Shown in pieces: positions 1-64,000 of a stretch of DNA of 64,000 nucleotides (the first letter of the stretch is position 1; the number at the start of each line of letters is the position of its first letter). The stretch comes from Labilibacter sediminis (GTDB lineage: Bacteria > Bacteroidota > Bacteroidia > Bacteroidales > Marinilabiliaceae), in the NCBI RefSeq assembly GCF_005877885.1, contig NZ_VCHY01000004.1:1-64000 (forward strand), written 5' to 3'. Position numbers and translations under genes: made by a program. The notes under the pieces were generated by a model. That model was not told the origin of the DNA and made no database searches. It was given only the letters and a program-made list of their open reading frames with translations.

Positions 1-161
1 ATTATGAACAATCGGGAAGAGCGGGTTGGCATTCTCCTCGACTAGACTTTTTTGCTTCCTTTTTGTGGCAATGACAATTATTGCGATAAGTGAGAACAGT
101 GCCAAGCTTGCTTGAGCAATGTTGAACGAAGCAATAATCTTTAAAAAAAAGGAAGTAGGGT

Positions 162-209
162 ATGGGACAAAGTCCCATTCTTAAGAAATTCATGAAATGA
201 ATTTCTTAA
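162..209. repeat. Two adjacent perfect hairpins ahead of the DUF1080 gene
   Basis: The first stem is ATGGGAC/GTCCCAT at 162-178 with a 3-base loop. The second is a 13 bp perfect stem at 181-209 (TTAAGAAATTCAT pairing with its complement, loop GAA). They lie between the left-edge sequence and the DUF1080 start at 247. They could terminate an upstream unit or structure the leader. Neither is followed by a clear T-run, so the role is not known. Confidence 0.5.
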
Positions 210-246
210 CTAAACGACATTGATATTGCCGGTTAAAAACTTAAAT

Positions 247-975
247 ATGAAAAACATAAAAATATACGGCTTGTTATTTTTTATTTTTTGTGCAATAATG
301 GTATATGTATCAGTATCAAATGATTCAGCAAGAGGTCAAGAGGTATCGGAACATGAATGGATTTCTCTTTTTGATGGAAAAACCCTTAATGGATGGAAAA
401 GATATAACGCTGATACTACCGGTACAATATGGAAGGTAGAGGAAGGTGCTATTCATTGTTCTAAGCCGGTTAACAAAAATATTAATGGAGGAAAATCTCT
501 GATTACACTTGAGCATTTTAAAAATTTTGAACTTGAGTTAGAATGGAAGATTGAAAGAGGGGGTAATAGTGGGATATTTTATCATGTTATAGAAGACACG
601 AAACTATCTCGAGCTTTTGCTTCGGGTCCGGAGTATCAAATAATTGATGCCGAAAATTGGAAGGAGCCGTTGTCTAATAATCGTAAAACAGCAGGCTGTT
701 ATGATATGTTTGCAGCAAATCAAAAGACTGAATTGTATCCTCCCGGTCAATGGAATTCCAGCAGAATTAAATATTATAATGGTAATGTTCAGCATTGGTT
801 AAATGGCGTAAAAGTGCTGGAGTTTACCGAAAAAAGTGAAGAGTGGTATCAAAACTATAAGAAAAGTAAGTGGGTTGATTTTCCATTTTGGTGTTCAGAA
901 AAAAAAGGAGCCATAGGTTTACAATTTGAAGGCCGTCCTACCTGGTTTAAAAGTATTCGTATTAGGCATATATAA
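247..975 (+). CDS. DUF1080 / 3-keto-disaccharide hydrolase-domain secreted protein
   Basis: A protein of about 242 residues with an N-terminal hydrophobic signal segment, followed by a single DUF1080 domain. Seen: WISLFDGKTLNGW, GGNSGIFYHV, GPEYQIID, a WLNG turn and the closing GRPTWFKSIRIR strand, all typical of this concanavalin-like jelly-roll family. Some members hydrolyse 3-keto-glycosides in polysaccharide-degrading Bacteroidota; activity here is inferred from the family. A TTG in frame at 220 would add nine residues, but the ATG at 247 gives a proper signal peptide. It is monocistronic, about 275 bases ahead of the next gene, with no clear promoter motif of the kind found downstream. 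Confidence 0.85.
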   Translation: MKNIKIYGLLFFIFCAIMVYVSVSNDSARGQEVSEHEWISLFDGKTLNGWKRYNADTTGTIWKVEEGAIHCSKPVNKNINGGKSLITLEHFKNFELELEWKIERGGNSGIFYHVIEDTKLSRAFASGPEYQIIDAENWKEPLSNNRKTAGCYDMFAANQKTELYPPGQWNSSRIKYYNGNVQHWLNGVKVLEFTEKSEEWYQNYKKSKWVDFPFWCSEKKGAIGLQFEGRPTWFKSIRIRHI

Positions 976-1128
976 ATTTTTTAAGATGTTTTCTTTAGCA
1001 ATATTTAAGAAAGTGTGGAATACTATTTTCTAAAAAGAACTTTAGTACATTAATATTTCGGTAGTTATCGATATTGGGGTTTGGGTAAAAGTATTGTGGA
1101 AATAATATTAAAAAAAAATTAAAATAGG

Positions 1129-1156
1129 AGTAGGGTTGTAGATGTGTAATAATGTT
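1129..1156 (+). promoter_or_regulatory. Predicted ECF-sigma promoter, copy 1
   Basis: GAGTAGGG ends at 1135, then 17 bases, then TGTT at 1153-1156. This matches the GTAGGG-N17-TGTT pattern seen at six other intergenic sites in the window. It lies about 95 bases ahead of the T9SS protein gene at 1251. It differs from the others by A instead of G before GTAGGG. Confidence 0.65.
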
Positions 1157-1250
1157 TTGTATTAAAGGACAACTATAATCAATAAAATTATTGAAGGTAT
1201 GTTGACTTTTGAAATACAAGTAATACCTATTTTTAATTTAAATAAATAAG

Positions 1251-2567
1251 ATGATGAAAATTCTACTTCTTAAAAATGTAATTAAAAGCATTTTCTTAAC
1301 TGTTGTTATTGCTTGCTTAAGTCAAACAACAATAAATGCTCAAAATTTAATCTCCAATGGAGATTTTGAACTTCATACACCCGCGGATAATACATATTCT
1401 GAATTTTCAGCAATATTTAATGATTGGGATATGGATATCACTGATAATAATAGAAATAATACCCGGGATGTAAGGTATTCTCCAGATGGAGGTATTAGTA
1501 GTTCTAAAGCAGCTATTATTTTTTCTAAAAGTGGTAACACTAAAGGAAAGCTTTGGCAAGTTGTTAATGGTATTGACAGTAGTAAAACATATGTTTATTC
1601 GGTATATATTAAGGCTGGCAATGCAGCTACAGAAGGTGAACCGTTTACATTACTTTGTAATGCACTAAATGAGGGCGTTAATAACGGGAATAAGAACATT
1701 GTTTCAAATGGTACCAGCGAATATGTAAGGTATGGATTTCCTGTAATAATAAACGCTAAATATGATGCTATTAAAGCTCAAATTCAATGTAATCCTGGAG
1801 GTGATGTCAATACTCAGTTTTATATTGATAACGCTAGTTTGGTTGAAACTTCTGAATTTGTGAATCTCGATTTTGAAGAAGGTGTTGATTATGTTTGGCG
1901 AAAAACACTTAAAGGTACAGCAAGCGTTACCAACGAAGGGGTAGAAGTAAATAGTGGAAGTAATGCTGCTAATCTTGCTATTATGGCGGATGGTGACTCA
2001 GCTCTTATTCACAATGATATACGTGTCCCTATTAGCAACGGAAAAATGTACACTGTTTCTGCAATGGCAAAAGTGTTGACTGATAATGGAGATTTAGATA
2101 GCATTAATGTAATCACCAAAACATATACTGAGGATCATGACCTTGCAAATACAACAAGAAGTAAGTATGATATTTCTGCATTATACGAAAGTTATTCTCA
2201 CACATGTATTCCTGATGTCAATGAAAAGTATATGACCATTCAAGTTTTAGCATACAGCCAAGTTGGTAATTATATAATTGATGATGTTGAAGTTGTGGAA
2301 GAAATTGCTAATTCTGTAGGGGATAAAATAGAAACGAATGATTTAAAAATTTACCCTAATCCAACTACTAATATTATCACTGTTGATTATACAAAAGGAA
2401 ATAAAGCTTCGATAAAAATATATGATACAACAGGTAAAGTTGTTGTATCAAAGGTTAATCTTCAACCTAATAATCAGGTTGATTTAAGTGCACTTTCAAA
2501 AGGAGTGTATATTGTTGAGTTAGTTACAGATGTACAAACCAGTATATCAAAGGTGATTAAAAAATAA
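1251..2567 (+). CDS. T9SS-sorted two-module carbohydrate-binding-like protein
   Basis: 438 residues. A signal peptide ends near NAQ (residue 31). Two jelly-roll-like modules follow. The first opens with NLISNGDFE, a start typical of CBM4/9-like and galactose-binding folds, and ends FYIDNASLVE. The second opens FVNLDFEEGVDYVWRK and ends YIIDDVEVVEE. The last ~75 residues (KIYPNP... to GVYIVEL...KVIKK) are a type A T9SS sorting domain, so the protein is probably exported by T9SS and surface-anchored or released. No catalytic motif is recognised; a glycan-binding role is inferred. It is a paralogue of the next gene. ATG codons at 1251 and 1254 are both possible starts. Confidence 0.8.
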   Translation: MMKILLLKNVIKSIFLTVVIACLSQTTINAQNLISNGDFELHTPADNTYSEFSAIFNDWDMDITDNNRNNTRDVRYSPDGGISSSKAAIIFSKSGNTKGKLWQVVNGIDSSKTYVYSVYIKAGNAATEGEPFTLLCNALNEGVNNGNKNIVSNGTSEYVRYGFPVIINAKYDAIKAQIQCNPGGDVNTQFYIDNASLVETSEFVNLDFEEGVDYVWRKTLKGTASVTNEGVEVNSGSNAANLAIMADGDSALIHNDIRVPISNGKMYTVSAMAKVLTDNGDLDSINVITKTYTEDHDLANTTRSKYDISALYESYSHTCIPDVNEKYMTIQVLAYSQVGNYIIDDVEVVEEIANSVGDKIETNDLKIYPNPTTNIITVDYTKGNKASIKIYDTTGKVVVSKVNLQPNNQVDLSALSKGVYIVELVTDVQTSISKVIKK

Positions 2568-2591
2568 TTTTACGATTTCAATTTTATATTC

Positions 2592-2613
2592 AAAAGCCCC
2601 GTTTGGGGCTTTT
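2592..2613 (+). terminator. Rho-independent-type terminator
   Basis: Stem AAAAGCCCC, loop GTTT, then GGGGCTTTT, placed 25 bases after the stop of the first T9SS gene. It is almost the same as the terminator after its paralogue, which fits duplication of the whole unit. Confidence 0.85.
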
Positions 2614-2836
2614 CGTGTTTTAAGTAGGAATATTTTAGTGTATAGTTAGGTAAAGACCAAACTTTCATATTCTCGTCGTTCTGTCTATGAAATGCATCTT
2701 CTTAAGTTTTCATTGTAAAAATTTAAAAAGAGTATTTATTAAAAAAGGATTGTGTGCATTGTAATATTTTAAAATTTACCTGTTGGTTCATAATGAGGTA
2801 TTAGTTAAATAAAATATTAAAATATGTAAAAAAAAA

Positions 2837-2864
2837 GGTAGGGTTGTTAAAAGTTTTTTGTGTT
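2837..2864 (+). promoter_or_regulatory. Predicted ECF-sigma promoter, copy 2
   Basis: GGTAGGG at 2837-2843, 17 bases, TGTT at 2861-2864, about 98 bases ahead of the start at 2962. Similarity to the site at 4602 extends upstream as an A-rich tract (AATATTAAAA...GTAAAAAA), suggesting duplicated promoters. Confidence 0.75.
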
Positions 2865-2961
2865 TAATAATTATAGAATGATCTAACGGATTGAGTTTTA
2901 TTTCGTAAAGGCCATTCTTTTATCAAATTGATTAAAATAATTTAAAAATTAAACACTAGTT

Positions 2962-4329
2962 ATGAAAAACAGAATTCTACCAGTAGCTATTTTAAAGCAG
3001 GTATTTCGCTTGCTTATTGTTTCCGTATTATTTGCTAGTTCAGCAGTAACTTTAAATGCACAAAACTTATTAAAAAATGGAGGTTTTGAATCATATTCGT
3101 TTCTTGCCGGCTCCAATACTAATGTAAATTTTGATCATTGGACTTTTGATGTACCTGATGATTCAAGAAATGGTAAGCAAAATTTGCGCATAAAAACTGC
3201 ATTTGTATGCCAAGGAGAAACAACGGCAAAAGTTCTGTCAAATGGAAGTAAGGGAAAGCTTAATCAAGTAGTGACAGAAATAGATTCAGCACAAACTTAT
3301 TTGCTTTCCGTATATGTTAAGCCTGGTACAATTACAGTTGACGAAGAAGTTGTAGCAAGCTATGACAATGTAGATTTTCATTTAAAGGCAAGAGCTCAAA
3401 AAGATGGTGTTTCTATGGGGTTATGGAAAAAAGAAGTTTATACAACAAGTACTACAAGCGACCCATATATTAGATATGGCTATCCATTGTTTTTTAATGA
3501 AGATTGCAATGAAATTGATGTGCAGTTAACTTTTAATCAGGCAAGAGAATCAGATGGTACAACAAAAATTGTTGGGGAGTTTGCTGTTGATAGTGCCATG
3601 TTAGTGCCAGTAACAGAATTTATTAATTTGGATTTTGAGGAAGGAATAGATTATGTGTGGAGAAAAACTTTGACAGGTACTGCAACCTGTTCAAATGAAA
3701 CAGTTGAAATGAATGCAGGTGAAGTTGCAGCAAGGCTATCTTTAGCTGCTAACGAGGATACTGCTATCCTTAAAAACCAAATAAGAATACCTGTTACCTT
3801 TGGAATGGATTATACCATTTCTGCTATGGCTAAAACATTAATTGATAATGGAGATGCAGATAGTTTAAAAATTGTATCAAAGACTTATAATGGTGATCAC
3901 GATTTAGTAGTTTCGCAAGGCACTCGTTATGATATAAACAGCACTTTTACCAGTTACTCACATATTGCAACACCAACAGCTGATACAAAATACATGGCTT
4001 TTGAGATTGAAGTATGGAATCAGGCAGGAAATTATATTATTGATGATGTTACTGTGGTTGAGAGTATTTCTACTGATGTTAAAAATATAGCAAGTGATAA
4101 TGATTTAAGAATTTATCCTAACCCGGCCACAGATGCAATAAACATTAATTACACTAAAGGAAATAAAGCTTCATTAAAAATATTTGATACTACTGGTAAG
4201 GTTGTTGTATCAAAGGTTAATGTTCAACCTAATGATCAGGTTGAATTAAGCGGACTTTCGAACGGTGTGTATATTGTTGAGTTGGTTACAGAAATTCAAA
4301 CCAGCATTTCAAAAGTTATAAAAAAATAG
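2962..4329 (+). CDS. T9SS-sorted two-module carbohydrate-binding-like protein (paralogue)
   Basis: 455 residues with the same plan as the preceding gene: signal peptide ending NAQ, module 1 from NLLKNGGFESYSF, module 2 from FINLDFEEGIDYVWRK to YIIDDVTVVE, then a type A T9SS sorting domain (RIYPNPATDAININYTKG to KVIKK). The sorting domain is nearly identical between the two paralogues, while module 1 is much more diverged and longer here. That fits different ligands on a shared export tail. It has its own promoter and terminator and so is probably transcribed alone. No enzyme signature is seen. Confidence 0.8.
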   Translation: MKNRILPVAILKQVFRLLIVSVLFASSAVTLNAQNLLKNGGFESYSFLAGSNTNVNFDHWTFDVPDDSRNGKQNLRIKTAFVCQGETTAKVLSNGSKGKLNQVVTEIDSAQTYLLSVYVKPGTITVDEEVVASYDNVDFHLKARAQKDGVSMGLWKKEVYTTSTTSDPYIRYGYPLFFNEDCNEIDVQLTFNQARESDGTTKIVGEFAVDSAMLVPVTEFINLDFEEGIDYVWRKTLTGTATCSNETVEMNAGEVAARLSLAANEDTAILKNQIRIPVTFGMDYTISAMAKTLIDNGDADSLKIVSKTYNGDHDLVVSQGTRYDINSTFTSYSHIATPTADTKYMAFEIEVWNQAGNYIIDDVTVVESISTDVKNIASDNDLRIYPNPATDAININYTKGNKASLKIFDTTGKVVVSKVNVQPNDQVELSGLSNGVYIVELVTEIQTSISKVIKK

Positions 4330-4354
4330 TTTTAATATCTTCTTTATTATACTT

Positions 4355-4378
4355 AAAAGCCCCGTTAGGGGCTTTTTT
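4355..4378 (+). terminator. Rho-independent-type terminator
   Basis: Stem AAAAGCCCC, loop GTTA, GGGGCTTTT extended by further T residues, 25 bases after the stop of the second T9SS protein. Confidence 0.88.
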
Positions 4379-4601
4379 GTTTTAATAAACACTTATCGTG
4401 TATGCTTATGCATAAAACAGGTCTTTGGATTATAATCGCTCTATTTTAATAATGGTTTGATAAACTTTCAGTAAAAAACAATAGAACTAAAAAAAAGCAT
4501 TTACTAAAAGGGTTTACTAATTTGCAATACATTGAAATGTAGTTTATTAGGTGATTGTTTTGTTTTGGTTTGAAGAAAATATTAAAAAATGTAAAAAATA
4601 A

Positions 4602-4629
4602 GGTAGGGTAGTTAAATCTTTATTGTGTT
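4602..4629 (+). promoter_or_regulatory. Predicted ECF-sigma promoter, copy 3
   Basis: GGTAGGG at 4602-4608, 17 bases, TGTT at 4626-4629. The first susC start is about 219 bases downstream, so the predicted transcript has a long leader containing a short ORF and a hairpin. Confidence 0.75.
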
Positions 4630-4728
4630 TTACTTACAACAGGGGGATTAACTTTTGTTAATATATAAGGGATAGGAATGAAAAGATAAGGTGTTGGTAA
4701 TTGTAAGGAGGAATAGGAGGTAGTATAT

Positions 4729-4758
4729 ATGATTAAACGATTGAGTAATAATAAATGA
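4729..4758 (+). CDS. Possible 9-residue leader peptide
   Basis: ATG at 4729 opens MIKRLSNNK and a stop at 4756-4758. A GGAGG at 4716-4720 lies 8 bases ahead, which is unusual because other genes in this window lack Shine-Dalgarno sites. It sits in the susC leader upstream of a two-tier hairpin. A role in translation-coupled control of susC is only inferred. Confidence 0.3.
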   Translation: MIKRLSNNK

Positions 4759-4766
4759 AGTAGTAT

Positions 4767-4814
4767 AAGAGATACCATAACACATCAAGAAAATGTGTTG
4801 CATAAGTATCTCTT
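4767..4814 (+). promoter_or_regulatory. Two-tier leader hairpin ahead of susC 1
   Basis: Outer stem AAGAGATAC (4767-4775) pairs with GTATCTCTT (4806-4814). Inner stem AACACAT (4779-4785) pairs with ATGTGTT (4793-4799). It is not followed by a T-run and ends 33 bases before the susC ATG, so it looks more like a leader regulatory or stability structure than a terminator. Confidence 0.45.
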
Positions 4815-4847
4815 GTAGTAAATTAGAATAAACAAATAAACCAAAAC

Positions 4848-7800
4848 ATGAAAAAAAGTCGAGTGATTATGGAAAGTAGGATGCTCAAAACCCCAAAGGT
4901 TAGAAAAAATTGGGTTCTTGCATTATTCATGTCGGCTCTAATGATTTCGATGCAGAGTGTTACATTTAATGTAAGTGCATCTAATGATACTGGAGTTGAG
5001 TATAATATGCAAGACGGTAAAACAATTACAGGTGTTGTTCAGGACACGCAAGGTTTACCTCTTCCTGGTGTTACCGTTATGGTAAAGGGAACAAATATTG
5101 GTAATATAACAGATGTAAATGGTCAGTTTTCTATTGTGGTTCCTGAAGGGAAAGAAGTGTTGGTGTTTTCTTTTATTGGTATGAAGACCAAAGAGATAAC
5201 TTTAGCAGCAAAAACTCATTTAAAAATTATTTTAAAAGAAGAGTCGATTGGTCTTAACGAGGTAATTGCTGTGGGGTATGGTTCTCAGCGTAAATCAGAT
5301 TTAACAGGAGCTGTTGCTCGTATCGACCAAGATTTATTTGAAAACTCAGTTAAAACAAATGTTGCTGAAGGATTAAAAGGGTTAGCTTCAGGGGTACATG
5401 TAACGCAAGCATCTGCTCAGCCAGGTGGTGGTATGAATATTCGTATTCGTGGTATCTCTTCAATTAATGCCAGTTCACAACCGTTGTATGTTGTTGATGG
5501 TGTACCTATTGATAACACAGGTGAAAATACAGATGCTGGTGATGGACCTACAATCGATCCTTTATCGAATATTAATTCAGACGATATTGAATCCATTGAT
5601 ATATTAAAAGATGCATCAGCAACTGCTATTTATGGAGCAAGAGGATCCAATGGAGTTGTTATTGTAACTACCAAAAGAGGTAAAGAAGGTAAGGCAAGAT
5701 TATCAATTAATGTTTCTTCCGGAGTTCAAACTGTAGCAAAGAAGTTAGAAATGCTGGATGCACAAGAGTTCTTGCGCATGAAAAACCTGGCGGCTTATAA
5801 CGATAGTGTCTCAAATCCTACGGAAGATCCTATCAATTATTATTCAGAGGGTTATATTGATTCTGCAAGAACAGTGAACTGGCAGGATGAAATATTCCGA
5901 ACCAGTACTTTCCATAATGCTCAGGCTTCGTTATCCGGAGGTGAGAATGGTACGGCGTATTTTCTTTCTTTAGGAAATACCATTAATAATGGAGTTATTG
6001 AAAACTCAAAATTTGAAAGAACTTCCTTAAGAGTTAACCTAAGTAAAAAGATAAATAAAAAGCTCGAAATAGGTCAAAATTTAAGTTTTAGTTATATCGA
6101 ATCTGATGTTATTAGAACAGAAACTGATAATATGTCAGGACCGGCAGCTAGTGTTATCTTTTCAGCACTAAGGTATTCTCCTGTACGTGGAGACTCATTT
6201 GATGCAGATGGAAATTTTGTTGGCGATGGTGATAATGCAAACCTTGACAGTCCGGATGCTTTAGTTAACGACGTTACTAATGTAGTTGAAAAACAAAGGT
6301 TAAATGGTAATATTTATCTATCCTATAAATTACTACCTAAACTTACCTTTAAAACAACACTGGGGTACGATTTTTCAAATAGTGTAGGTAGTCTGTATTC
6401 TCCGCGTACAACGCGTAAAGGAAGAGAACTTAATGGTATTGCAAAAATCAGTATCAAGAGAAATAAGCGTATAACAAGTGCTACTTCATTACGTTACTCT
6501 CCTAATATTGGAAAAAACAACAAACTAAATATTTTAGGAGTATATGAGGTCAATCAAAATGAATACAATAGTAATTTTCAGGAAGGAACTGGCTTTTTTA
6601 CAGACGCACTAAGAGAGCATAATATTCAAATGGCTGAAAATCCTGGAACTCCGATTAATAGTAAAAGAGAAACAGCCTTAATTTCTTACTTATCCAGAGT
6701 TAACTATTCGTATAAAGGAAAATATCTTTTAACTGCTTCAGGCCGTTACGATGGATCTTCTCAGTTAACTAAAAACAGATGGGCCTTTTTCCCTTCTGCA
6801 TCAGTTGCCTGGAGGATATCTCAGGAAAGCTTTTTAAAGAATGTGGAGGCACTTTCTAATTTAAAATTACGTGTTAGTTATGGTGTTGCGGGTAATCAGG
6901 ATATTCCATCGTACTCAACCTTTTCAACATATTCAACTAATTATTACGCTTTTGGTGAAGATGGAGGAAGTACTGCTATTGGAGCACACCAATCCTCTTT
7001 ACATAATCCAGACTTGAAGTGGGAAATTAAAAAGCAATTAAACTTAGGTGTTGATTTTGGATTGATTAATGGACGTATATCAGGTTCTGTAGAGTACTAT
7101 AATGATAGAACAGACGACCTTCTTTTTCAACGAGATGTTGCAACCAGTTCAGGATTTAATAATACTTGGGTAAACCTGGGAGCTATTGAAAATACAGGTT
7201 GGGAATTTGCAATTACTACATTTAATATTGAGCAAAGTAACTTTAGGTGGAAAACATCTTTTAACTTGTCTATCCCTCGTAACAAGGTATTAGATTTAGG
7301 AGGTGATGACAATATAAGAGTTGGACTTTCTACTACAAGTATTAAGAATTCTCAAATTCTTCAGGTTGGTAAACCTTTAGGACAGTTCTGGGGCTATGTT
7401 ATTGATGGCATCGCTAAGCCGGGGCAAAATGGTCAGCCTGATGATGATGTATCATTAACTTATAGTGGTAATCAGTTTGGGGATTATTTAAGAAGAGATA
7501 TTAGCGGTCCTGATGGAGTACCTGATGGAGTTATTGATGATTACGATAAAGTAATAATAGGTAATGCATTCCCTAAGTTTTATGGAAGTATATCTAATAC
7601 ATTTACCTACAAGAATTTAGAATTATCATTCTTGTTTACAGGTAATTATGGTAATGATATTATGAATGTAAATAAGGTAAAAATTGAGTGGTCGAAGATG
7701 TCAGGAAACCAGCTGGCTACAATATTGGATGCATACGATCCGGTAACAAATCCTAATGGTGAAATTCGTCAGGTAAGAGCCAATACTTATGGAACTATTG

Positions 7801-8072
7801 GTGAAGATACTGATACCCGCTTAATTGAAGACGGATCATACTTAAGGTTAGATAATGTGGTGTTGAGTTATAGAATGCCATTCCTTAAAAAGATTAATAT
7901 ACATAATGCTGTATTTTCATTTACGGCTACAAACTTGTTTGTATTAACTAATTACTCAGGATTTGATCCGGAAGTTGATGCCAGATCTTCAGGCGCTTCC
8001 ATTATTGGTCACGACCAATTTGGTTATCCTAAAAACAGGTCTTACTTGTTAGGGTTAAGATTTGATATTTAA
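4848..8072 (+). CDS. susC: SusC-family TonB-dependent outer-membrane transporter (pair 1)
   Basis: 1074 residues. A long N-terminal stretch precedes a hydrophobic signal segment (about 21-42). A carboxypeptidase-regulatory-like domain follows (ITGVVQDTQGLPLPGVTVMVKG, about 60-135), then a TonB-dependent plug with VDGVPI and SIDILKDASATAIYGARGS, then a long beta-barrel ending in an aromatic-rich C-terminus (LLGLRFDI). There is no STN domain, so it is probably a pure importer of oligosaccharides rather than a signalling receptor. It is followed after 18 bases by its SusD partner. The start at 4848 keeps a 20-residue extension; an in-frame ATG at 4869 is an alternative. Confidence 0.95.
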   Translation: MKKSRVIMESRMLKTPKVRKNWVLALFMSALMISMQSVTFNVSASNDTGVEYNMQDGKTITGVVQDTQGLPLPGVTVMVKGTNIGNITDVNGQFSIVVPEGKEVLVFSFIGMKTKEITLAAKTHLKIILKEESIGLNEVIAVGYGSQRKSDLTGAVARIDQDLFENSVKTNVAEGLKGLASGVHVTQASAQPGGGMNIRIRGISSINASSQPLYVVDGVPIDNTGENTDAGDGPTIDPLSNINSDDIESIDILKDASATAIYGARGSNGVVIVTTKRGKEGKARLSINVSSGVQTVAKKLEMLDAQEFLRMKNLAAYNDSVSNPTEDPINYYSEGYIDSARTVNWQDEIFRTSTFHNAQASLSGGENGTAYFLSLGNTINNGVIENSKFERTSLRVNLSKKINKKLEIGQNLSFSYIESDVIRTETDNMSGPAASVIFSALRYSPVRGDSFDADGNFVGDGDNANLDSPDALVNDVTNVVEKQRLNGNIYLSYKLLPKLTFKTTLGYDFSNSVGSLYSPRTTRKGRELNGIAKISIKRNKRITSATSLRYSPNIGKNNKLNILGVYEVNQNEYNSNFQEGTGFFTDALREHNIQMAENPGTPINSKRETALISYLSRVNYSYKGKYLLTASGRYDGSSQLTKNRWAFFPSASVAWRISQESFLKNVEALSNLKLRVSYGVAGNQDIPSYSTFSTYSTNYYAFGEDGGSTAIGAHQSSLHNPDLKWEIKKQLNLGVDFGLINGRISGSVEYYNDRTDDLLFQRDVATSSGFNNTWVNLGAIENTGWEFAITTFNIEQSNFRWKTSFNLSIPRNKVLDLGGDDNIRVGLSTTSIKNSQILQVGKPLGQFWGYVIDGIAKPGQNGQPDDDVSLTYSGNQFGDYLRRDISGPDGVPDGVIDDYDKVIIGNAFPKFYGSISNTFTYKNLELSFLFTGNYGNDIMNVNKVKIEWSKMSGNQLATILDAYDPVTNPNGEIRQVRANTYGTIGEDTDTRLIEDGSYLRLDNVVLSYRMPFLKKINIHNAVFSFTATNLFVLTNYSGFDPEVDARSSGASIIGHDQFGYPKNRSYLLGLRFDI

Positions 8073-8090
8073 TATAATACGATAGAAATT

Positions 8091-9644
8091 ATGAATAAGG
8101 TAAAACAAATTATATATGCAGTTGTGTTAGGTTTTGTTTTTACAAGCTGTCACGACTTACTAGATGTAGAAGCATATTCCAAATTAACAGATGATAACTT
8201 CTGGCAAAATGCAGATGATATTGAAGCAGGTGTTAATGGGGTATATGATGTACTGGGAGATAAAAATGCAGGACTATATAATAAAGATCTCTTGTTATTA
8301 AATATTCTTTCAACAGATGAGTCTTATACAACAAGAAACGGAGGAGAAAAACAGATTTCCCAATTCTTATATACACCTGCAACTTCATATTTAAATAATT
8401 TATGGAAAGGTTCTTATAAATTAATCAATAGAGCTAATGTTGTAATAAACAGTGTTCAGGATTTAGACTCAACAAAAGTTAGTTTTGATGAAAAAAGAAG
8501 ATACTTAGGAGAAGTTAAATTTCTAAGAGCATTGAGTTATTTTAATCTGGTGCGTAACTATAATAATGTTCCTTTAAAATTAAAGCCAAGTGAGGGTATG
8601 GAAAGCACTCATGTTCCGGTTGCTGAAGTAGAGGATATTTATGAAGTAATTTTACAAGATCTTGATTCTGCTATTGTTGGTTTACCTGATCATTTTGGTG
8701 GAGGTGATTTAGGACGTGCAGATAAAGCTGCGGCAATTGCTTTAAAAGCAAAAGTCTATTTAACTATGGCAGGCTATCCATTGCTTGGAGGAGATAATGG
8801 TACAACGGATGAGTATCAAAATGCTTTAGATTTAGCGAAAGAACTTATTGATAATGCAGCCACTTATAGTCTTGGTTTATGGGATAATTATTCAGATGCA
8901 TATACATTGGAGAATGATAATGGTAAGGAAGATATATTTTGTGTACAGTTTAGTTCTACAGTTGGTTTATCTCCATCGTTCGAAGGTAGCTTAATTCATA
9001 AGGAGTGTTTTAAAGGAAAAACCATTAATGGATTCAAATACGATGGAAAGTTAACTTATCGTCCTTCTACATATCTTATAAAAGCATTTGAAAAGAATGA
9101 CACCCGGGCAGCTATGATTAGTCCAAAGTATACTGTAAATGGAGATGAATATTCTGCAGGAAATAAAAACCCTATGTTTACAAAGTGGTTGGATCAGAAT
9201 ATTTTGGATAATCAGCTTAATGCTCAGGTGAGTGATCAGGAATTTAAAGTGTTCAGGTTTGCTGAGATTTATTTAATTGCGGCTGAGGCAGAAAACGAGT
9301 TAAATGGTCCGGAAAATGCCTATCAGTATATTAATGTAATTAGAGCAAGAGCAAGGGAGCTTGATGAGTCAGGGAACCCTATTGAAGGAGCTGTACCAGA
9401 TTTAGAGGGATTAACCCAGGTAGATTTTAGGGCTGCAGTATTAAATGAAAGGTTAGTTGAGCTGCATGCAGAAGCGAAAAGGTGGTATGATTTGGTTCGT
9501 ACTCAAACATTTGATGAGCAAATATTAGCAGCTCAGGCCGCAAAATCTTCTGAATTTCCAAATCCCGCACCGGAGACCTTATTCTTCCCAATACCTTATG
9601 ATGAGTATACCGTTAATGACTCAATAGACTACGTTTATCAGTAA
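8091..9644 (+). CDS. susD: SusD-family surface glycan-binding lipoprotein (pair 1)
   Basis: 517 residues. The lipobox is FTSC with Cys at residue 20, consistent with an outer-membrane lipoprotein. SusD features seen: the N-terminal DDIEAGVNGVYDVLGD helix, an AEVKFLRAL-type helix (GEVKFLRALSYFNLVRNY), AIALKAKVYLTMAG, the C-terminal RFAEIYLIAAEAENEL, and NERLVELHAEAKRWYDLVRT. It forms the substrate-capturing lid on the SusC just upstream (18-base gap). A strong hairpin follows, ending the unit. Confidence 0.95.
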   Translation: MNKVKQIIYAVVLGFVFTSCHDLLDVEAYSKLTDDNFWQNADDIEAGVNGVYDVLGDKNAGLYNKDLLLLNILSTDESYTTRNGGEKQISQFLYTPATSYLNNLWKGSYKLINRANVVINSVQDLDSTKVSFDEKRRYLGEVKFLRALSYFNLVRNYNNVPLKLKPSEGMESTHVPVAEVEDIYEVILQDLDSAIVGLPDHFGGGDLGRADKAAAIALKAKVYLTMAGYPLLGGDNGTTDEYQNALDLAKELIDNAATYSLGLWDNYSDAYTLENDNGKEDIFCVQFSSTVGLSPSFEGSLIHKECFKGKTINGFKYDGKLTYRPSTYLIKAFEKNDTRAAMISPKYTVNGDEYSAGNKNPMFTKWLDQNILDNQLNAQVSDQEFKVFRFAEIYLIAAEAENELNGPENAYQYINVIRARARELDESGNPIEGAVPDLEGLTQVDFRAAVLNERLVELHAEAKRWYDLVRTQTFDEQILAAQAAKSSEFPNPAPETLFFPIPYDEYTVNDSIDYVYQ

Positions 9645-9701
9645 GCTATTAGTAAAAGGTTATTTTATTTTTTTAGGATTTAAGATATTAATCATCTTTG
9701 G

Positions 9702-9735
9702 AGCACGCTGGAATTTAAATTTCTAGCGTGCTTCT
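9702..9735 (+). terminator. Terminator-like hairpin after susD 1
   Basis: AGCACGCTGGAATTT pairs with AAATTTCTAGCGTGCT, giving a long stem with one G-T pair, about 60 bases after the stop. The following T-run is short (TTC TTA), so termination may be moderate. Confidence 0.6.
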
Positions 9736-9752
9736 TAGGTTATGAATATCGA

Positions 9753-9928
9753 TTAAACCCGCATTATGTATTAGAACTTCGTCATGAACATTGAAAGCAT
9801 GATAAAACACGGCTTTACTGAAATGAGGCATAGGATCGTTCTGGTGAGTTGAAGTGAAGCAACAAAGTGTCTTGTTTTGAAGTGATTTCAATGTGTAATA
9901 GATTTTCTAATGCATAAAGCGGGTTAAA
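9753..9928 (+). repeat. ~175 bp imperfect palindromic intergenic repeat, copy 1
   Basis: It begins TTAAACCCGCATTATG and ends TGCATAAAGCGGGTTAA, so the ends are inverted repeats. The arms pair imperfectly along their whole length (AACATTGAAAGC with GATTTCAATGT). Three more copies occur at 25069, 35314 and 36264. Copy 2 is almost a perfect reverse complement of this copy. No ORF lies inside. Confidence 0.85.
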
Positions 9929-10056
9929 TTTAAGTAGGTATTTTTTAAGCAAGTGATATAACGTTTTATGAATACTATTCGCAGGATCAATTTGTTATAC
10001 TGATTTAGTGTTTGTAAAATAATTCATAAATTATAGAGAATACTTATAAAAAGTTA

Positions 10057-10064
10057 TAGATTTG
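10057..10064 (+). promoter_or_regulatory. Possible housekeeping -7 element for the sigma gene
   Basis: TAGATTTG matches the Bacteroidetes primary-sigma -7 consensus TANNTTTG and lies 28 bases before the ATG at 10092. A clear -33 TTTG at the usual spacing is not seen. No GTAGGG-N17-TGTT site precedes the sigma gene itself. Confidence 0.3.
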
Positions 10065-10091
10065 TTCAACTAAAATGAATGTTACGTGGGT

Positions 10092-10700
10092 ATGCAGCAA
10101 TCAGATGGGCAGTTGTTGGTTGGAATCAAAAGAGATGATTCTCAGAGTTTTGAGCTTTTGTTTCGGAGATATTTTCCGCGACTAAAAGCAATTAGCTATA
10201 GCTTTGTTAAAGATGATAGTATTGCAAAAGATATTGTCCAGGAAGTATTTATAAAAGTTTGGGAAAAACGTTCTGAAATTAAAGATATTGCTATCGAATC
10301 ATTCTTATTTAAAATGGTTCGGAATCAATGCCTAAATTACCTTCGTCATGTAAAAGTGGTTGATAATAGAGTGGGAGGATTAAAGGATGCCACTCAAATG
10401 GAAGAGCTTTATCGCATCGATATAATTAAAGATGAACCATATCTTTTAATTGAAAAAGAGTTAGAACAAGAGATTGTTAGTGTTTTAAATGAGCTTCCCG
10501 AAAAGTGCAGAGAGGTTTTTAAACTTAGTAGAATTGATGGATTAATGAATTCAGAAATAGCTGAAAAATTAGATGTATCAATTAAAAACGTTGAAAAGCA
10601 CATGACAAAAGCGTTAAAACATTTTAGAGAGCATTTTAAAGATCGTTTACCTGTTCAAATAATTATACTTGTGCTTCTTAACTATTTTGATAAGCTCTAG
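10092..10700 (+). CDS. ECF (FecI-like) RNA polymerase sigma factor
   Basis: About 202 residues from the ATG at 10092; a GTG at 10086 is in frame but adds only two residues. Region 2 is FELLFRRYFPRLKAISYSF through DIVQEVFIKVWEKR. Region 4 is LNELPEKCREVFKLSRIDG with the helix-turn-helix SEIAEKLDVSIKNVEKHM. The C-terminus is hydrophobic (QIIILVLLNYF), common in Bacteroidota sigma-70 family 1 proteins. It sits 93 bases upstream of its FecR-type anti-sigma and an STN-bearing SusC, the standard trans-envelope glycan-sensing arrangement. I infer that it recognises the GTAGGG-N17-TGTT promoters found at seven sites in this window. Confidence 0.93.
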   Translation: MQQSDGQLLVGIKRDDSQSFELLFRRYFPRLKAISYSFVKDDSIAKDIVQEVFIKVWEKRSEIKDIAIESFLFKMVRNQCLNYLRHVKVVDNRVGGLKDATQMEELYRIDIIKDEPYLLIEKELEQEIVSVLNELPEKCREVFKLSRIDGLMNSEIAEKLDVSIKNVEKHMTKALKHFREHFKDRLPVQIIILVLLNYFDKL

Positions 10701-10743
10701 ATGTTGTTTGAAGATTAAAAAAATGAAAAAAGATCTGTTTTTA

Positions 10744-10771
10744 GGTAGGGTATCTAGCTAAAACATGTGTT
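10744..10771 (+). promoter_or_regulatory. Predicted ECF-sigma promoter, copy 4 (sigma/anti-sigma gap)
   Basis: GGTAGGG at 10744-10750, 17 bases, TGTT at 10768-10771, only 23 bases before the anti-sigma ATG. Its position implies that the anti-sigma, STN-SusC and SusD are induced by the sigma factor while the sigma gene has a separate promoter. Confidence 0.75.
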
Positions 10772-10793
10772 ATAGTGTTAGAAAGGATATAAC

Positions 10794-11792
10794 ATGGAAG
10801 ATGGATATAGAATATTAATAGATAAATATTTATCAGGAAATTTAACAACAAGTGAAGTTGAGGAATTAACTGCTTGGTTAAAAGAAGATAAAGCTCATCA
10901 ACAATTACTAAGTGATGCTAAGCGTAATTGGATGCCTGAATTTGGTGCTGATGAGTCATTGGAAGAGGCTACCCGAGAACTTAAATACAAACTTAATTTA
11001 ACCGAATCTCTAAATAATAGTTTTAGTAGTGAAACTAAATCTGTGAAAAAACTATTTATTAATGCAATGAAAATTGCTGCAATTTTTATTGCAGGTATTT
11101 TAGTTACTCAGGTTTTACAGCAGATTGATTTTAGTGGTTCTTCCGAAGCATTGTATTGTTCTGTAAATGCGGATAGAGGGCAAAAATCAAGATTAACCTT
11201 ACCTGATGGAACAGAAGTTTGGTTAAACTCAGAAACCAGAGTGAAATTTTCAAACAAAGACTTCTTAAAAAACAGGTATGTTGAATTAAATGGAGAGGCT
11301 TATTTCAGTGTAAAGCACAACAAAAAATCTCCTTTTGTAGTTAAAACAAAGTCATACGATATTGAGGTTTTAGGTACAGAGTTTAATGTAATGGCATATG
11401 AAGATGTAGGTAGAACAGAAACTATACTTGTAAAGGGTAAAGTAAAAATTAAAAAAGGAGAGAAAGAAGTTAATTTAAATCCTGGTCAGAAAGCAACTTT
11501 CGAGGCCAATCGTTTAAGGGTATCAAAAACCGATATCGATAATGCAAGTAGTTGGAAAAGTAATGAACTGCGTTATGAAGGAGTTTCATTTCAAGAGCTT
11601 GTATTTAGTTTAGAAAGATGGTTTGATGTTGAAATTCAGGTAGGTGATCCACGATTATATGATGTTGTTTATTCCGGAGTATTTAAAAATGGTGAAACTT
11701 TTGAAGAAGTTATGGAAGCGCTGAAATTCACAACCAATATCAACTATCAGACAAAAGGTCTAAAGAGATACGAAATTACCTTTGAAGAATAA
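10794..11792 (+). CDS. FecR-family anti-sigma factor
   Basis: 332 residues. A cytoplasmic N-terminal segment (about 1-85, KYLSGNLTTSEVEELTAWL) binds the sigma factor in this family. A single membrane helix follows at about 89-108 (NAMKIAAIFIAGILVTQVL), then a periplasmic FecR domain (SRLTLPDGTEVWLNSET, VELNGEAYFSVKH, FVVKTKSYDIEVLGTEFNV) and a C-terminal DUF4974 domain (YEGVSFQELVFSLERWFDVEI). It is expected to hold the ECF sigma inactive until the neighbouring STN-SusC signals substrate binding. It has its own predicted sigma-dependent promoter. Confidence 0.94.
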   Translation: MEDGYRILIDKYLSGNLTTSEVEELTAWLKEDKAHQQLLSDAKRNWMPEFGADESLEEATRELKYKLNLTESLNNSFSSETKSVKKLFINAMKIAAIFIAGILVTQVLQQIDFSGSSEALYCSVNADRGQKSRLTLPDGTEVWLNSETRVKFSNKDFLKNRYVELNGEAYFSVKHNKKSPFVVKTKSYDIEVLGTEFNVMAYEDVGRTETILVKGKVKIKKGEKEVNLNPGQKATFEANRLRVSKTDIDNASSWKSNELRYEGVSFQELVFSLERWFDVEIQVGDPRLYDVVYSGVFKNGETFEEVMEALKFTTNINYQTKGLKRYEITFEE

Positions 11793-11810
11793 GTTTTTTC
11801 GGATAACATT

Positions 11811-11858
11811 TTAAGCTTTTGCATAATTTATTCTTGTTATATTTAATTAAAAGCTTAA
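11811..11858 (+). promoter_or_regulatory. Intercistronic hairpin between anti-sigma and STN-SusC genes
   Basis: A 10 bp perfect inverted repeat, TTAAGCTTTT at 11811-11820 and AAAAGCTTAA at 11849-11858, with an AT-rich 28-base spacer. It lies 18 bases after the anti-sigma stop and 30 bases before the susC ATG. It could act as a processing or attenuation site that sets different levels of anti-sigma and transporter. Confidence 0.4.
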
Positions 11859-11888
11859 TTTGGCAATATCATTGGAAATTAATAGTGC

Positions 11889-14800
11889 ATGACTGGAAGA
11901 AAGTGGATATTAGCCTTTTCGATAATCGTTTTGTTAGCTTTTCAGGAGCTACATGCACAAAGTAATAAAATAGACCTAAATCTTAAACGAGCCACTCTTA
12001 AAGAATTCTTCCGGGAAATCGAACGCCAGTCTGATTACTCGATTTTCTATAAAGAAAAAATCCTTGATAACTCTAAAGAACTCAATGTTACTTATACCGA
12101 TAAGGATGTAAAAAAAATTTTAGATGATGTACTGATAAAGTATAATTTAAAATATCAAATTAAAAATAAACTTATCCTAATAACTCCTTTAAATACAGGA
12201 GCAAACAAAAGAAGTCAAAATAATCGTATTGAAATAAAGGGGATAGTAAAAGATCATAAAGGAGACTTACTACCCGGAGTAAATATTCTGCTAAAAGGTA
12301 CTGACAGAGGAACCATAACCAATTTAAACGGCCAATTTCGCTTACTTGTTGATAATCTAAAAGCAAGTCTTGTTATTTCTTTTTTAGGTTTTGAAACCAA
12401 AGAAATTAAACTTAAAGGAAGACGAAATGTTAACATTACTTTAAAGGAGTCTTCAATAGGTATTGATGAAGTTATTGCCATCGGCTATGGCGTTGTTAAA
12501 AAGAGTGATTTAACCGGCTCTGTTACGTCTATTAAACCAGCACAAATACAGGAATCTCCTTATGCATCTATTGACCAGGGACTCGTAGGTCTGGCTGCAG
12601 GAGTTAATGTTTCGCAAGCCTCCGGTATGCCTGGTGCCACTGCACGAATAAGGATAAGGGGAATAAGTTCAATTGAAGGTGGTAATGAACCACTTTTTGT
12701 CATAGATGGTTTCCCAATTTATAATGGAGGTGGTTTTGGAAATACAGGAGGTAACGTTAAGTTAAGCGGCCTTTCGTTTTTTAATCCTTCAGATATTGAG
12801 TCTATAGAAATTCTTAAAGATGCTTCAGCCACGTCTATCTATGGTGCGAGGGCTTCCAATGGAGTAGTTTTAATTGAAACAATGCAACCCGATATAGGAC
12901 CTGATAAAGTTGTGGTTGATTCGTATTTTGGTGTTCAAAGTGTTGTTAAAAAGCTGGACTTAATGAACGCTGCTCAATATGCAGAGTTGGTTAATGAAGT
13001 GCAGGAAAATGAAGGTTTAAATCCAATATACGATGAGGATCAATTAGAGTTAATTAGAAAAAATCCAAAGGGAACAGATTGGCAAGGTGAACTTTACCGT
13101 TTGGCTCCGGTTCGCAATCATCAAATTCGTTTTTCAGGTGGATTTTGGAAAACAAGGTATGTTGTTTCTGCAAATTATTACAATCAGGAAGGAATAATTA
13201 AAAACTCCGGGTATAATAGACTCTCAGCAAGAATTAACCTGGATCGTACCATGCGAAATAACCTGAGAGTAGGAACATATACAACTATAAGTTATGGCAA
13301 GTACGACAATGTTAGAACAAATACAAATGCAGGTTCCAGAGGTGTAGTTAATGCTGCGTTAAAAATGAATCCGATTCTGCCGGTATATCAAGATAAAGAA
13401 CAAGGATTATATACCCCAAGCAATTCTCCCGGTACAGATTACCCAAACCCTATTGCTACGGTCAATGAGCAAGTTCTTGAAAATAAAACTGTTAGATTGT
13501 TGGTGAATGCATTTGCTGAATGGGATATAAGAGCTGATTTAAAAGCTAAGTTTACTATTGGCGGTGATTTATTTGTTAATAAAAACGATGCTTATACCCC
13601 GTCAACAATATATGAAAGTAATAATGGAAGTGCTGCCATTAGAACAGATTTAGGCTTTAATTGGCTCAATGAGAATACTATAACATGGAATAAAACTATT
13701 AATGATATTCATGATTTGTTGTTTTTGGCAGGTATAACTTTTCAGGAAAACAAAGAAGAGGGAGTTTTGGCTTCTGCTGAAGGATTTATAAATGATGAAT
13801 TGGGTAAAAATAATATAGGATCAGGACAGATATATAATCAACCTCAGTCAGGAAATAGCAGGTGGGGATTAATATCTTATTTAGGTCGTATAAATTATGA
13901 TTTTGCCAATAAGTTACTGGTAACCTATAATATGCGGGTCGATGGTTCTTCGCGTTTTAGCGGGAAAAATAAGTATGCATTTTTTCCTTCAGGTGCAATT
14001 GGTTGGCGGCTAATAGAGGAGGACTTTATTTCTGATTTAAATGTTTTTTCCAATTTAAAAGCCAGACTAAGCTATGGAATAACAGGGAATCAGGAGATAG
14101 GCCTATACAGTTCGTTGGCTACCTTAACAGATAATAGCTATACATTTGGAAGAGATAATGTAACCGGCTTTTTCCCGGATAAGATTTCCAATCCGGATTT
14201 AAAATGGGAAAAAACAGCTCAATTAAATGTTGGTTTAGATGTTGGTTTTGTAAATAATAAATTAACGTTTACTACAGACTGGTATTACAAAAAAACAACA
14301 GATTTAATTTTTGGTACTTCTATTCCTTTAATAACAGGATTCGAAACAACAGTTGATAACATTGGAAGTATTGAAAATAAAGGATTAGAGTTAGAGGTTT
14401 TAGCCAATATAGTTAACAGGAGATTTAGGTGGCAGTCTGGTTTGAATTTAGCTTTTAACAGAAGTAAGGTACTTGATCTCGGCAGAGTTTCATATGCAGA
14501 TGTGGAACCCTCTGCTGATTTATTTAAAACCGGAAGTGTTCATAGGTTAATGGTTGGTCAACCGGTGGGTATTTTTTACGGCTACAAGTTTGATGGTATT
14601 TTTCAAAACGAAAACGAAGTCAATGCCGGATCTGAAGGGCCTACCAATTGGGTAGGAGGTCAACGTTATAAAGATTTAAGTGGTGAAGGTAATGTTCCAG
14701 ATGGTGTTATTGATGCAATATATGATAGAACAATAATCGGAAATCCAAATCCTAAATTTCACGGAGGTTTAACCAATACGTTGTTTTTTGAAGGAGTTGA

Positions 14801-15239
14801 GTTAAATTTATTTTGTCAGTTTTCATATGGAAATGATATTTTAAATTACAACACTATTGAGCTGGAACAACCATCAGGTGGTAATAATGTATATGCTGAT
14901 TTGGTTAATCGATGGAAGCCTGAGAAACCAAGTAATATTTATCCGAAGGCAAGTTCAAACAGAACTGTTTTATTTAATGACAGGCACGTTGAAGATGGTT
15001 CGTATTTTAAAATAAAAACGGTAACTCTCTCTTATGATTTTCCTAAGCTTCAGATTAAGAGACTGGATAGGTTAAAAGTTTATTTAACCGGGCATAACTT
15101 ATTTACTTTTACTAGTTATTCGGGCTATGACCCGGAAGTAAGTTATAAAGGAGCTTCAAACCTAGAAATGGGTGAGGATTTTGGAGGTTACCCTCCGGCC
15201 AGAAGTATTATTTTAGGAGTTAAATTAACCTTGAGGTGA
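11889..15239 (+). CDS. susC: SusC-family TonB-dependent transducer with STN domain (pair 2)
   Basis: 1116 residues. A signal peptide ends near LHAQ (24). An STN (secretin/TonB N-terminal) domain follows (about 25-100: IDLNLKRATLKEFFREIERQ to NKLILITP), then a carboxypeptidase-regulatory-like domain (IKGIVKDHKGDLLPGVNILL), a plug (IRGISSIEGGNEPLFVIDGF, SIEILKDASATSIYGARAS) and a beta-barrel. It is the only one of the three SusC proteins here with an STN domain, which in FecA-type systems contacts the anti-sigma. With the sigma and FecR genes directly upstream it is the likely signal receptor of the regulon. Its TGA overlaps the ATG of the next susD. Confidence 0.95.
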   Translation: MTGRKWILAFSIIVLLAFQELHAQSNKIDLNLKRATLKEFFREIERQSDYSIFYKEKILDNSKELNVTYTDKDVKKILDDVLIKYNLKYQIKNKLILITPLNTGANKRSQNNRIEIKGIVKDHKGDLLPGVNILLKGTDRGTITNLNGQFRLLVDNLKASLVISFLGFETKEIKLKGRRNVNITLKESSIGIDEVIAIGYGVVKKSDLTGSVTSIKPAQIQESPYASIDQGLVGLAAGVNVSQASGMPGATARIRIRGISSIEGGNEPLFVIDGFPIYNGGGFGNTGGNVKLSGLSFFNPSDIESIEILKDASATSIYGARASNGVVLIETMQPDIGPDKVVVDSYFGVQSVVKKLDLMNAAQYAELVNEVQENEGLNPIYDEDQLELIRKNPKGTDWQGELYRLAPVRNHQIRFSGGFWKTRYVVSANYYNQEGIIKNSGYNRLSARINLDRTMRNNLRVGTYTTISYGKYDNVRTNTNAGSRGVVNAALKMNPILPVYQDKEQGLYTPSNSPGTDYPNPIATVNEQVLENKTVRLLVNAFAEWDIRADLKAKFTIGGDLFVNKNDAYTPSTIYESNNGSAAIRTDLGFNWLNENTITWNKTINDIHDLLFLAGITFQENKEEGVLASAEGFINDELGKNNIGSGQIYNQPQSGNSRWGLISYLGRINYDFANKLLVTYNMRVDGSSRFSGKNKYAFFPSGAIGWRLIEEDFISDLNVFSNLKARLSYGITGNQEIGLYSSLATLTDNSYTFGRDNVTGFFPDKISNPDLKWEKTAQLNVGLDVGFVNNKLTFTTDWYYKKTTDLIFGTSIPLITGFETTVDNIGSIENKGLELEVLANIVNRRFRWQSGLNLAFNRSKVLDLGRVSYADVEPSADLFKTGSVHRLMVGQPVGIFYGYKFDGIFQNENEVNAGSEGPTNWVGGQRYKDLSGEGNVPDGVIDAIYDRTIIGNPNPKFHGGLTNTLFFEGVELNLFCQFSYGNDILNYNTIELEQPSGGNNVYADLVNRWKPEKPSNIYPKASSNRTVLFNDRHVEDGSYFKIKTVTLSYDFPKLQIKRLDRLKVYLTGHNLFTFTSYSGYDPEVSYKGASNLEMGEDFGGYPPARSIILGVKLTLR

Positions 15240-16747
15240 TGGTAGTTGGTTTATACATAGAACGGTTAAATAAAGTTGTCTTTATCTTGCTTAGTTGTTT
15301 GATGTTAAGTGCATGTAGCTCATTTCTTGATGAAGATCCTCAGGATAGATTTGTAATTGACGACTTTTATAAAAATGCTGGTGATGCCGAAGCAGCTGTA
15401 AATGCCATTTATGCTCAGCTGTACGAAATATATAAAAGAAGAATGTATTTGATGGCTGATTTACCAACCGATGATCATAAAAATGGTAAAGGTATGCCTA
15501 ACACTCAATTGATAAACTTAGAGTACGCAAGGTTTACTGCCGATAATCAGTTTGTTCGAGAAATGTGGTTATACAATTACACGGGTATTATGAGTGCCAA
15601 TGCGGCAATTATTAATATACCAGGTATTGTAATGGATGAAGAATTAAAAAATAGATTGCTGGCCGAGGCCAAGTTTTTACGGGCTTTATATTATTTTAAT
15701 TTAGTCAGGTTTTATGGCGATGTACCATTGATAAAAAAGTTATTTACAGTAAATAATATTCATGTAGAAAGAATACCCAAAGAAGAGGTATATGAAAGTA
15801 TTATTGAGGATTTAACTTTTGCCGGGGAAAAATTACCCAAAACATATGATTTTACAGATGTAGGAAGAGCTACGTCTGGCGCAGCCAAGATTTTATTAGC
15901 CAAGGTATACCTTACGATTCATGAATATGGATTGGCTGAAGCCAAAATAAAGGAAGTGGTATTAAAAGAGGGTGATTATGGTTATGGTTTACATGATGAG
16001 TATAAAGCTAACTGGAAAGAAGATACAGAATTGGGTAAAGAAATGGTGTTTTCAATAGAATACCTTTCAGAAGGAGGTGAAAGCAATAATCAAATGGCTT
16101 TGGACGGACCTAAATTCTCCATTCATAAAGGAGCTGGTGTACCCGGATTAAAAAGTGCCAAGGAAGCAGATATTCCTTCCCAGGAACTTTACAACCTATT
16201 TTTAGAAGAGGATAGCAGAAAGCATCATACTTTTAAATTAGAATATGAAAGTCCTAATAATGGTGAAATCTATCAATCATTTATTCCTCTTTTTGGTAAA
16301 TATTGGGAAGACGGTCAGATTCAATTAAATAAATCATCAGTAAATATGCATATTTTGCGTTATGCAGATGCATTGTTAATGTATGCAGAAGTGCTAAATG
16401 AAAATGATAACACTGCTGATGCCATCATATATTTAAATAAAGTAAGGCAAAGGGCTTTTCAATCGGAGGATTATAATTATCAAAATTTAAGCAAAGACGA
16501 TTTAAGGTTAGCCATTTACAAAGAAAGAAGGCTGGAACTGGCCCATGAAGGCCATCGGTGGTTCGATTTGGTGAGGACTAATCGATTTATCGAACGAATG
16601 AGAGAACATGGCACGATAGAAGCAGAACTAGCCGAGGAAGATAAAAATGATATCTCTCAAAATATACAAGATCATATGGTATTAATGCCAATCCCTCAAT
16701 ACGAAATCGACTTAAATCCTGAAGTAGTCCAAAATCCAGGATATTAG
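15239..16747 (+). CDS. susD: SusD-family surface glycan-binding lipoprotein (pair 2)
   Basis: 502 residues from the ATG at 15239, which overlaps the susC stop as TGATG (translational coupling); a GTG one codon earlier is in frame. The lipobox is LSAC with Cys near residue 26. SusD features: the DFYKNAGDAEAAVNAIYAQLYE helix, LAEAKFLRALYYFNLVRFYG, GAAKILLAKVYLTIHEYG, LRYADALLMYAEVLNE and KERRLELAHEGHRWFDLVRT. It pairs with the STN-type SusC just upstream. Confidence 0.94.
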   Translation: MVVGLYIERLNKVVFILLSCLMLSACSSFLDEDPQDRFVIDDFYKNAGDAEAAVNAIYAQLYEIYKRRMYLMADLPTDDHKNGKGMPNTQLINLEYARFTADNQFVREMWLYNYTGIMSANAAIINIPGIVMDEELKNRLLAEAKFLRALYYFNLVRFYGDVPLIKKLFTVNNIHVERIPKEEVYESIIEDLTFAGEKLPKTYDFTDVGRATSGAAKILLAKVYLTIHEYGLAEAKIKEVVLKEGDYGYGLHDEYKANWKEDTELGKEMVFSIEYLSEGGESNNQMALDGPKFSIHKGAGVPGLKSAKEADIPSQELYNLFLEEDSRKHHTFKLEYESPNNGEIYQSFIPLFGKYWEDGQIQLNKSSVNMHILRYADALLMYAEVLNENDNTADAIIYLNKVRQRAFQSEDYNYQNLSKDDLRLAIYKERRLELAHEGHRWFDLVRTNRFIERMREHGTIEAELAEEDKNDISQNIQDHMVLMPIPQYEIDLNPEVVQNPGY

Positions 16748-16818
16748 CCAAATCTTTCCGGAAAATTTATTTTTCAGATAATTTTCTTCATAAATATCAA
16801 TATCAACCCTGCTTTACA

Positions 16819-16846
16819 GGTAGGGTTCAACCTGTGTGGTGTTGTT
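16819..16846 (+). promoter_or_regulatory. Predicted ECF-sigma promoter, copy 5
   Basis: GGTAGGG at 16819-16825, 17 bases, TGTT at 16843-16846, 43 bases before the GH92 start at 16889. Confidence 0.72.
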
Positions 16847-16888
16847 ATAAGAGTATAATTCGAAAGTTTCAGACAAAAATTATATCGT

Positions 16889-19216
16889 ATGAAGAAAAAT
16901 TTAATGTACCTGCTTGCAGGCTTTGTATTTCAAGGATGTTTGGCAGGAGAACCGGAAAAACGACCTGTAGACTATATAAACCCTATTATAGGAGCTAGTA
17001 CAAGTAACGAAATCGGAGGAAGTACACATGGCTTAGGAAAAACATTTCCGGGAGCAGCTACCCCTTTTGGAATGGTTCAGCTTAGTCCTGACACTAGAAC
17101 AGGAGATGATACGGGACCAGGATACTCTTGGCATCATACAACCATTGAAGGATTTAGTTTTGTCCATATGAGTGGAATAGGTTGGTTTGGAGATTTTGGA
17201 AATTTCCTGGTGATGCCAACTACCGGAGATTTAAAAACAGCTAAAGGTTCAGATGAAAATCCTGAATTGGGCTATCGCTCACGTTTTAGAAACGAAACAG
17301 AAGTGGCAAAAGCAGGATATTACTCTGTATTTTTAGATGACTATAAAATTAAAGCAGAATTAACAGCAGCCCCAAAGGCCGGTTTTATTCGTTTTACTTA
17401 TCCTAAAAACAAAACATCTCGTATTCAAATTGATTTATCTCGCCGAATTGGAGGAACCTCAACAGAGCAATATGTAGAGTTTGTTGATGACCATACCATT
17501 AAGGGTTGGATGAAATGCCCGCCAGAAGGAGGTGGTTGGGGTAATGGTAAAGGTAAGTCAGATTATACGGTTTATTTTTACTGCCAATTCTCAAAACCAT
17601 TAAAGAATACAGGAGTATGGAGCGTTGATGTTCCGGAAGGTATGGTGCGCCTGCGTGATGAAGTGGCCGGAAAAGAATTTCAGGATTTGGTAGCTAAAGC
17701 TAAGGTTGATCGTAATGTTAAAAAGAAACAAGGAAAACATTTAGGTGTGTTCTTGGAGTTTAAGACTAAAGAGGGTGAAGAAGTATTGTTACGCAACGGT
17801 ATTTCATTTGTAAGCATGGAAGGTGCGCAAAAGAACCTGGAAAGCAATATTGATCACTGGAACTTTGATCAAACACGAAAAGAAGCAGAACAGCTTTGGG
17901 CCAATACCTTAAACAAAATTCAGGTTGAAGGTGGAACAGATGATGATAAAATTGTATTTAATACAGCTATGTACCACTCTTTTATCGATCCTCGTGAAGT
18001 AAATGATGTTGATGGTAACTACTTTGGCATAGATAAAAAAGTACACCAGTTAGATGGATTTAAGTATCGTTCTATCTTTAGTGGATGGGATGTATTTCGT
18101 AGTCAGTTTCCTTTAATGACCTTAATTGATCCGAGCTTGGTTAATGATGAAATAAATTCGTTAATGCAAATGGCTGAGTTTAGTGGTCGTGAATACTATC
18201 CTCGTTGGGAAATCATGAATTCTTATTCAGGATGTATGCTTGGTAATCCTGCCGTATCAGTTTTAGCTGATGCTTATGCAAAGGGAATCCGTAATTATGA
18301 TATTGAGAAGGCTTATAAATATGCCAAAAATAGTGTAGAAGTTTTTGGTAATGGTGAAAAAGGATATACTTCTAAATCAGCTACTAATCCAAAAATTAAG
18401 TCGGTATCTCATACTTTAGAGTATGCGTATTTCGAATGGTGTGTATCAGAGATGGCCAAACAGCTTAATAAAGAAGATGATGCTACGTTGTATTTCGAAA
18501 GAAGTAAGAGCTACAAAAATATTTGGAATGATGAAGTAAAGTGGTTTAGAGGTCGCGATGTAGATGGTTCCTGGTTTAAATGGAAAGGTAAAACTAAACA
18601 TGGTCAGGGATGTAAAGAAAGTAACCCATATCAGCAAGGATGGTTCGTTCCTCACGATGTAGAAGGTCACATTGAATTAATGGGAGCTGAATTATTTGAA
18701 AAGGAGCTTATTAAGTTCTTCGAAAAAGTGCCGGAGGATTTTATGTGGAACGATTATTACAATCATGCCAATGAGCCTGTTCACCATGTTCCGTTTTACT
18801 TTAACCTGATTAAAAAACCTTGGTTAACGCAAAAATGGACCCGTATTATTTGCGAAAGGGCTTATGGTACAGATGTTTTAGGGTTAGTAGGAAATGAAGA
18901 TGTTGGTCAGATGTCAGCATGGTACATTATGTCTGCAATGGGATTTCATCCGGTTTGTCCTGGCGATACCAAATATCAGATTACAAGTCCGGTATTTAAC
19001 AAAATCACTATTCCGTTGGATGAGAAATATTATGGTGGAGGAAGCTTTACGGTTATAGCCAACAACAATTCCAAAGAGAACATCTACATACAATCAGCCA
19101 AATTAAATGGTAAGCCAATGAATCGCAGCTGGATAGATCATAAAGAAATTGTAGCAGGTGGTGAATTGTACTTAGAAATGGGACCTGAACCAAATAAAAG
19201 TTGGGGAATAGAGTAA
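16889..19216 (+). CDS. GH92 alpha-mannosidase lipoprotein
   Basis: 775 residues. The signal carries a lipobox (FQGC, Cys 17), so it is probably membrane-anchored. GH92 marks: VDYINPIIGAS at the N-terminus, TFPGAATPFGMVQLSPD, SGIGWFGDFGNFLVMP, GWDVFRSQFPL, CKESNPYQQGWFVPHD with the predicted acid Glu at about 577, HANEPVHHVPFYF, and GNEDVGQMSAWYIMSAMGFH with the predicted base Asp at about 671. Known GH92 enzymes are calcium-dependent exo-alpha-mannosidases acting on N-glycans or alpha-mannans; linkage cannot be read from sequence. It forms a unit with the sulfatase 83 bases downstream. Confidence 0.94.
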   Translation: MKKNLMYLLAGFVFQGCLAGEPEKRPVDYINPIIGASTSNEIGGSTHGLGKTFPGAATPFGMVQLSPDTRTGDDTGPGYSWHHTTIEGFSFVHMSGIGWFGDFGNFLVMPTTGDLKTAKGSDENPELGYRSRFRNETEVAKAGYYSVFLDDYKIKAELTAAPKAGFIRFTYPKNKTSRIQIDLSRRIGGTSTEQYVEFVDDHTIKGWMKCPPEGGGWGNGKGKSDYTVYFYCQFSKPLKNTGVWSVDVPEGMVRLRDEVAGKEFQDLVAKAKVDRNVKKKQGKHLGVFLEFKTKEGEEVLLRNGISFVSMEGAQKNLESNIDHWNFDQTRKEAEQLWANTLNKIQVEGGTDDDKIVFNTAMYHSFIDPREVNDVDGNYFGIDKKVHQLDGFKYRSIFSGWDVFRSQFPLMTLIDPSLVNDEINSLMQMAEFSGREYYPRWEIMNSYSGCMLGNPAVSVLADAYAKGIRNYDIEKAYKYAKNSVEVFGNGEKGYTSKSATNPKIKSVSHTLEYAYFEWCVSEMAKQLNKEDDATLYFERSKSYKNIWNDEVKWFRGRDVDGSWFKWKGKTKHGQGCKESNPYQQGWFVPHDVEGHIELMGAELFEKELIKFFEKVPEDFMWNDYYNHANEPVHHVPFYFNLIKKPWLTQKWTRIICERAYGTDVLGLVGNEDVGQMSAWYIMSAMGFHPVCPGDTKYQITSPVFNKITIPLDEKYYGGGSFTVIANNNSKENIYIQSAKLNGKPMNRSWIDHKEIVAGGELYLEMGPEPNKSWGIE

Positions 19217-19299
19217 TTTCAACCAGCCAGAGGATTTTGAGGTAAATCATAATTCCCGAAGAAAAATAGACAATCTAAAAGTTTACGATAGAAACAGTC

Positions 19300-20787
19300 A
19301 TGGTAAAAAAAGTAATAACAATATTAATAAGTGCACTTCCTTTGCTGTCGTGTGCCACAGAAAAAAAAGCACCTGAAAAAAAACCAAATATCATTATTTT
19401 ATTAGCAGATGATATGGGTTATGGAGACATTAGTGCTTTAAACGAAAATACCGATCTTAAAACTCCATATTTAGATGGATTTGCTCAACAAAGTGTGGTG
19501 TTTTCTGATGCTCATACTCCGTCATCTGTTTGTACTCCTACAAGGTATGGCTTACTTACCGGCCGTTATTGTTGGCGAACAAGATTAAAAAAAGGAGTAT
19601 TGCGAGGCTATGATGAGCCGTTGATTGAAGATGATAGAACAACCATAGCAAGTGTGTTGAAACAACAGGGATATACGACAGGTATTATTGGTAAATGGCA
19701 TTTAGGGCTTGGGTTTCAGAAAGATGAAGCTAAGAGTACTAAAAAGAAAAAAGCGTATGATATCACCAAGACCTTAAAGACTACACCAAATAATAATGGT
19801 TTTGATTATTCATATGTATTACCGGCATCTCTCGATTTTGCACCGTATGTGTATGTGAAAAACAAAAATGTGGTTGACACTAACTTTATCGAAGTTAAAC
19901 ATACTGATTTTCCAATTCTTAGAAGAAAAGGTTTGACATCAGAAAGCTTTGAGTTTCAAGGGGTGTTAGATAACTTTTTAGCAGAGGCCAAAACTTTTAT
20001 TCGTAAAGAGACACAAAAGGATAATCCGTTCTTCCTGTATTTTCCATTTACAGCGCCGCATACACCATTATTGCCTACTGAACAGTTTAAAGGAAAATCA
20101 GGTAAAGGTATTTATGGCGATTTTATTCAGCAAGTAGATTGGACAGCCGGCCAAGTGCTTAATTTATTAGATGAATTAGGAATTGCTGAAAATACAATTG
20201 TAATTTACACAAGCGATAATGGATCTCCAATGGCGAGAGTTGATGGTAGTTCAGATCCTGATCATATTACTTATGATTCCATTCAGCATTATAATGCTGA
20301 AAATCATCAATCAAACCATATTTTCAGTGGTATTAAAGGAGATGTATTAGAAGGAGGGCACAGAGTTCCGTTTATGGTTAGATGGCCTAAAGAACTTATA
20401 CCTTCAAAAGTAGAAGGTTCTGCTATCTGTTTAACTGATGTTATTACAACTATTGCAGATATAGTAGATGCTGAAATTCCTGCCGGAGCCGCTGAAGATA
20501 GCTATAGTTTTTATGCTTTGCTAAAAGGAAAAGAGCAGGCAGAACGTCCGGCCATCATTCATCACTCAGGTAAAGGTATGTTTGCGCTTCGTAAAGGAGA
20601 TTGGAAATATATTTTAGGAGACGGATCTGGTGCCAGAACCGAACCTGTTGGAAAACCTTTTGGTGAGCCATTTCAACTTTATAATTTAAAAAGTGATATT
20701 ACAGAGAAAAACAATTTGCTAAATGATAACCAAGATGTTGTAAGTGAAATGCAAAATGCTTTTGATGTTATTAAAGGAGATGACTAA
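19300..20787 (+). CDS. S1-family sulfatase (CTPTR)
   Basis: 495 residues. Lipobox LLSC (Cys 18), so probably a lipoprotein. The metal-binding ADDMGYGD is at about 36-43. The formylglycine motif is C-T-P-T-R with the modified Cys at 78, followed by YGLLTGRYCWR. GKWHLG at about 130 and VIYTSDNG near 300 complete the core. The YGLxTGRYCWR signature is shared with the sulfatases at 61413 and 63004, implying one subfamily. It follows a GH92 mannosidase in the same predicted sigma-controlled unit, suggesting that it removes sulfate blocking mannose residues; exact specificity is unknown. Confidence 0.93.
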   Translation: MVKKVITILISALPLLSCATEKKAPEKKPNIIILLADDMGYGDISALNENTDLKTPYLDGFAQQSVVFSDAHTPSSVCTPTRYGLLTGRYCWRTRLKKGVLRGYDEPLIEDDRTTIASVLKQQGYTTGIIGKWHLGLGFQKDEAKSTKKKKAYDITKTLKTTPNNNGFDYSYVLPASLDFAPYVYVKNKNVVDTNFIEVKHTDFPILRRKGLTSESFEFQGVLDNFLAEAKTFIRKETQKDNPFFLYFPFTAPHTPLLPTEQFKGKSGKGIYGDFIQQVDWTAGQVLNLLDELGIAENTIVIYTSDNGSPMARVDGSSDPDHITYDSIQHYNAENHQSNHIFSGIKGDVLEGGHRVPFMVRWPKELIPSKVEGSAICLTDVITTIADIVDAEIPAGAAEDSYSFYALLKGKEQAERPAIIHHSGKGMFALRKGDWKYILGDGSGARTEPVGKPFGEPFQLYNLKSDITEKNNLLNDNQDVVSEMQNAFDVIKGDD

Positions 20788-21025
20788 AGGTATTTATTAA
20801 ATTAAAGAATAGTTTGAGATTTTAGTTATATCGATTTATAAATGCATATGGTGTGTCTTTATTATTGGTTTTTGTTTTTGTACACTCATTGTTAATTTAA
20901 CAGATGTATTCCATAACATCTTGGGAGTTAATAATGTATAAGTTTTATAAAACGATTAACTAATTTTCTCAAACTAAGAATATTATATTCGCCTGAGATC
21001 GAAAAAAATTTTGAAAGGATAGATT

Positions 21026-21057
21026 AAAGAGGTTGTCTTTTTAGGCAGCCTCTTTTG
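21026..21057 (+). terminator. Terminator-like hairpin
   Basis: AAAGAGGTTGTC pairs (with G-T pairs) to GGCAGCCTCTTT, loop TTTTTA, followed by TG. It lies about 240 bases after the sulfatase stop, in the 530-base gap before the T9SS protein. The rest of this gap shows only the promoter at 21243. Confidence 0.55.
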
Positions 21058-21242
21058 CTATGTAAATTTGTCCAGTTCATTTTTTTGTAGAAGCCAGAAG
21101 AGGTTGATAGTAGTTTTGGTATTATTTATAATCCTAATCTATAATTTTACTATAGTTTGGTGTAGGGACTTCGAATTAGTGGTTAGTGCTGATTGGTAAA
21201 ACATCCAGTCTTATGGGATAAGGCTAACTACAGTTTTATTCA

Positions 21243-21270
21243 GGTAGGGTTGCGCAGATTTAATGGTGTT
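21243..21270 (+). promoter_or_regulatory. Predicted ECF-sigma promoter, copy 6
   Basis: GGTAGGG at 21243-21249, 17 bases, TGTT at 21267-21270, 48 bases before the start at 21318. Confidence 0.75.
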
Positions 21271-21317
21271 TACTATTATGAACTCACTTTAAAATCACAC
21301 ATTTAAACTATCATTAA

Positions 21318-23783
21318 ATGAAAAACAATCTACTTAAAATTTTCTACCTATTATTGATTGCATTTATAATGCTGCCATTCGTTGCTAAGGCTCAATTGGT
21401 TGTGAATGAAATGCCATTAAAAGTTGTTGAGGCCGGAGAATGGGACGAAGTGCAACGTAACAATGGAACCTCTGGTTGGATATCAGGAGATGGGCAAATG
21501 ACAATTCCAATGGATGGAGTTGATAGTATAGGCCATGCTCAGCATGTGAAAACCTTTTGGATCAATAGTGATTCTCGTTTTTGTGCAGAATTAGATCCTT
21601 TTAATTTAAGAGTAACCGATGGTCGGGCATTTATTAACCATACAGTAGCCATTATGAATCAGGTAAACCAAAATTCAGCACCAGGTTTTGAGGATATGGA
21701 CTATTGGTTTGGAGCCAACAACGATAAAGTAACCAAAGGGAACTTATTTCCAATTGGTCATGATCATGCGTGGACCATTGATGGTTGGGCTGATGGAGAT
21801 ACAGTGTACGCATTTTTGTTAGATAAGGATAAAGTAGATGGAGTGCTGAATGATGTGGGTGTACACATGGTTAAAATTCCAATTATAAAGGATGCAGATG
21901 GTGAAATTATTAATGCGGATTATTCAAATTATAAGTATGAAGAATATATCCCCTGGTTGTTAAGAGATCCCGATTTATCCGGATATACGGAACCTAAAAC
22001 TGTGATGGCTTCGTGCATACATGATAACACAGTTGAGGGTGGAGCAACATTAAATGCAGATGGTTATATTTATAACTATGGTGTTAGAAAGTTAAAAACC
22101 AGCAGAAATGTTGTTTTAAGTCGCGTATTAAGAGAGAATTTTACCAACTGGGATGCATACGAATATTGGAACCATGAAACACAAACCTGGACAAATGATT
22201 CGGATGTTTTGTGGGATGGCAGAGGTAATATTGTTAACAGAGTTGGAGGAATATTTAGTATTACACCTATTACAACAGGGGTTTATAAGGGTAAATATTT
22301 GTTAGTTACTATCCGTAAACAAGATGATCCGGCTATCGCCTATCGTATTGGAGAATCGTTAACGGGGCCCTTTAGCGATGAATATGTTGCTTATGGAGCA
22401 TTAAAAGAAATGGATGCATACGGAACTCGCGATGTAAATTTTTACAATGGTAAGGCACATCCACATATCTCAAATCCGGGCGAACTTTTAATTTCTTATA
22501 GTGCCAACCGGAAAGAGACAACATTAACTACAGATAAAAACAGAGTACGTTTTATCAAATTAAAGCTTGATGAATTAGCTGAAGAAGCTCCATTATTTAT
22601 TGTATCGGAAGGAGCAGGAAATAATACTTCAGCCTCCGGTTATACAAGTACATCAACAAAACCGAATAAAGGCTTTGATAAAAATTGTGAAGATAAAAAT
22701 AAGTGGGTTGACGATACTCCTGGAGATAAATGGCTTGCAGTAGATTTGGAGCGTGCATTTTATGTTGAGCGCTGGCAAGTAATCCACGAAGAAGAAATAT
22801 ATCCTGCAGAATCGGGAGATCCATTAAAAAATACCAGAGATTTTAAGCTTCAGGTAAGTGATGATGAAATAAATTGGACAACCGTTGATGAAGTAATTGG
22901 GAACACTAATGGATTTACAGAAAGAGATATTCCGGAAACAGAAGGACGGTATTGGAGACTGTACATTACTAACCCAAGTCAGGATGGTACGGATGTAGCC
23001 AATATTGTGAATTTTAACTTAATCGGTAGGGTTTTGCCAACTGGTAAAAAGGTTGATACTGTTAATATGGCTTCAGGTAAAGATGTGATAGTAAGTTCAG
23101 GAACAAGTGCATCTTATATTTTAGATGAAGAATACGATACTAAATGGAGTGTTGATGCAGCTGACGGACAACAGTGGTTTTCTGTAGATTTAGGAGAAGA
23201 AAAGGATATATATCGTTGGTGTTTAAGAACAGCCGGAATTGCTGGGGAGCCTAATGCCAAAAATATATTTGATTTTGATGTATTGGTAAGTAATGATGCA
23301 GAAAACTGGGTTGAAGTAAACACTATTCGAAATAATATTCGCGAATCGATTAGAGGCTATGTAGGCTATAAAGCACGCCATATTAAAGTAAAGGTTATTA
23401 CACCAACTTTAGCCACCGATCCCGAGGTTAGTATTAATGAGCTTGAAGTATATAGTGGAACAGGAGCTACTATGAAACAAATTGAAGTTACCTCTAACCT
23501 AAATGACATAGAGAGCATTAGTAGGGGATTAACAGTATATCAAAATAACCCGAACCCATTTAAAATAAATACCTCCATTGCTTTTAAAATACAGGAGTCG
23601 ATGCTGGTTAATGTTTCATTATTTGATGTAAGTGGTAAGCTGGTAAAAGTATTACAAAACGAATTTTTAATTCCGGGTGATCATAAGGTTCAATTAAATG
23701 GATCTCAACTTCATTCAGGAATTTATTTTTATACTATTAGCACACCTAAAGCAAAAGTAACCAAAAGATTAGTTAAACTTTAG
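21318..23783 (+). CDS. Large T9SS-sorted protein: propeller-like N-terminus plus two discoidin domains
   Basis: 821 residues with a signal peptide ending KAQ (26). Residues about 27-420 form an unassigned domain with repeated DxxG/W-rich strands (DYWFGANNDKV, IGHDHAWTIDGWADGD, GVYKGKYLLVTIRKQDDPAI, PHISNPGELLISYSA). It resembles the beta-propeller DUF5005/GH43-like group, but I cannot place it firmly. Two F5/8-type-C (discoidin) modules follow (about 430-575 and 580-715, the latter with WFSVDLGEEKDIYRW). A T9SS sorting domain ends the protein (VYQNNPNPFKINTSIAFKI to KRLVKL). It has its own predicted sigma promoter. It may be a surface glycan-binding protein or an uncharacterised glycosidase. 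Confidence 0.75.
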   Translation: MKNNLLKIFYLLLIAFIMLPFVAKAQLVVNEMPLKVVEAGEWDEVQRNNGTSGWISGDGQMTIPMDGVDSIGHAQHVKTFWINSDSRFCAELDPFNLRVTDGRAFINHTVAIMNQVNQNSAPGFEDMDYWFGANNDKVTKGNLFPIGHDHAWTIDGWADGDTVYAFLLDKDKVDGVLNDVGVHMVKIPIIKDADGEIINADYSNYKYEEYIPWLLRDPDLSGYTEPKTVMASCIHDNTVEGGATLNADGYIYNYGVRKLKTSRNVVLSRVLRENFTNWDAYEYWNHETQTWTNDSDVLWDGRGNIVNRVGGIFSITPITTGVYKGKYLLVTIRKQDDPAIAYRIGESLTGPFSDEYVAYGALKEMDAYGTRDVNFYNGKAHPHISNPGELLISYSANRKETTLTTDKNRVRFIKLKLDELAEEAPLFIVSEGAGNNTSASGYTSTSTKPNKGFDKNCEDKNKWVDDTPGDKWLAVDLERAFYVERWQVIHEEEIYPAESGDPLKNTRDFKLQVSDDEINWTTVDEVIGNTNGFTERDIPETEGRYWRLYITNPSQDGTDVANIVNFNLIGRVLPTGKKVDTVNMASGKDVIVSSGTSASYILDEEYDTKWSVDAADGQQWFSVDLGEEKDIYRWCLRTAGIAGEPNAKNIFDFDVLVSNDAENWVEVNTIRNNIRESIRGYVGYKARHIKVKVITPTLATDPEVSINELEVYSGTGATMKQIEVTSNLNDIESISRGLTVYQNNPNPFKINTSIAFKIQESMLVNVSLFDVSGKLVKVLQNEFLIPGDHKVQLNGSQLHSGIYFYTISTPKAKVTKRLVKL

Positions 23784-23825
23784 CTTAATCAATATTCCAA
23801 ATCTGATTGTGTTTTTTATTATTTC

Positions 23826-23866
23826 CACTAGACAAGTTTTAGTTTTTACTTGTCTAGTGTTTTTCT
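23826..23866. terminator. Bidirectional terminator between convergent genes
   Basis: An 11 bp perfect stem, CACTAGACAAG (23826-23836) with CTTGTCTAGTG (23849-23859), followed by TTTTTC on the plus strand. It separates the T9SS gene from the convergent AlkC-like gene. Confidence 0.85.
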
Positions 23867-23887
23867 TCTTTCACTATAGTTTTAGCT

Positions 23888-24991
23888 TCAAAATTTTAAG
23901 GTAAAATCAGACTTATCCAGTTCTTTACCATTAACAATTAAGGAAACCTGATGAAGTCCTTCATGAAACTTTCGTGTAGAAATAGGCTTAAAAGCTTGTT
24001 TTCTAATCAACGCTGTTTGCGAGTTGGCAGTATAATTCTTTTCACTGATTTTATATACTTTTTTACTCAAACTGCCATTTGCCTTTTGATAATAAATAGC
24101 ATATTCAAGGCGAATTAATACTTCTTCATCAGCTTTATTATTTACCTTGAAACTAAACGACAGATGATCACCAAAGCTTATCTGAGGAGTTACTAACTTA
24201 AAATCATCAATGCTTATATGTTCAAGATTACCATAGCCAAACATTGCTAAGGCTTTTGAATTTCCCTGTTTTAGTAAAGTTCTGAAAGCATGTTTTACAA
24301 TCCAATCAGTATTTTTTGACTTCCCCATCCATCTTTTACCAAGCTCAAGTACCAAATCCGGATGATCTTTTGAAATATCGTTGAGATTATTTGCGACACT
24401 TTTTCTCACAAACTCCGATTCATCATCTTTTAAATTTTCAAGAATGGGAAGTATTGGAGACGGATCTTTTTTTAATTCTGGCAGAGCCATGGCCCAGGGT
24501 AATCTCGACCTGCAACCTTCAGATGAAAAGCGCCTGATATTTTGATGAGGATGTATTGACCATTTTAACATTTGCTCCATCATTTGTTCCGGGTACTTAA
24601 TAATGAATGGACGAACAGCAAATTCGCAACTGGTAAACTGTGTTATTCTTTCCATTGCCTTAATTGAAATATCTAAATGATTGATTCCGAATTGTTCAAT
24701 AAAATTGGGTAGAAACATATAAACAAAAGACATCTCAGAACTATGTTCTTCAGCTTTATCCGTTAAAGACAATATGATATCAACGGCTTCTTTATATTTT
24801 TTTGGCAGTTGTTTACTAATAACCATTGAAATGTGCTGCATTCGTTCCTTCAATTCCAGACTATGCCAATGGTGATTAAAAACTCCTTTTACAAATGATT
24901 CTTTATTAAATCCATCAATTAAATCCTCAATTATTGTACTTAAATGTTCAATAAATTCCTTATTAAACATGTTTTTTAATGCTTCTGCCAT
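23888..24991 (-). CDS. alkC: AlkC-like DNA alkylation-repair glycosylase
   Basis: 367 residues on the minus strand. The first ~265 residues are alpha-helical HEAT-like repeats: MAEALKNMFNKEFIEHLS at the start, SSEGCRSRLPWAMALPELKKD, and ESEFVRKSVANNLNDISKDHPDLVL with WIVKHAFRTLLKQGN. The C-terminal ~100 residues are beta-rich (PQISFGDHLSFSFKVNNK to SLIVNGKELDKSDF), matching the immunoglobulin-like domain that distinguishes AlkC from AlkD. The family excises N3-alkylpurines without base flipping. It is unrelated to glycan use and sits between two blocks of the locus, next to a palindromic repeat. Confidence 0.8.
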   Translation of the reverse strand: MAEALKNMFNKEFIEHLSTIIEDLIDGFNKESFVKGVFNHHWHSLELKERMQHISMVISKQLPKKYKEAVDIILSLTDKAEEHSSEMSFVYMFLPNFIEQFGINHLDISIKAMERITQFTSCEFAVRPFIIKYPEQMMEQMLKWSIHPHQNIRRFSSEGCRSRLPWAMALPELKKDPSPILPILENLKDDESEFVRKSVANNLNDISKDHPDLVLELGKRWMGKSKNTDWIVKHAFRTLLKQGNSKALAMFGYGNLEHISIDDFKLVTPQISFGDHLSFSFKVNNKADEEVLIRLEYAIYYQKANGSLSKKVYKISEKNYTANSQTALIRKQAFKPISTRKFHEGLHQVSLIVNGKELDKSDFTLKF

Positions 24992-25068
24992 CCTATGTTT
25001 TTTTTACCTGGGTTTAAGCAGCATCTAAAATAAGAAAGAATTCCAATACACTTTTGGCTATTCTGTTT

Positions 25069-25243
25069 TTAACCCGCTTTATGCATTAGAAAATCTATTA
25101 CACATTGAAATCACTTCAAAACAAGACACTTTGTTGCTTCACTTCAACTCACCAGAACGATGCTATGCCTCATTTCAGTAAAGCATTGTTTTATCATGCT
25201 TTCAATGTTCATGACGAAGTTCTAATACTTAATGCGGGTTTAA
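25069..25243 (-). repeat. ~175 bp palindromic intergenic repeat, copy 2 (inverted)
   Basis: It begins AACCCGCTTTATGCATTAG and ends AATGCGGGTTTAA. Read on the minus strand it matches copy 1 (9753-9928) with only a few differences. It lies between the AlkC-like gene and the next predicted sigma promoter. Confidence 0.85.
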
Positions 25244-25265
25244 CCGGATAAAAAATAAAATTAAA

Positions 25266-25293
25266 GGTAGGGGAAGGTAAGCGTTATCGTGTT
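25266..25293 (+). promoter_or_regulatory. Predicted ECF-sigma promoter, copy 7
   Basis: GGTAGGG at 25266-25272, 17 bases, TGTT at 25290-25293, 45 bases before the sulfatase start at 25338. It would drive the long sulfatase/GH92 operon. Confidence 0.75.
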
Positions 25294-25337
25294 TTTAGAA
25301 TAGTAACACGAGTCAAACACTTAAAACAAACTTTCGG

Positions 25338-26714
25338 ATGAAAACACTTTCATTTATATTTCTAATATTATTAATAAACTTTAACGCGATTTTTGCCCAG
25401 ACAGATAAGCCTAATGTAATTGTTATTTTTACAGATGATCAGGGATCAATAGATTTAAACTGTTATGGAGCTAAAGATTTAAAAACTCCACATCTTGATC
25501 AGCTTGCTAGTGAAGGAGTAAGATTTACCCAATTCTATGCAGGTTCTTCTGTATGCTCACCATCAAGAGCAACTCTTTTAACCGGGAAAACTAATCTTAA
25601 AGCCGGACTTCAGGGAAATGTTCCAATACCTGAATATCAAAAGGAAAAAGGTAAAGCAGGATTACCAACTGAGCAAATTACAATGGCCGAGATGCTTAAG
25701 GCAAACGGATATTATACAGCGTTGGTAGGAAAGTGGCATCTGGGGCATTCTCCTGAACAGCTTCCTAATGGTCAGGGATTTGATTACTTTTTTGGACATG
25801 AAAGAGGATGCATAGATAATTACTCTCACTTCTTTTATTGGAAAGGACCTAATAAGCATGATTTACATCGCAATAACGAGGAAGTGTATTATCCAGGACA
25901 AAACTTTGGTGATTTAATGGTTAAGGAGATGAAGGAGATTATTGCGAATAAGAAAAACGATCCATTCTTTATTTACTGGGCATTTAATGCACCTCACTAT
26001 CCATATCAGGGAACAGTTGAATGGTTTGATTATTACAAAGATCTTCCATCACCACGAAGAGAGTATGCAGCCTTTGTATCAAGTATGGACGAACAAATTG
26101 GTTTGGTATTGGATGAGCTTAAAAAACAAGGATTGTACGATAACACTATTGTTATCTTTCAATCGGATCAGGGTCATTCAACAGAAGAGCGTGCTTTTTG
26201 GGGAGGTGGTAATTCAGGACCTTATAGAGGCTGTAAATTTACCTTTTTCGAAGGAGGAATCAGAGTTCCCGCCATTATACGATATCCTGGTGTAGTTCCT
26301 GCAAATGAGGTTCGGAAGCAAATGGTTAGTGGTATGGATTGGTTTCCTACAGTTGCAGAGCTAACAAATTCACCTGTACTGGATGAATCCATTGAAGGAA
26401 AGAGCTTAATGCCTGTTATAGAAAATGCTATATCATCATCTCAGCATAAAGTACTGCATTGGCAAGTAGGGACTTATGATGATACTAAAAGTCAGTGGGC
26501 CGTTCGTAAAGGAGATTGGAAACTACTTGCGAATGCTAAAGATCCTAAGAGCAAAAAGAAGTTAAAAAAGGAAGATACCCTGTATTTAGTAAACCTTAAA
26601 ATGGATGTTTCTGAAGAGAGCAATTTGGCAGCTCAATATCCGGAAAAAGTTGAGGAGCTAAAAAAGCTACACGATGAGTGGTTAAAAAATGTAGTTGAAG
26701 AACATAAAAAGTAG
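25338..26714 (+). CDS. S1-family sulfatase (CSPSR)
   Basis: 458 residues. A signal peptide ends IFAQ (21). The metal-binding FTDDQGSID is at about 31-39. The formylglycine motif is C-S-P-S-R with Cys at 73, then ATLLTGK. GKWHLGH and the C-terminal GGNSGPYRGCKFTFFEGGIRVP complete an arylsulfatase core. It is the first gene of the operon behind predicted sigma promoter copy 7; the GH92 gene starts 13 bases after its stop. Substrate position is unknown, but pairing with GH92 suggests desulfation of a mannose-containing glycan. Confidence 0.92.
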   Translation: MKTLSFIFLILLINFNAIFAQTDKPNVIVIFTDDQGSIDLNCYGAKDLKTPHLDQLASEGVRFTQFYAGSSVCSPSRATLLTGKTNLKAGLQGNVPIPEYQKEKGKAGLPTEQITMAEMLKANGYYTALVGKWHLGHSPEQLPNGQGFDYFFGHERGCIDNYSHFFYWKGPNKHDLHRNNEEVYYPGQNFGDLMVKEMKEIIANKKNDPFFIYWAFNAPHYPYQGTVEWFDYYKDLPSPRREYAAFVSSMDEQIGLVLDELKKQGLYDNTIVIFQSDQGHSTEERAFWGGGNSGPYRGCKFTFFEGGIRVPAIIRYPGVVPANEVRKQMVSGMDWFPTVAELTNSPVLDESIEGKSLMPVIENAISSSQHKVLHWQVGTYDDTKSQWAVRKGDWKLLANAKDPKSKKKLKKEDTLYLVNLKMDVSEESNLAAQYPEKVEELKKLHDEWLKNVVEEHKK

Positions 26715-26727
26715 AAAACATTAAGAT

Positions 26728-29094
26728 ATGAGAAAGATATTATTGATTGTTGTTCTTGTATTACCCTTCTTATTAGAAGGGTGTAATACAGAGACCGTTA
26801 AACAACCGGTTGATTATGTTGATCCGATAATAGGAAGTGTAGCTAAAAGTAAGTACTACGGTCGTACTTTCCCAGGTGCAGTAGTTCCGTTCGGCTTAGT
26901 TCAGTTAAGTCCGGATACACAAACAGCCAAGGACAATACAACTGGTTATTCATATAAACACAATACTATTGAAGGATTTAGTTTCCTGCACTTAAGTGGT
27001 GTAGGTTGGTTTGGAGAATTTGGAAATTTATTAGTTACACCTACAAATGGTGATTTAAAAACATCGCGAGGAGAAGTTATTAGAACAAAAACGGGTTATC
27101 GTTCAAGATATTCTCATGATCGTGAAGAAGCTGAAGCAGGATATTATTCTGTACATTTAGATGATTATGGTGTAAAGGCAGAGATGACAGTGGCCGAACA
27201 TTCCGGCATGTTACGTTTTACTTTTCCTAAAGATAGTACCAATAGAATACAAATTGATTTAGCTCGACGCATCGGAGGTACATCCGTTAGACAATATATA
27301 AAAGTACTCGATGATAAACGTATTGAAGGTTGGATGCATTGCAATACCGATGGTGGCGGTTGGGGTGATGGTCGTATTCATAAGGCTAAGTATACCGTGT
27401 ATTTTTCTGCAGAATTTTCAAAGCCATTTGCATCATCTGGTATTTGGTCGGCAGATATACCTGATGGGCAATCCCGAAAATATGCTAATGTAAATAGTAA
27501 AAAATATCAAAAAATAATCGCCAATAGTAAGATTATTAATGGAATAACGGAGTTTGAAGGAGATCATATTGGATTCTTTGCTAATTTTCCTAACCTGATT
27601 AATGATGAAGAGGTTTTATTTAAAGCAGGTATTTCTTTTGTTGACTTAGACGGAGCCAGAAATAACTTAAAAAAAGAGATTAGCCACTGGAATTTTAATA
27701 AAGTTCGCAAACAAGCTAAGGAGAAATGGGATAAAGCTCTGAATGTTATAAATATAGAAGGGGCCACTGAAGAGCAAAAGCAAGTTTTCTATACTTCTAT
27801 GTATCATACCATGATAGATCCAAGAAAATTTTCGGATGTAGATGGTAGGTATTATGGTGGAGATCACAAAGTACATCAATCAAAAGATTTTACATGCAGA
27901 ACCGTTTTTAGTGGATGGGATGCATTTAGAAGTCATTTGCCCTTACTTACCATAATTGATCCTGAGGCGACTAATGATGTGGTTTGCAGTTTAGTTGAAA
28001 AGGCAGAGTTAAGTGGAAAAGGATTACCTAAATGGGAAATAGTTTCAAGTTACTCAAATTGCATGTTAGGTGATCCGGCTACTTCGGTCATACTTGATGC
28101 TTACCGAAAAGGAATTAGAAACTTTGATATTCAATCAGCCTATAAGCAAAGTAAACAAACTGTTTTGGGTCCAAATACCTTACGCAATGGCTGGGAACAG
28201 TACAATAAGTTAGGGTATGTGCCTTGTGACTCAACTGACAGATGGAGAGGTTACTACAAAGGCCTGTCTGCAACATTAGAAAACTGTTATGCAGATTGGT
28301 GTGTAGGCGAATTAGCTAAGGATTTAGGGTATGAAGATGATTATCAGTTATTTTTTGAACGTGCACAAAATTATAAAAACGTTTATGATCCTTCGGTTGG
28401 ATGTGTTAGGGGTAGGTTAAGTGATGGAAGCTGGTTACCATGGAAAGGGAAATTAGAATTCCCTGCAACAGGTTGTATCGAAAGTAATCCATTTCAACAA
28501 ATGTGGTTTGTACCTCACGATATTAAAGGATTAAAAGAATTGATGGGAGAGGAGCGATTTTTAAGTGAGTTAGAAGAGTTGTTTGATAAAACACCATTAG
28601 ACTTCAATTTTAATAAATACTATAACCATGCTAATGAGCCGGTACACCATGTGCCATATTTATTTAATTATACCAGCAAACCTTGGTTAACGCAAAAATG
28701 GGTTCGCACCATCATGAATCAGGCTTATGGCGTAGGACCTTATGGAATTAAAGGTAATGAGGATGTTGGGCAAATGTCTGCTTGGTATATTCTGAGTTCT
28801 ATGGGTTTTCACCCGATTTGCCCAGGCGATAATAAATATCAGTTAGGTAGTCCATTGTTCGGTAAGGTAGTCGTAAAACTGGATCCCAAATACTACCCGG
28901 GAAAAACATTTACAGTTACAGCAATTAATAACTCACCAGAAAATGTATATGTAAAAAGTATCTCTTTAAACGGAGAAAAGCTTGATCGTACATACATAAC
29001 TCATGAGGAAATAGTTAACGGAGGTGAATTGATTTTTGAAATGTGCAGTTCGCCTACAGTTAATGAAATAAGTTTAAATAACGGAGGTAAATAA
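26728..29094 (+). CDS. GH92 alpha-mannosidase lipoprotein (second)
   Basis: 788 residues. Lipobox LEGC (Cys 19). GH92 marks parallel the protein at 16889: VDYVDPIIGSV, TFPGAVVPFGLVQLSPD, SGVGWFGEFGNLLVTP, GWDAFRSHLPL, CIESNPFQQMWFVPHD (predicted acid Glu about 585), HANEPVHHVPYLF and GNEDVGQMSAWYILSSMGFH (predicted base Asp about 679). The two GH92 proteins are clear paralogues, both next to sulfatases and both in predicted sigma-dependent units. The next sulfatase starts 2 bases after its stop, so translation is probably coupled. Confidence 0.94.
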   Translation: MRKILLIVVLVLPFLLEGCNTETVKQPVDYVDPIIGSVAKSKYYGRTFPGAVVPFGLVQLSPDTQTAKDNTTGYSYKHNTIEGFSFLHLSGVGWFGEFGNLLVTPTNGDLKTSRGEVIRTKTGYRSRYSHDREEAEAGYYSVHLDDYGVKAEMTVAEHSGMLRFTFPKDSTNRIQIDLARRIGGTSVRQYIKVLDDKRIEGWMHCNTDGGGWGDGRIHKAKYTVYFSAEFSKPFASSGIWSADIPDGQSRKYANVNSKKYQKIIANSKIINGITEFEGDHIGFFANFPNLINDEEVLFKAGISFVDLDGARNNLKKEISHWNFNKVRKQAKEKWDKALNVINIEGATEEQKQVFYTSMYHTMIDPRKFSDVDGRYYGGDHKVHQSKDFTCRTVFSGWDAFRSHLPLLTIIDPEATNDVVCSLVEKAELSGKGLPKWEIVSSYSNCMLGDPATSVILDAYRKGIRNFDIQSAYKQSKQTVLGPNTLRNGWEQYNKLGYVPCDSTDRWRGYYKGLSATLENCYADWCVGELAKDLGYEDDYQLFFERAQNYKNVYDPSVGCVRGRLSDGSWLPWKGKLEFPATGCIESNPFQQMWFVPHDIKGLKELMGEERFLSELEELFDKTPLDFNFNKYYNHANEPVHHVPYLFNYTSKPWLTQKWVRTIMNQAYGVGPYGIKGNEDVGQMSAWYILSSMGFHPICPGDNKYQLGSPLFGKVVVKLDPKYYPGKTFTVTAINNSPENVYVKSISLNGEKLDRTYITHEEIVNGGELIFEMCSSPTVNEISLNNGGK

Positions 29095-29096
29095 AA

Positions 29097-30518
29097 ATGA
29101 AGATAGTTTTAATAAAACAGTGGGTGCTTTCAGCCCTTATGTTAATGTTCACTGCATCTTTTTTACATGCAAATGAGCCACAGAAAAGACCAAATGTTTT
29201 AATCATTCAGCCCGATCAACATCGTGGATCAGTGATGGGGGTTGATGGAGATGTAGATGCTATTACTCCTAATTTGGATGCCTTGGCTAATCAAGGTATA
29301 CGCTTTACAAATGCGATTAGTGGAGCACCTGTTTGTTCACCTTACAGAGCCACTCTTCTTTCAGGCATGTATATACATAAAAATGGGGTAGTAGGAAACA
29401 ATATACTACTAAACCCTGAATTTAATACATTAGGTAATGTCTTTGAAGATGCAGGTTATGCCACCGGATATATTGGTAAATGGCATCTTGATGGTGGTAT
29501 CCCGGAAGAAAAAGTAGGTGGTTACATCGAGGTGGGTGAGCGCCGGCAGGGATGGCAAGAGTTTATGGGATATGAGAAATCACATGAGTTTATTGAAGTA
29601 TGGAAATATGATGAAAATAAACAAAAAGTTAGGGTGAAAGGGTATGACTGGGAACCTACTTGGCATACCGATATGGCTGTTGATTTCATCAAAAGAAAAA
29701 CCGAAGAGGGTAAACCATGGTGTTATTATTTAGCTTATGGACCTCCGCACCTGCCAGAGCAATGCCCTGAGGACTTTTTAGGCATGTACGATCCTGCTAA
29801 ATTTACCTTACCTCCTGATGTTGAAAGAGATTTAAATGAGGCTGAAAAAAAGGATTTACGAGATAGACTGCAAATGTACTATGCTCAGGTTACAGCCATC
29901 GATTATGAGATAGGGCGTTTAATGAAAAGCCTTAAAGAAATGGGGCTTGATGAAAATACTATCGTTGTTTATACAAGTGATCATGGTGATGTATTAGGTA
30001 GTCATAACCATGATATTGCTGAAAATTATAAACGAATAGGAATTAAAAAGAAATCGACTTTACGAACTAAAGGTAAGCCTTATTTATCAGCGATGGATGT
30101 TCCTTTACTAATTCGTTGGCCTCAAAAAATTAAATCAAACCAGGTTAGTGAAGCCTTGGTAAACACAGTGGATATTACTGCGACATTGCTTGATATGGCC
30201 AATCTTGAGAAACCAGGTAATATGCAAGGCGTTAGTATGAAAGATTGGTGTTTTAAAGGTCAGGGGACCGAAAAAGATGCGCTTTATATTGGTTTAGCAA
30301 AAGGAAGCAAAGGTTGGCGTGGAGTTTATGATGGACGCTATTTATATTCTACCATAGGGTGGCAGGTGTTATACGATCACCAAACAGATCCATATGAAAT
30401 GAATAATTTGTATCATTCAGAAGAGCATAGCGAGCTTAGAAAACGTCTGCATCAATTAACTATTGATAAGGCTATTCAGTTTGAGGATCCTGCAATTAAG
30501 GCTTTGAAGAAACAGTAG
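29097..30518 (+). CDS. S1-family sulfatase (CSPYR)
   Basis: 473 residues with a signal peptide ending LHAN. The metal-binding segment is IIQPDQHRG (one Asp where most neighbours have DD). The formylglycine motif is C-S-P-Y-R with Cys at 80, followed by ATLLSGMY. IGKWHLDGG and VYTSDHGDVLGSH follow. Position four of the motif is Tyr, less common than Ser/Thr but still within C-x-P-x-R. It begins 2 bases after the GH92 stop and is third in the operon. Confidence 0.92.
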   Translation: MKIVLIKQWVLSALMLMFTASFLHANEPQKRPNVLIIQPDQHRGSVMGVDGDVDAITPNLDALANQGIRFTNAISGAPVCSPYRATLLSGMYIHKNGVVGNNILLNPEFNTLGNVFEDAGYATGYIGKWHLDGGIPEEKVGGYIEVGERRQGWQEFMGYEKSHEFIEVWKYDENKQKVRVKGYDWEPTWHTDMAVDFIKRKTEEGKPWCYYLAYGPPHLPEQCPEDFLGMYDPAKFTLPPDVERDLNEAEKKDLRDRLQMYYAQVTAIDYEIGRLMKSLKEMGLDENTIVVYTSDHGDVLGSHNHDIAENYKRIGIKKKSTLRTKGKPYLSAMDVPLLIRWPQKIKSNQVSEALVNTVDITATLLDMANLEKPGNMQGVSMKDWCFKGQGTEKDALYIGLAKGSKGWRGVYDGRYLYSTIGWQVLYDHQTDPYEMNNLYHSEEHSELRKRLHQLTIDKAIQFEDPAIKALKKQ

Positions 30519-30548
30519 TTTCATTTAAACATAAATGTAAAAATTGTA

Positions 30549-32105
30549 ATGATGAAGGGAATTAGAACATTTAAATTATTAGCACTATTAGGAGTCGTGT
30601 TAATGGGATGTGTAAATGCACAAAAACCAAAAACAAATCAAAAACAACCCAATATACTCTTTATTTTATCCGATGACCACACTTCACAAGCTTGGGGAGT
30701 GTATGGTGGTAAGCTTAAAGATTTTGTGCAAGCACCAAATATCAGCCGTTTAGCTGATGAAGGTATTGTTTTGGATAACTGTTTTTGTACTAACTCCATT
30801 TGTACGCCAAGTAGAGCTGCTATTTTAACAGGTCAGTATAGTAATAAAAATAAGGTTTATAATCTTTCTCATGAGTTGGATAGAGGTAGGGAGAATGTAG
30901 CCAAGGTTTTACAAAAAAGTGGTTATCAGACAGCTGTTGTGGGTAAGTGGCATCTTTATACAAAGCCTGCTGGTTTCGATTATTTTAATGTTTTGCCAGG
31001 TCAGGGGCGCTATCATAATCCGTTATTGAAATCTGAAGATAGTTGGGAATATGGACATGAGGGTGGCGTTGAGCATAAAGGTTTCTCAACAGATGTTATT
31101 GCTGATTTATCTATAGATTGGATGAAAAACAGGGATAAAAAGAAGCCATTTATGATGATGTGTCACTTTAAAGCTACCCACGAACCATTTGATTATCCTG
31201 ATAGATATAAAGACCTTTATAAAGATATTGAGATTCCTGAAGTTGAATCGTTGTTTGAGTTTGGTCGTTTAAGTTCAGGAAGAACATTTGATGGACAGAC
31301 TTTTGAAGAGTTGGCAAAGAGATATACATTAAATAAAAAGGGCGATTACCCTGATATGCCATTTACCACTGAGGGGCTGGATAGTGTTGAAGTTCGTAAA
31401 AAAGTATACCAAAAGTTAGTAAAAGATTTTATGCGCTCCGGTGCTGCCATCGACGACAATATTGGTAAACTCCTTAAGTTTTTAGATGATGAAGGTATTT
31501 CAGATAATACAATTGTTATTTATACCGCTGACCAAGGGTACTATTTAGGAGAGCATGGATTTTTCGACAAACGTCTAATGTATGAAGAGTCATTACGTAT
31601 GCCATTTGTTATTCGTTATCCGGAAGAAGTGCCGGCAAATAAACGTAATAAAGAGTTAATCCAGAATATCGATTTTGCACCAACATTAATAGATTATGCA
31701 GGTATTGAAGTTCCTGTAGAAATGCAAGGGAAGAGCTTTAGAAATAACCTGATTGGTAAAACTCCGGATGACTGGCGAAAAGCAATTTATTATCGTTATT
31801 GGATGCACCAGGTAAATCGTCCTGCTCACTTTGGTATTAGAAACGAGCGTTATAAGCTTATATTCTTTTATGGTTCACCTCTCGACTTTAAAAAAGTTAG
31901 TAAAAAATCAACCAAGCCAAGTTGGGAATTCTTTGATCTTAAAAACGATCCTAACGAGATGCATAATGCATACAAAGATCCTAAATACGCTAAAATCATT
32001 AAGCAAATGAAGCTTGACCTAATTAAGTTAAGGGAAGAGGCAGGAGATACCGATGAGCAGTGGCCTGTGATGCAAGAAATCATTAGTAAACATTGGGATA
32101 AGTAA
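30549..32105 (+). CDS. S1-family sulfatase (CTPSR)
   Basis: 518 residues. The lipobox-like LMGC (Cys 21) suggests a lipoprotein. LSDDHTSQAWGVYGG is the metal-binding segment. The formylglycine motif is C-T-P-S-R with Cys at 85, followed by AAILTGQYSNKNKV. GKWHLYTKPAGFDYF and IYTADQGYYLGEHGFFDKRLMYEESLR are typical of iduronate/N-sulfoglucosamine-like S1 sulfatases, but specificity is not assignable. Starts at 30549 and 30552 are equivalent. It lies 30 bases after the previous sulfatase. Confidence 0.92.
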   Translation: MMKGIRTFKLLALLGVVLMGCVNAQKPKTNQKQPNILFILSDDHTSQAWGVYGGKLKDFVQAPNISRLADEGIVLDNCFCTNSICTPSRAAILTGQYSNKNKVYNLSHELDRGRENVAKVLQKSGYQTAVVGKWHLYTKPAGFDYFNVLPGQGRYHNPLLKSEDSWEYGHEGGVEHKGFSTDVIADLSIDWMKNRDKKKPFMMMCHFKATHEPFDYPDRYKDLYKDIEIPEVESLFEFGRLSSGRTFDGQTFEELAKRYTLNKKGDYPDMPFTTEGLDSVEVRKKVYQKLVKDFMRSGAAIDDNIGKLLKFLDDEGISDNTIVIYTADQGYYLGEHGFFDKRLMYEESLRMPFVIRYPEEVPANKRNKELIQNIDFAPTLIDYAGIEVPVEMQGKSFRNNLIGKTPDDWRKAIYYRYWMHQVNRPAHFGIRNERYKLIFFYGSPLDFKKVSKKSTKPSWEFFDLKNDPNEMHNAYKDPKYAKIIKQMKLDLIKLREEAGDTDEQWPVMQEIISKHWDK

Positions 32106-32132
32106 AAAAAAAGAATGATTAAGGTAAGTTTT

Positions 32133-32172
32133 AAAATACAAGGCTGGAAATCATATATCAGTTGTATTTTTT
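32133..32172 (+). terminator. Weak terminator-like hairpin inside the sulfatase operon
   Basis: AAAATACAA (32133-32141) pairs with TTGTATTTT (32162-32170), followed by TT. The stem is AT-rich with a 20-base loop, so at most partial termination is expected between the sulfatases at 30549 and 32227. Confidence 0.35.
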
Positions 32173-32226
32173 ACTGAGTTTATTAGCCTCTATCTTAAAA
32201 CTTCCATTATATATTTTGTATTAGAT

Positions 32227-33789
32227 ATGAGAAGGATTATAGGAATTTTGGTAGTATTTATTGTTGCTTTTAGTTTTTCAGCAAAAAGCACCAATGAAAT
32301 CAAGAATACAGAAAAGAAGGCGGCCGTAGCTAAAGAAAATGCGGAACGACCTAATATTATCTTCGTTTTTGCGGATGATATGGGTTATGGCGATGTAAAG
32401 TGTAATAACCCAAAATCAAGAGTTAATACACCTAATGTGGATAAACTGGCTTCTCAAGGGGCTCGTTTTACAGATGCACATACTGTAGGATCTTTGTGTG
32501 CACCGTCGAGGTATGGTTTGTTAACAGGTCGAAATCCATCCATCTGGACGAACTATGTAGATATTGAGTCGGAAGCATGGAATTGTTTAACCATGCCGCA
32601 AATGCTAAAAAAGCAAGGTTATAATACAGTATGTGTTGGTAAGTGGCATTTTGGGGTGTTGTTTGAAGGTAAAGATGGACGTTGGGGTGCACCAAGTCCG
32701 GTAGGTAAAAAATTTCCTAAACCTGCAGATAACTGGTTATTAACCAACCCAACCCGTTTAGGACCTATTGACAGAGGCTTCGACTACTTTTTTGGTACTC
32801 CATTGCAGCCAGGCGGTAAATGGTATGCTAATATGGAAGGAAACACATTGTTAGGAAAGCCTAAACTAAGTCCTAATTTACCGGCAACAAAAGATTTTGT
32901 GATTGAAAAGTGGATGGGTGTAATTTTAAATAAAACACAGGAAAAAATAAATGAGTATTCTAAAAAAGATGATCCTTTTTTCCTTTATTTTCCACTAAAC
33001 TCGCCACATAAACCTATCGTTCCGGATGAGCCGTTTAAAGGTAAATCTGTCATTGGACAGTATGGTGATTACTGCGAGCAGGTAGATTGGTGTTTGGGAG
33101 AGGTAATGAAAACAATTGATGAGGCTGGTATTGCAGATAACACCATCTTAATTTTCACCAGTGATAATGGATCGTATTATTATCCGGGTTCTGTAAACAG
33201 TAGTGAAGAAGATGAGCAAGAGTTGATTAAAAACAAACACAAAGCTAATGGAGTATATAGTGAAGGTAAAGGTCAGCCAGAAGAAGGAGGTCACAGAGTT
33301 CCTTATATCATCCGTTGGCCAGGACAAATTGAGCCGGGTTCAGTAAATAATACAACCATTTCATTAGGTGATCATTTGGCAACTTTTGCTGCTTTAACAG
33401 GGTATGAATTGGCACAAGAAGATGCTATAGATAGTTGGAATATCCTTCCAATCTTAAAAGGAGAAAATCCTGGTAAGCAATACCAGAACAGAGCATTTTT
33501 TCACTTTAATAATAATCCAAGGGTTGATGCAGTAAGAGTGGGTAAATGGAAAATGATACCAGAATGTTACTACAAGGAAAAAAAACCAAACAAGGGTAAA
33601 AAAGGTAAGTTAACTTCTGAAGAAAAGAAGAAACTTAAAACCTTTATTCCTGGACAGTTATACGATTTAAGCACTGATCCGGGCGAACAGGTAAACCTTT
33701 GGGATCAAAATCCGGAAGTTGTAGCAAAGCTTAAAGCACGTTTATCGCGTTACAAGAAGAATAAGCACAATGCTTCTCATATAAATTAA
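32227..33789 (+). CDS. S1-family sulfatase (CAPSR)
   Basis: 520 residues with a signal peptide (FSFSAKS). The metal-binding segment is VFADDMGYGDVKC. The formylglycine motif is C-A-P-S-R with Cys at 91, followed by YGLLTGRNPSIW. VGKWHFG, a large insertion around 150-220 and LIFTSDNGSYYYPG follow. The C-terminus is Lys-rich. It is probably in the same operon as its neighbours; the unknown lipoprotein starts 6 bases after its stop, implying a linked function. Confidence 0.92.
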   Translation: MRRIIGILVVFIVAFSFSAKSTNEIKNTEKKAAVAKENAERPNIIFVFADDMGYGDVKCNNPKSRVNTPNVDKLASQGARFTDAHTVGSLCAPSRYGLLTGRNPSIWTNYVDIESEAWNCLTMPQMLKKQGYNTVCVGKWHFGVLFEGKDGRWGAPSPVGKKFPKPADNWLLTNPTRLGPIDRGFDYFFGTPLQPGGKWYANMEGNTLLGKPKLSPNLPATKDFVIEKWMGVILNKTQEKINEYSKKDDPFFLYFPLNSPHKPIVPDEPFKGKSVIGQYGDYCEQVDWCLGEVMKTIDEAGIADNTILIFTSDNGSYYYPGSVNSSEEDEQELIKNKHKANGVYSEGKGQPEEGGHRVPYIIRWPGQIEPGSVNNTTISLGDHLATFAALTGYELAQEDAIDSWNILPILKGENPGKQYQNRAFFHFNNNPRVDAVRVGKWKMIPECYYKEKKPNKGKKGKLTSEEKKKLKTFIPGQLYDLSTDPGEQVNLWDQNPEVVAKLKARLSRYKKNKHNASHIN

Positions 33790-33795
33790 TGTAGT

Positions 33796-34770
33796 ATGAC
33801 AATGATTAAACTTTGGACTTTAGCCTTGATCTGTACTGTATTGTTATCGTGCAGCACAGATTCTGAGGCAAGGGATAAAAATAAAAAAAAGCAACATAAA
33901 GAAGAGTTATCCTATAGCCAAATGCCCGAAGGCATTTATGTAAGAATGATAACTCTTGCTGCTCCATTTAATACGAAGGCAAAAACAGGAAACTGGATGT
34001 TGCCGGATTATACAGCTCAGGATGTTTTAGCCTATATCGAAGAGCTTAAGCCGGATTGTTTGGAACGTTTTATTACCGGAAAGCAGGATATTCATAAGTT
34101 AGTGCCTGTAGATAAAGGAGAGGAGCCTATGACTGTACTGCAGTTTTTAAATGCTGCTATTGCTGCCGGAAGCGAGAATTGCATCATCATTCCTAAATTG
34201 AATTTAAAGTGGGGCGAAAAGTTTTTTTGGGATTGTGCACAGAGTCTTTACGACATGCCTTTAGACAGGCCAATTAGAAACATCAATCTGGATTGCTGGC
34301 CTGATTACTGGAAAGAGCATACTGAAGAAGAGATTGAAGCTATGCTTAAAAGGTTAAAAAATATCGGTTACGAAGTAATTGGTATCAACATGACCGGTGG
34401 TTATCATCATGGCTATGGATATGTGGATTATATGGATTTTAATATCAATAAAGAAGACTGGTCGGTAAATACAAAAACGCTGAACAGGCTTAAAAAGGAT
34501 CCTGATTTAAAGCAGTTTTTTATGTATATAGATTATCCTGGTGCCATGGATGAATTCAGGGAAAAGAATACGGTGGATGAGCAAGCTGCGATCTATATAA
34601 ATAATATCCATCCATATCAGGAAACAGAAGGCTTTACCTTTGTTTATGCCATATTTCAGGATGACTGGGATGCTACCAAAGAGTTTACTTCAAAAAAAGG
34701 AGAGTTCAAGGGAAAATCAATGTTTGAAATTACCAAAGAACTTATTGAAAAAACACGAGGTGGCAAATAA
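33796..34770 (+). CDS. Lipoprotein of unrecognised family, TIM-barrel-like
   Basis: 324 residues. Lipobox LLSC (Cys about 19), then a Lys-rich linker. The body has alternating strands and helices that could form a (beta/alpha)8 barrel: IYVRMITLAAPF, LKPDCLERFITG, NCIIIPKLNL, IRNINLDCWPDYW, GYEVIGINMTGG, QFFMYIDYPGAMDEF and GFTFVYAIFQDDWD. Several strand ends carry Asp, Glu or His, as in glycosidases. I recognise no named family. It starts 6 bases after a sulfatase, so I infer a role in glycan breakdown, possibly a new glycoside hydrolase or lyase. An alternative ATG lies at 33802. Confidence 0.6.
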   Translation: MTMIKLWTLALICTVLLSCSTDSEARDKNKKKQHKEELSYSQMPEGIYVRMITLAAPFNTKAKTGNWMLPDYTAQDVLAYIEELKPDCLERFITGKQDIHKLVPVDKGEEPMTVLQFLNAAIAAGSENCIIIPKLNLKWGEKFFWDCAQSLYDMPLDRPIRNINLDCWPDYWKEHTEEEIEAMLKRLKNIGYEVIGINMTGGYHHGYGYVDYMDFNINKEDWSVNTKTLNRLKKDPDLKQFFMYIDYPGAMDEFREKNTVDEQAAIYINNIHPYQETEGFTFVYAIFQDDWDATKEFTSKKGEFKGKSMFEITKELIEKTRGGK

Positions 34771-34798
34771 GTAATTTAACCCAATCAAAGTATTTGTT

Positions 34799-35176
34799 AT
34801 GATTAAAGTTTTAAAATCAATTATTGTTTTTGTTATCGTATTAGGATTTTGTTCTTTTGTTGCGGTGAATGAAAATATTGGATCCAAACGCTTAGCCAGG
34901 ATTGAGGAGAATGTTGATAAAATGGTTAGGGTTATGAATTTAACAGAAAAGCAAAGAGCGGATATATTAGAGCTTAAAAAAGTAGCTGAAATAAAGGTTC
35001 AGCAAGCCAATAAAAAATATGAAAAGGGCACCGAAGAACATAATGCAGCCCGTAAAACAATAAGCAGAAATTATCAGGTAGCTTTAAAGCGAATTTGCTC
35101 TTTAGAGCAAATTTCGAAATGGAAAGAGTATAAGAAAGCTCTAATAGAACAACAATCTCCAGAAGGAAATCAATAA
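34799..35176 (+). CDS. Small secreted helical protein, Spy/CpxP-like
   Basis: 125 residues with an N-terminal signal segment (about 1-24), then all-helical charged sequence. MNLTEKQRADILELKK resembles the LTxxQ motif of Spy/CpxP periplasmic chaperone-like proteins, which in Bacteroidota are often small and poorly conserved. It is last in the long sulfatase operon, 28 bases after the unknown lipoprotein. A chaperone role for exported enzymes is speculative. Confidence 0.55.
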   Translation: MIKVLKSIIVFVIVLGFCSFVAVNENIGSKRLARIEENVDKMVRVMNLTEKQRADILELKKVAEIKVQQANKKYEKGTEEHNAARKTISRNYQVALKRICSLEQISKWKEYKKALIEQQSPEGNQ

Positions 35177-35269
35177 TTATAAATATATTAATGTTGGTTG
35201 CCGCAATAGGTTACTATTAGTGTCAGCATAGATAACAGAAATTGAGTTGATTACAATGAATACAATGTC

Positions 35270-35299
35270 CCCATGTCATTAATTTGGCATGGGTTTTTT
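35270..35299 (+). terminator. Terminator of the long sulfatase/GH92 operon
   Basis: CCCATGTC (35270-35277) pairs with GGCATGGG (35286-35293; one G-T pair), followed by TTTTTTA. It lies about 94 bases after the last gene. Confidence 0.85.
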
Positions 35300-35313
35300 A
35301 GTGTCTACTGGGT

Positions 35314-35487
35314 TTATCCCGGATTATGCATTAGATTTTCGTTATGAACATTGAAAATGCATTAAAACAAACACTTACTGAAATGAGGCATAGCACCGCT
35401 ATGGTGAGTTGAAGCAAGTGAGTAAAACGATTTGTTTTAAAGTAGTTTCAATGTGCAATAGATTAGCTAATGCATATTCCGGGTTTA
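35314..35487 (+). repeat. ~175 bp palindromic intergenic repeat, copy 3
   Basis: Starts TTATCCCGGATTATGC and ends TGCATATTCCGGGTTTA. The centre holds CATAGCACCGCTATG, a perfect 6 bp stem. Same family as copies 1, 2 and 4, more diverged from copies 1 and 2. Confidence 0.82.
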
Positions 35488-35577
35488 TGTCAGTTTTTCT
35501 AAAACTTCATTATATTGTTTGCTGCAAAGACGCTGCCTTCGACAAATAGTTATAATTTACGATCCTTAATATCGTGC

Positions 35578-36132
35578 TTAGCCGTTCAGTTTATAAGATT
35601 CTAGAATGCGGTACTCAATACCATGAGGGGTAGAGCAACTTTCAAATAACTGAATTTCCTTGATGTTTTGTATACTACTGTGATGCTTTGAGAGTAATTC
35701 AGGCATTAGTTTTTTTATATTGATGTTTCTTTTATATCGGGCAATAGTGATGTGAGGAGTGTAGCTGTCGTATTCTTCTTTATGCTCCGGAAGAAGCTTA
35801 GTTACCAAACCTGCAATGTTTTGTTGTATGTGTAAAAGTTTTTTGTGTGGGACTACCTTTAGCCATAAAATGCTTTTTTTATGTCTTTTGCTGAAAGTGT
35901 CTGATCCGTTAATTTTAAGGTTAAAGTTAGGATAATCAGAAACACTTTGTTTTAAATTCTTATTGAGGACTCTTAAAGTCATAGGGGAAATGTTACCAAT
36001 AAAACATAGAGTGAGGTGCAAGTTCTCCTTTTTTACCCATTTAAAATGCTCGGAGTATGAATGATTAATCATCGTCTTGATTTCACTCAGCTGCGAAGGT
36101 TCAGAAATTTTAATGCCAATAAATACTCTCAT
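35578..36132 (-). CDS. thpR: RNA 2',3'-cyclic phosphodiesterase (2'-5' RNA ligase family)
   Basis: 184 residues, the usual length for ThpR. Two HxTx motifs of the 2H phosphoesterase fold are seen: HLTL at about 39-42 (followed by CFIG) and HITI at about 127-130 (PHITIARYK). The N-terminus MRVFIGIKIS is typical. The enzyme hydrolyses 2',3'-cyclic phosphate RNA ends. It is on the minus strand between palindromic repeat copies 3 and 4 and is a housekeeping gene unrelated to the glycan locus. Confidence 0.9.
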   Translation of the reverse strand: MRVFIGIKISEPSQLSEIKTMINHSYSEHFKWVKKENLHLTLCFIGNISPMTLRVLNKNLKQSVSDYPNFNLKINGSDTFSKRHKKSILWLKVVPHKKLLHIQQNIAGLVTKLLPEHKEEYDSYTPHITIARYKRNINIKKLMPELLSKHHSSIQNIKEIQLFESCSTPHGIEYRILESYKLNG

Positions 36133-36224
36133 GACCTGTATGATTGTATAGTCAATTTACTAATCTTATTGCTGATTTTCCAGTTAGCATGTTATGGAAA
36201 TCTTATAATTATAAGACTTTTGAT

Positions 36225-36260
36225 AAAAGCCACTGGTTGCATAGTTTGTCAGTGGCTTTT
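36225..36260. terminator. Hairpin with flanking A and T runs
   Basis: AAAAGCCACTG (36225-36235) pairs with CAGTGGCTTTT (36250-36260). It is bidirectional in form and lies just upstream of the minus-strand thpR start. No plus-strand gene obviously ends here, so its target is unclear. Confidence 0.6.
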
Positions 36261-36263
36261 CTG

Positions 36264-36438
36264 TTTAACCCGGATTATGTGTTAGAACATCGTAATGAGG
36301 AATGAAAGTGCAAACAATCAAGGACTTGTTGAGACGACTCATAGCACCGCTATGGTGAGTTGAAACAAGTTAGTTTACGCCTTGATTGGCAGTAGTTTCA
36401 TTACGTAATAGGTTTTCTAATGCATATTGTGGGTTTAA
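36264..36438 (+). repeat. ~175 bp palindromic intergenic repeat, copy 4
   Basis: Starts TTTAACCCGGATTATG and ends TGCATATTGTGGGTTTAA, with the same CATAGCACCGCTATG centre as copy 3 and the same orientation. It directly abuts the hairpin at 36225-36260. Confidence 0.82.
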
Positions 36439-36757
36439 ACACCACTGAAGTGTATTTTAAGTATACTTATTAATCTTGTCATAAGTTATCAGGTTTCATG
36501 GGAGATAAATGTTATCCAGGTGAATAAGGATCTAAAATCTTCAAATAAGCGAAATGATTTTAAAATATTGGCCAGATTTAGGTGTCAAATCATTCTACAT
36601 AGGTTGATAATCTGTTCTGGATAGGAGTGTAAATGAACCATTTTTCATGAAATAATGAAGAATAAATATTTTAGTTGTTGCTGTAAGTGTTTGTTTGTGT
36701 GTGGAATATGGGTGTTGTAGAGGGCTTTGTTTTAAATGTAGTATTTAAAAAATATAT

Positions 36758-36806
36758 ACGAACGATTGAACCCTAATAGATGAGACTGGTAAACATTAAT
36801 ATTGTA
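36758..36806 (+). promoter_or_regulatory. Shared bipartite element, copy A (fucosidase operon)
   Basis: ACGAACGATTGAACCC at 36758-36773 and TTAATATTGTA at 36796-36806. The same two blocks with identical spacing occur ahead of susC 3 at 53449-53497 (15 of 16 and 11 of 11 bases identical). TAATATTG resembles the TANNTTTG -7 element, and the upstream block is a plausible HTCS operator. It lies 42 bases before the GH29 start. The ~320 bases between copy 4 of the repeat and this site show nothing else I can name. Confidence 0.7.
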
Positions 36807-36848
36807 GAGGTTATTTATTTCATTCATTTAAACCTCTTTGAAAGTCCA

Positions 36849-38627
36849 ATGAAAACTACTTTAATCCTTATTTCGATATCTCTAACTTTATTCGTGTACG
36901 TAGGTTGTTCAAAAGATAAGAAAGGCAGAGTAAAAATACCATATGAGCCACCGGTTAAGCTAACTGAATATGTGAATAATCTGGATACTGCATTACAAAA
37001 AACATTGCTTGCTTCTAATGAGGATATGCAATGGTGGAAGGATGCTCAGTTTGGATTTTTTATTCATTGGAACCCGTCTTCAGTGATGGATATTGGTCCC
37101 ATATCATGGAAGAGATTTGGCCCAAGACCCGGTCATGGTAAAAAAGCAACAGATGGCATTCCACTGGAGGTGTACGATAACCTTTATAAACAATTTAATC
37201 CTGTAAGTTTTAATGCTGAGGAATGGATACAAATTGTTAAAGAGAGTGGTGCAAAGTACTTGATTTTTACAACCAAACACCATGATGGGTTTTGCATGTT
37301 CGACAGTAAGGTGACCGATTATGATATTATGAGTAGTCCGTTTGGTCGTGATGTATGTAAGGAAATTGCAGATGCTTGTCATAAACATGGTATTAAATTA
37401 TTTTGGTACTACAGCCAGCCCGATTGGCACCATCCTGATTATTTTGCGGGCAATCATGAAAAATATGTTAGGGACTACCTTTATGTGCAGATACGTGAAT
37501 TGCTGACAAATTATGGTAAGATAGATGGAATGTGGTTTGATGGTTTAGGAAAACATCCGGAAACCTGGCACACACCAGAAATGTTAAAGATGGTGCGGGA
37601 ATTACAACCAGGTATTATAGTAAATCATCGCATAGGCCCTCGCGATTGGCGAATGGGCGACTTTGACGGGCCGGAAAGGGAGATTGGTCATTTTCAAATT
37701 AATCGTCCCTGGGAAACTTGCACAACAATAGGTGGTACATGGGGTTGGGGAGGAGATGTTGACCCTATGTCATATAATTCGGCTATTCATTTATTATTAA
37801 ACTGTGCTGGTAATGGAGGAAATCTGGCATTAAATACCGGTCCCAATTCTAAAGGAATTATTAATCCAAAGCATGCCAAAAGATATCGGGAAATTGGAAC
37901 ATGGCTTAACAAATATGGTGAATCAGTTTACGGTACTGAAGGAGGACCATATATGTCAGGTCCGTGGGGTGTTTGTACTCAAAAAAAGGGAAAAGTTTAT
38001 TTACACCTGCTGGCCTCATGGAATGGAGGAAACATCACTTTCCCTCCCTTATCTATTAAGGTAAATAAAGCTCGATTACTGACCGGGGGTAATGTACATT
38101 TTCATCAGGATAATCAGGGACTTTATTTAACTATTGATAAAAAATACCTGAACCCCTTAAATACCATTGTTGAACTTTCAGTGGCTGATCATTCAGGATT
38201 GATTTTATCTATTGCAACTATGCCTAAGGATACCATTACCATAGGAGCAGAAGTGTTGGCTTCCAGCGGACAGGAAAGTGCTGGTAACCTGGTAGTTTTA
38301 GAAGCTAAAGAGTTTTCAGAAGGGGCTTTTGTAAAATCAAAGTGGAAGACCGACAGAAAAGATCTAAATCCTTGTTTAATATTAAAATTAAAAAACGAAA
38401 ATATATTTAAGCAGATCCTAATTAAAAGTAAGGACTCAAATATCAGATCTTATGATATCGATATTTTTAATGGAGAGAAGTGGGTTAATATTTTCAAAGG
38501 AAATGAACTGAGTGATATAACAGGAATCATTTTGGATAAACCGGTAAAATCTTCTCAGCTTCGTTTTCAGTTCTATTCTTCGAAAGGACAATTACAAATC
38601 TCATCTATCAATTTATTTAATTATTAA
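36849..38627 (+). CDS. GH29 alpha-L-fucosidase lipoprotein
   Basis: 592 residues from the ATG at 36849. An in-frame ATG at 36780 would place the shared promoter element inside the coding region and hide the lipobox (YVGC), so I reject it. GH29 marks: AQFGFFIHWNPSS, FTTKHHDGFCMFDSKVTDYDI, LFWYYSQPDWHHPDY and GMWFDGLG with the nucleophile Asp at about 231; GGNLALNTGPNSKG follows. The last ~120 residues look like an F5/8-type-C-like module. It removes terminal alpha-L-fucose. It is the first gene of an operon; the second GH29 begins 10 bases after its stop. Confidence 0.94.
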   Translation: MKTTLILISISLTLFVYVGCSKDKKGRVKIPYEPPVKLTEYVNNLDTALQKTLLASNEDMQWWKDAQFGFFIHWNPSSVMDIGPISWKRFGPRPGHGKKATDGIPLEVYDNLYKQFNPVSFNAEEWIQIVKESGAKYLIFTTKHHDGFCMFDSKVTDYDIMSSPFGRDVCKEIADACHKHGIKLFWYYSQPDWHHPDYFAGNHEKYVRDYLYVQIRELLTNYGKIDGMWFDGLGKHPETWHTPEMLKMVRELQPGIIVNHRIGPRDWRMGDFDGPEREIGHFQINRPWETCTTIGGTWGWGGDVDPMSYNSAIHLLLNCAGNGGNLALNTGPNSKGIINPKHAKRYREIGTWLNKYGESVYGTEGGPYMSGPWGVCTQKKGKVYLHLLASWNGGNITFPPLSIKVNKARLLTGGNVHFHQDNQGLYLTIDKKYLNPLNTIVELSVADHSGLILSIATMPKDTITIGAEVLASSGQESAGNLVVLEAKEFSEGAFVKSKWKTDRKDLNPCLILKLKNENIFKQILIKSKDSNIRSYDIDIFNGEKWVNIFKGNELSDITGIILDKPVKSSQLRFQFYSSKGQLQISSINLFNY

Positions 38628-38637
38628 TGTATATCTA

Positions 38638-40362
38638 ATGAAAAGTTTCTATACTTATTTTTTAACCTTATTGATTTCTGGCCTATCCCTGGTATCAATA
38701 GCCCAGAAGCAAGCGGAAGTTGATGAATTTCAGTTATATAAAACAGATAAAAGCATAATAGTAAAAAAGGCTGGCCCTAAAGCGGTTGAAGCATGGAAAG
38801 ATCAACGATTTGGTATGTTTATTCATTGGGGACCAATTAGTCAAAAGGGTAAACAGCTTAGTCACTCAAGAAACAGCCCATCTCACAGGCCGGGAGGTAA
38901 ACCATATAAAAAAGCTCAAATTGAGCCCGAGGAATATGATGTCTTGTATAAGACTTTTAACCCTCAAAAGTTTGATCCGGACAGACTTGTTAAGCTGGCG
39001 CAAAGTGCCGGGGTTGACTATTTGGTTTTTACGGCCAAACATCACGCAGGTTTTTCTATGTTCGATTCAAAAGTTAGCGATTATGATATTATGAGTGCAC
39101 CATACGGTAAGGATATTTTAAAAGAATTGGAATTGGCTTGCCGAAAAAATGATTGTGATTTTGGGTTTTATTACTCACCTCGTGATTGGTATCATCCTGA
39201 TTGTGATTCAGAGAATAATCATGGTCGCTATATTGAGTTCTATAAAGTTCAAATGGAAGAATTATTGAATAATTACGGCCCCATCCATGAAATATGGTTT
39301 GATGGATTGGGACCTGGTGATTGGGGCAATACCTCTGCTGAGGTGATGAATCGTATCCGTACATTACATCCGGATGCTATGGTTAATGACCGTGGTGGAG
39401 TTGGTGCTGATTTTTATACACCGGAACACACAGTAAGTTACTTTAACAGGGAACAGCTGTGGGAAGCTTGTCATACCACAACAGGTCAGTGGGGATATAA
39501 TCCTGATGTTGGGGCTAAAAAACTATCTCAATTAATGGAAATTTTACTTTATACCTGGGGAGCAGATGGCAATATGTTGCTAAATATTGGACCACGTGGT
39601 GATGGTTCTTTAAATCCGGTTGAGGTGGAGCGTTTAGAGCAAATTGCTCAATGGTGGGCGGTAAATGGAGAACAGAGTATTAGAGGTACCAGAGGAGGGC
39701 CTTTTTTCCCGGGACCATGGGGTGTTTCTACCTGCAAAGGGAATAAAGTATTTCTTCATGTTTTTAATTGGGAAAAAAACAATACGCTTACCTTACCTTC
39801 TCTTCATAAAAGAAAAATTACCAATGCTAAACTACTCAATGGAGGAAATATAGCCCTACAAACAGGAAAAGGCGGGTATTCTTTAAGTATAGATGAAGAA
39901 AGTAAAGAAGAAATTGTGACAACCATTGAGCTCCGGTTAGACGAGAGTGTAATGAATATGGAGCCCGTATTAGTTCAAAAGCCATTAACGCTTGAGGCTA
40001 AACTATCAGCATCGCATAATCAGGAAGATATTCATTTAGTAAAAGATCAGGATGCAACTACGAGTTGGCATGCGCATCTAAAAAAAGATGAAAAAGAAAT
40101 ATGGATAGAAGCAAGTTTTGAAAAGCCCGTAACCATAGGTAGCCTGGTAACAGGAAGAGGGGAAGAGTGGGTGCCTAAAAATACACCTGAATTGCAGATT
40201 CCGGATGGCAATGGAGGTTGGGAAACTGTATTTAAATGGAAGCCCAAATGGGAGCCGGTGAAGCACCTGGAAAAACCAGTAACTACAGACAAAGTTCGTT
40301 TGTGTATATCAGGAACCAACAAATACGTATTAGCAGAATTTGAACTATATGCACCACAGTAA
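38638..40362 (+). CDS. GH29 alpha-L-fucosidase (second)
   Basis: 574 residues with a signal peptide ending SIAQ (22). GH29 marks: QRFGMFIHWGP, FTAKHHAGFSMFDSKVSDYDI (Ala where the first enzyme has Asp in HHDGF), DFGFYYSPRDWYHPD and EIWFDGLGPGDW with the nucleophile Asp at about 222, then GNMLLNIGPRGDG. The C-terminal ~120 residues (LSASHNQEDIHLVKDQDATTSW onwards) form an F5/8-type-C-like module. It is a diverged paralogue of the preceding gene, suggesting two fucose linkages or differently sulfated fucose targets. Confidence 0.94.
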   Translation: MKSFYTYFLTLLISGLSLVSIAQKQAEVDEFQLYKTDKSIIVKKAGPKAVEAWKDQRFGMFIHWGPISQKGKQLSHSRNSPSHRPGGKPYKKAQIEPEEYDVLYKTFNPQKFDPDRLVKLAQSAGVDYLVFTAKHHAGFSMFDSKVSDYDIMSAPYGKDILKELELACRKNDCDFGFYYSPRDWYHPDCDSENNHGRYIEFYKVQMEELLNNYGPIHEIWFDGLGPGDWGNTSAEVMNRIRTLHPDAMVNDRGGVGADFYTPEHTVSYFNREQLWEACHTTTGQWGYNPDVGAKKLSQLMEILLYTWGADGNMLLNIGPRGDGSLNPVEVERLEQIAQWWAVNGEQSIRGTRGGPFFPGPWGVSTCKGNKVFLHVFNWEKNNTLTLPSLHKRKITNAKLLNGGNIALQTGKGGYSLSIDEESKEEIVTTIELRLDESVMNMEPVLVQKPLTLEAKLSASHNQEDIHLVKDQDATTSWHAHLKKDEKEIWIEASFEKPVTIGSLVTGRGEEWVPKNTPELQIPDGNGGWETVFKWKPKWEPVKHLEKPVTTDKVRLCISGTNKYVLAEFELYAPQ

Positions 40363-40428
40363 GCAAAGTTCGATATAAAAGAGAATTGAAACAGGTTTTT
40401 AAAGTATTTAATCAGAAGTAATAAATAC

Positions 40429-41880
40429 ATGACTAATAAAAATATATATCCCAAAGCAGGTTTTTATAAGAGAGCTTTTTGCCTACTTGTTTTTAGTGTA
40501 TTTGCAATGTTAAGCAATGAGGCATATGCTGTAACAAAGAAGGTTAAAGAGGGCAGACCTAATATTATTTTAATACTGGCGGATGATTTAGGATACAACG
40601 GGTTAGGTTGTTATGGAAACGATTTTGTTGAAACTCCAAATATTGACAAGCTATGTGCTCAAGGTATGCGCTTTACTGCTGGTTATGCTGCAGCACCAAC
40701 CTGTGCACCTTCACGAGCAGCAATAATGAGTGGTCAGTATGCTCCACGTACAGATGTGTATCGTGTTAAAAATCATCATGCAGGGAAAGAAGAATATATG
40801 CGTTATTTTATGCCGGAAGATGCTTTGAGGTTAAGGTTAGAAAAAGTGACCATTGCAGAAGCACTAAAAGCAGGAGGGTATGCAACTGCGATGTTTGGGA
40901 AATGGCATTTGGGTTATGATCCTAAAAATCATCCCGTAAATCAAGGGTTTGATATAGCTATTGAGAGTCATGGCGCCCACTTTAATTTTAAAACTACTCC
41001 TAAAGTAGACTACCCTGAAGGTGCGTATGTTGGTGATTTTTTTACGGATAAGGCACTTGGTTTTATTGATGATCAGGAGAAGAAAGAAAAACCATTTTTC
41101 TTATACATGCCCTATTTTCTGATACATGGTCCTTATGAAGCCAAACAAGAACATTTAGATTATTTTAAAAAGAAACTGCCTAAATCCTTTCCGGAGAGAT
41201 ACATTTACTGGTCGGCAATGACAAAAAGCCTGGATGAAAATGTAGGTCGTATTATGAACCGTTTAGAAGAGTTGGGGATTGCAGAAAACACATTGGTCAT
41301 CTTTGCTTCGGATAATGGTGGTGCACCTGATAAATATCCTCAAAATAGCTTTAACCAACCTCTGCGCATGTATAAAGGAGAGACATTTGAAGGAGGTATT
41401 CGTGTGCCATATATATTTCGATGGCCTGAAAAAATAAAAGCAGGAACCGTTTGTAATGAACCTATACAGGGTATCGATTTATATCCTACATGTGTTGATG
41501 CAGCCGGCCTCCAACCTCCAAAACAATATATTCTGGATGGTTTAAGCCTGATGTCTATTTTGACATCGGATGGTTCGGTCCGGTTGAACAGGGAAGCATT
41601 GTATTGGTACTATCCTAAATGTGCTGGTTATAATGCTAAAACTGATACCTGGAAGGATACGTGGCGTAATGTCATTCGTACCAAAGATTATAAGCTAATT
41701 GAATATATCGAGTATAATAAGGTGGAGCTTTATAACCTAAAGGAAGATGTAAGCGAATCCAATGATTTATCTACTCAAATGCCGGAAAAGGTAAAGGAGT
41801 TAAAAGATCAGTTGGAAAAATGGAAAGAGAGTATTAAGGCGGCTAAACCTATACCGAATGTTAATCGGAAAAGTCATTAA
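40429..41880 (+). CDS. S1-family sulfatase (CAPSR)
   Basis: 483 residues with a signal segment at about 15-34. ILADDLGYNGLGCYG binds metal. The formylglycine motif is C-A-P-S-R with Cys at 92, followed by AAIMSGQYAPRTDVYRV. MFGKWHLGYD and IFASDNGGAPD follow. It shares the SGQYAPR signature and overall order with the sulfatase at 59828, so the two are probably the same subfamily in two HTCS-linked units. It lies 66 bases after the second fucosidase. Confidence 0.93.
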   Translation: MTNKNIYPKAGFYKRAFCLLVFSVFAMLSNEAYAVTKKVKEGRPNIILILADDLGYNGLGCYGNDFVETPNIDKLCAQGMRFTAGYAAAPTCAPSRAAIMSGQYAPRTDVYRVKNHHAGKEEYMRYFMPEDALRLRLEKVTIAEALKAGGYATAMFGKWHLGYDPKNHPVNQGFDIAIESHGAHFNFKTTPKVDYPEGAYVGDFFTDKALGFIDDQEKKEKPFFLYMPYFLIHGPYEAKQEHLDYFKKKLPKSFPERYIYWSAMTKSLDENVGRIMNRLEELGIAENTLVIFASDNGGAPDKYPQNSFNQPLRMYKGETFEGGIRVPYIFRWPEKIKAGTVCNEPIQGIDLYPTCVDAAGLQPPKQYILDGLSLMSILTSDGSVRLNREALYWYYPKCAGYNAKTDTWKDTWRNVIRTKDYKLIEYIEYNKVELYNLKEDVSESNDLSTQMPEKVKELKDQLEKWKESIKAAKPIPNVNRKSH

Positions 41881-41981
41881 ATCATTTTCTTAAAAATCAA
41901 TACAAGCATAAAGTGTAGGGTTCTTTCTGAGCTCTACATTTTATTCATTTTCATTATTTACAATTCAGAACCCTAAAGTCT

Positions 41982-43769
41982 ATGAAAAACAAAGGTTCTT
42001 TGTATTATTTTATAATACTTATCTGGTTTGCAGGTAAAGGAGTGTTTGCTCAAAGCGAGAGAAATGGTTCTTTACCTAATGTCATTTTAATCTATACCGA
42101 TGATCAGAAACGTGATGAGTTTAATTTTCTTCCCGAAGGACAGGAAAATGGTGTTGGTCGTAACCTGTCACCCCATATGGATTATTTATGTAGGGATGGT
42201 ATGGTATTTACGCATTTTTATGTGTCTGCCCCTGTATGTACACCAAGCAGATACAACCTTTTAACCGGGAATTATGCCAGCCGTGCAGCAACAGCTAAAG
42301 AGGGTGAGGATGGAATGATTCGTCTGGGGTGGAATGTGAGTATTAAAGAGGAAACTCCCCATATTGCCTCATACCTTAAGGATGCCGGTTATTATACAGG
42401 ATTTATTGGTAAAAATCATACCTATAATATAAGAGGAAAGGAATTTGTAAAAGGGCTAGATTTTACAGACAGACAGCCTGATGACCCTGAAGTATTGGAT
42501 TCCTTAAAAAAGATGCAGAATGCGATGGCAGAGGATCTGCGAAATGTATTTGATTATGATTTCGCAGGCTATCTTTATAAAGGAAACATCACCACCGGAA
42601 CATATCCTGCATCCCTGGGATATCATAATTTAGAATGGTTGGTTAAAGGGGCTTATGATTTTCTGGATTCAGCTAAAGTTTCTGAAAAACCTTTCTTTCT
42701 TCATTTTGCCACCACATTAACCCATTCTCCTTTTGAAGATGGCACAGCATATACAGGTGATGTGAGGGCAACACCTGTTGGTTTGAGTGATGATCATTTA
42801 GGTATTATGCCAAGCCGCGAATCAATTATTGAACGGGTAATTAGTGCCGGAAAAGATTCAAGCCAGGCTGATATCACTTGGATTGATGATGGTATTGGGG
42901 CAATTCTTGATAAATTGGAAGAAATAGGAGAGTTGGATAATACCATAATTTTTTATTTCAATGACAATGGTCCGGTACCCGGCAAAAGCTCTTTGTATGA
43001 AGTAGGGGCCAGAACCTTTGGTTTTATTTGGGGCTATGGACAAAAAGGAGCAATCTGCGATCAATACATCAGTAACATTGATATTATGCCCACAGTTTTG
43101 GAGTTGGCTCAAGTGCCAAAAAATAGCTGGCCTTCGATGGATGGGGTAAGTTTGGTTGATCTGCTGAATAATCCTTCATTAACTATGCATGAATCAATTT
43201 ATTTGGAAATTGGATTTACCAGAGCGGTTGTAAAGGATGGATATAAGTATTTAGCTTTTCGACTACCCGAAGAGGTGAAAAATGCAGAGAATCAAGCCTA
43301 TCATTTAGGGCGTCCCAACAAGATTATGAACCTTGAGTTATGGGCTGAAGAAGCTCATCCGCATTATTTTGATCAGAATCAGCTTTATGACATACGCGAA
43401 AGTGTTGCTGACACCATTAATCTGTATGATGATATAGATAAACAAGATTTAGTAGAGGATTTAAAGACAGAACTCAGAAAACATTTGTGCGTTGTTCCCG
43501 GATTGTTTCAGGAACTTAAGCCGGAAGAATGTGATGTAAGCAATAAGCATGCTGTTCAGGCTTTTAGTCCTCAGGTGATTCATCAGGGAAGCTACTTATA
43601 TATTAATAGTTTAAAACAGGTAAGTAGGGTGCAGTTATTTGACCTTCAGGGGAGAATATTGCTTGATGATATAACCAATTGTGTTCATGTAGGTGCCTTT
43701 AAACATTCGGTTTATATTATTCAGGTATTTTCTGATGGTCAGGTGTATACAAAAAAAATAGTCTTATAA
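41982..43769 (+). CDS. S1-family sulfatase (CTPSR) with T9SS sorting domain
   Basis: 595 residues with a signal peptide ending VFAQ (24). The metal-binding segment is IYTDDQKRDEF. The formylglycine motif is C-T-P-S-R with Cys at 86, followed by YNLLTGNYASRA. FIGKNHTYN replaces the usual GKWH, and FYFNDNGPVPGKSS supplies the late metal ligands. The final ~75 residues (QVIHQGSYLYINSLKQVSRV, LFDLQGRILLDD to TKKIVL) are a type A T9SS sorting domain, so this sulfatase is probably displayed outside the cell while its neighbours are periplasmic or lipoproteins. The mutarotase-like gene follows after 16 bases. Confidence 0.9.
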   Translation: MKNKGSLYYFIILIWFAGKGVFAQSERNGSLPNVILIYTDDQKRDEFNFLPEGQENGVGRNLSPHMDYLCRDGMVFTHFYVSAPVCTPSRYNLLTGNYASRAATAKEGEDGMIRLGWNVSIKEETPHIASYLKDAGYYTGFIGKNHTYNIRGKEFVKGLDFTDRQPDDPEVLDSLKKMQNAMAEDLRNVFDYDFAGYLYKGNITTGTYPASLGYHNLEWLVKGAYDFLDSAKVSEKPFFLHFATTLTHSPFEDGTAYTGDVRATPVGLSDDHLGIMPSRESIIERVISAGKDSSQADITWIDDGIGAILDKLEEIGELDNTIIFYFNDNGPVPGKSSLYEVGARTFGFIWGYGQKGAICDQYISNIDIMPTVLELAQVPKNSWPSMDGVSLVDLLNNPSLTMHESIYLEIGFTRAVVKDGYKYLAFRLPEEVKNAENQAYHLGRPNKIMNLELWAEEAHPHYFDQNQLYDIRESVADTINLYDDIDKQDLVEDLKTELRKHLCVVPGLFQELKPEECDVSNKHAVQAFSPQVIHQGSYLYINSLKQVSRVQLFDLQGRILLDDITNCVHVGAFKHSVYIIQVFSDGQVYTKKIVL

Positions 43770-43785
43770 TTCTTTAAAAATTATC

Positions 43786-44775
43786 ATGATTACAAACACT
43801 TATTATCGACAGTTACTACAATTATTGCTCTTTCTTTTAATTCCATTTCGCACATTTTCAGCTGAAGTGGTTACTGAAAAAGGATTGCCTAATTGTATAG
43901 AATTAAAAAATAATACCACTCGGGTTGTACTTGATCCAAATATTGGGGGGAGGGTTTTAGTTTATGAGGTGAAAGGAAAAAATATTCTTTATTTCAATCC
44001 AAAACATGAAGGTATTATCGATGGAAGTAAAATAGCAAGGATAGATGCAGGACGGTTTGATTTTGGTCCAACTGCCATCTTACCCAAAAGATTCCTGTAC
44101 TTTAAAGGTAAGTGGAAGGCAACAGTAACAGGTGATTACTCTGTTCGTATGGTTAGTCAGGTTGATACAGCTTTAAATGTATTGGTTACAAGAGATTTTA
44201 AACTTGATAAAAACTCATCTAAATTAATTTGTACCCAGAAATTAACAAATGTTGGAGATACAGATAAATACTTATTCTGTTGGAGTCGCACTTTTGTTAA
44301 AGGAGGTGGCATAAGTCTTACCCCGATTAATCCCGATAGCAGGTATCCTAAGGGACATATTGGTTATGAAAATTGTGATGGCGAAACAGTGATGAAATAT
44401 AAACATAAACATGATCCAAATGTGAGAATTCGGAAAAACATACTGGAAACGTTAGGTGTAACGAGATATGGCAAATTTTGCATGGATGGAGAAGAGGGAT
44501 GGATGGGCTATATTTCTCCTGAAAATCTTCTTTTTATTAAGAAATTCAAACACTATCAGAATAAAGAATATGGTGAGATGACTGCTGCAACAACTTCTAT
44601 CTGGCAATCAGAAAACTTAATTTATGAAATAGAACCCTATGGCCCAATGGAAAGAGTAAAACCGGGTAAATCAATTTCTTTCACTGAGGAGTGGTTTTTA
44701 AAACCGTACCTGTTTCCTGAAAATATGTTACCTGATTTGGGAGAAATACGTAGTATGGTAAAGAAATGTAAATAG
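43786..44775 (+). CDS. Secreted galactose-mutarotase-like protein (DUF4380-like)
   Basis: 329 residues with a signal peptide ending FSA. Body: IELKNNTTRVVLDPNIGGRVLVYEVKGKNILY, then AGRFDFGPTAILPKRFLYFKG and a C-terminal YEIEPYGPMERVKPGKSISFTEEWFL. The IGGRVL.Y and late E/G-rich beta strands match the supersandwich fold of aldose-1-epimerase relatives, most like DUF4380. It may open or epimerise released sugars or bind glycan; activity is not established. It is the last gene of the fucosidase/sulfatase block. Confidence 0.6.
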   Translation: MITNTYYRQLLQLLLFLLIPFRTFSAEVVTEKGLPNCIELKNNTTRVVLDPNIGGRVLVYEVKGKNILYFNPKHEGIIDGSKIARIDAGRFDFGPTAILPKRFLYFKGKWKATVTGDYSVRMVSQVDTALNVLVTRDFKLDKNSSKLICTQKLTNVGDTDKYLFCWSRTFVKGGGISLTPINPDSRYPKGHIGYENCDGETVMKYKHKHDPNVRIRKNILETLGVTRYGKFCMDGEEGWMGYISPENLLFIKKFKHYQNKEYGEMTAATTSIWQSENLIYEIEPYGPMERVKPGKSISFTEEWFLKPYLFPENMLPDLGEIRSMVKKCK

Positions 44776-44896
44776 TAAAGATACAGAAATAAGATTCCAT
44801 AAAACGGAGGCCTGATCGCTTTTTCTATTTGTTTTAAAGTATGCTGTAAAATGTATTTTATGGGCTGGGATTTATTTTACACTACGCAAGTAAATG

Positions 44897-45024
44897 GCCT
44901 CTTTAAAAATTACTTTTGTTTTGAATAAAGATTTAGCAAGACCAAGAAGCTGAGAGCTTTGCTCGAAGATCGCTCGGCCGCACTTGATCTTTATGCAAAT
45001 AAGAACGTTATTTTTAAAGCAGCC
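44897..45024. repeat. Long imperfect inverted repeat in the 44.8-45.4 kb gap
   Basis: GGCCTCTTTAAAAATTAC at the left pairs with GTTATTTTTAAAGCAGCC at the right, and pairing continues inward to AATAAAGAT / ATCTTTAT. The span is ~128 bases around a GC-richer centre (GATCGCTCGGCCG). The rest of this 607-base gap shows no gene and no motif of the two promoter types. Confidence 0.45.
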
Positions 45025-45382
45025 TTGATGTTTTTTCCTTAGTTTTTGTCATCAAGAACATCGGAAGGATTAAGAATTGAGTATTCTTAATTATTTCAGC
45101 TAAGTCTGGTTTGGGCGAAGCACCAATTATTTAGGACAGTTCTGATCAGGGAACCTAAGTTTATCTTTTAATTAGTATATACCATGGTAAGTAAATTAAA
45201 ATAGGATGTCACATCGTTCAGGGTGTTCGTTGAAGTATAATTTGTATGATATGTAAGTGTAAGTAAATGAGGGTGTAGTGTGTTTTAGGAAGCCGTTATT
45301 TAAATAAGAACTGACCACCATACAAAATCTAATATTTACCCATTTAAATTTGATTTAATTCATTTTAAAAAATTAAATCATT

Positions 45383-46771
45383 ATGAAAAGATTATTTACA
45401 ACTGTTTGCGCTTGCGCATTTACGCTTTTTAGTTTTGCTCAAATTCCTGACATTGCTAATCTGCCGTATCAGGGAAGTTTTGAATCTGCAGAAGGTTATA
45501 CTTTAGGTGGCTCTGCTTCCGGAACAGCAAGTTTTGAAGGAAAGATTAATACTTCGGTTTCCTTTTTTAATAATTGTCATTCGGGAGGAGAAAAAGCAAC
45601 TACTGTAACCGTTGTTGCGGATGCACAGGAAGGGGATCAGGCACTTAAAATAACTGTGGGACCGGGTGTAACAGACCCAACTACGGATATTCGATTAAGA
45701 ACGGAATCTTATGTTGTTGAGGGCACTGATTTTTTATATGATAATGGCATGTTGCATAAATTAACGTGTTGGGCAAAAACAGATGCTGCAGGTGTTGCTT
45801 TAGGGAATGCCACAGGAGGTATCATAGGTTTAAAAAAAGGTGAATGCACTACACAATTAACAGAATCTTATCAGAAAATTGAAATTTATGGAAAAGTAAG
45901 TAACAAAAGGGTTCAAATTTGGTTTCAAAACCAACCGGATGCTGCAACTACTTATAATATCTGGATAGATAATGTAACTATTGAGGAGGTTGATTTTATA
46001 CCTGTAGAGCCTGAATTTACTACCTTCCCTTATACTGAAACGTTTGAATCTACTGACTATGTAGTCTCAGCAACACCATTTGCTTCTTATGATGGTGTAA
46101 CAGCAAGTGATACCTGGTTAACAACTACACCTCAGGTTTTTCAAGGATTTTGGAAAGGCGCCTCAACAGCAAGTTATGGAGCCACTGTTGATGCCGATGC
46201 TAACAATGGAAGTAAGGCCTTTAAGCTTAATATATCTGGTTTGGCAGATGTTGGTTTTTGGTTAAGAACAGTTCCAATTCCGGCAGGAGATTATACCGTA
46301 AGCTTCTATGCAAAAACAGATGCTGCAGGAGTAAGTAGCAACGCTCAATTTGGTTTCGAAAATGATCCTAATACATTTAATGACCTGACGACAAGTTATC
46401 AACTGTTTACAGGTACAGGTTCTGCAGTAGAAGGTAATAATAAGTTGACTTTTTTCTATACCGGTTATAATACAAATAATGTGAATATATGGATTGATGA
46501 TATTACTATTGAAGAAGGTATAGAAACTAGTATTGATGAAGATATGGCAGTGGAGTTAAAACTTTATCCATCACCGGTAATCTCAACTCTTTATATAAAT
46601 GCAGATGGCAATATTGATAAAGTGACTATATATAATATTTCAGGACAAAAGATGAAAGAGTTTACCAATGTAACAAACGCTTTAGATGTTTCTGATTTAG
46701 AGAAAGGTTTATATGTATCATCGATAATCATTGATGGAAACAATGTTATTAGAAAGTTTTTAAAGCAATAA
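45383..46771 (+). CDS. T9SS-sorted protein with two jelly-roll-like modules
   Basis: 462 residues with a signal peptide ending SFAQ (20). Two repeated modules: PYQGSFESAEGYTLGG to YNIWIDNVTIEEV, and FPYTETFESTDYVVS to VNIWIDDITIEEG. These resemble carbohydrate-binding jelly rolls. The C-terminus (VELKLYPSPVISTLYINADG to IRKFLKQ) is a type A T9SS sorting domain. It parallels the two T9SS proteins at 1251 and 2962 in plan but not closely in sequence, and may be the glycan-binding counterpart for the fucosidase arm. No promoter motif is recognised. Confidence 0.75.
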   Translation: MKRLFTTVCACAFTLFSFAQIPDIANLPYQGSFESAEGYTLGGSASGTASFEGKINTSVSFFNNCHSGGEKATTVTVVADAQEGDQALKITVGPGVTDPTTDIRLRTESYVVEGTDFLYDNGMLHKLTCWAKTDAAGVALGNATGGIIGLKKGECTTQLTESYQKIEIYGKVSNKRVQIWFQNQPDAATTYNIWIDNVTIEEVDFIPVEPEFTTFPYTETFESTDYVVSATPFASYDGVTASDTWLTTTPQVFQGFWKGASTASYGATVDADANNGSKAFKLNISGLADVGFWLRTVPIPAGDYTVSFYAKTDAAGVSSNAQFGFENDPNTFNDLTTSYQLFTGTGSAVEGNNKLTFFYTGYNTNNVNIWIDDITIEEGIETSIDEDMAVELKLYPSPVISTLYINADGNIDKVTIYNISGQKMKEFTNVTNALDVSDLEKGLYVSSIIIDGNNVIRKFLKQ

Positions 46772-46780
46772 ATTAAAACT

Positions 46781-46818
46781 GCACTTTTATAATGTGTTGA
46801 TTATAAAAGTGCTTTGCT
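46781..46818 (+). terminator. Terminator between T9SS protein and sulfatase
   Basis: A 12 bp perfect stem: GCACTTTTATAA (46781-46792) and TTATAAAAGTGC (46801-46812), then TTTGCTTT. It rules out a start for the next gene upstream of this point. Confidence 0.8.
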
Positions 46819-46853
46819 TTATATTGAGAATATTTGAACAAGAAAATATATTT

Positions 46854-48434
46854 ATGAAAGGAATTAGAAAAGTTGTTTTAGGAGGGTTGTTACTGATATT
46901 GGGATTTTCTGCATTTGGTCAAAAAAAGCCAAATATTATTTTCATTCTTGCAGATGATCACTCATATCTATCTGCAGGATTTAATGGAAGTGAAGTGGTT
47001 AAAACACCAAATTTAGATAATTTGGCCCAACAAGGCATGGTTTTCGACAACTACTATAATACAACTGCAATTTGTATGGCCAGTAGAGCGCAAATAATGA
47101 CTGGTATGATGGAATACAAAACAGGCTGTAATTTTATGCATGGATCATTAACCCAACAGCAATTCCAAAAGTCGTATCCTGTAATGTTAAAAAATGCGGG
47201 TTATCAAGTGGCATTTGCCGGTAAATTTGGTTTTCCTGTTACAGCAGAGAAAAGTAAAGACATCAACCATCATTCCTATGATAAGCTTCCTGTGGCCGAA
47301 TTTCATGAATGGAGAGGAGGGATTGGCCAAACAGAATATGAAACAGGTAAAAATGAATATATAAAAGAGTATGCAGCTGAATACCCACACTCTACCAGGG
47401 CATATGGAGCATGGGCTTCCGATTATATTACGGAACAGGTAAAATCGGATGAGCCATTTTGTTTGTCAATCAGCTTTAAAGCACCGCATATACCCAATAC
47501 GCCAGATCCGCTTTTTGATGAGGTATACGAGGGAGTTACTTTCCCATACCCTGAGAATTATGGTCCTGAAAATGGAGCTCATCTGGCAGAACAGGCGAAA
47601 AATGGCCGACAGATGATGACGCTCTTTACTAAATATGGGTATCAGCCTGAAGACTTTCAGGAAAGTGTTAGAAATTATTACCAGTTGATTTATGGAGTTG
47701 ATTATGCCGTTGGGATGATTTTGGATGCCCTTAAGGAAAGTGGATTAGATAAGAATACCGTGATTATTTATACCTCGGATAACGGATATCATTTAGGAGC
47801 ACACGGTTTTGGCGGCAAGGTATTACCGTATGAAGAAGCAGCAAAGGCTCCATTCATATATTTCGACCCAAGAAATAAGAATATGGATAAGCAGATCAGA
47901 ACCAATTCACTGGCCGGAAATATTGACGTAGCTCCAACTATTTTAACATTGGCAGGAGAGGATATTCCTGAAAACATGGACGGTAAGAGTATACTACCAA
48001 TCATTAATAATCCCAAAACAGACATCAGACCTTATTTACCGGTAGTTAACATGTGGGGAACCGCTCCAACGCAAGTATTATCCATTCATACCAAGGATTT
48101 AAAATATATTTACTGGCCTTATGAAGGTCATCTTATGCAGGCAAGTGAAGAGTTATTTGATAAAGAGCATGATGCTTTAGAGATGAGTAACGAGGTGAAT
48201 AATAGTAAGTTTAAAAAAGAATTGGAAAAACTTAGAAAGTACTATGATGAAGAAGTGGCTTATATTCAAAAGAATGGTATCGATTACAACAGCTATGGTT
48301 TTTACAAAACTTTTTTTGACAGGAGTGTTTCCTGGGATGTAAAAGAAAAACAATTACCCAATTCATTTATCTCGAATTATGAACGCGAAGTGAAAAAATC
48401 AGAGGCTTTGCACAAGAAAAAAATGAAGAAATAA
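46854..48434 (+). CDS. S1-family sulfatase with C-M-A-S-R active-site motif
   Basis: 526 residues from the ATG at 46854; an in-frame start at 46794 lies inside a terminator hairpin and would bury the signal peptide (GFSAFGQ). ILADDHSYLSAGFNG binds metal. The modified Cys is at 74 in C-M-A-S-R, with Ala instead of the usual Pro. AGKFGFP replaces GKWH. IIYTSDNGYHLGAHGFGGKVLPYEE is the late core. C-x-A-x-R is accepted by some maturation systems, notably radical-SAM anSME, so the enzyme may still be active. It is the only sulfatase here with this change. Confidence 0.88.
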   Translation: MKGIRKVVLGGLLLILGFSAFGQKKPNIIFILADDHSYLSAGFNGSEVVKTPNLDNLAQQGMVFDNYYNTTAICMASRAQIMTGMMEYKTGCNFMHGSLTQQQFQKSYPVMLKNAGYQVAFAGKFGFPVTAEKSKDINHHSYDKLPVAEFHEWRGGIGQTEYETGKNEYIKEYAAEYPHSTRAYGAWASDYITEQVKSDEPFCLSISFKAPHIPNTPDPLFDEVYEGVTFPYPENYGPENGAHLAEQAKNGRQMMTLFTKYGYQPEDFQESVRNYYQLIYGVDYAVGMILDALKESGLDKNTVIIYTSDNGYHLGAHGFGGKVLPYEEAAKAPFIYFDPRNKNMDKQIRTNSLAGNIDVAPTILTLAGEDIPENMDGKSILPIINNPKTDIRPYLPVVNMWGTAPTQVLSIHTKDLKYIYWPYEGHLMQASEELFDKEHDALEMSNEVNNSKFKKELEKLRKYYDEEVAYIQKNGIDYNSYGFYKTFFDRSVSWDVKEKQLPNSFISNYEREVKKSEALHKKKMKK

Positions 48435-48437
48435 TTT

Positions 48438-48701
48438 AACCTGAGTTCGATTAAAATTTTAGAATTCAGATTGACATAAAAAGCTGATATACAAGGCAAA
48501 TTTTGCAGGGCTAGCAAGCTAGCTTGAAAAATTTAACGTAGTAGATTAGTTTTTTATGGTAAAGCATAAAAATTTCACTTATAAACAGCGATCTTCTTTC
48601 TGAAAATTATTCAAAATAGCCCGCTATTCTTTCATAATTTTCAGTTGAACCTCACTATTTATAAGCGCTCTGAATCCAAAACTTTATGTCGAACTCAGGT
48701 T
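48438..48701. mobile_element. 264 bp MITE-like element
   Basis: Perfect 15 bp terminal inverted repeats: TTAACCTGAGTTCGA (48436-48450) and TCGAACTCAGGTTAA (48689-48703). Taking AACC...GGTT as the element, AATTT flanks both sides (48433-48437 and 48702-48706), a possible 5 bp target duplication. An internal GCTAGC-AA-GCTAGC palindrome is near 48512. No transposase ORF is present. Only one copy is in the window. Confidence 0.65.
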
Positions 48702-48706
48702 AATTT

Positions 48707-49124
48707 AGTTCCTTTAAGTATACCAAGCCAGGATTTTCTTTAAGCAATTGTGTCCATACTATAGCTTAAGGAAAATCCTTTTTTTGTGCAATTTACATTA
48801 GCTTTATAAAAAAGTCTAAAAGAAATAGTGGCTGTCTTAAAAGTCAATATTTTTCAAAGTCACCTTACAAATTAAAATTTAACAGCTGATTGCTCTTCCC
48901 TTTGCTCCTGAGAGTAAGGGGAAGTACCGCACTGTAGGTGTGGAGATGGGGATCCTTTAGTCACCAAGCTTTCAATCCGTAAGTCTCACTATCGAATAAA
49001 ATATTTTTGAGACCGCCATGTATGTTATGGTGATTTCTGTTTAAAGAATCAGTAAAAAGAGATATTTCCGTTTTCATATAATCCGGAACGATTCAGGTTG
49101 TAGATTGGGAAACAGGTATTCAAA
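48707..49124. other. Gene-free stretch downstream of the HTCS
   Basis: No ORF or promoter motif is supported. GGCTGTCTTAAAAGTC near 48831 and TGAGACCGCCAT near 49010 might be worn ends of an old insertion, but they are too degraded to call. Confidence 0.3.
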
Positions 49125-52100
49125 CTACTTTTCCTCCTTTGCAAACTGACTGGGTGTTATGCCGAATTGTTTTTTAAAGGCATTGCTAAAATATTTCTGA
49201 TCAGTAAAACCAATCATAATGGTTATTTCGCCAATGCTCCTTTTCTCTGTTTTAAGTATGCGGGCTGCCTCTTTCAATCTAACAAGTAAAACAAACTGTT
49301 GTGGCGACATGTTTGTTAAGGCCTTTATTTTTCGATATAGTACCGGCCTGCTCATATTAAATTGCTGTGCCAGGGTTTCTACGGACAGACTCTCGTTTAA
49401 AAGGTTTTTTAAGATATAACTCCTTATTTTCTCAAGGAATATGGAGTCTTTTTTTGTTGGAGCAGAATCTTCAATGCTATTGGTAGGTATTAAGAACTTA
49501 TTTTTAAGCATTGATCTATTCCTTAGAAGATTAGCTATCTGGGATAAAAGAATTTTAAGATCAAATGGTTTCTCAATATAAGCATCGGCACCATATTCCA
49601 GTCCTTCGTTTTTAAAGTCGTCGGAGTTTAATGCAGTAAGCAGTATAACCGGAATATGACATATACTAATGTCGTTTTTTACGTTTAAACATAATTGATG
49701 TCCGCTCATTTTGGGCATCATCACATCAGAAATAATCAAGTCAGGAACTATTTTCTTAGCCAGTTGCAAGCCGGCCTCTCCATTATCAGCGGTACTAACT
49801 ATATATTGACCCGAGAGTTCATGTTGAAGTGATTCGAGAAGTTCTTGATTGTCTTCAACCAGTAGTATTTTTGGAGCTTTTTTACTTAAGTTAGTTTCAC
49901 TGTGTTCCGTTTCTTCAACTTCAATGATCTTTTTACTGTCCTCAATGTCAAAACTGAAAAAATCTTCAGGTTTATATACTTTTTCACTTAAAGGAAGATA
50001 AAATGAAAAAGTAGTTCCCTCATCAACTATACTTTTAAAGTGAATTTCACCATGATGAAGTTCCACCAGGTGTTTTGTCAATACCAAGCCCAATCCACTG
50101 CCAACCTCAGTTGAATTAATGGCATTAGAAGCGCGGAAATATCTTTGGAAAATGTTCTTTTGCTGCTTTTTAGGAATTCCTTCACCTGTATCAGAAATGG
50201 AAAAATAACATCTTTTCTTATCTACCTTGGTTTCAATTTTAATGGTTCCTTTATTTTTATTGTATTTAATTGCGTTTGACAATAGGTTGTATAAAATTTT
50301 CTCCATTTTATCTTTATCAAACCATAGTTGTATTTCATCCTGGCACGACATAAACTGGATGTTAATTTCCTTTTCTTTTGCCAAGGGTTTAAAGAAATCA
50401 ATGCGTTCTTTTATAAACTGATTAAATGCATATTGCTTAATTTGAAGATCCATTTTCTTCAGGTCAGCCTTTTGAAAATCCAATAGTTGATTAACCAGAT
50501 TTGTTAAGCGGTCAATGTTACGTTTTACGATTTTCAAACTTCCTTCTTCATTAACTTTTAGTTTACCAGATGATAATATTTTTTCAACCGGTAGTTTAAT
50601 TAGTGATAGAGGAGTACGTAAGTCATGGGCAATAGTAATGAAAAATTGCTGCTTTTCGGCAAAGTGCTTTTCATGAATAATAGTATGGTAATAGTGTAGA
50701 ATTAGAAAAATCAGGCTGGCAACAATGAGCATATAGATGAAGAATGCTAAAGGTTTTTCCCAAAAAGGTTTCTCAACATATATGTTCAGAGTTCTAACCT
50801 GGTCTTGCCATATGTTATCATCATTGGTTACCTGTAACTGAAAAGTATAATTTCCGGGAGGTAGTTTGGAGTATATGGCTTCTGTAACCTCAGAAGAGAT
50901 ATTCCATTGTGATTCAAAACCATCCAGTTTCCATTTATATTTTATTTTTTCAGGAGCAGTAAATCCAATTGCTCCAAATGATAGACTCAGTGAGTTTTGG
51001 TTGTGATTAAGTGATATATCAGATTGCAACTCAATGCTTTGCTTAAGAGGCCCGTCTTCGTCCACCTTTAATTCTTTGCCAAAAAGCTTAATGCCCGTTA
51101 GTATAGGTATTGTTTTTTGCTTTGAAATTTTAATGTCGTTAGGGTAAAAGCTCGTAACGCCATTTATACTACCTAATTGCATTAAACCGGATTTTAACAG
51201 GTAAACAGAGTTTTCTTTAAACTCCTTATTCGCTAACCCGTCTGCCGGGCCGTAGTTTTGTATTTTGTTGCCTGTTTCATTAAACGAGGTTAACCCTCCG
51301 GTGGATGAAATCCACATGGTATTTTGTTTGTCCCAAACAATACTTTTTATATTATTTGAAGGAAGACCATCCTCCCTGGTAATGGTATAAATTGAGTCAT
51401 CATTTCTGTTCCATACAATTATACCTTGCAGTTCAGTGCCTATATAAACTAAATCTTTTACAGGGTGACGGTTTATGGTGATGATTCGGGCCGAATTGAG
51501 GATGTTGTTGGAAGAACGTTCAACCGTTAGTGTTTCCGAATTTACTATAAATAACCCGAATAAGGTACCTACGAGTACTTGCTGCTTATCATCATAAATA
51601 GAGCGAATACCAGATACATTTACGTGATGTGTTTTTTTATTCTTGGGATCAATAACTGACATGTTTCCCCAAATGCCCCCTGTCCATATTCGATCTTTAT
51701 GGTCGGCGATAACATGGTATAAGTGGTTTGTTGCTGTTTGGTTATAGTTCTTTTGAGATTTATTGAAATACTCTTTTGTATAATTGTTTTGGTTTATTTT
51801 TATCAATCCGTTTCCATATGTGGCTACCCATACATTGTTAAAGCGATCTGTTGTCATGTGCATAACGTGCATAGGCGTAATCTCGGTATTGGCAATAGAA
51901 GGTATATGTGTCCAGTCTGAACTGCTGGCATTGAATATGCTGATTCCTTTAATTGTTCCGTACCATACATTTTCCGAGTCATCTTCAATTATACTGTTTA
52001 TAGTGTTAACCCTTAAACTGTTATTTACAAATGGAATATGCTGTATGACATTAAAAGGTTTAATATTAGGGTCATAATAATTTACGCCACCGCCATAAGT

Positions 52101-53099
52101 GGCCATCCAAAATATACCATCTTTACTCGTATGTAATTCACGAACTCCATTGGATGAAAGGCTATGCTCATAGTCACTATCCACATATAAATGATCCGTA
52201 ATATTAAACGAATCATCAGTTAAAACAACACCGGCACCATCAAAAGAAATAGCATATTTACTTAAAGGGGATAGCTGAATATCATTTACCTGGTAGCTTT
52301 TATTGTTGAACATGAACTTTTTGTATTCCACTATACGCACATGTTCATTCTGAATTTCCAGAATATAAACTTCTCCTTCGGAGTTACCTACAGCCAGTCT
52401 TTTTTCACTGATAGGAAATATGCTGGTTATGTTGTTGCTTTTTAGGTTATTGGCCTGATCAGTTGAGAATGATAGATTTTTAAGAGTATCTTGTTTAATA
52501 TTATATAATAAAAGCCCTTTGCGACTTCCTAACCAGATATTTTCCTGATCGTTCTTAACAATTTTATTAATGCCTTCTTTTATGCCTTCTATTTTTGTAA
52601 TCTTTTTTAAATTTCCATTGTAGTGATACAATCCTTGAGGCGAACCAATCCAAAGACCCTTGTTTTTTTCAGAATAAAGCGAACTGACATTCAGGAAATC
52701 ATCGTGAGGTATGTCTGCAAGCAATGGAAAAAATTTATCCTTGGTACGGTCGAAATAATATATTTTTCCACTTTTTACACCGCATAAAATGTCGTATTCA
52801 TCAGATATTTCAATACAGCTGATAAAGTTATCCTGACTTATGCGATGGTTAACTATAGGTAAGGTATAATGACTGATTTTAGAGCCATTAAATTTTTCCA
52901 TGCCATTATGTGTACCAAACCACATAAATCCCATCTTATCCTGCTTTATTGCAGATACTATGCTACTATTAAGCCCTTCGTTTATTGACAAATGTTGAAC
53001 TTTAATATTACTTGCATTTATGGCAAAACAGATAAAAAGAAAGTGAATGACAGAAACGAACTTGTACATTATGCTGTTTTTGTGTTTAAAAAGATTCAT
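49125..53099 (-). CDS. Hybrid two-component system regulator (HTCS)
   Basis: About 1324 residues from the ATG at 53099; an ATG at 53069 is equally possible, while one at 53177 would bury the signal peptide. Order: signal peptide; periplasmic beta-propeller repeats (IKQDKMGFMWFGTHNGMEKF and about a dozen similar blades); Y_Y_Y domain; one membrane helix (FFIYMLIVASLIFLILHYY); HisKA with phospho-accepting His about 825 (IAHDLRTPLSLI); HATPase (LLSNAIKYNKNKG, DTGEGIP, GSGLGL); receiver with Asp about 1125 (LIISDVMMPKMSG); AraC-type HTH (VETLAQQFNMSRPVLYRKI). Such proteins sense oligosaccharides in the periplasm and activate PULs. It is divergent from susC 3. Confidence 0.95.
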   Translation of the reverse strand: MNLFKHKNSIMYKFVSVIHFLFICFAINASNIKVQHLSINEGLNSSIVSAIKQDKMGFMWFGTHNGMEKFNGSKISHYTLPIVNHRISQDNFISCIEISDEYDILCGVKSGKIYYFDRTKDKFFPLLADIPHDDFLNVSSLYSEKNKGLWIGSPQGLYHYNGNLKKITKIEGIKEGINKIVKNDQENIWLGSRKGLLLYNIKQDTLKNLSFSTDQANNLKSNNITSIFPISEKRLAVGNSEGEVYILEIQNEHVRIVEYKKFMFNNKSYQVNDIQLSPLSKYAISFDGAGVVLTDDSFNITDHLYVDSDYEHSLSSNGVRELHTSKDGIFWMATYGGGVNYYDPNIKPFNVIQHIPFVNNSLRVNTINSIIEDDSENVWYGTIKGISIFNASSSDWTHIPSIANTEITPMHVMHMTTDRFNNVWVATYGNGLIKINQNNYTKEYFNKSQKNYNQTATNHLYHVIADHKDRIWTGGIWGNMSVIDPKNKKTHHVNVSGIRSIYDDKQQVLVGTLFGLFIVNSETLTVERSSNNILNSARIITINRHPVKDLVYIGTELQGIIVWNRNDDSIYTITREDGLPSNNIKSIVWDKQNTMWISSTGGLTSFNETGNKIQNYGPADGLANKEFKENSVYLLKSGLMQLGSINGVTSFYPNDIKISKQKTIPILTGIKLFGKELKVDEDGPLKQSIELQSDISLNHNQNSLSLSFGAIGFTAPEKIKYKWKLDGFESQWNISSEVTEAIYSKLPPGNYTFQLQVTNDDNIWQDQVRTLNIYVEKPFWEKPLAFFIYMLIVASLIFLILHYYHTIIHEKHFAEKQQFFITIAHDLRTPLSLIKLPVEKILSSGKLKVNEEGSLKIVKRNIDRLTNLVNQLLDFQKADLKKMDLQIKQYAFNQFIKERIDFFKPLAKEKEINIQFMSCQDEIQLWFDKDKMEKILYNLLSNAIKYNKNKGTIKIETKVDKKRCYFSISDTGEGIPKKQQKNIFQRYFRASNAINSTEVGSGLGLVLTKHLVELHHGEIHFKSIVDEGTTFSFYLPLSEKVYKPEDFFSFDIEDSKKIIEVEETEHSETNLSKKAPKILLVEDNQELLESLQHELSGQYIVSTADNGEAGLQLAKKIVPDLIISDVMMPKMSGHQLCLNVKNDISICHIPVILLTALNSDDFKNEGLEYGADAYIEKPFDLKILLSQIANLLRNRSMLKNKFLIPTNSIEDSAPTKKDSIFLEKIRSYILKNLLNESLSVETLAQQFNMSRPVLYRKIKALTNMSPQQFVLLVRLKEAARILKTEKRSIGEITIMIGFTDQKYFSNAFKKQFGITPSQFAKEEK

Positions 53100-53448
53100 T
53101 GCTTTATTATAAAAGAGTATGTCTAGTTGAGTAAAAAATATCCAAAATGGATACAAATTCAAATGGTGGATTGGCACTTAAAAAAGGTCTTTTTGATCCA
53201 TTGTTTTATAAAAATAACCATTCCAGATGTAAACAGGAAAAATTAGTCTCAATCAAAAGGTGTCTAATCATTCATAAAGGTTAGATGTTTAGTTCTTATG
53301 AGGAGGTGATTTGATTCAATTTTTAACTTAAAGCCACTTTTTGCTATCATTACAATAGTGGGTGTGTGGTGGTTAAAGTGCAGTTTTATAGTGGTTTATG
53401 TGTGGTTTTGTGGGTTTAGGTATCGATTAGCGGTATACAGGCAATTTT

Positions 53449-53497
53449 ACGAACGATTGAGCCCTTAAGATTAGTGTATGCAACAGTTAATATTGTA
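53449..53497 (+). promoter_or_regulatory. Shared bipartite element, copy B (susC 3)
   Basis: ACGAACGATTGAGCCC at 53449-53464 and TTAATATTGTA at 53487-53497, the same blocks and spacing as at 36758-36806. It lies 28 bases before the susC 3 ATG and in the gap next to the HTCS gene. The remaining upstream gap holds G/T-rich sequence and no other named element. Confidence 0.7.
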
Positions 53498-53525
53498 ATG
53501 ACTAATCTATGTAAATAAAAATCGT

Positions 53526-56500
53526 ATGAAAAAAACAGTCATTTTTACTTTAATTTATTTGGTATCTCTTTGTGCCTTTGCTCAGGAAACGATCACTGGA
53601 GTCGTTTCCGGGAAAGACGGAGAAACAATACCTGGTGTAAATGTGGTGCTCAAAGGAAGCTCACAGGGTGTAATAACAGATTTGCAAGGAAGGTATTCCT
53701 TTGATGTACCCAAGGATGGAACCTTAATTTTCTCCTTTATTGGGTTTAAAACATTAGAAGTGCCTGTACAAGGGCGTTCAATCGTAAATGTAGTACTTGA
53801 ATCAGATATGGAGTCTATTGATGAAGTAGTGGTAGTAGGGTATGGTCAAATGCGAAAGAGTGATATCACCGGAAGTGTTTCTTCTGTGAGGTTGGATGAA
53901 GCCAATACTGCCGGAGGTAATATTGATGCACTTTTGCAAGGCCGATCAAGTGGTGTTTATGTTGCCACAAACTCTTCGGAGCCAGGGGCTAATGTAAATG
54001 TTCGTATTCGCGGATTAAATTCCTTAAGTGTATCCAATCAACCACTTTATGTTATTGATGGTGTGCCTTATGATACGGATATAAACACACCAAATGCTAT
54101 GGGACAGAATTCTGCAGCACCAACCCAAAGTCCTTTAGTAGGGCTAAATCCTGAAGATGTTGAATCTATCGAAATTTTAAAAGATGCTTCTGCTACAGCT
54201 ATTTACGGTTCGCGTGGAGCCAATGGTGTAGTTTTAATTACTACTAAAGGAGGAAAGAATACAAAATCACAAGTTGTATTTAGTTCTGCATTAACATTCT
54301 CGCAGGTAACCGAAAAAATAGATGTTCTTTCGGCTCAGGACTTCGCTCGATACCGCAACGAATGGGAAGGAGTAAGAGCCGAAGAAGCCGGTGAGGAACC
54401 TAACTATCCTTATGATGGTTCTGAAGGAAAACCATTACCTGAGGATGTATGGGGTTACGATTGGCAGGATGAAGTTTTTCGTACAGCAATTTCCCAAGAT
54501 TATAATTTAGGTTTTTTCGGTGCGGGAGAAAAAAGTGATTACTATGTTTCGCTTGGCTTAAGCGATAACCAGGGAGTTGTTCGTAACTCTTCATTAGAAC
54601 GTTATTCATTTAGTGCTAAATTAAATTCAGAATTAAAAGACTGGATTAAACTGAATACATCTATAGCGTATACAAGAGCCGAAGGTGAAGGTACGTCAAC
54701 AAGTGGTGATACCGAAAATATTACTTACAATGCTATTAGCTGGACTTTACGTAAGAGTCCAATTGGTAATGAGTGGACTGATGATGAATTTCTTGATCCT
54801 GAGGACTTGGAACAAACTACTCCGCTTGATTTTGTAAATCAATATATATCACATCCTATTTCCAATTCAATACGGGGAAAAGTGGGATTAACTTTTGATG
54901 TACTTAATTGGTTGAAGTTTGAAAGTAGTCTTGGGGTAAATTACATTTATAATAAACGCGGGCAATATTGGCCCTCAACTTTACCAATGGTTCAGGATAA
55001 AGGAAGAGCAGGATATTCTACTAGTGAATCTATTAGTTATACCTTAAATAATTTAGCTCACTTTAATTTTGATATCAACAAAACTCATAAGATTAGTGGT
55101 GTAGTTGGTACAGAAACAAATCATAAAGTTAAAGACCAGTTTCAGGTAAGCGGTGATGGATTTTCAGATGATGCTTTAGGGTATTTTGGTTTGGAAAGTG
55201 CCAGTACTTTTTCTCCTGCTGATCTTGATCGAGAGAAAACTACCCTGTTTTCGGTGTTAGCCCGTGCCAATTATAGTTATAAAAACAAATACCTGGCAAC
55301 AGTTACAGGACGTTATGATGGTTCATCTAAATTTGCAGAAACCAAAAAGTATGGCTTCTTTCCTTCGTTCTCACTTGCTTGGCGTGTCAGCCAGGAGGGC
55401 TTTTTGAAAAATAATGAAGTAATATCTAACTTAAAATTACGTGCAGGCTGGGGACAGGTTGGTAATCAGGGACTACCTGCTTATAGTTCATTAGGTTTGT
55501 ATGCATCCAGAATTTATCCATTGGGAGGAGCTTCTGTAAGTGGATATGTTACAGAGGATTTTCCAAAGGATATAACCTGGGAAACAACAGAACAGGTAAA
55601 TGTTGGTACTGACATCGGAGTGTTTAATAACCGGTTTATGTTATCTGTTGACGCATATAGAAAAGTATCTAAAGATATTTTACAACGTCTTTCAATGCCT
55701 GGTTCTTCGGGTTATACAACAGCATGGACTAATCTCGGAGAAATAGAAAACAAAGGGATTGATGTTGAACTCAATTCTGTAATATTTGAAGGTGACTTTA
55801 GATGGGAATTAGGAGGAAACTTTTCGCTATACCGAAACAAGATTCAAAAGTTAAACCTGCCTGAATCATCATATGGTTATTCTCAATTCTGGGGTAGTAA
55901 GGTTGGCGGATTTAATGTACCCGTAAATACTTTTATTGAGGGTGAGCCTATCGGATTATTCTGGGGTTATGAAATGGAAGGAATATTTCAAAATGAGCAG
56001 GAAATAGCAGAGCGTGACCAAGCAGCCATTGATGCAGGAAAAGGTCCATATCATCAATTTGGTGTGCCGCAATATCCGGGAGACATTAAATATAAAGATA
56101 TTAATGGTGACGGTGTTGTAAATGGAGAGGACAATAAGATCATTGGTAATCCAAACCCTGACTTTACTTATGGTATAAATACAACCTTTAGCTATAAAGG
56201 ATTAAGCCTGAATGCCTTTTTTACCGGGGTTGAGGGAACAGAAGTGCTTAATCAAAACCTGCTTAAGATGACAAATGTATCCCAGAGTGGAAACAATGTA
56301 TTGTCAGACGCTTATTTTAAAGCCTGGAGAAAAGAGGGTGATACCGATTTATGGCCTCGTATACAGAGTGATAGTAAGCGTAATGTGTTATTGCCATCGG
56401 ATCGGTTGGTTGAAGATGGTAGTTATTTCAGACTATCTCAGGCTACATTATCTTATGAAGTACCAGTGAGAAATATCAGTTGGTTAAGTGGACTAAATAT

Positions 56501-56657
56501 TTCTGCGATTGGTAATAATTTGTTTACAATCACTAACTATAGCTGGTGGAATCCGGAAACAAGCACATATGGTGATTCCAATAGTGCAATTGGGATTGAT
56601 AGAAATTCTTATCCTTTTTCAAGATCTTATACATTTAGAGTTAGGCTAACCTTATAA
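53526..56657 (+). CDS. susC: SusC-family TonB-dependent outer-membrane transporter (pair 3)
   Basis: 1043 residues with a compact signal peptide ending CAFAQ (20). The carboxypeptidase-regulatory-like domain is ITGVVSGKDGETIPGVNVVL (about 23-95), followed by the plug (IRGLNSLSVSNQPLYVIDGV, SIEILKDASATAIYGSRGA) and a barrel ending FRVRLTL. No STN domain, in keeping with control by the adjacent HTCS rather than by a sigma/anti-sigma pair. The susD gene follows after 10 bases. Confidence 0.95.
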   Translation: MKKTVIFTLIYLVSLCAFAQETITGVVSGKDGETIPGVNVVLKGSSQGVITDLQGRYSFDVPKDGTLIFSFIGFKTLEVPVQGRSIVNVVLESDMESIDEVVVVGYGQMRKSDITGSVSSVRLDEANTAGGNIDALLQGRSSGVYVATNSSEPGANVNVRIRGLNSLSVSNQPLYVIDGVPYDTDINTPNAMGQNSAAPTQSPLVGLNPEDVESIEILKDASATAIYGSRGANGVVLITTKGGKNTKSQVVFSSALTFSQVTEKIDVLSAQDFARYRNEWEGVRAEEAGEEPNYPYDGSEGKPLPEDVWGYDWQDEVFRTAISQDYNLGFFGAGEKSDYYVSLGLSDNQGVVRNSSLERYSFSAKLNSELKDWIKLNTSIAYTRAEGEGTSTSGDTENITYNAISWTLRKSPIGNEWTDDEFLDPEDLEQTTPLDFVNQYISHPISNSIRGKVGLTFDVLNWLKFESSLGVNYIYNKRGQYWPSTLPMVQDKGRAGYSTSESISYTLNNLAHFNFDINKTHKISGVVGTETNHKVKDQFQVSGDGFSDDALGYFGLESASTFSPADLDREKTTLFSVLARANYSYKNKYLATVTGRYDGSSKFAETKKYGFFPSFSLAWRVSQEGFLKNNEVISNLKLRAGWGQVGNQGLPAYSSLGLYASRIYPLGGASVSGYVTEDFPKDITWETTEQVNVGTDIGVFNNRFMLSVDAYRKVSKDILQRLSMPGSSGYTTAWTNLGEIENKGIDVELNSVIFEGDFRWELGGNFSLYRNKIQKLNLPESSYGYSQFWGSKVGGFNVPVNTFIEGEPIGLFWGYEMEGIFQNEQEIAERDQAAIDAGKGPYHQFGVPQYPGDIKYKDINGDGVVNGEDNKIIGNPNPDFTYGINTTFSYKGLSLNAFFTGVEGTEVLNQNLLKMTNVSQSGNNVLSDAYFKAWRKEGDTDLWPRIQSDSKRNVLLPSDRLVEDGSYFRLSQATLSYEVPVRNISWLSGLNISAIGNNLFTITNYSWWNPETSTYGDSNSAIGIDRNSYPFSRSYTFRVRLTL

Positions 56658-56667
56658 TTTTTAAGTT

Positions 56668-58266
56668 ATGTTTAAAAAAATAGCATATTACTATATTCTT
56701 TCCTCAATATTATTCTTGACTTCCTGTCAGGACTTTCTTCAAGAGGAAGCTTATGACATGAAAACCAATACCAACTTTTTTCTTACGCCTGAAGATGCAG
56801 AAATGGCTATGATAGGTACATATAGTTATTTAGCAGATGCGTATCGTCAGTCTACAATTGAAATGTTAACGCAAAATTCTGGTGCATTTAATAAGGGTAA
56901 GAAAACCAATATGTGGGTAGCCGGCTCTTTTGATGCCACCACAAAAGAAGTTTATGAAACGTGGGATTTTTTCTTTGCCTTAATTGATCGTTCTAATGAC
57001 CTTATAGCAAATGTTTCGCAAATGGACGTATTGGAAGATGAAGATAAAGCAGCGATTCTGGGTGAGGCACGTTTTTTAAGAGCCTGGAGTAATTTTGTAC
57101 TGGTACGTATGTATGGAAGAATTCCACTCAGGTTAGAACCTACACGTGGTATTGATGCGGGTGCAGTTCCATTATCTTCTTCTGAAGAGGTGTATAGTAA
57201 AGTAATATTACCCGATTTAAAATATGCAAAGCAAAATTGTGCGGCAGAGTACGATGCTTCACATGCCGGACGTATAACAAGTGGAGCTGCCGCTGCGGCA
57301 TTGTCGAAAGTATATTTAACATTGGCCGGAAATGTTGATGGCTCAGCATATTGGGATTCTGCAAGAGTAGAGGCCAAATGGGTAATGGATACTGGTCTTT
57401 ATCAGTTAACGGATGACTTTAATGACTTATGGACTTCAAAAAATACATCAGAATCTGTTTTTGAAGTGCAGTATATAAGAGGTATTTATGGTTCGGGTTA
57501 TTCAAAAATATTTACACCTGCTAAAAGTGGATGGTCGGCTAAAAATGGCGGATGGTCGCGTTCAACGGCTACTCAAAAAACGTATGATGATTTTAGAATG
57601 ACTTATGAACCTGCATTTCCCGGAAATGCTGATGGCAAGGAAAATGGAAGTAATGACTACGGAATTCCGGCTGATTATAGGGTGCAGTGTACATATGTAG
57701 ATCAGTATGTGCGTACAGATAACGGAAGAACTACTTTTATTTATCCTACACAAGGTTACAAAGCATCTAATGATTCCTGGCCACAAATAGCAAAATGGAA
57801 AGACCCTGAAGCACCGGATAATTTTCAGGGAGATAACAACTTTATTGTAATTCGTTATGCAGATGTGTTGCTTATGTATGCAGAGGCTGAAAATGAAGTA
57901 AACGGACCTACTGATCTGGCTTATGATGCAATTGATGCAATTTTAGAAAGAGCACGAAAAGCGGATGGAACAGCCCGTACTGCACCTGCAAACTGGGATC
58001 GCACTGCAGGACTTACCAAAGAAGAATTCAGAGAAAAAGTATTTAACGAACGAAGATTTGAGTTGTGTGCAGAACAGCATTTATGGTTCGATTTAGTACG
58101 TAAGGGCGTGGATACATTTATGGCTTTTAAAACTGCCGATAATGAGCATGGAAGAAAAACTGCAAAGCATGGAGTTTATGAAAGAGGAATTCTATTTCCA
58201 ATTCCAGCTACCGAAATGGCAGCAAATAGCAAAATTGATGTAACGGATCAAAATCCGGGTTATTAG
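56668..58266 (+). CDS. susD: SusD-family surface glycan-binding lipoprotein (pair 3)
   Basis: 532 residues. Lipobox LTSC (Cys 20). SusD features: FFLTPEDAEMAMIGTYSYLA, LGEARFLRAWSNFVLVRMYG, GAAAAALSKVYLTLAG, IRYADVLLMYAEAENEV and NERRFELCAEQHLWFDLVRK. It partners the SusC 10 bases upstream. A terminator follows, so the sulfatases downstream are probably transcribed at a lower level or from a separate start. Confidence 0.95.
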   Translation: MFKKIAYYYILSSILFLTSCQDFLQEEAYDMKTNTNFFLTPEDAEMAMIGTYSYLADAYRQSTIEMLTQNSGAFNKGKKTNMWVAGSFDATTKEVYETWDFFFALIDRSNDLIANVSQMDVLEDEDKAAILGEARFLRAWSNFVLVRMYGRIPLRLEPTRGIDAGAVPLSSSEEVYSKVILPDLKYAKQNCAAEYDASHAGRITSGAAAAALSKVYLTLAGNVDGSAYWDSARVEAKWVMDTGLYQLTDDFNDLWTSKNTSESVFEVQYIRGIYGSGYSKIFTPAKSGWSAKNGGWSRSTATQKTYDDFRMTYEPAFPGNADGKENGSNDYGIPADYRVQCTYVDQYVRTDNGRTTFIYPTQGYKASNDSWPQIAKWKDPEAPDNFQGDNNFIVIRYADVLLMYAEAENEVNGPTDLAYDAIDAILERARKADGTARTAPANWDRTAGLTKEEFREKVFNERRFELCAEQHLWFDLVRKGVDTFMAFKTADNEHGRKTAKHGVYERGILFPIPATEMAANSKIDVTDQNPGY

Positions 58267-58280
58267 TACGTGTAGTTGTT

Positions 58281-58317
58281 GGGCAAATAGTTAAATGTAG
58301 CTATTTGCCCTGCTTTT
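58281..58317 (+). terminator. Terminator between susD 3 and the sulfatase block
   Basis: A 10 bp perfect stem, GGGCAAATAG (58281-58290) and CTATTTGCCC (58301-58310), followed by TGCTTTT. It starts 15 bases after the susD stop. The only space for a new promoter before the sulfatase is about 30 bases, so partial read-through is likely. Confidence 0.75.
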
Positions 58318-58349
58318 AAGAGTAATAGTATAATTTATTTATTATCATT

Positions 58350-59825
58350 ATGAGGTATTATCTTGCATATATACTATTAGGTGTATGGTTATTTATTCCT
58401 ACTGCCTTGAATAGCCAAAAGCCAAATGTCATTTTACTTATGGCTGATGACTTAGGGTGGGGAGATACCGGGTATAACGGAAATCCTGTTATCAAAACTC
58501 CTTATTTAGATCAAATGGCAAGTGAAGGCGTACAGTTTAACCGTTTTTACTCAGCTTCAGCAGTATGTTCACCTACCAGGGCAAGTGTATTAACAGGAAG
58601 AAACCCCTTTAGAACAGGTGTTTTTAAAGCAAATCATGGTATTCTTAGACCAGAAGAAATAACCCTGGCAGAATTGTTAAGTGAGGAGGGGTATGCCACC
58701 GGTCATTTTGGAAAATGGCACCTGGGAACATTAACGCATACAGAGAAAGATGCCAATAGAGGAAAGGCAGGTAATATAAAAGAGTATAATCCACCTCAAA
58801 AGCATGGCTATCAGGTCGCATTTGTTACCGAGTCTAAAGTACCGACCTGGGATCCTATGAAAAAACCCATTGAGCGAGCGGCTAAAGTTGGGTGGGATTA
58901 TTTACAGAAAGGTGAATCATATAAACCTTTTGGAACTGCATATTGGGATATTGATGGAAATAAAGTCACCGATAATTTAGAAGGAGATGACAGTCGTGTG
59001 ATAATGGATAGGGTTTTGCCCTTTATTGACACGAGTGTTAAAAACGATAAGCCCTTTTTGGCTGTGGTGTGGTTTCATACTCCACACGAACCTTGTGTAG
59101 CCGGTCCAAAATATCAGGCTATGTATGAAGGTCAGGATTCAAAAATGAAGAATTATGCAGGATGTATTACTGCTATGGATGAGCAGATTGGACGCTTAAG
59201 ACAGCATCTGAAAGAAATAGGAGTGGATGAGAATACTATGATCTGGTTTTGCAGTGATAATGGTCCGGAAAATAAAAACAGTGGAGTTACGGGCGGTTTT
59301 CGTGAACGCAAAAGAAGTTTGCATGAAGGAGGTATAAGGGTTCCCGGTTTATTGGTATGGCCGACTATGGTAAAAGAACCTTTTAAAACAGATATGCCAT
59401 GTGTAACCTCTGATTATTTGCCTACAGTTGCTGATGCACTTCAGTTAGATAAGTCAAAGCTGCCATATAAACTCGATGGAGAAAGTTTAATCCCATTATT
59501 GGGGAGAAAACAAATGTTTAGAAACAGCTACATAGGCTTTTGTTTTGATAATCAGATCAGCTTTTCAGGGAATAGGTATAAGGTATATGAGAAAAACGGG
59601 ATACTTGAGTTTTATGATATTGTTAATGATCCTTATGAAAAAGAACCAATCCAGAAAAGTGAGGAACTGGTATCTTTAAAAGAGGGTATGGATCATTTTC
59701 TGAATTCTCTTCAACAGAGTTTTGAAGGGAAAGAGTATGGAACTGAATCATATGATAGAATGCAACAGCAGTGGATAAATCCATATACTTATCAAAAAAC
59801 AAAAAGTAAAAAATCTAAAAAGTAG
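58350..59825 (+). CDS. S1-family sulfatase (CSPTR)
   Basis: 491 residues with a signal peptide ending LNSQ (23). LMADDLGWGDTGYNGN binds metal. The formylglycine motif is C-S-P-T-R with Cys at 73, followed by ASVLTGRNPFRTGVF. FGKWHLGTLTH and WFCSDNGPENKNSG follow. The C-terminus is Lys-rich (QKTKSKKSKK). It is first of four consecutive sulfatases; the next starts 2 bases after its stop. Confidence 0.93.
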   Translation: MRYYLAYILLGVWLFIPTALNSQKPNVILLMADDLGWGDTGYNGNPVIKTPYLDQMASEGVQFNRFYSASAVCSPTRASVLTGRNPFRTGVFKANHGILRPEEITLAELLSEEGYATGHFGKWHLGTLTHTEKDANRGKAGNIKEYNPPQKHGYQVAFVTESKVPTWDPMKKPIERAAKVGWDYLQKGESYKPFGTAYWDIDGNKVTDNLEGDDSRVIMDRVLPFIDTSVKNDKPFLAVVWFHTPHEPCVAGPKYQAMYEGQDSKMKNYAGCITAMDEQIGRLRQHLKEIGVDENTMIWFCSDNGPENKNSGVTGGFRERKRSLHEGGIRVPGLLVWPTMVKEPFKTDMPCVTSDYLPTVADALQLDKSKLPYKLDGESLIPLLGRKQMFRNSYIGFCFDNQISFSGNRYKVYEKNGILEFYDIVNDPYEKEPIQKSEELVSLKEGMDHFLNSLQQSFEGKEYGTESYDRMQQQWINPYTYQKTKSKKSKK

Positions 59826-59827
59826 TC

Positions 59828-61240
59828 ATGAAGAAAATTGTTTTTGTTTTAATAGCACTATCCGTTATTGCTAATGGTTATGCAAAGAAATTTCTGGAAA
59901 AACCGAATGTGGTATTAATTTTTTCGGATGATTTAGGGTGGACAGGTTTGGGATCTTTCGGAAGTGATTATTACGAAACACCAAATCTTGATCTCTTGTG
60001 CAATAATGGGATGAAGTTTACCCAGGGTTACGCTACAGCACCGGTTTGTGCACCATCAAGAGCAGCCCTGATCAGTGGACAATATGCGCCGAGAAATGGG
60101 ACATACAGGGTGACGGATGTACCGAGAAGTAAGCGCTTTAAAATGGAAGATTACCTGGCTGTACAACCTAAAAACAGGGATTTTGAATTGGAAATATTTA
60201 CCATGGCTGAAATGTTTAAGTCAGTAGATTATACTACAGGTATGTTTGGAAAATGGCATATTCACCCAACTTCTCCGGGCGATTGTGGTTTTGATAAATG
60301 GATTGCTTCGCAGGGGGCTCATTATGGCTTTAAAACCTCACCACATTATGATGTTCCCAAGGATGTTTATTTGAGTGATTTTATGGCCGACCATGCCATT
60401 GAATTTATTAATGAAAATAAAGAGCAGCCTTTTTTTCTTTATTTACCCGATTTTTTAGTGCACAAACCACATGAGGCTAAAGCTCCTCTAATTGAAAAGT
60501 ACAAGAAAAAGAAACCTGTACGAGGCCAGAAAGATCCTGTTTATGCAGCCATGACCGAGAGCCTGGATCAAACAGTGGGACGTATTTATCAGGCTTTAAA
60601 AGAAAATGGATTATTAGAGAATACCCTTATTGTTTTTACATCAGATAATGGAGCAAATTGTCATATGAACAGCGATTTCTCTTTAAAAGATAATGTATTC
60701 ACGGATAATTTGCCTTTGCGCGAAGGAAAAGGAAAAATGTATGAGGGCGGATTAAGGGTACCTTATATCTTTTATTGGAAAGGAGAAATTAATGCAGGTA
60801 CAGTTTGTGATAAACCAATTATTAATGTGGATTTATACCCCACCTTTATGGAACTTGCCGGTGCTCAAAAGCCTGATCAGCCACTTGATGGAGAAAGTGT
60901 AGTGTCAAGCCTGAAAGAGCAGGATAAAAAGTCGGATAAGCGTGCCTTGTATTGGCATTATCCCAATTACGGACCGGTTAACCGAAAAAGTGGAACACCA
61001 AAATATGCTTATATCCCAACGGATGTAATCAGGTATGGAGATTATAAACTGTTGGAGTTTTACCATTATGACACAGAGCATATTGAATTGTATAATCTTA
61101 AAGAAGATATTGGTGAGCGTAATGATTTGGCAGAAAAGATGCCTGAAAAAGCTAAAGAGTTGCATCAAATGTTGAAGGATTGGCGAAAAGAAGTTGGTGC
61201 AGAATATCCATATAAAAACCCGGATTTTAAACAAAAGTAA
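59828..61240 (+). CDS. S1-family sulfatase (CAPSR)
   Basis: 470 residues with a signal peptide (about 1-19). IFSDDLGWTGLGSFGSDYY binds metal. The formylglycine motif is C-A-P-S-R with Cys at 74, followed by AALISGQYAPRNGTYRV. MFGKWHIHP and VFTSDNGANCH follow. It is a paralogue of the sulfatase at 40429 (same SGQYAPR segment and a similar hydrophobic DFLVHKPHEAK region). Only 2 bases separate it from the upstream sulfatase, indicating coupled translation. Confidence 0.93.
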   Translation: MKKIVFVLIALSVIANGYAKKFLEKPNVVLIFSDDLGWTGLGSFGSDYYETPNLDLLCNNGMKFTQGYATAPVCAPSRAALISGQYAPRNGTYRVTDVPRSKRFKMEDYLAVQPKNRDFELEIFTMAEMFKSVDYTTGMFGKWHIHPTSPGDCGFDKWIASQGAHYGFKTSPHYDVPKDVYLSDFMADHAIEFINENKEQPFFLYLPDFLVHKPHEAKAPLIEKYKKKKPVRGQKDPVYAAMTESLDQTVGRIYQALKENGLLENTLIVFTSDNGANCHMNSDFSLKDNVFTDNLPLREGKGKMYEGGLRVPYIFYWKGEINAGTVCDKPIINVDLYPTFMELAGAQKPDQPLDGESVVSSLKEQDKKSDKRALYWHYPNYGPVNRKSGTPKYAYIPTDVIRYGDYKLLEFYHYDTEHIELYNLKEDIGERNDLAEKMPEKAKELHQMLKDWRKEVGAEYPYKNPDFKQK

Positions 61241-61412
61241 TAATTAAAAATCATGAAGAGTTCCATGTACGCATTTAGCAGGTATGTGGTAATTAACCTT
61301 AAAAATTAAACGGATGAAACGACCATGTAAAATTTAATTATCCAATTTTACACACAAGAGGATGATTGAATTTTCTTGGGAGTTCCATGCAACAAATGAA
61401 AATTTTAAACGC

Positions 61413-62966
61413 ATGAAAAGAAATCTCTTATTGGTTTTAATATTTGGTGTGCTGGCAGTTTCTGCTATTGCTCAGGAAAAGTTACCCAATATTGTTTATA
61501 TCATGGTTGATGATATGGGTATTGGTGATGTATCGGTTTATAATCCGGATTCAAAAATTAAAACACCAAATATTGATCAACTGGCTAAGCAAGGCCTTTT
61601 GTTTACTGATGCACATACAGCAGCGGCAGTATGTACACCTACTCGTTACGGATTAATTACAGGTAGATATTGCTGGCGATCACCTTTAAAGGAAAGAGTG
61701 ATTAGTGGTTATGATCCGTGTTTGATTCCAAAAGAAAGGGAGACAGTGGCAACTTTACTAAAACGTAATGGATATAGTACTGCATTAGTGGGTAAATGGC
61801 ATCTGGGATTAAACTGGACTTGTAAGCAAGGTGAATACATTAAGGGTATTAAGAATGATTTGGGTGAAACAGAAGACAAAATTGATTTTTCAAACCCCAT
61901 ACAGCATGGGCCTACTCATGTAGGATTTGATTATTACTTTGGTATTGCAGCATCCTGGGATATGCCACCTTATATTTTTATTGAGAATGACAAACTGGTG
62001 GAAAAACCGGGTGAAAAGATAGGAGGTTGGGTAGGTTTTGTCACTGAAGGAAAAAGTTTAAAAGACGTAACAAATAATGACTCTGTGCCTAAGCAAGCTT
62101 GGCGTAAAGGGTATTCAGGAAGTCTGAAACCTGATGAGGCTATTCAGGTAATAACTGATAAAACTGTAGAGTATATACAGAATGTTTCAACCGAGAAGCC
62201 TTTCTTTTTGCTGGTAACTTATGCTGCACCGCATACGCCTGTAGTTCCGGGAAAAGAGTTTCGGGGTAAGTCGGCGTGCGGTCTTTATGGTGATTTCTGT
62301 CAGGAGCTGGACCAAGGAATTGGTGCGATTGTCCAAAGTCTGAAAGAACTAAAGCTATCGGAAAATACCATGATTGTTTTTACCGCAGATAATGGAGCCA
62401 GCTTAAAAGCAATTCCTCCGGGTGCGCAAAAAAAATATGATCACTCACCAAGTTATAACTTGTCCGGGTTTAAAGCACGACTAACAGAGGGAGGGCATCG
62501 TGTGCCTTATATAGTTTCATGGCCGGGTCATACACCCCAAGGCCTAGAAAGCGATGAACTAATTTGTTTAAACGATTTGTATGCCACATGTGCCGCTTTA
62601 GTAGATGAAAAGGTGAAAGACAATGCAGCAGAGGATAGCTATAATATTTTACCCATTCTAAAGGGAGAAAAGATGATGTCTAATGCTGAACGTATTGTAA
62701 TTCATTCTGACGCAGGTGGTTATTTTGGGATAAGGTATAAGAACTGGAAACTCTCTTTCCCAAGAAATAAAAGACCTGTATTAAATGATTTGGCGACAGA
62801 CATTACCGAGGAAAATAATTTGTATGAAGAACATCCTGAGATGGTACAAAAGTTAACCGCCATGTTAACGGATGCTATTATGCAAGGGCGAACAACTCAA
62901 GGCCTGAAACAGAATAATGTTGAACCAAAAAGCTGGGAGCAATTGTATTGGCTGAATGAGAAGTAG
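61413..62966 (+). CDS. S1-family sulfatase (CTPTR)
   Basis: 517 residues from the ATG at 61413, which gives a normal signal peptide (LAVSAIAQ); an in-frame ATG at 61362 would add 17 non-signal residues. VDDMGIGDVSVYNPDSKI binds metal. The formylglycine motif is C-T-P-T-R with Cys at 74, followed by YGLITGRYCWRSPLKERV. GKWHLGLNWT and VFTADNGASLK follow. The gap of 172 bases to the previous gene shows no motif. It is a tandem paralogue of the next sulfatase and related to the one at 19300. Confidence 0.93.
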   Translation: MKRNLLLVLIFGVLAVSAIAQEKLPNIVYIMVDDMGIGDVSVYNPDSKIKTPNIDQLAKQGLLFTDAHTAAAVCTPTRYGLITGRYCWRSPLKERVISGYDPCLIPKERETVATLLKRNGYSTALVGKWHLGLNWTCKQGEYIKGIKNDLGETEDKIDFSNPIQHGPTHVGFDYYFGIAASWDMPPYIFIENDKLVEKPGEKIGGWVGFVTEGKSLKDVTNNDSVPKQAWRKGYSGSLKPDEAIQVITDKTVEYIQNVSTEKPFFLLVTYAAPHTPVVPGKEFRGKSACGLYGDFCQELDQGIGAIVQSLKELKLSENTMIVFTADNGASLKAIPPGAQKKYDHSPSYNLSGFKARLTEGGHRVPYIVSWPGHTPQGLESDELICLNDLYATCAALVDEKVKDNAAEDSYNILPILKGEKMMSNAERIVIHSDAGGYFGIRYKNWKLSFPRNKRPVLNDLATDITEENNLYEEHPEMVQKLTAMLTDAIMQGRTTQGLKQNNVEPKSWEQLYWLNEK

Positions 62967-63003
62967 ATCTAAATCTTTAGGAAACACTCAATTTTAAAAA
63001 GAA

Positions 63004-64000
63004 ATGAAAATGAATAGAATACTATTTATTGCCTGCTTATTTTATATAGGGGTAGCTAATGTTTTATCTCAAAATAACTTACCTAATATTGTGTATGTAT
63101 TAGTCGATGATATGGGTATAGGAGATATTTCTGCGTATAACCCTGATTCCAAAATACAAACCCCTCACATCGATCAACTGGCCCAACAAGGTATCATGTT
63201 TAATGATGCTCATACAGCTGCTTCTATATGTACGCCTACACGTTATGGTTTAATGACAGGTAGATACTGTTGGCGCACTCCATTAAAAGAGCGTGTAGTA
63301 ACAGGTTATGATGGATGTTTGATACCCAAAGAGCGAGAAACAGTAGCATCGTTGTTAAAACGAAATGGCTACAATACAGCTTTAATTGGTAAGTGGCATA
63401 TAGGTCTCGATTGGACACCTAAACAAGGAGATTCTTTTACCTGCGATATGAGAGATATTCCGGCTTACGAAGACCAAATTGATTTTTCAAAACCGATAAA
63501 GCATGGACCTAACCAATTGGGGTTTGATTATTTTTATGGAATAGCGGCTTCATGGGATTTTCCTCCATATATCTTCATCGAAAATGATAAACTGGTGGAA
63601 AAACCAGTAGAGAAATCTGGAGGATGGGTTGGTGATATCCCGGAAGGAAAAACGGCAGAAGATATGTCGAAAGATAAGGGCATGCCGAAACAGCTTTGGC
63701 GCGAGGGATATTCAGGAAGTCTAAAGCCAGATGATGCAATAGGTGTTATTACAGATAAATCAGTAGAGTATATTCAAAACGCAACTAAAAAAGATCCATT
63801 CTTTTTAATGGTAACATACGCTGCGCCACATACTCCTGTGGTGCCAAGTGATGATTTTAAAAGAGGATCAGAATGTGGTATTTACGGTGATTTTTGTCAG
63901 GAATTGGATCATGGTATTGGGCAAATTATAAAAAGCCTCCAGCAACAAAAATTATTGGAAAACACCATGATTGTGTTTACTGCTGATAATGGAGCTAGTC
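63004..64000 (+). CDS. S1-family sulfatase (CTPTR), cut by the window edge
   Basis: Open from the ATG at 63004 to the end of the window (332 codons, no stop). The signal peptide ends VLSQ. VDDMGIGDISAYNPDSKI binds metal. The formylglycine motif is C-T-P-T-R with Cys at 76, followed by YGLMTGRYCWRTPLKERV. GKWHIGLDWT, SWDFPPYIFIEND and VFTADNGAS are visible. It is a close tandem paralogue of the sulfatase 37 bases upstream; about one third of the protein is expected beyond the edge. Confidence 0.92.
   Translation, partial: MKMNRILFIACLFYIGVANVLSQNNLPNIVYVLVDDMGIGDISAYNPDSKIQTPHIDQLAQQGIMFNDAHTAASICTPTRYGLMTGRYCWRTPLKERVVTGYDGCLIPKERETVASLLKRNGYNTALIGKWHIGLDWTPKQGDSFTCDMRDIPAYEDQIDFSKPIKHGPNQLGFDYFYGIAASWDFPPYIFIENDKLVEKPVEKSGGWVGDIPEGKTAEDMSKDKGMPKQLWREGYSGSLKPDDAIGVITDKSVEYIQNATKKDPFFLMVTYAAPHTPVVPSDDFKRGSECGIYGDFCQELDHGIGQIIKSLQQQKLLENTMIVFTADNGAS

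Follow-up and report, generated by a model that had tools for sequence, protein, structure and literature searches.

A repeated GTAGGG-N17-TGTT sequence as a candidate ECF sigma factor promoter of glycan-related genes in Labilibacter sediminis

Genes for sugar use in Bacteroidota are often accompanied by ECF sigma factors; in the accessible parts of the literature, B. thetaiotaomicron is reported to have 26 ECF sigma/anti-sigma pairs linked to sugar genes, and a 2013 paper called the prediction of ECF promoters a challenging task that needs start-site data (PMC3878776). As of 2020, no ECF motif was described as known for B. thetaiotaomicron (PMC7366714, in the part available). In Labilibacter sediminis, a cluster of SusC/SusD, GH92, sulfatase and T9SS genes surrounds one such pair, and an earlier note on this DNA pointed out that the same two short boxes recur in front of its transcription units. 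We asked whether GTAGGG-N17-TGTT is the promoter read by the sigma factor encoded in the cluster. The window analyzed is the whole 64,000-nt stretch, positions 1 to 64,000 of contig NZ_VCHY01000004.1.

Seven sites and the genes they precede

All seven GTAGGG-N17-TGTT sites of the earlier note were recovered, each ending where it had been placed and all on the + strand, against 0.09 expected (100 dinucleotide shuffles; largest count, 2). The window holds 21 GTAGGG in total. When TGTT was sought at spacings of 10 to 25 on the + strand, N17 gave 7 matches, N14 gave 2 (in one case through a shorter reading of the gap in the 16820 site), N25 gave 1 and the rest none; no such pair was found at these spacings on the − strand. 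GGTAGGG occurs in six of the seven sites, as had been claimed, and G directly precedes TGTT in five. Beyond position 25293 the window contains no exact site, which bears out the remark that the intact motif is missing from the right half.

Every site lies upstream of a gene on its own strand. The first (1130–1156, the only one with AGTAGGG) ends 95 bases before a T9SS-tailed secreted protein (1251–2567), and the second (2838–2864, GGTAGGG) 98 bases before a T9SS-tailed protein that matches CBM_4_9 below threshold (2962–4329). The third candidate promoter (4603–4629) is 219 bases from a SusC/RagA transporter gene without an STN match (SusC 1, 4848–8072), followed by a SusD-like lipoprotein gene (SusD 1, 8091–9644), the second such genes of the cluster. 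The fourth (10745–10771) is located in the gap between the sigma and anti-sigma genes and ends 23 bases upstream of the anti-sigma ATG. The remaining three precede GH92 and sulfatase genes (site 16820–16846, 43 bases; genes 16889–20787, sulfatase from 19300), a DUF4185-F5/8C protein with a T9SS tail (site 21244–21270, 48 bases; gene 21318–23783) and a sulfatase, GH92, sulfatase, sulfatase, sulfatase run (site 25267–25293, 45 bases; genes 25338–33789), all of them on the + strand. These distances agree with the claimed range of 23 to 220 bases, and the gene assignments of the earlier note, including that of the site between sigma and anti-sigma, held.

The sigma gene (10086–10700, +) starts at GTG 10086 or, more likely, at ATG 10092. 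Its product matches Pfam Sigma70_r2 and r4_2 and scores 164.9 bits against the TIGR02985 (Sig70_bacteroi1) model, above the cut-off of 126.4. It adjoins a gene for an anti-sigma factor whose FecR and FecR_C domains both exceed their cut-offs (10794–11792, +), which is followed by a SusC/RagA TonB-dependent transporter (11889–15239, +) and a SusD-like lipoprotein (15236–16747, +). The transporter has an N-terminal STN signaling domain match below threshold (E 2e-5, 24.7 bits; curated cut-off, 28.4). The order sigma, FecR anti-sigma, SusC/SusD is that of the FecI/FecR-type pairs of glycan loci. The sigma factor is most likely a FecI/FecR-type ECF sigma with an expanded regulon. Upstream of its gene, TAGATTTG (10057–10064, +) fits the sigma-A −7 box TAnnTTTG and, judging from this one −7-like box, is probably its housekeeping promoter.

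Placement of the motif across the genome

A genome-wide scan, which the earlier note had proposed, showed that 17 of 19 exact matches were intergenic, versus 2 of 14 for a reversed control pattern (Fisher p 3e-5); outside the window the figure was 10 of 12 (Fisher p 1e-3 versus control). By number alone, 19 against 14 is no excess. An ORF start on the coding strand lay within 260 bases of 16 of the 19 matches, a figure that drops to 15 should a 143-aa ORF of contig C351 prove not to be a gene, and three matches were badly placed (on C1, C110 and C199). The spacing was also distinctive: GTAGGG and TGTT were separated by 17 bases 19 times (18 sites and, with them, the 16820 site, which had been counted under N14) and by each other spacing from 12 to 22 only 3 to 10 times. 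Matches with one mismatch numbered 74 versus 100 in the control; in the absence of an excess, we did not extend the regulon past the exact matches.

About nine well-placed sites lie outside the window. Among their targets are genes with functions related to those of the window targets: a run of sulfatase/GH92 genes, genes for a DUF4185-F5/8C T9SS protein and for a sulfatase with T9SS tail, two SASA esterase genes and a TonB-dependent receptor gene. An AraC regulator gene on the same contig as the window (C311, 258.9 kb) also has a site upstream. Four of the sites are on contig C56, which may adjoin the window, so that these four would not be truly unlinked. The ends of C56 and C311 share two 77-base matches (100% and 98.7%); because this repeat is multi-copy (15 places), the adjacency is unproven.

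Two readings in which the motif is no promoter were weighed against these data. A dispersed repeat or RNA leader element is disfavored to the point of being very improbable: although the genome has a GTAGGG-containing multi-copy repeat (15 copies), its copy in the window (position 155) lacks N17-TGTT, and the spacers of the 16 well-placed sites, taken together, carry 0.0 to 0.4 bits per column, apart from 0.8 for the G before TGTT. The motif could also be the site of an activator or repressor, for instance of AraC type, acting on housekeeping promoters. A regulator that is dimeric or has two domains could bind a pair of short boxes separated by about two turns of the helix, and the AraC gene on C311 itself has a site upstream. 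However, in 8 of the 16 well-placed cases the site ends within 49 bases of the ORF start, leaving little space for a separate promoter, and the boxes show no symmetry. Furthermore, 15 of the 16 lack the TAnnTTTG box of the primary sigma-A promoter (TTTG/TAnnTTTG), which the sigma gene of the window probably uses, although this is a weak argument since few such boxes are expected by chance in the region searched (100 bases upstream to 130 downstream). We consider a regulator site unlikely, also in view of the relatives described below.

Sigma/anti-sigma gaps of relatives

The position of the 10745–10771 site is conserved. In related loci, whose sigma factors are 38–56% identical, the sigma/anti-sigma gap contains a promoter-like pair with the same position and geometry and diverged boxes, such as GGGGGG-N17-CGTT, GATGGG-N16/17-TGT and TGCGGG-N17-TGTA. 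To our reading these pairs are the strongest evidence that the motif is a promoter. Conservation does not extend to the exact motif (in the genomes of 12 relatives it was below the reversed control in 12 of 12), which fits letters specific to the window's sigma factor and its lineage.

The pattern GGG-N15-17-nGTn was found in 43 of 133 FecR-verified anti-sigma upstream regions, compared with 2.8 in shuffled sequences, and in 44 of 140 (4.1 shuffled) when pairs whose next ORF was not FecR-like were kept. The expression had been chosen after part of the data was seen; of the 60 loci retrieved once the pattern had been noticed, 21 carry it. Spacing in the relatives peaked at N16 (23) and N17 (21), with 1 to 9 at each other spacing from 10 to 24. 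De novo expectation maximization on 75 of 85 upstream regions (ten had too little upstream DNA) yielded an ATAGGGG-like box separated by a gap from nTGTATT, with a log-likelihood of 149.6 versus 51.8 for shuffled sequences, and the resulting set includes the window site. The shuffled null was kept, as a reverse-complement null was uninformative: equal-width blocks re-find the motif there and score above the forward run. One further analysis used 84 of the 85 pairs. The layout is not universal: an ACCC-N-CGT type occurred in 13 of the 133 pairs, and neither pattern in 77. GGG-N-nGTn also precedes 21 of 122 sigma genes and is thus not confined to anti-sigma genes. TAnnTTTG lies no more than 60 bases from the start in 42 of 122 sigma genes (6.3 shuffled) versus 3 of 140 anti-sigma genes.

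The boxes change along with the sigma factor. Within the GGG class, the variable −35 triplet required 16 changes on the sigma tree, compared with a minimum of 22 in 300 shuffles. Among the 43 sigmas with a GGG-class site, the GTA triplet accompanies 17 of the 19 that carry S[VI]K in the recognition helix and none of the 24 others; the raw association has p 0.001 for S alone and p 4e-10 for S[VI]K, a pattern chosen post hoc, and loses its significance when kinship is taken into account (4–5 independent pairs on the tree). Sigmas of the GGGGGG group have N[VI]K instead. That equivalent sites precede the anti-sigma gene beside its cognate sigma and track the sigma tree also argues against a regulator site.

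A real promoter might instead be read by another ECF sigma factor or by several, the local one being one reader. The genome has 18 sigma-like matches, a second pair (contig C88, L191) has GTAGGA-N16-TGTT close upstream of its anti-sigma gene, and ECF regulons of other bacteria are said to overlap in part (PMC9723704, in the part available). Yet the exact motif is in the gap of the window's own pair, the C88 site differs by one letter and one spacer base, and in relatives the motif shifts with the orthologous sigma. We regard this reading, which overlaps with the preferred one, as improbable, though less so than a regulator site.

A sigma factor with many candidate promoters

We conclude, with a probability of roughly 0.88, that GTAGGG-N17-TGTT is a promoter read by the FecI-type ECF sigma factor encoded at 10086–10700, serving its feedback operon, the other units of the cluster and about nine units outside it. 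The candidate ECF regulon proposed in the earlier note is supported by where the motif lies in the genome, by its spacing and by footprinting in the gaps of relatives, and the fixed separation of about 16–17 bases, on the coding strand upstream of the targets, fits ECF −35/−10 boxes as it had suggested. The regulon appears larger than the window shows and its promoter a member of a wider class. From this arrangement we infer start sites, sigma dependence and signaling steps as follows. A housekeeping promoter would provide a basal supply of sigma, which the FecR-type anti-sigma would hold at the inner membrane. Glycan uptake by the SusC-like transporter (11889) would signal to the anti-sigma and free the sigma, which with RNA polymerase would start the anti-sigma/SusC/SusD operon, giving negative feedback plus more receptor. 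This operon has a candidate site upstream that changes along with the sigma across relatives. Six more units of the cluster would be switched on, together with those elsewhere (sulfatase/GH92, DUF4185 T9SS, two SASA esterases, TonB-dependent receptor and AraC regulator). The enzymes present lead us to guess at a sulfated, acetylated, mannose-containing glycan as the inducer.

The earlier note knew of no described consensus of this form. This stands for the GTAGGG-type −35, for which none was found in the literature searched; it does not for TGTT, a −10 element in print for the B. thetaiotaomicron ECF sigma SigW-1 (BT1817; PMC12596196). As far as the available parts of PMC12596196 and PMC7366714 go, SigW-1 and the non-canonical PM2 motif would resemble our candidate sites in TGTT near −10 and boxes near −30/−10, a comparison by text in which the TGTT of the window sites is set by definition, and SigW-1 likewise controls SusC/D and sulfatase genes away from its own gene. 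Those parts do not, however, write out a −35 box of the GTAGGG type, the SigW-1 motif is not significant in them, and PM2 is called near-palindromic and tied to oxidative stress; SigW-1 belongs to ECF251 and lies far from its PUL, whereas the window sigma adjoins FecR and SusC. F. psychrophilum SM6 shares an ECF-type −10 box, with one anti-sigma/sigma pair and T9SS genes among its targets, but has CGT instead of TGTT and concerns T9SS machinery rather than cargo; no sequence for its −35 box is stated (PMC9723704, in the part available). No ECF promoter consensus was found in the portions available of PMC11697453, PMC10766802 and PMC13088901.

The window sigma differs from other FecI/FecR-type pairs in the number of its candidate promoters, about 16 versus one for most relatives tested. 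In a search with the relatives' own boxes, 13 of 20 box sets found their own site alone and 2 found one extra; the 5 that missed it (because of boxes, spacing or ORF masking) are uninformative. Tentatively, and at somewhat less than even odds, the FecI-type sigmas of Bacteroidota may share one promoter code, in which a clade-specific −35 triplet read by the region-4 helix is followed by an invariant GGG, a spacer of 16 or 17 bases and nGT(A/T), some 20 bases upstream of the anti-sigma start; most would serve one promoter, a rule that the window sigma would have broken with its genome-wide glycan regulon.

In L. sediminis, a surface-sensing sigma factor appears to switch on sulfated-glycan genes inside and outside its cluster by means of a single recurring promoter sequence. 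Reading the sigma/anti-sigma gap yielded a consensus in roughly one in three of the pairs examined (43 of 133), from which regulons would be predictable; the loci include those of the culturable species Parabacteroides distasonis, P. goldsteinii and P. gordonii (L137, L106 and L121), and for L137 the predicted promoter is ATAGGGG-N16-TGTATT. Because related sigmas keep this layout while spelling the boxes in their own way, it may become possible to predict promoters of this kind from sequence.

Placement of the motif in the window and the genome

All seven exact GTAGGG-N17-TGTT sites that the earlier note had reported in the window, ending at 1156, 2864, 4629, 10771, 16846, 21270 and 25293, were recovered, all on the + strand, where 0.09 would be expected. 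N17 was the sole spacing with a clear excess (seven matches, versus two at N14, one at N25 and none at the rest of 10 to 25). The sites end 23-219 bases before a gene start, and the genes assigned to them stand. The seven-site motif is real. As also stated in that note, the exact motif is absent from the right half of the window (36780-64000). The ORFs before 53526 in this half include two fucosidases, sulfatases, a T9SS-tailed protein and a hybrid two-component regulator (49125-53177, - strand).

The whole-genome scan that had been proposed as a check covered 6.36 Mb in 372 contigs, the window being the start of contig C311, and used the pattern read backwards as control. The motif gave 19 matches, seven of them in the window, and the control 14, which is no excess by itself; it is placement that separates the two. 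By mechanical ORFs, 17 of the 19 matches were intergenic, versus 2 of 14 in the control (Fisher p = 3e-5), and outside the window this still held for 10 of 12 (p = 1e-3). A coding-strand ORF started within 260 bases of 16 of the 19, one of these being a doubtful gene of 143 aa. When the gap was left free from 12 to 22, N17 gave 19 matches and every other spacing 3-10. One-mismatch matches showed no genome-wide excess (74 versus 100 in the control).

Four outside sites lie within 10 kb on contig C56; they stand before a protein of 612 aa that matches no Pfam family, a run of two sulfatase genes and a GH92 gene, a gene of the DUF4185-F5/8C-T9SS type (a single frame spanning the boundary of two fetched pieces) and a T9SS-tailed sulfatase. 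Others precede SASA-family esterases (C66:45961, 980 aa; C362:55872, 292 aa), a TonB-dependent receptor with a 500-aa ORF after it (C111:69865), and an AraC gene with a TonB-dependent receptor (C311:258945); the ninth, on C351, has only a 143-aa ORF downstream. Most of these targets belong to the enzyme classes of the window, SASA and AraC being the exceptions. A repeat built around AAGGAAGTAGGGTATGGGACAAAGTCCCATTCTTAAG and containing a GGGAC/GTCCC palindrome has 15 genome copies at up to 3 mismatches: at 149-185 in the window, on C2, C45, C66, C155, C231, C251, C325, C351 and C362, at C311:375117, and at three places on C56, including one at each end. This repeat may be the cause of the assembly break where the window starts, and C56 may adjoin C311 across it, in which case its four sites would be part of one longer cluster.

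Boxes and regulon size in relatives

Among 71 family genomes, own included, the sigmas nearest to the local FecI-type sigma (10086-10700, + strand) were 55-56% identical (genomes G018, G030 and G013) and had GGGGGG-N17-CGTT in the gap between sigma and anti-sigma genes, where the window has its site at 10745-10771. The same gap held GATGGG-N16/17-TGT(A/T) at 46-48% identity and TGCGGG-N17-TGTA at 38-39%. In each of 12 relatives scanned for the exact window motif, it gave fewer matches than the control. Thus, position and geometry are kept while the letters change.

GGGGGG-N16-GCGTT, searched in six genomes, matched once each in G018, G030 and G013, at the sigma/anti-sigma gap, not at all in G009 and G020, and twice in the window's own genome, both times elsewhere. 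GTAGGG-N16-TGTATT, searched in eight, matched once at the own gap in four and elsewhere in one; three, own included, had none. When each locus's own boxes (20 box sets from relatives) were sought with up to 2 mismatches in the DNA retrieved, 13 sets found their own site only, two found one extra and five were uninformative; the window boxes recovered all seven sites. About 16 well-placed sites here, versus mostly one in relatives, point to an expanded regulon, the relatives' consensus being built from one site each, which could hide degenerate targets.

Candidate promoter classes among sigma/anti-sigma pairs

From 80 named loci, 20 fetched regions and the window we assembled 85 pairs, 75 of which had enough upstream DNA for de novo EM. 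This returned an ATAGGGG-like box, a gap of 14-15 bases by block edges and nTGTATT (log-likelihood 149.6 versus 51.8 shuffled). A second promoter-like class, CACCC-N15-CGTCTTA, occurred chiefly in Flavobacteriaceae loci. After 60 further loci were fetched, of which 21 carried the GGG class, GGG-N15-17-nGTn stood at the expected position in 43 of 133 FecR-verified pairs (2.8 shuffled) and the ACCC class in 13 (0.9), while 77 matched neither. Over all 140 anti-sigma upstream regions, 44 matched GGG-N15-17-nGTn (4.1 shuffled, largest 10), with 23 at N16, 21 at N17 and 1-9 at other spacings from 10 to 24.

Several Flavobacteriaceae loci, L086, L092, L096, L112 and L126 among them, share a very uniform promoter-like TCACCC-N-CGTCTTA pair, in these five 20-36 bases upstream of the anti-sigma start; its -35 box reads GGGTGA on the opposite strand, a curious mirror image of the GGG class. 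Parabacteroides goldsteinii (L106), acidifaciens (L120), gordonii (L121) and distasonis (L137) have an ATAGGGG-type -35 with TGTATT, 20-25 bases upstream of the anti-sigma gene, and are suited to bench tests; Parabacteroides MAG loci L119 and L139 resemble them. The own genome holds a second ECF pair (L191, contig C88) with GTAGGA-N16-TGTT upstream of its anti-sigma; this differs from the window motif by one letter and one base of spacing, so that cross-talk is possible.

Probable sigma specificity and operon architecture

A quick maximum-likelihood tree was built from the 56 sigmas that have a site; its long-branch warnings leave single placements unsure. The GGG and ACCC classes required 3 changes on it (minimum 7 in 300 shuffles), and the -35 triplets of the GGG class required 16 (minimum 22). 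S[VI]K opened the region-4 helix in 17 of 17 sigmas with GTA promoters and in two without GTA, and GTA occurred with none of the 24 sigmas lacking S[VI]K. Because just 4-5 independent pairs underlie it, we offer this pairing as a hypothesis.

TAnnTTTG lay within 60 bases of the start in 42 of 122 sigma genes (6.3 shuffled, largest 15) and in 3 of 140 anti-sigma genes, suggesting for many pairs a layout in which a housekeeping promoter supplies the sigma, and the sigma in turn controls only the anti-sigma/SusC/SusD operon. Since GGG-N-nGTn precedes 21 of 122 sigma genes (an uncontrolled raw count), part of the sigmas may activate their own genes. The window matches the layout with a housekeeping-driven sigma: no exact site precedes the sigma gene, and a match to the housekeeping -7 box TAnnTTTG (TAGATTTG, 10057-10064, + strand) lies upstream of it.

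SigW-1 promoters with TGTT near -10 are reported to control SusC/D and sulfatases, and the -30/-10 motif is linked to ECF sigmas (PMC12596196); a Flavobacterium ECF motif has a CGT -10 box (PMC9723704); no motif was known for B. thetaiotaomicron ECFs at the time of writing (PMC7366714); and ECF promoters are described as hard to predict (PMC3878776). A literature search for GTAGGG or a FecI-type consensus in Bacteroidota found none among the papers listed, though work on EcfO, Dma1 and ECF reclassification may contain one. The motif is very probably an ECF promoter defining a candidate regulon, whose novelty appears to lie in a sigma-specific -35 spelling within a common layout and in the size of the regulon.
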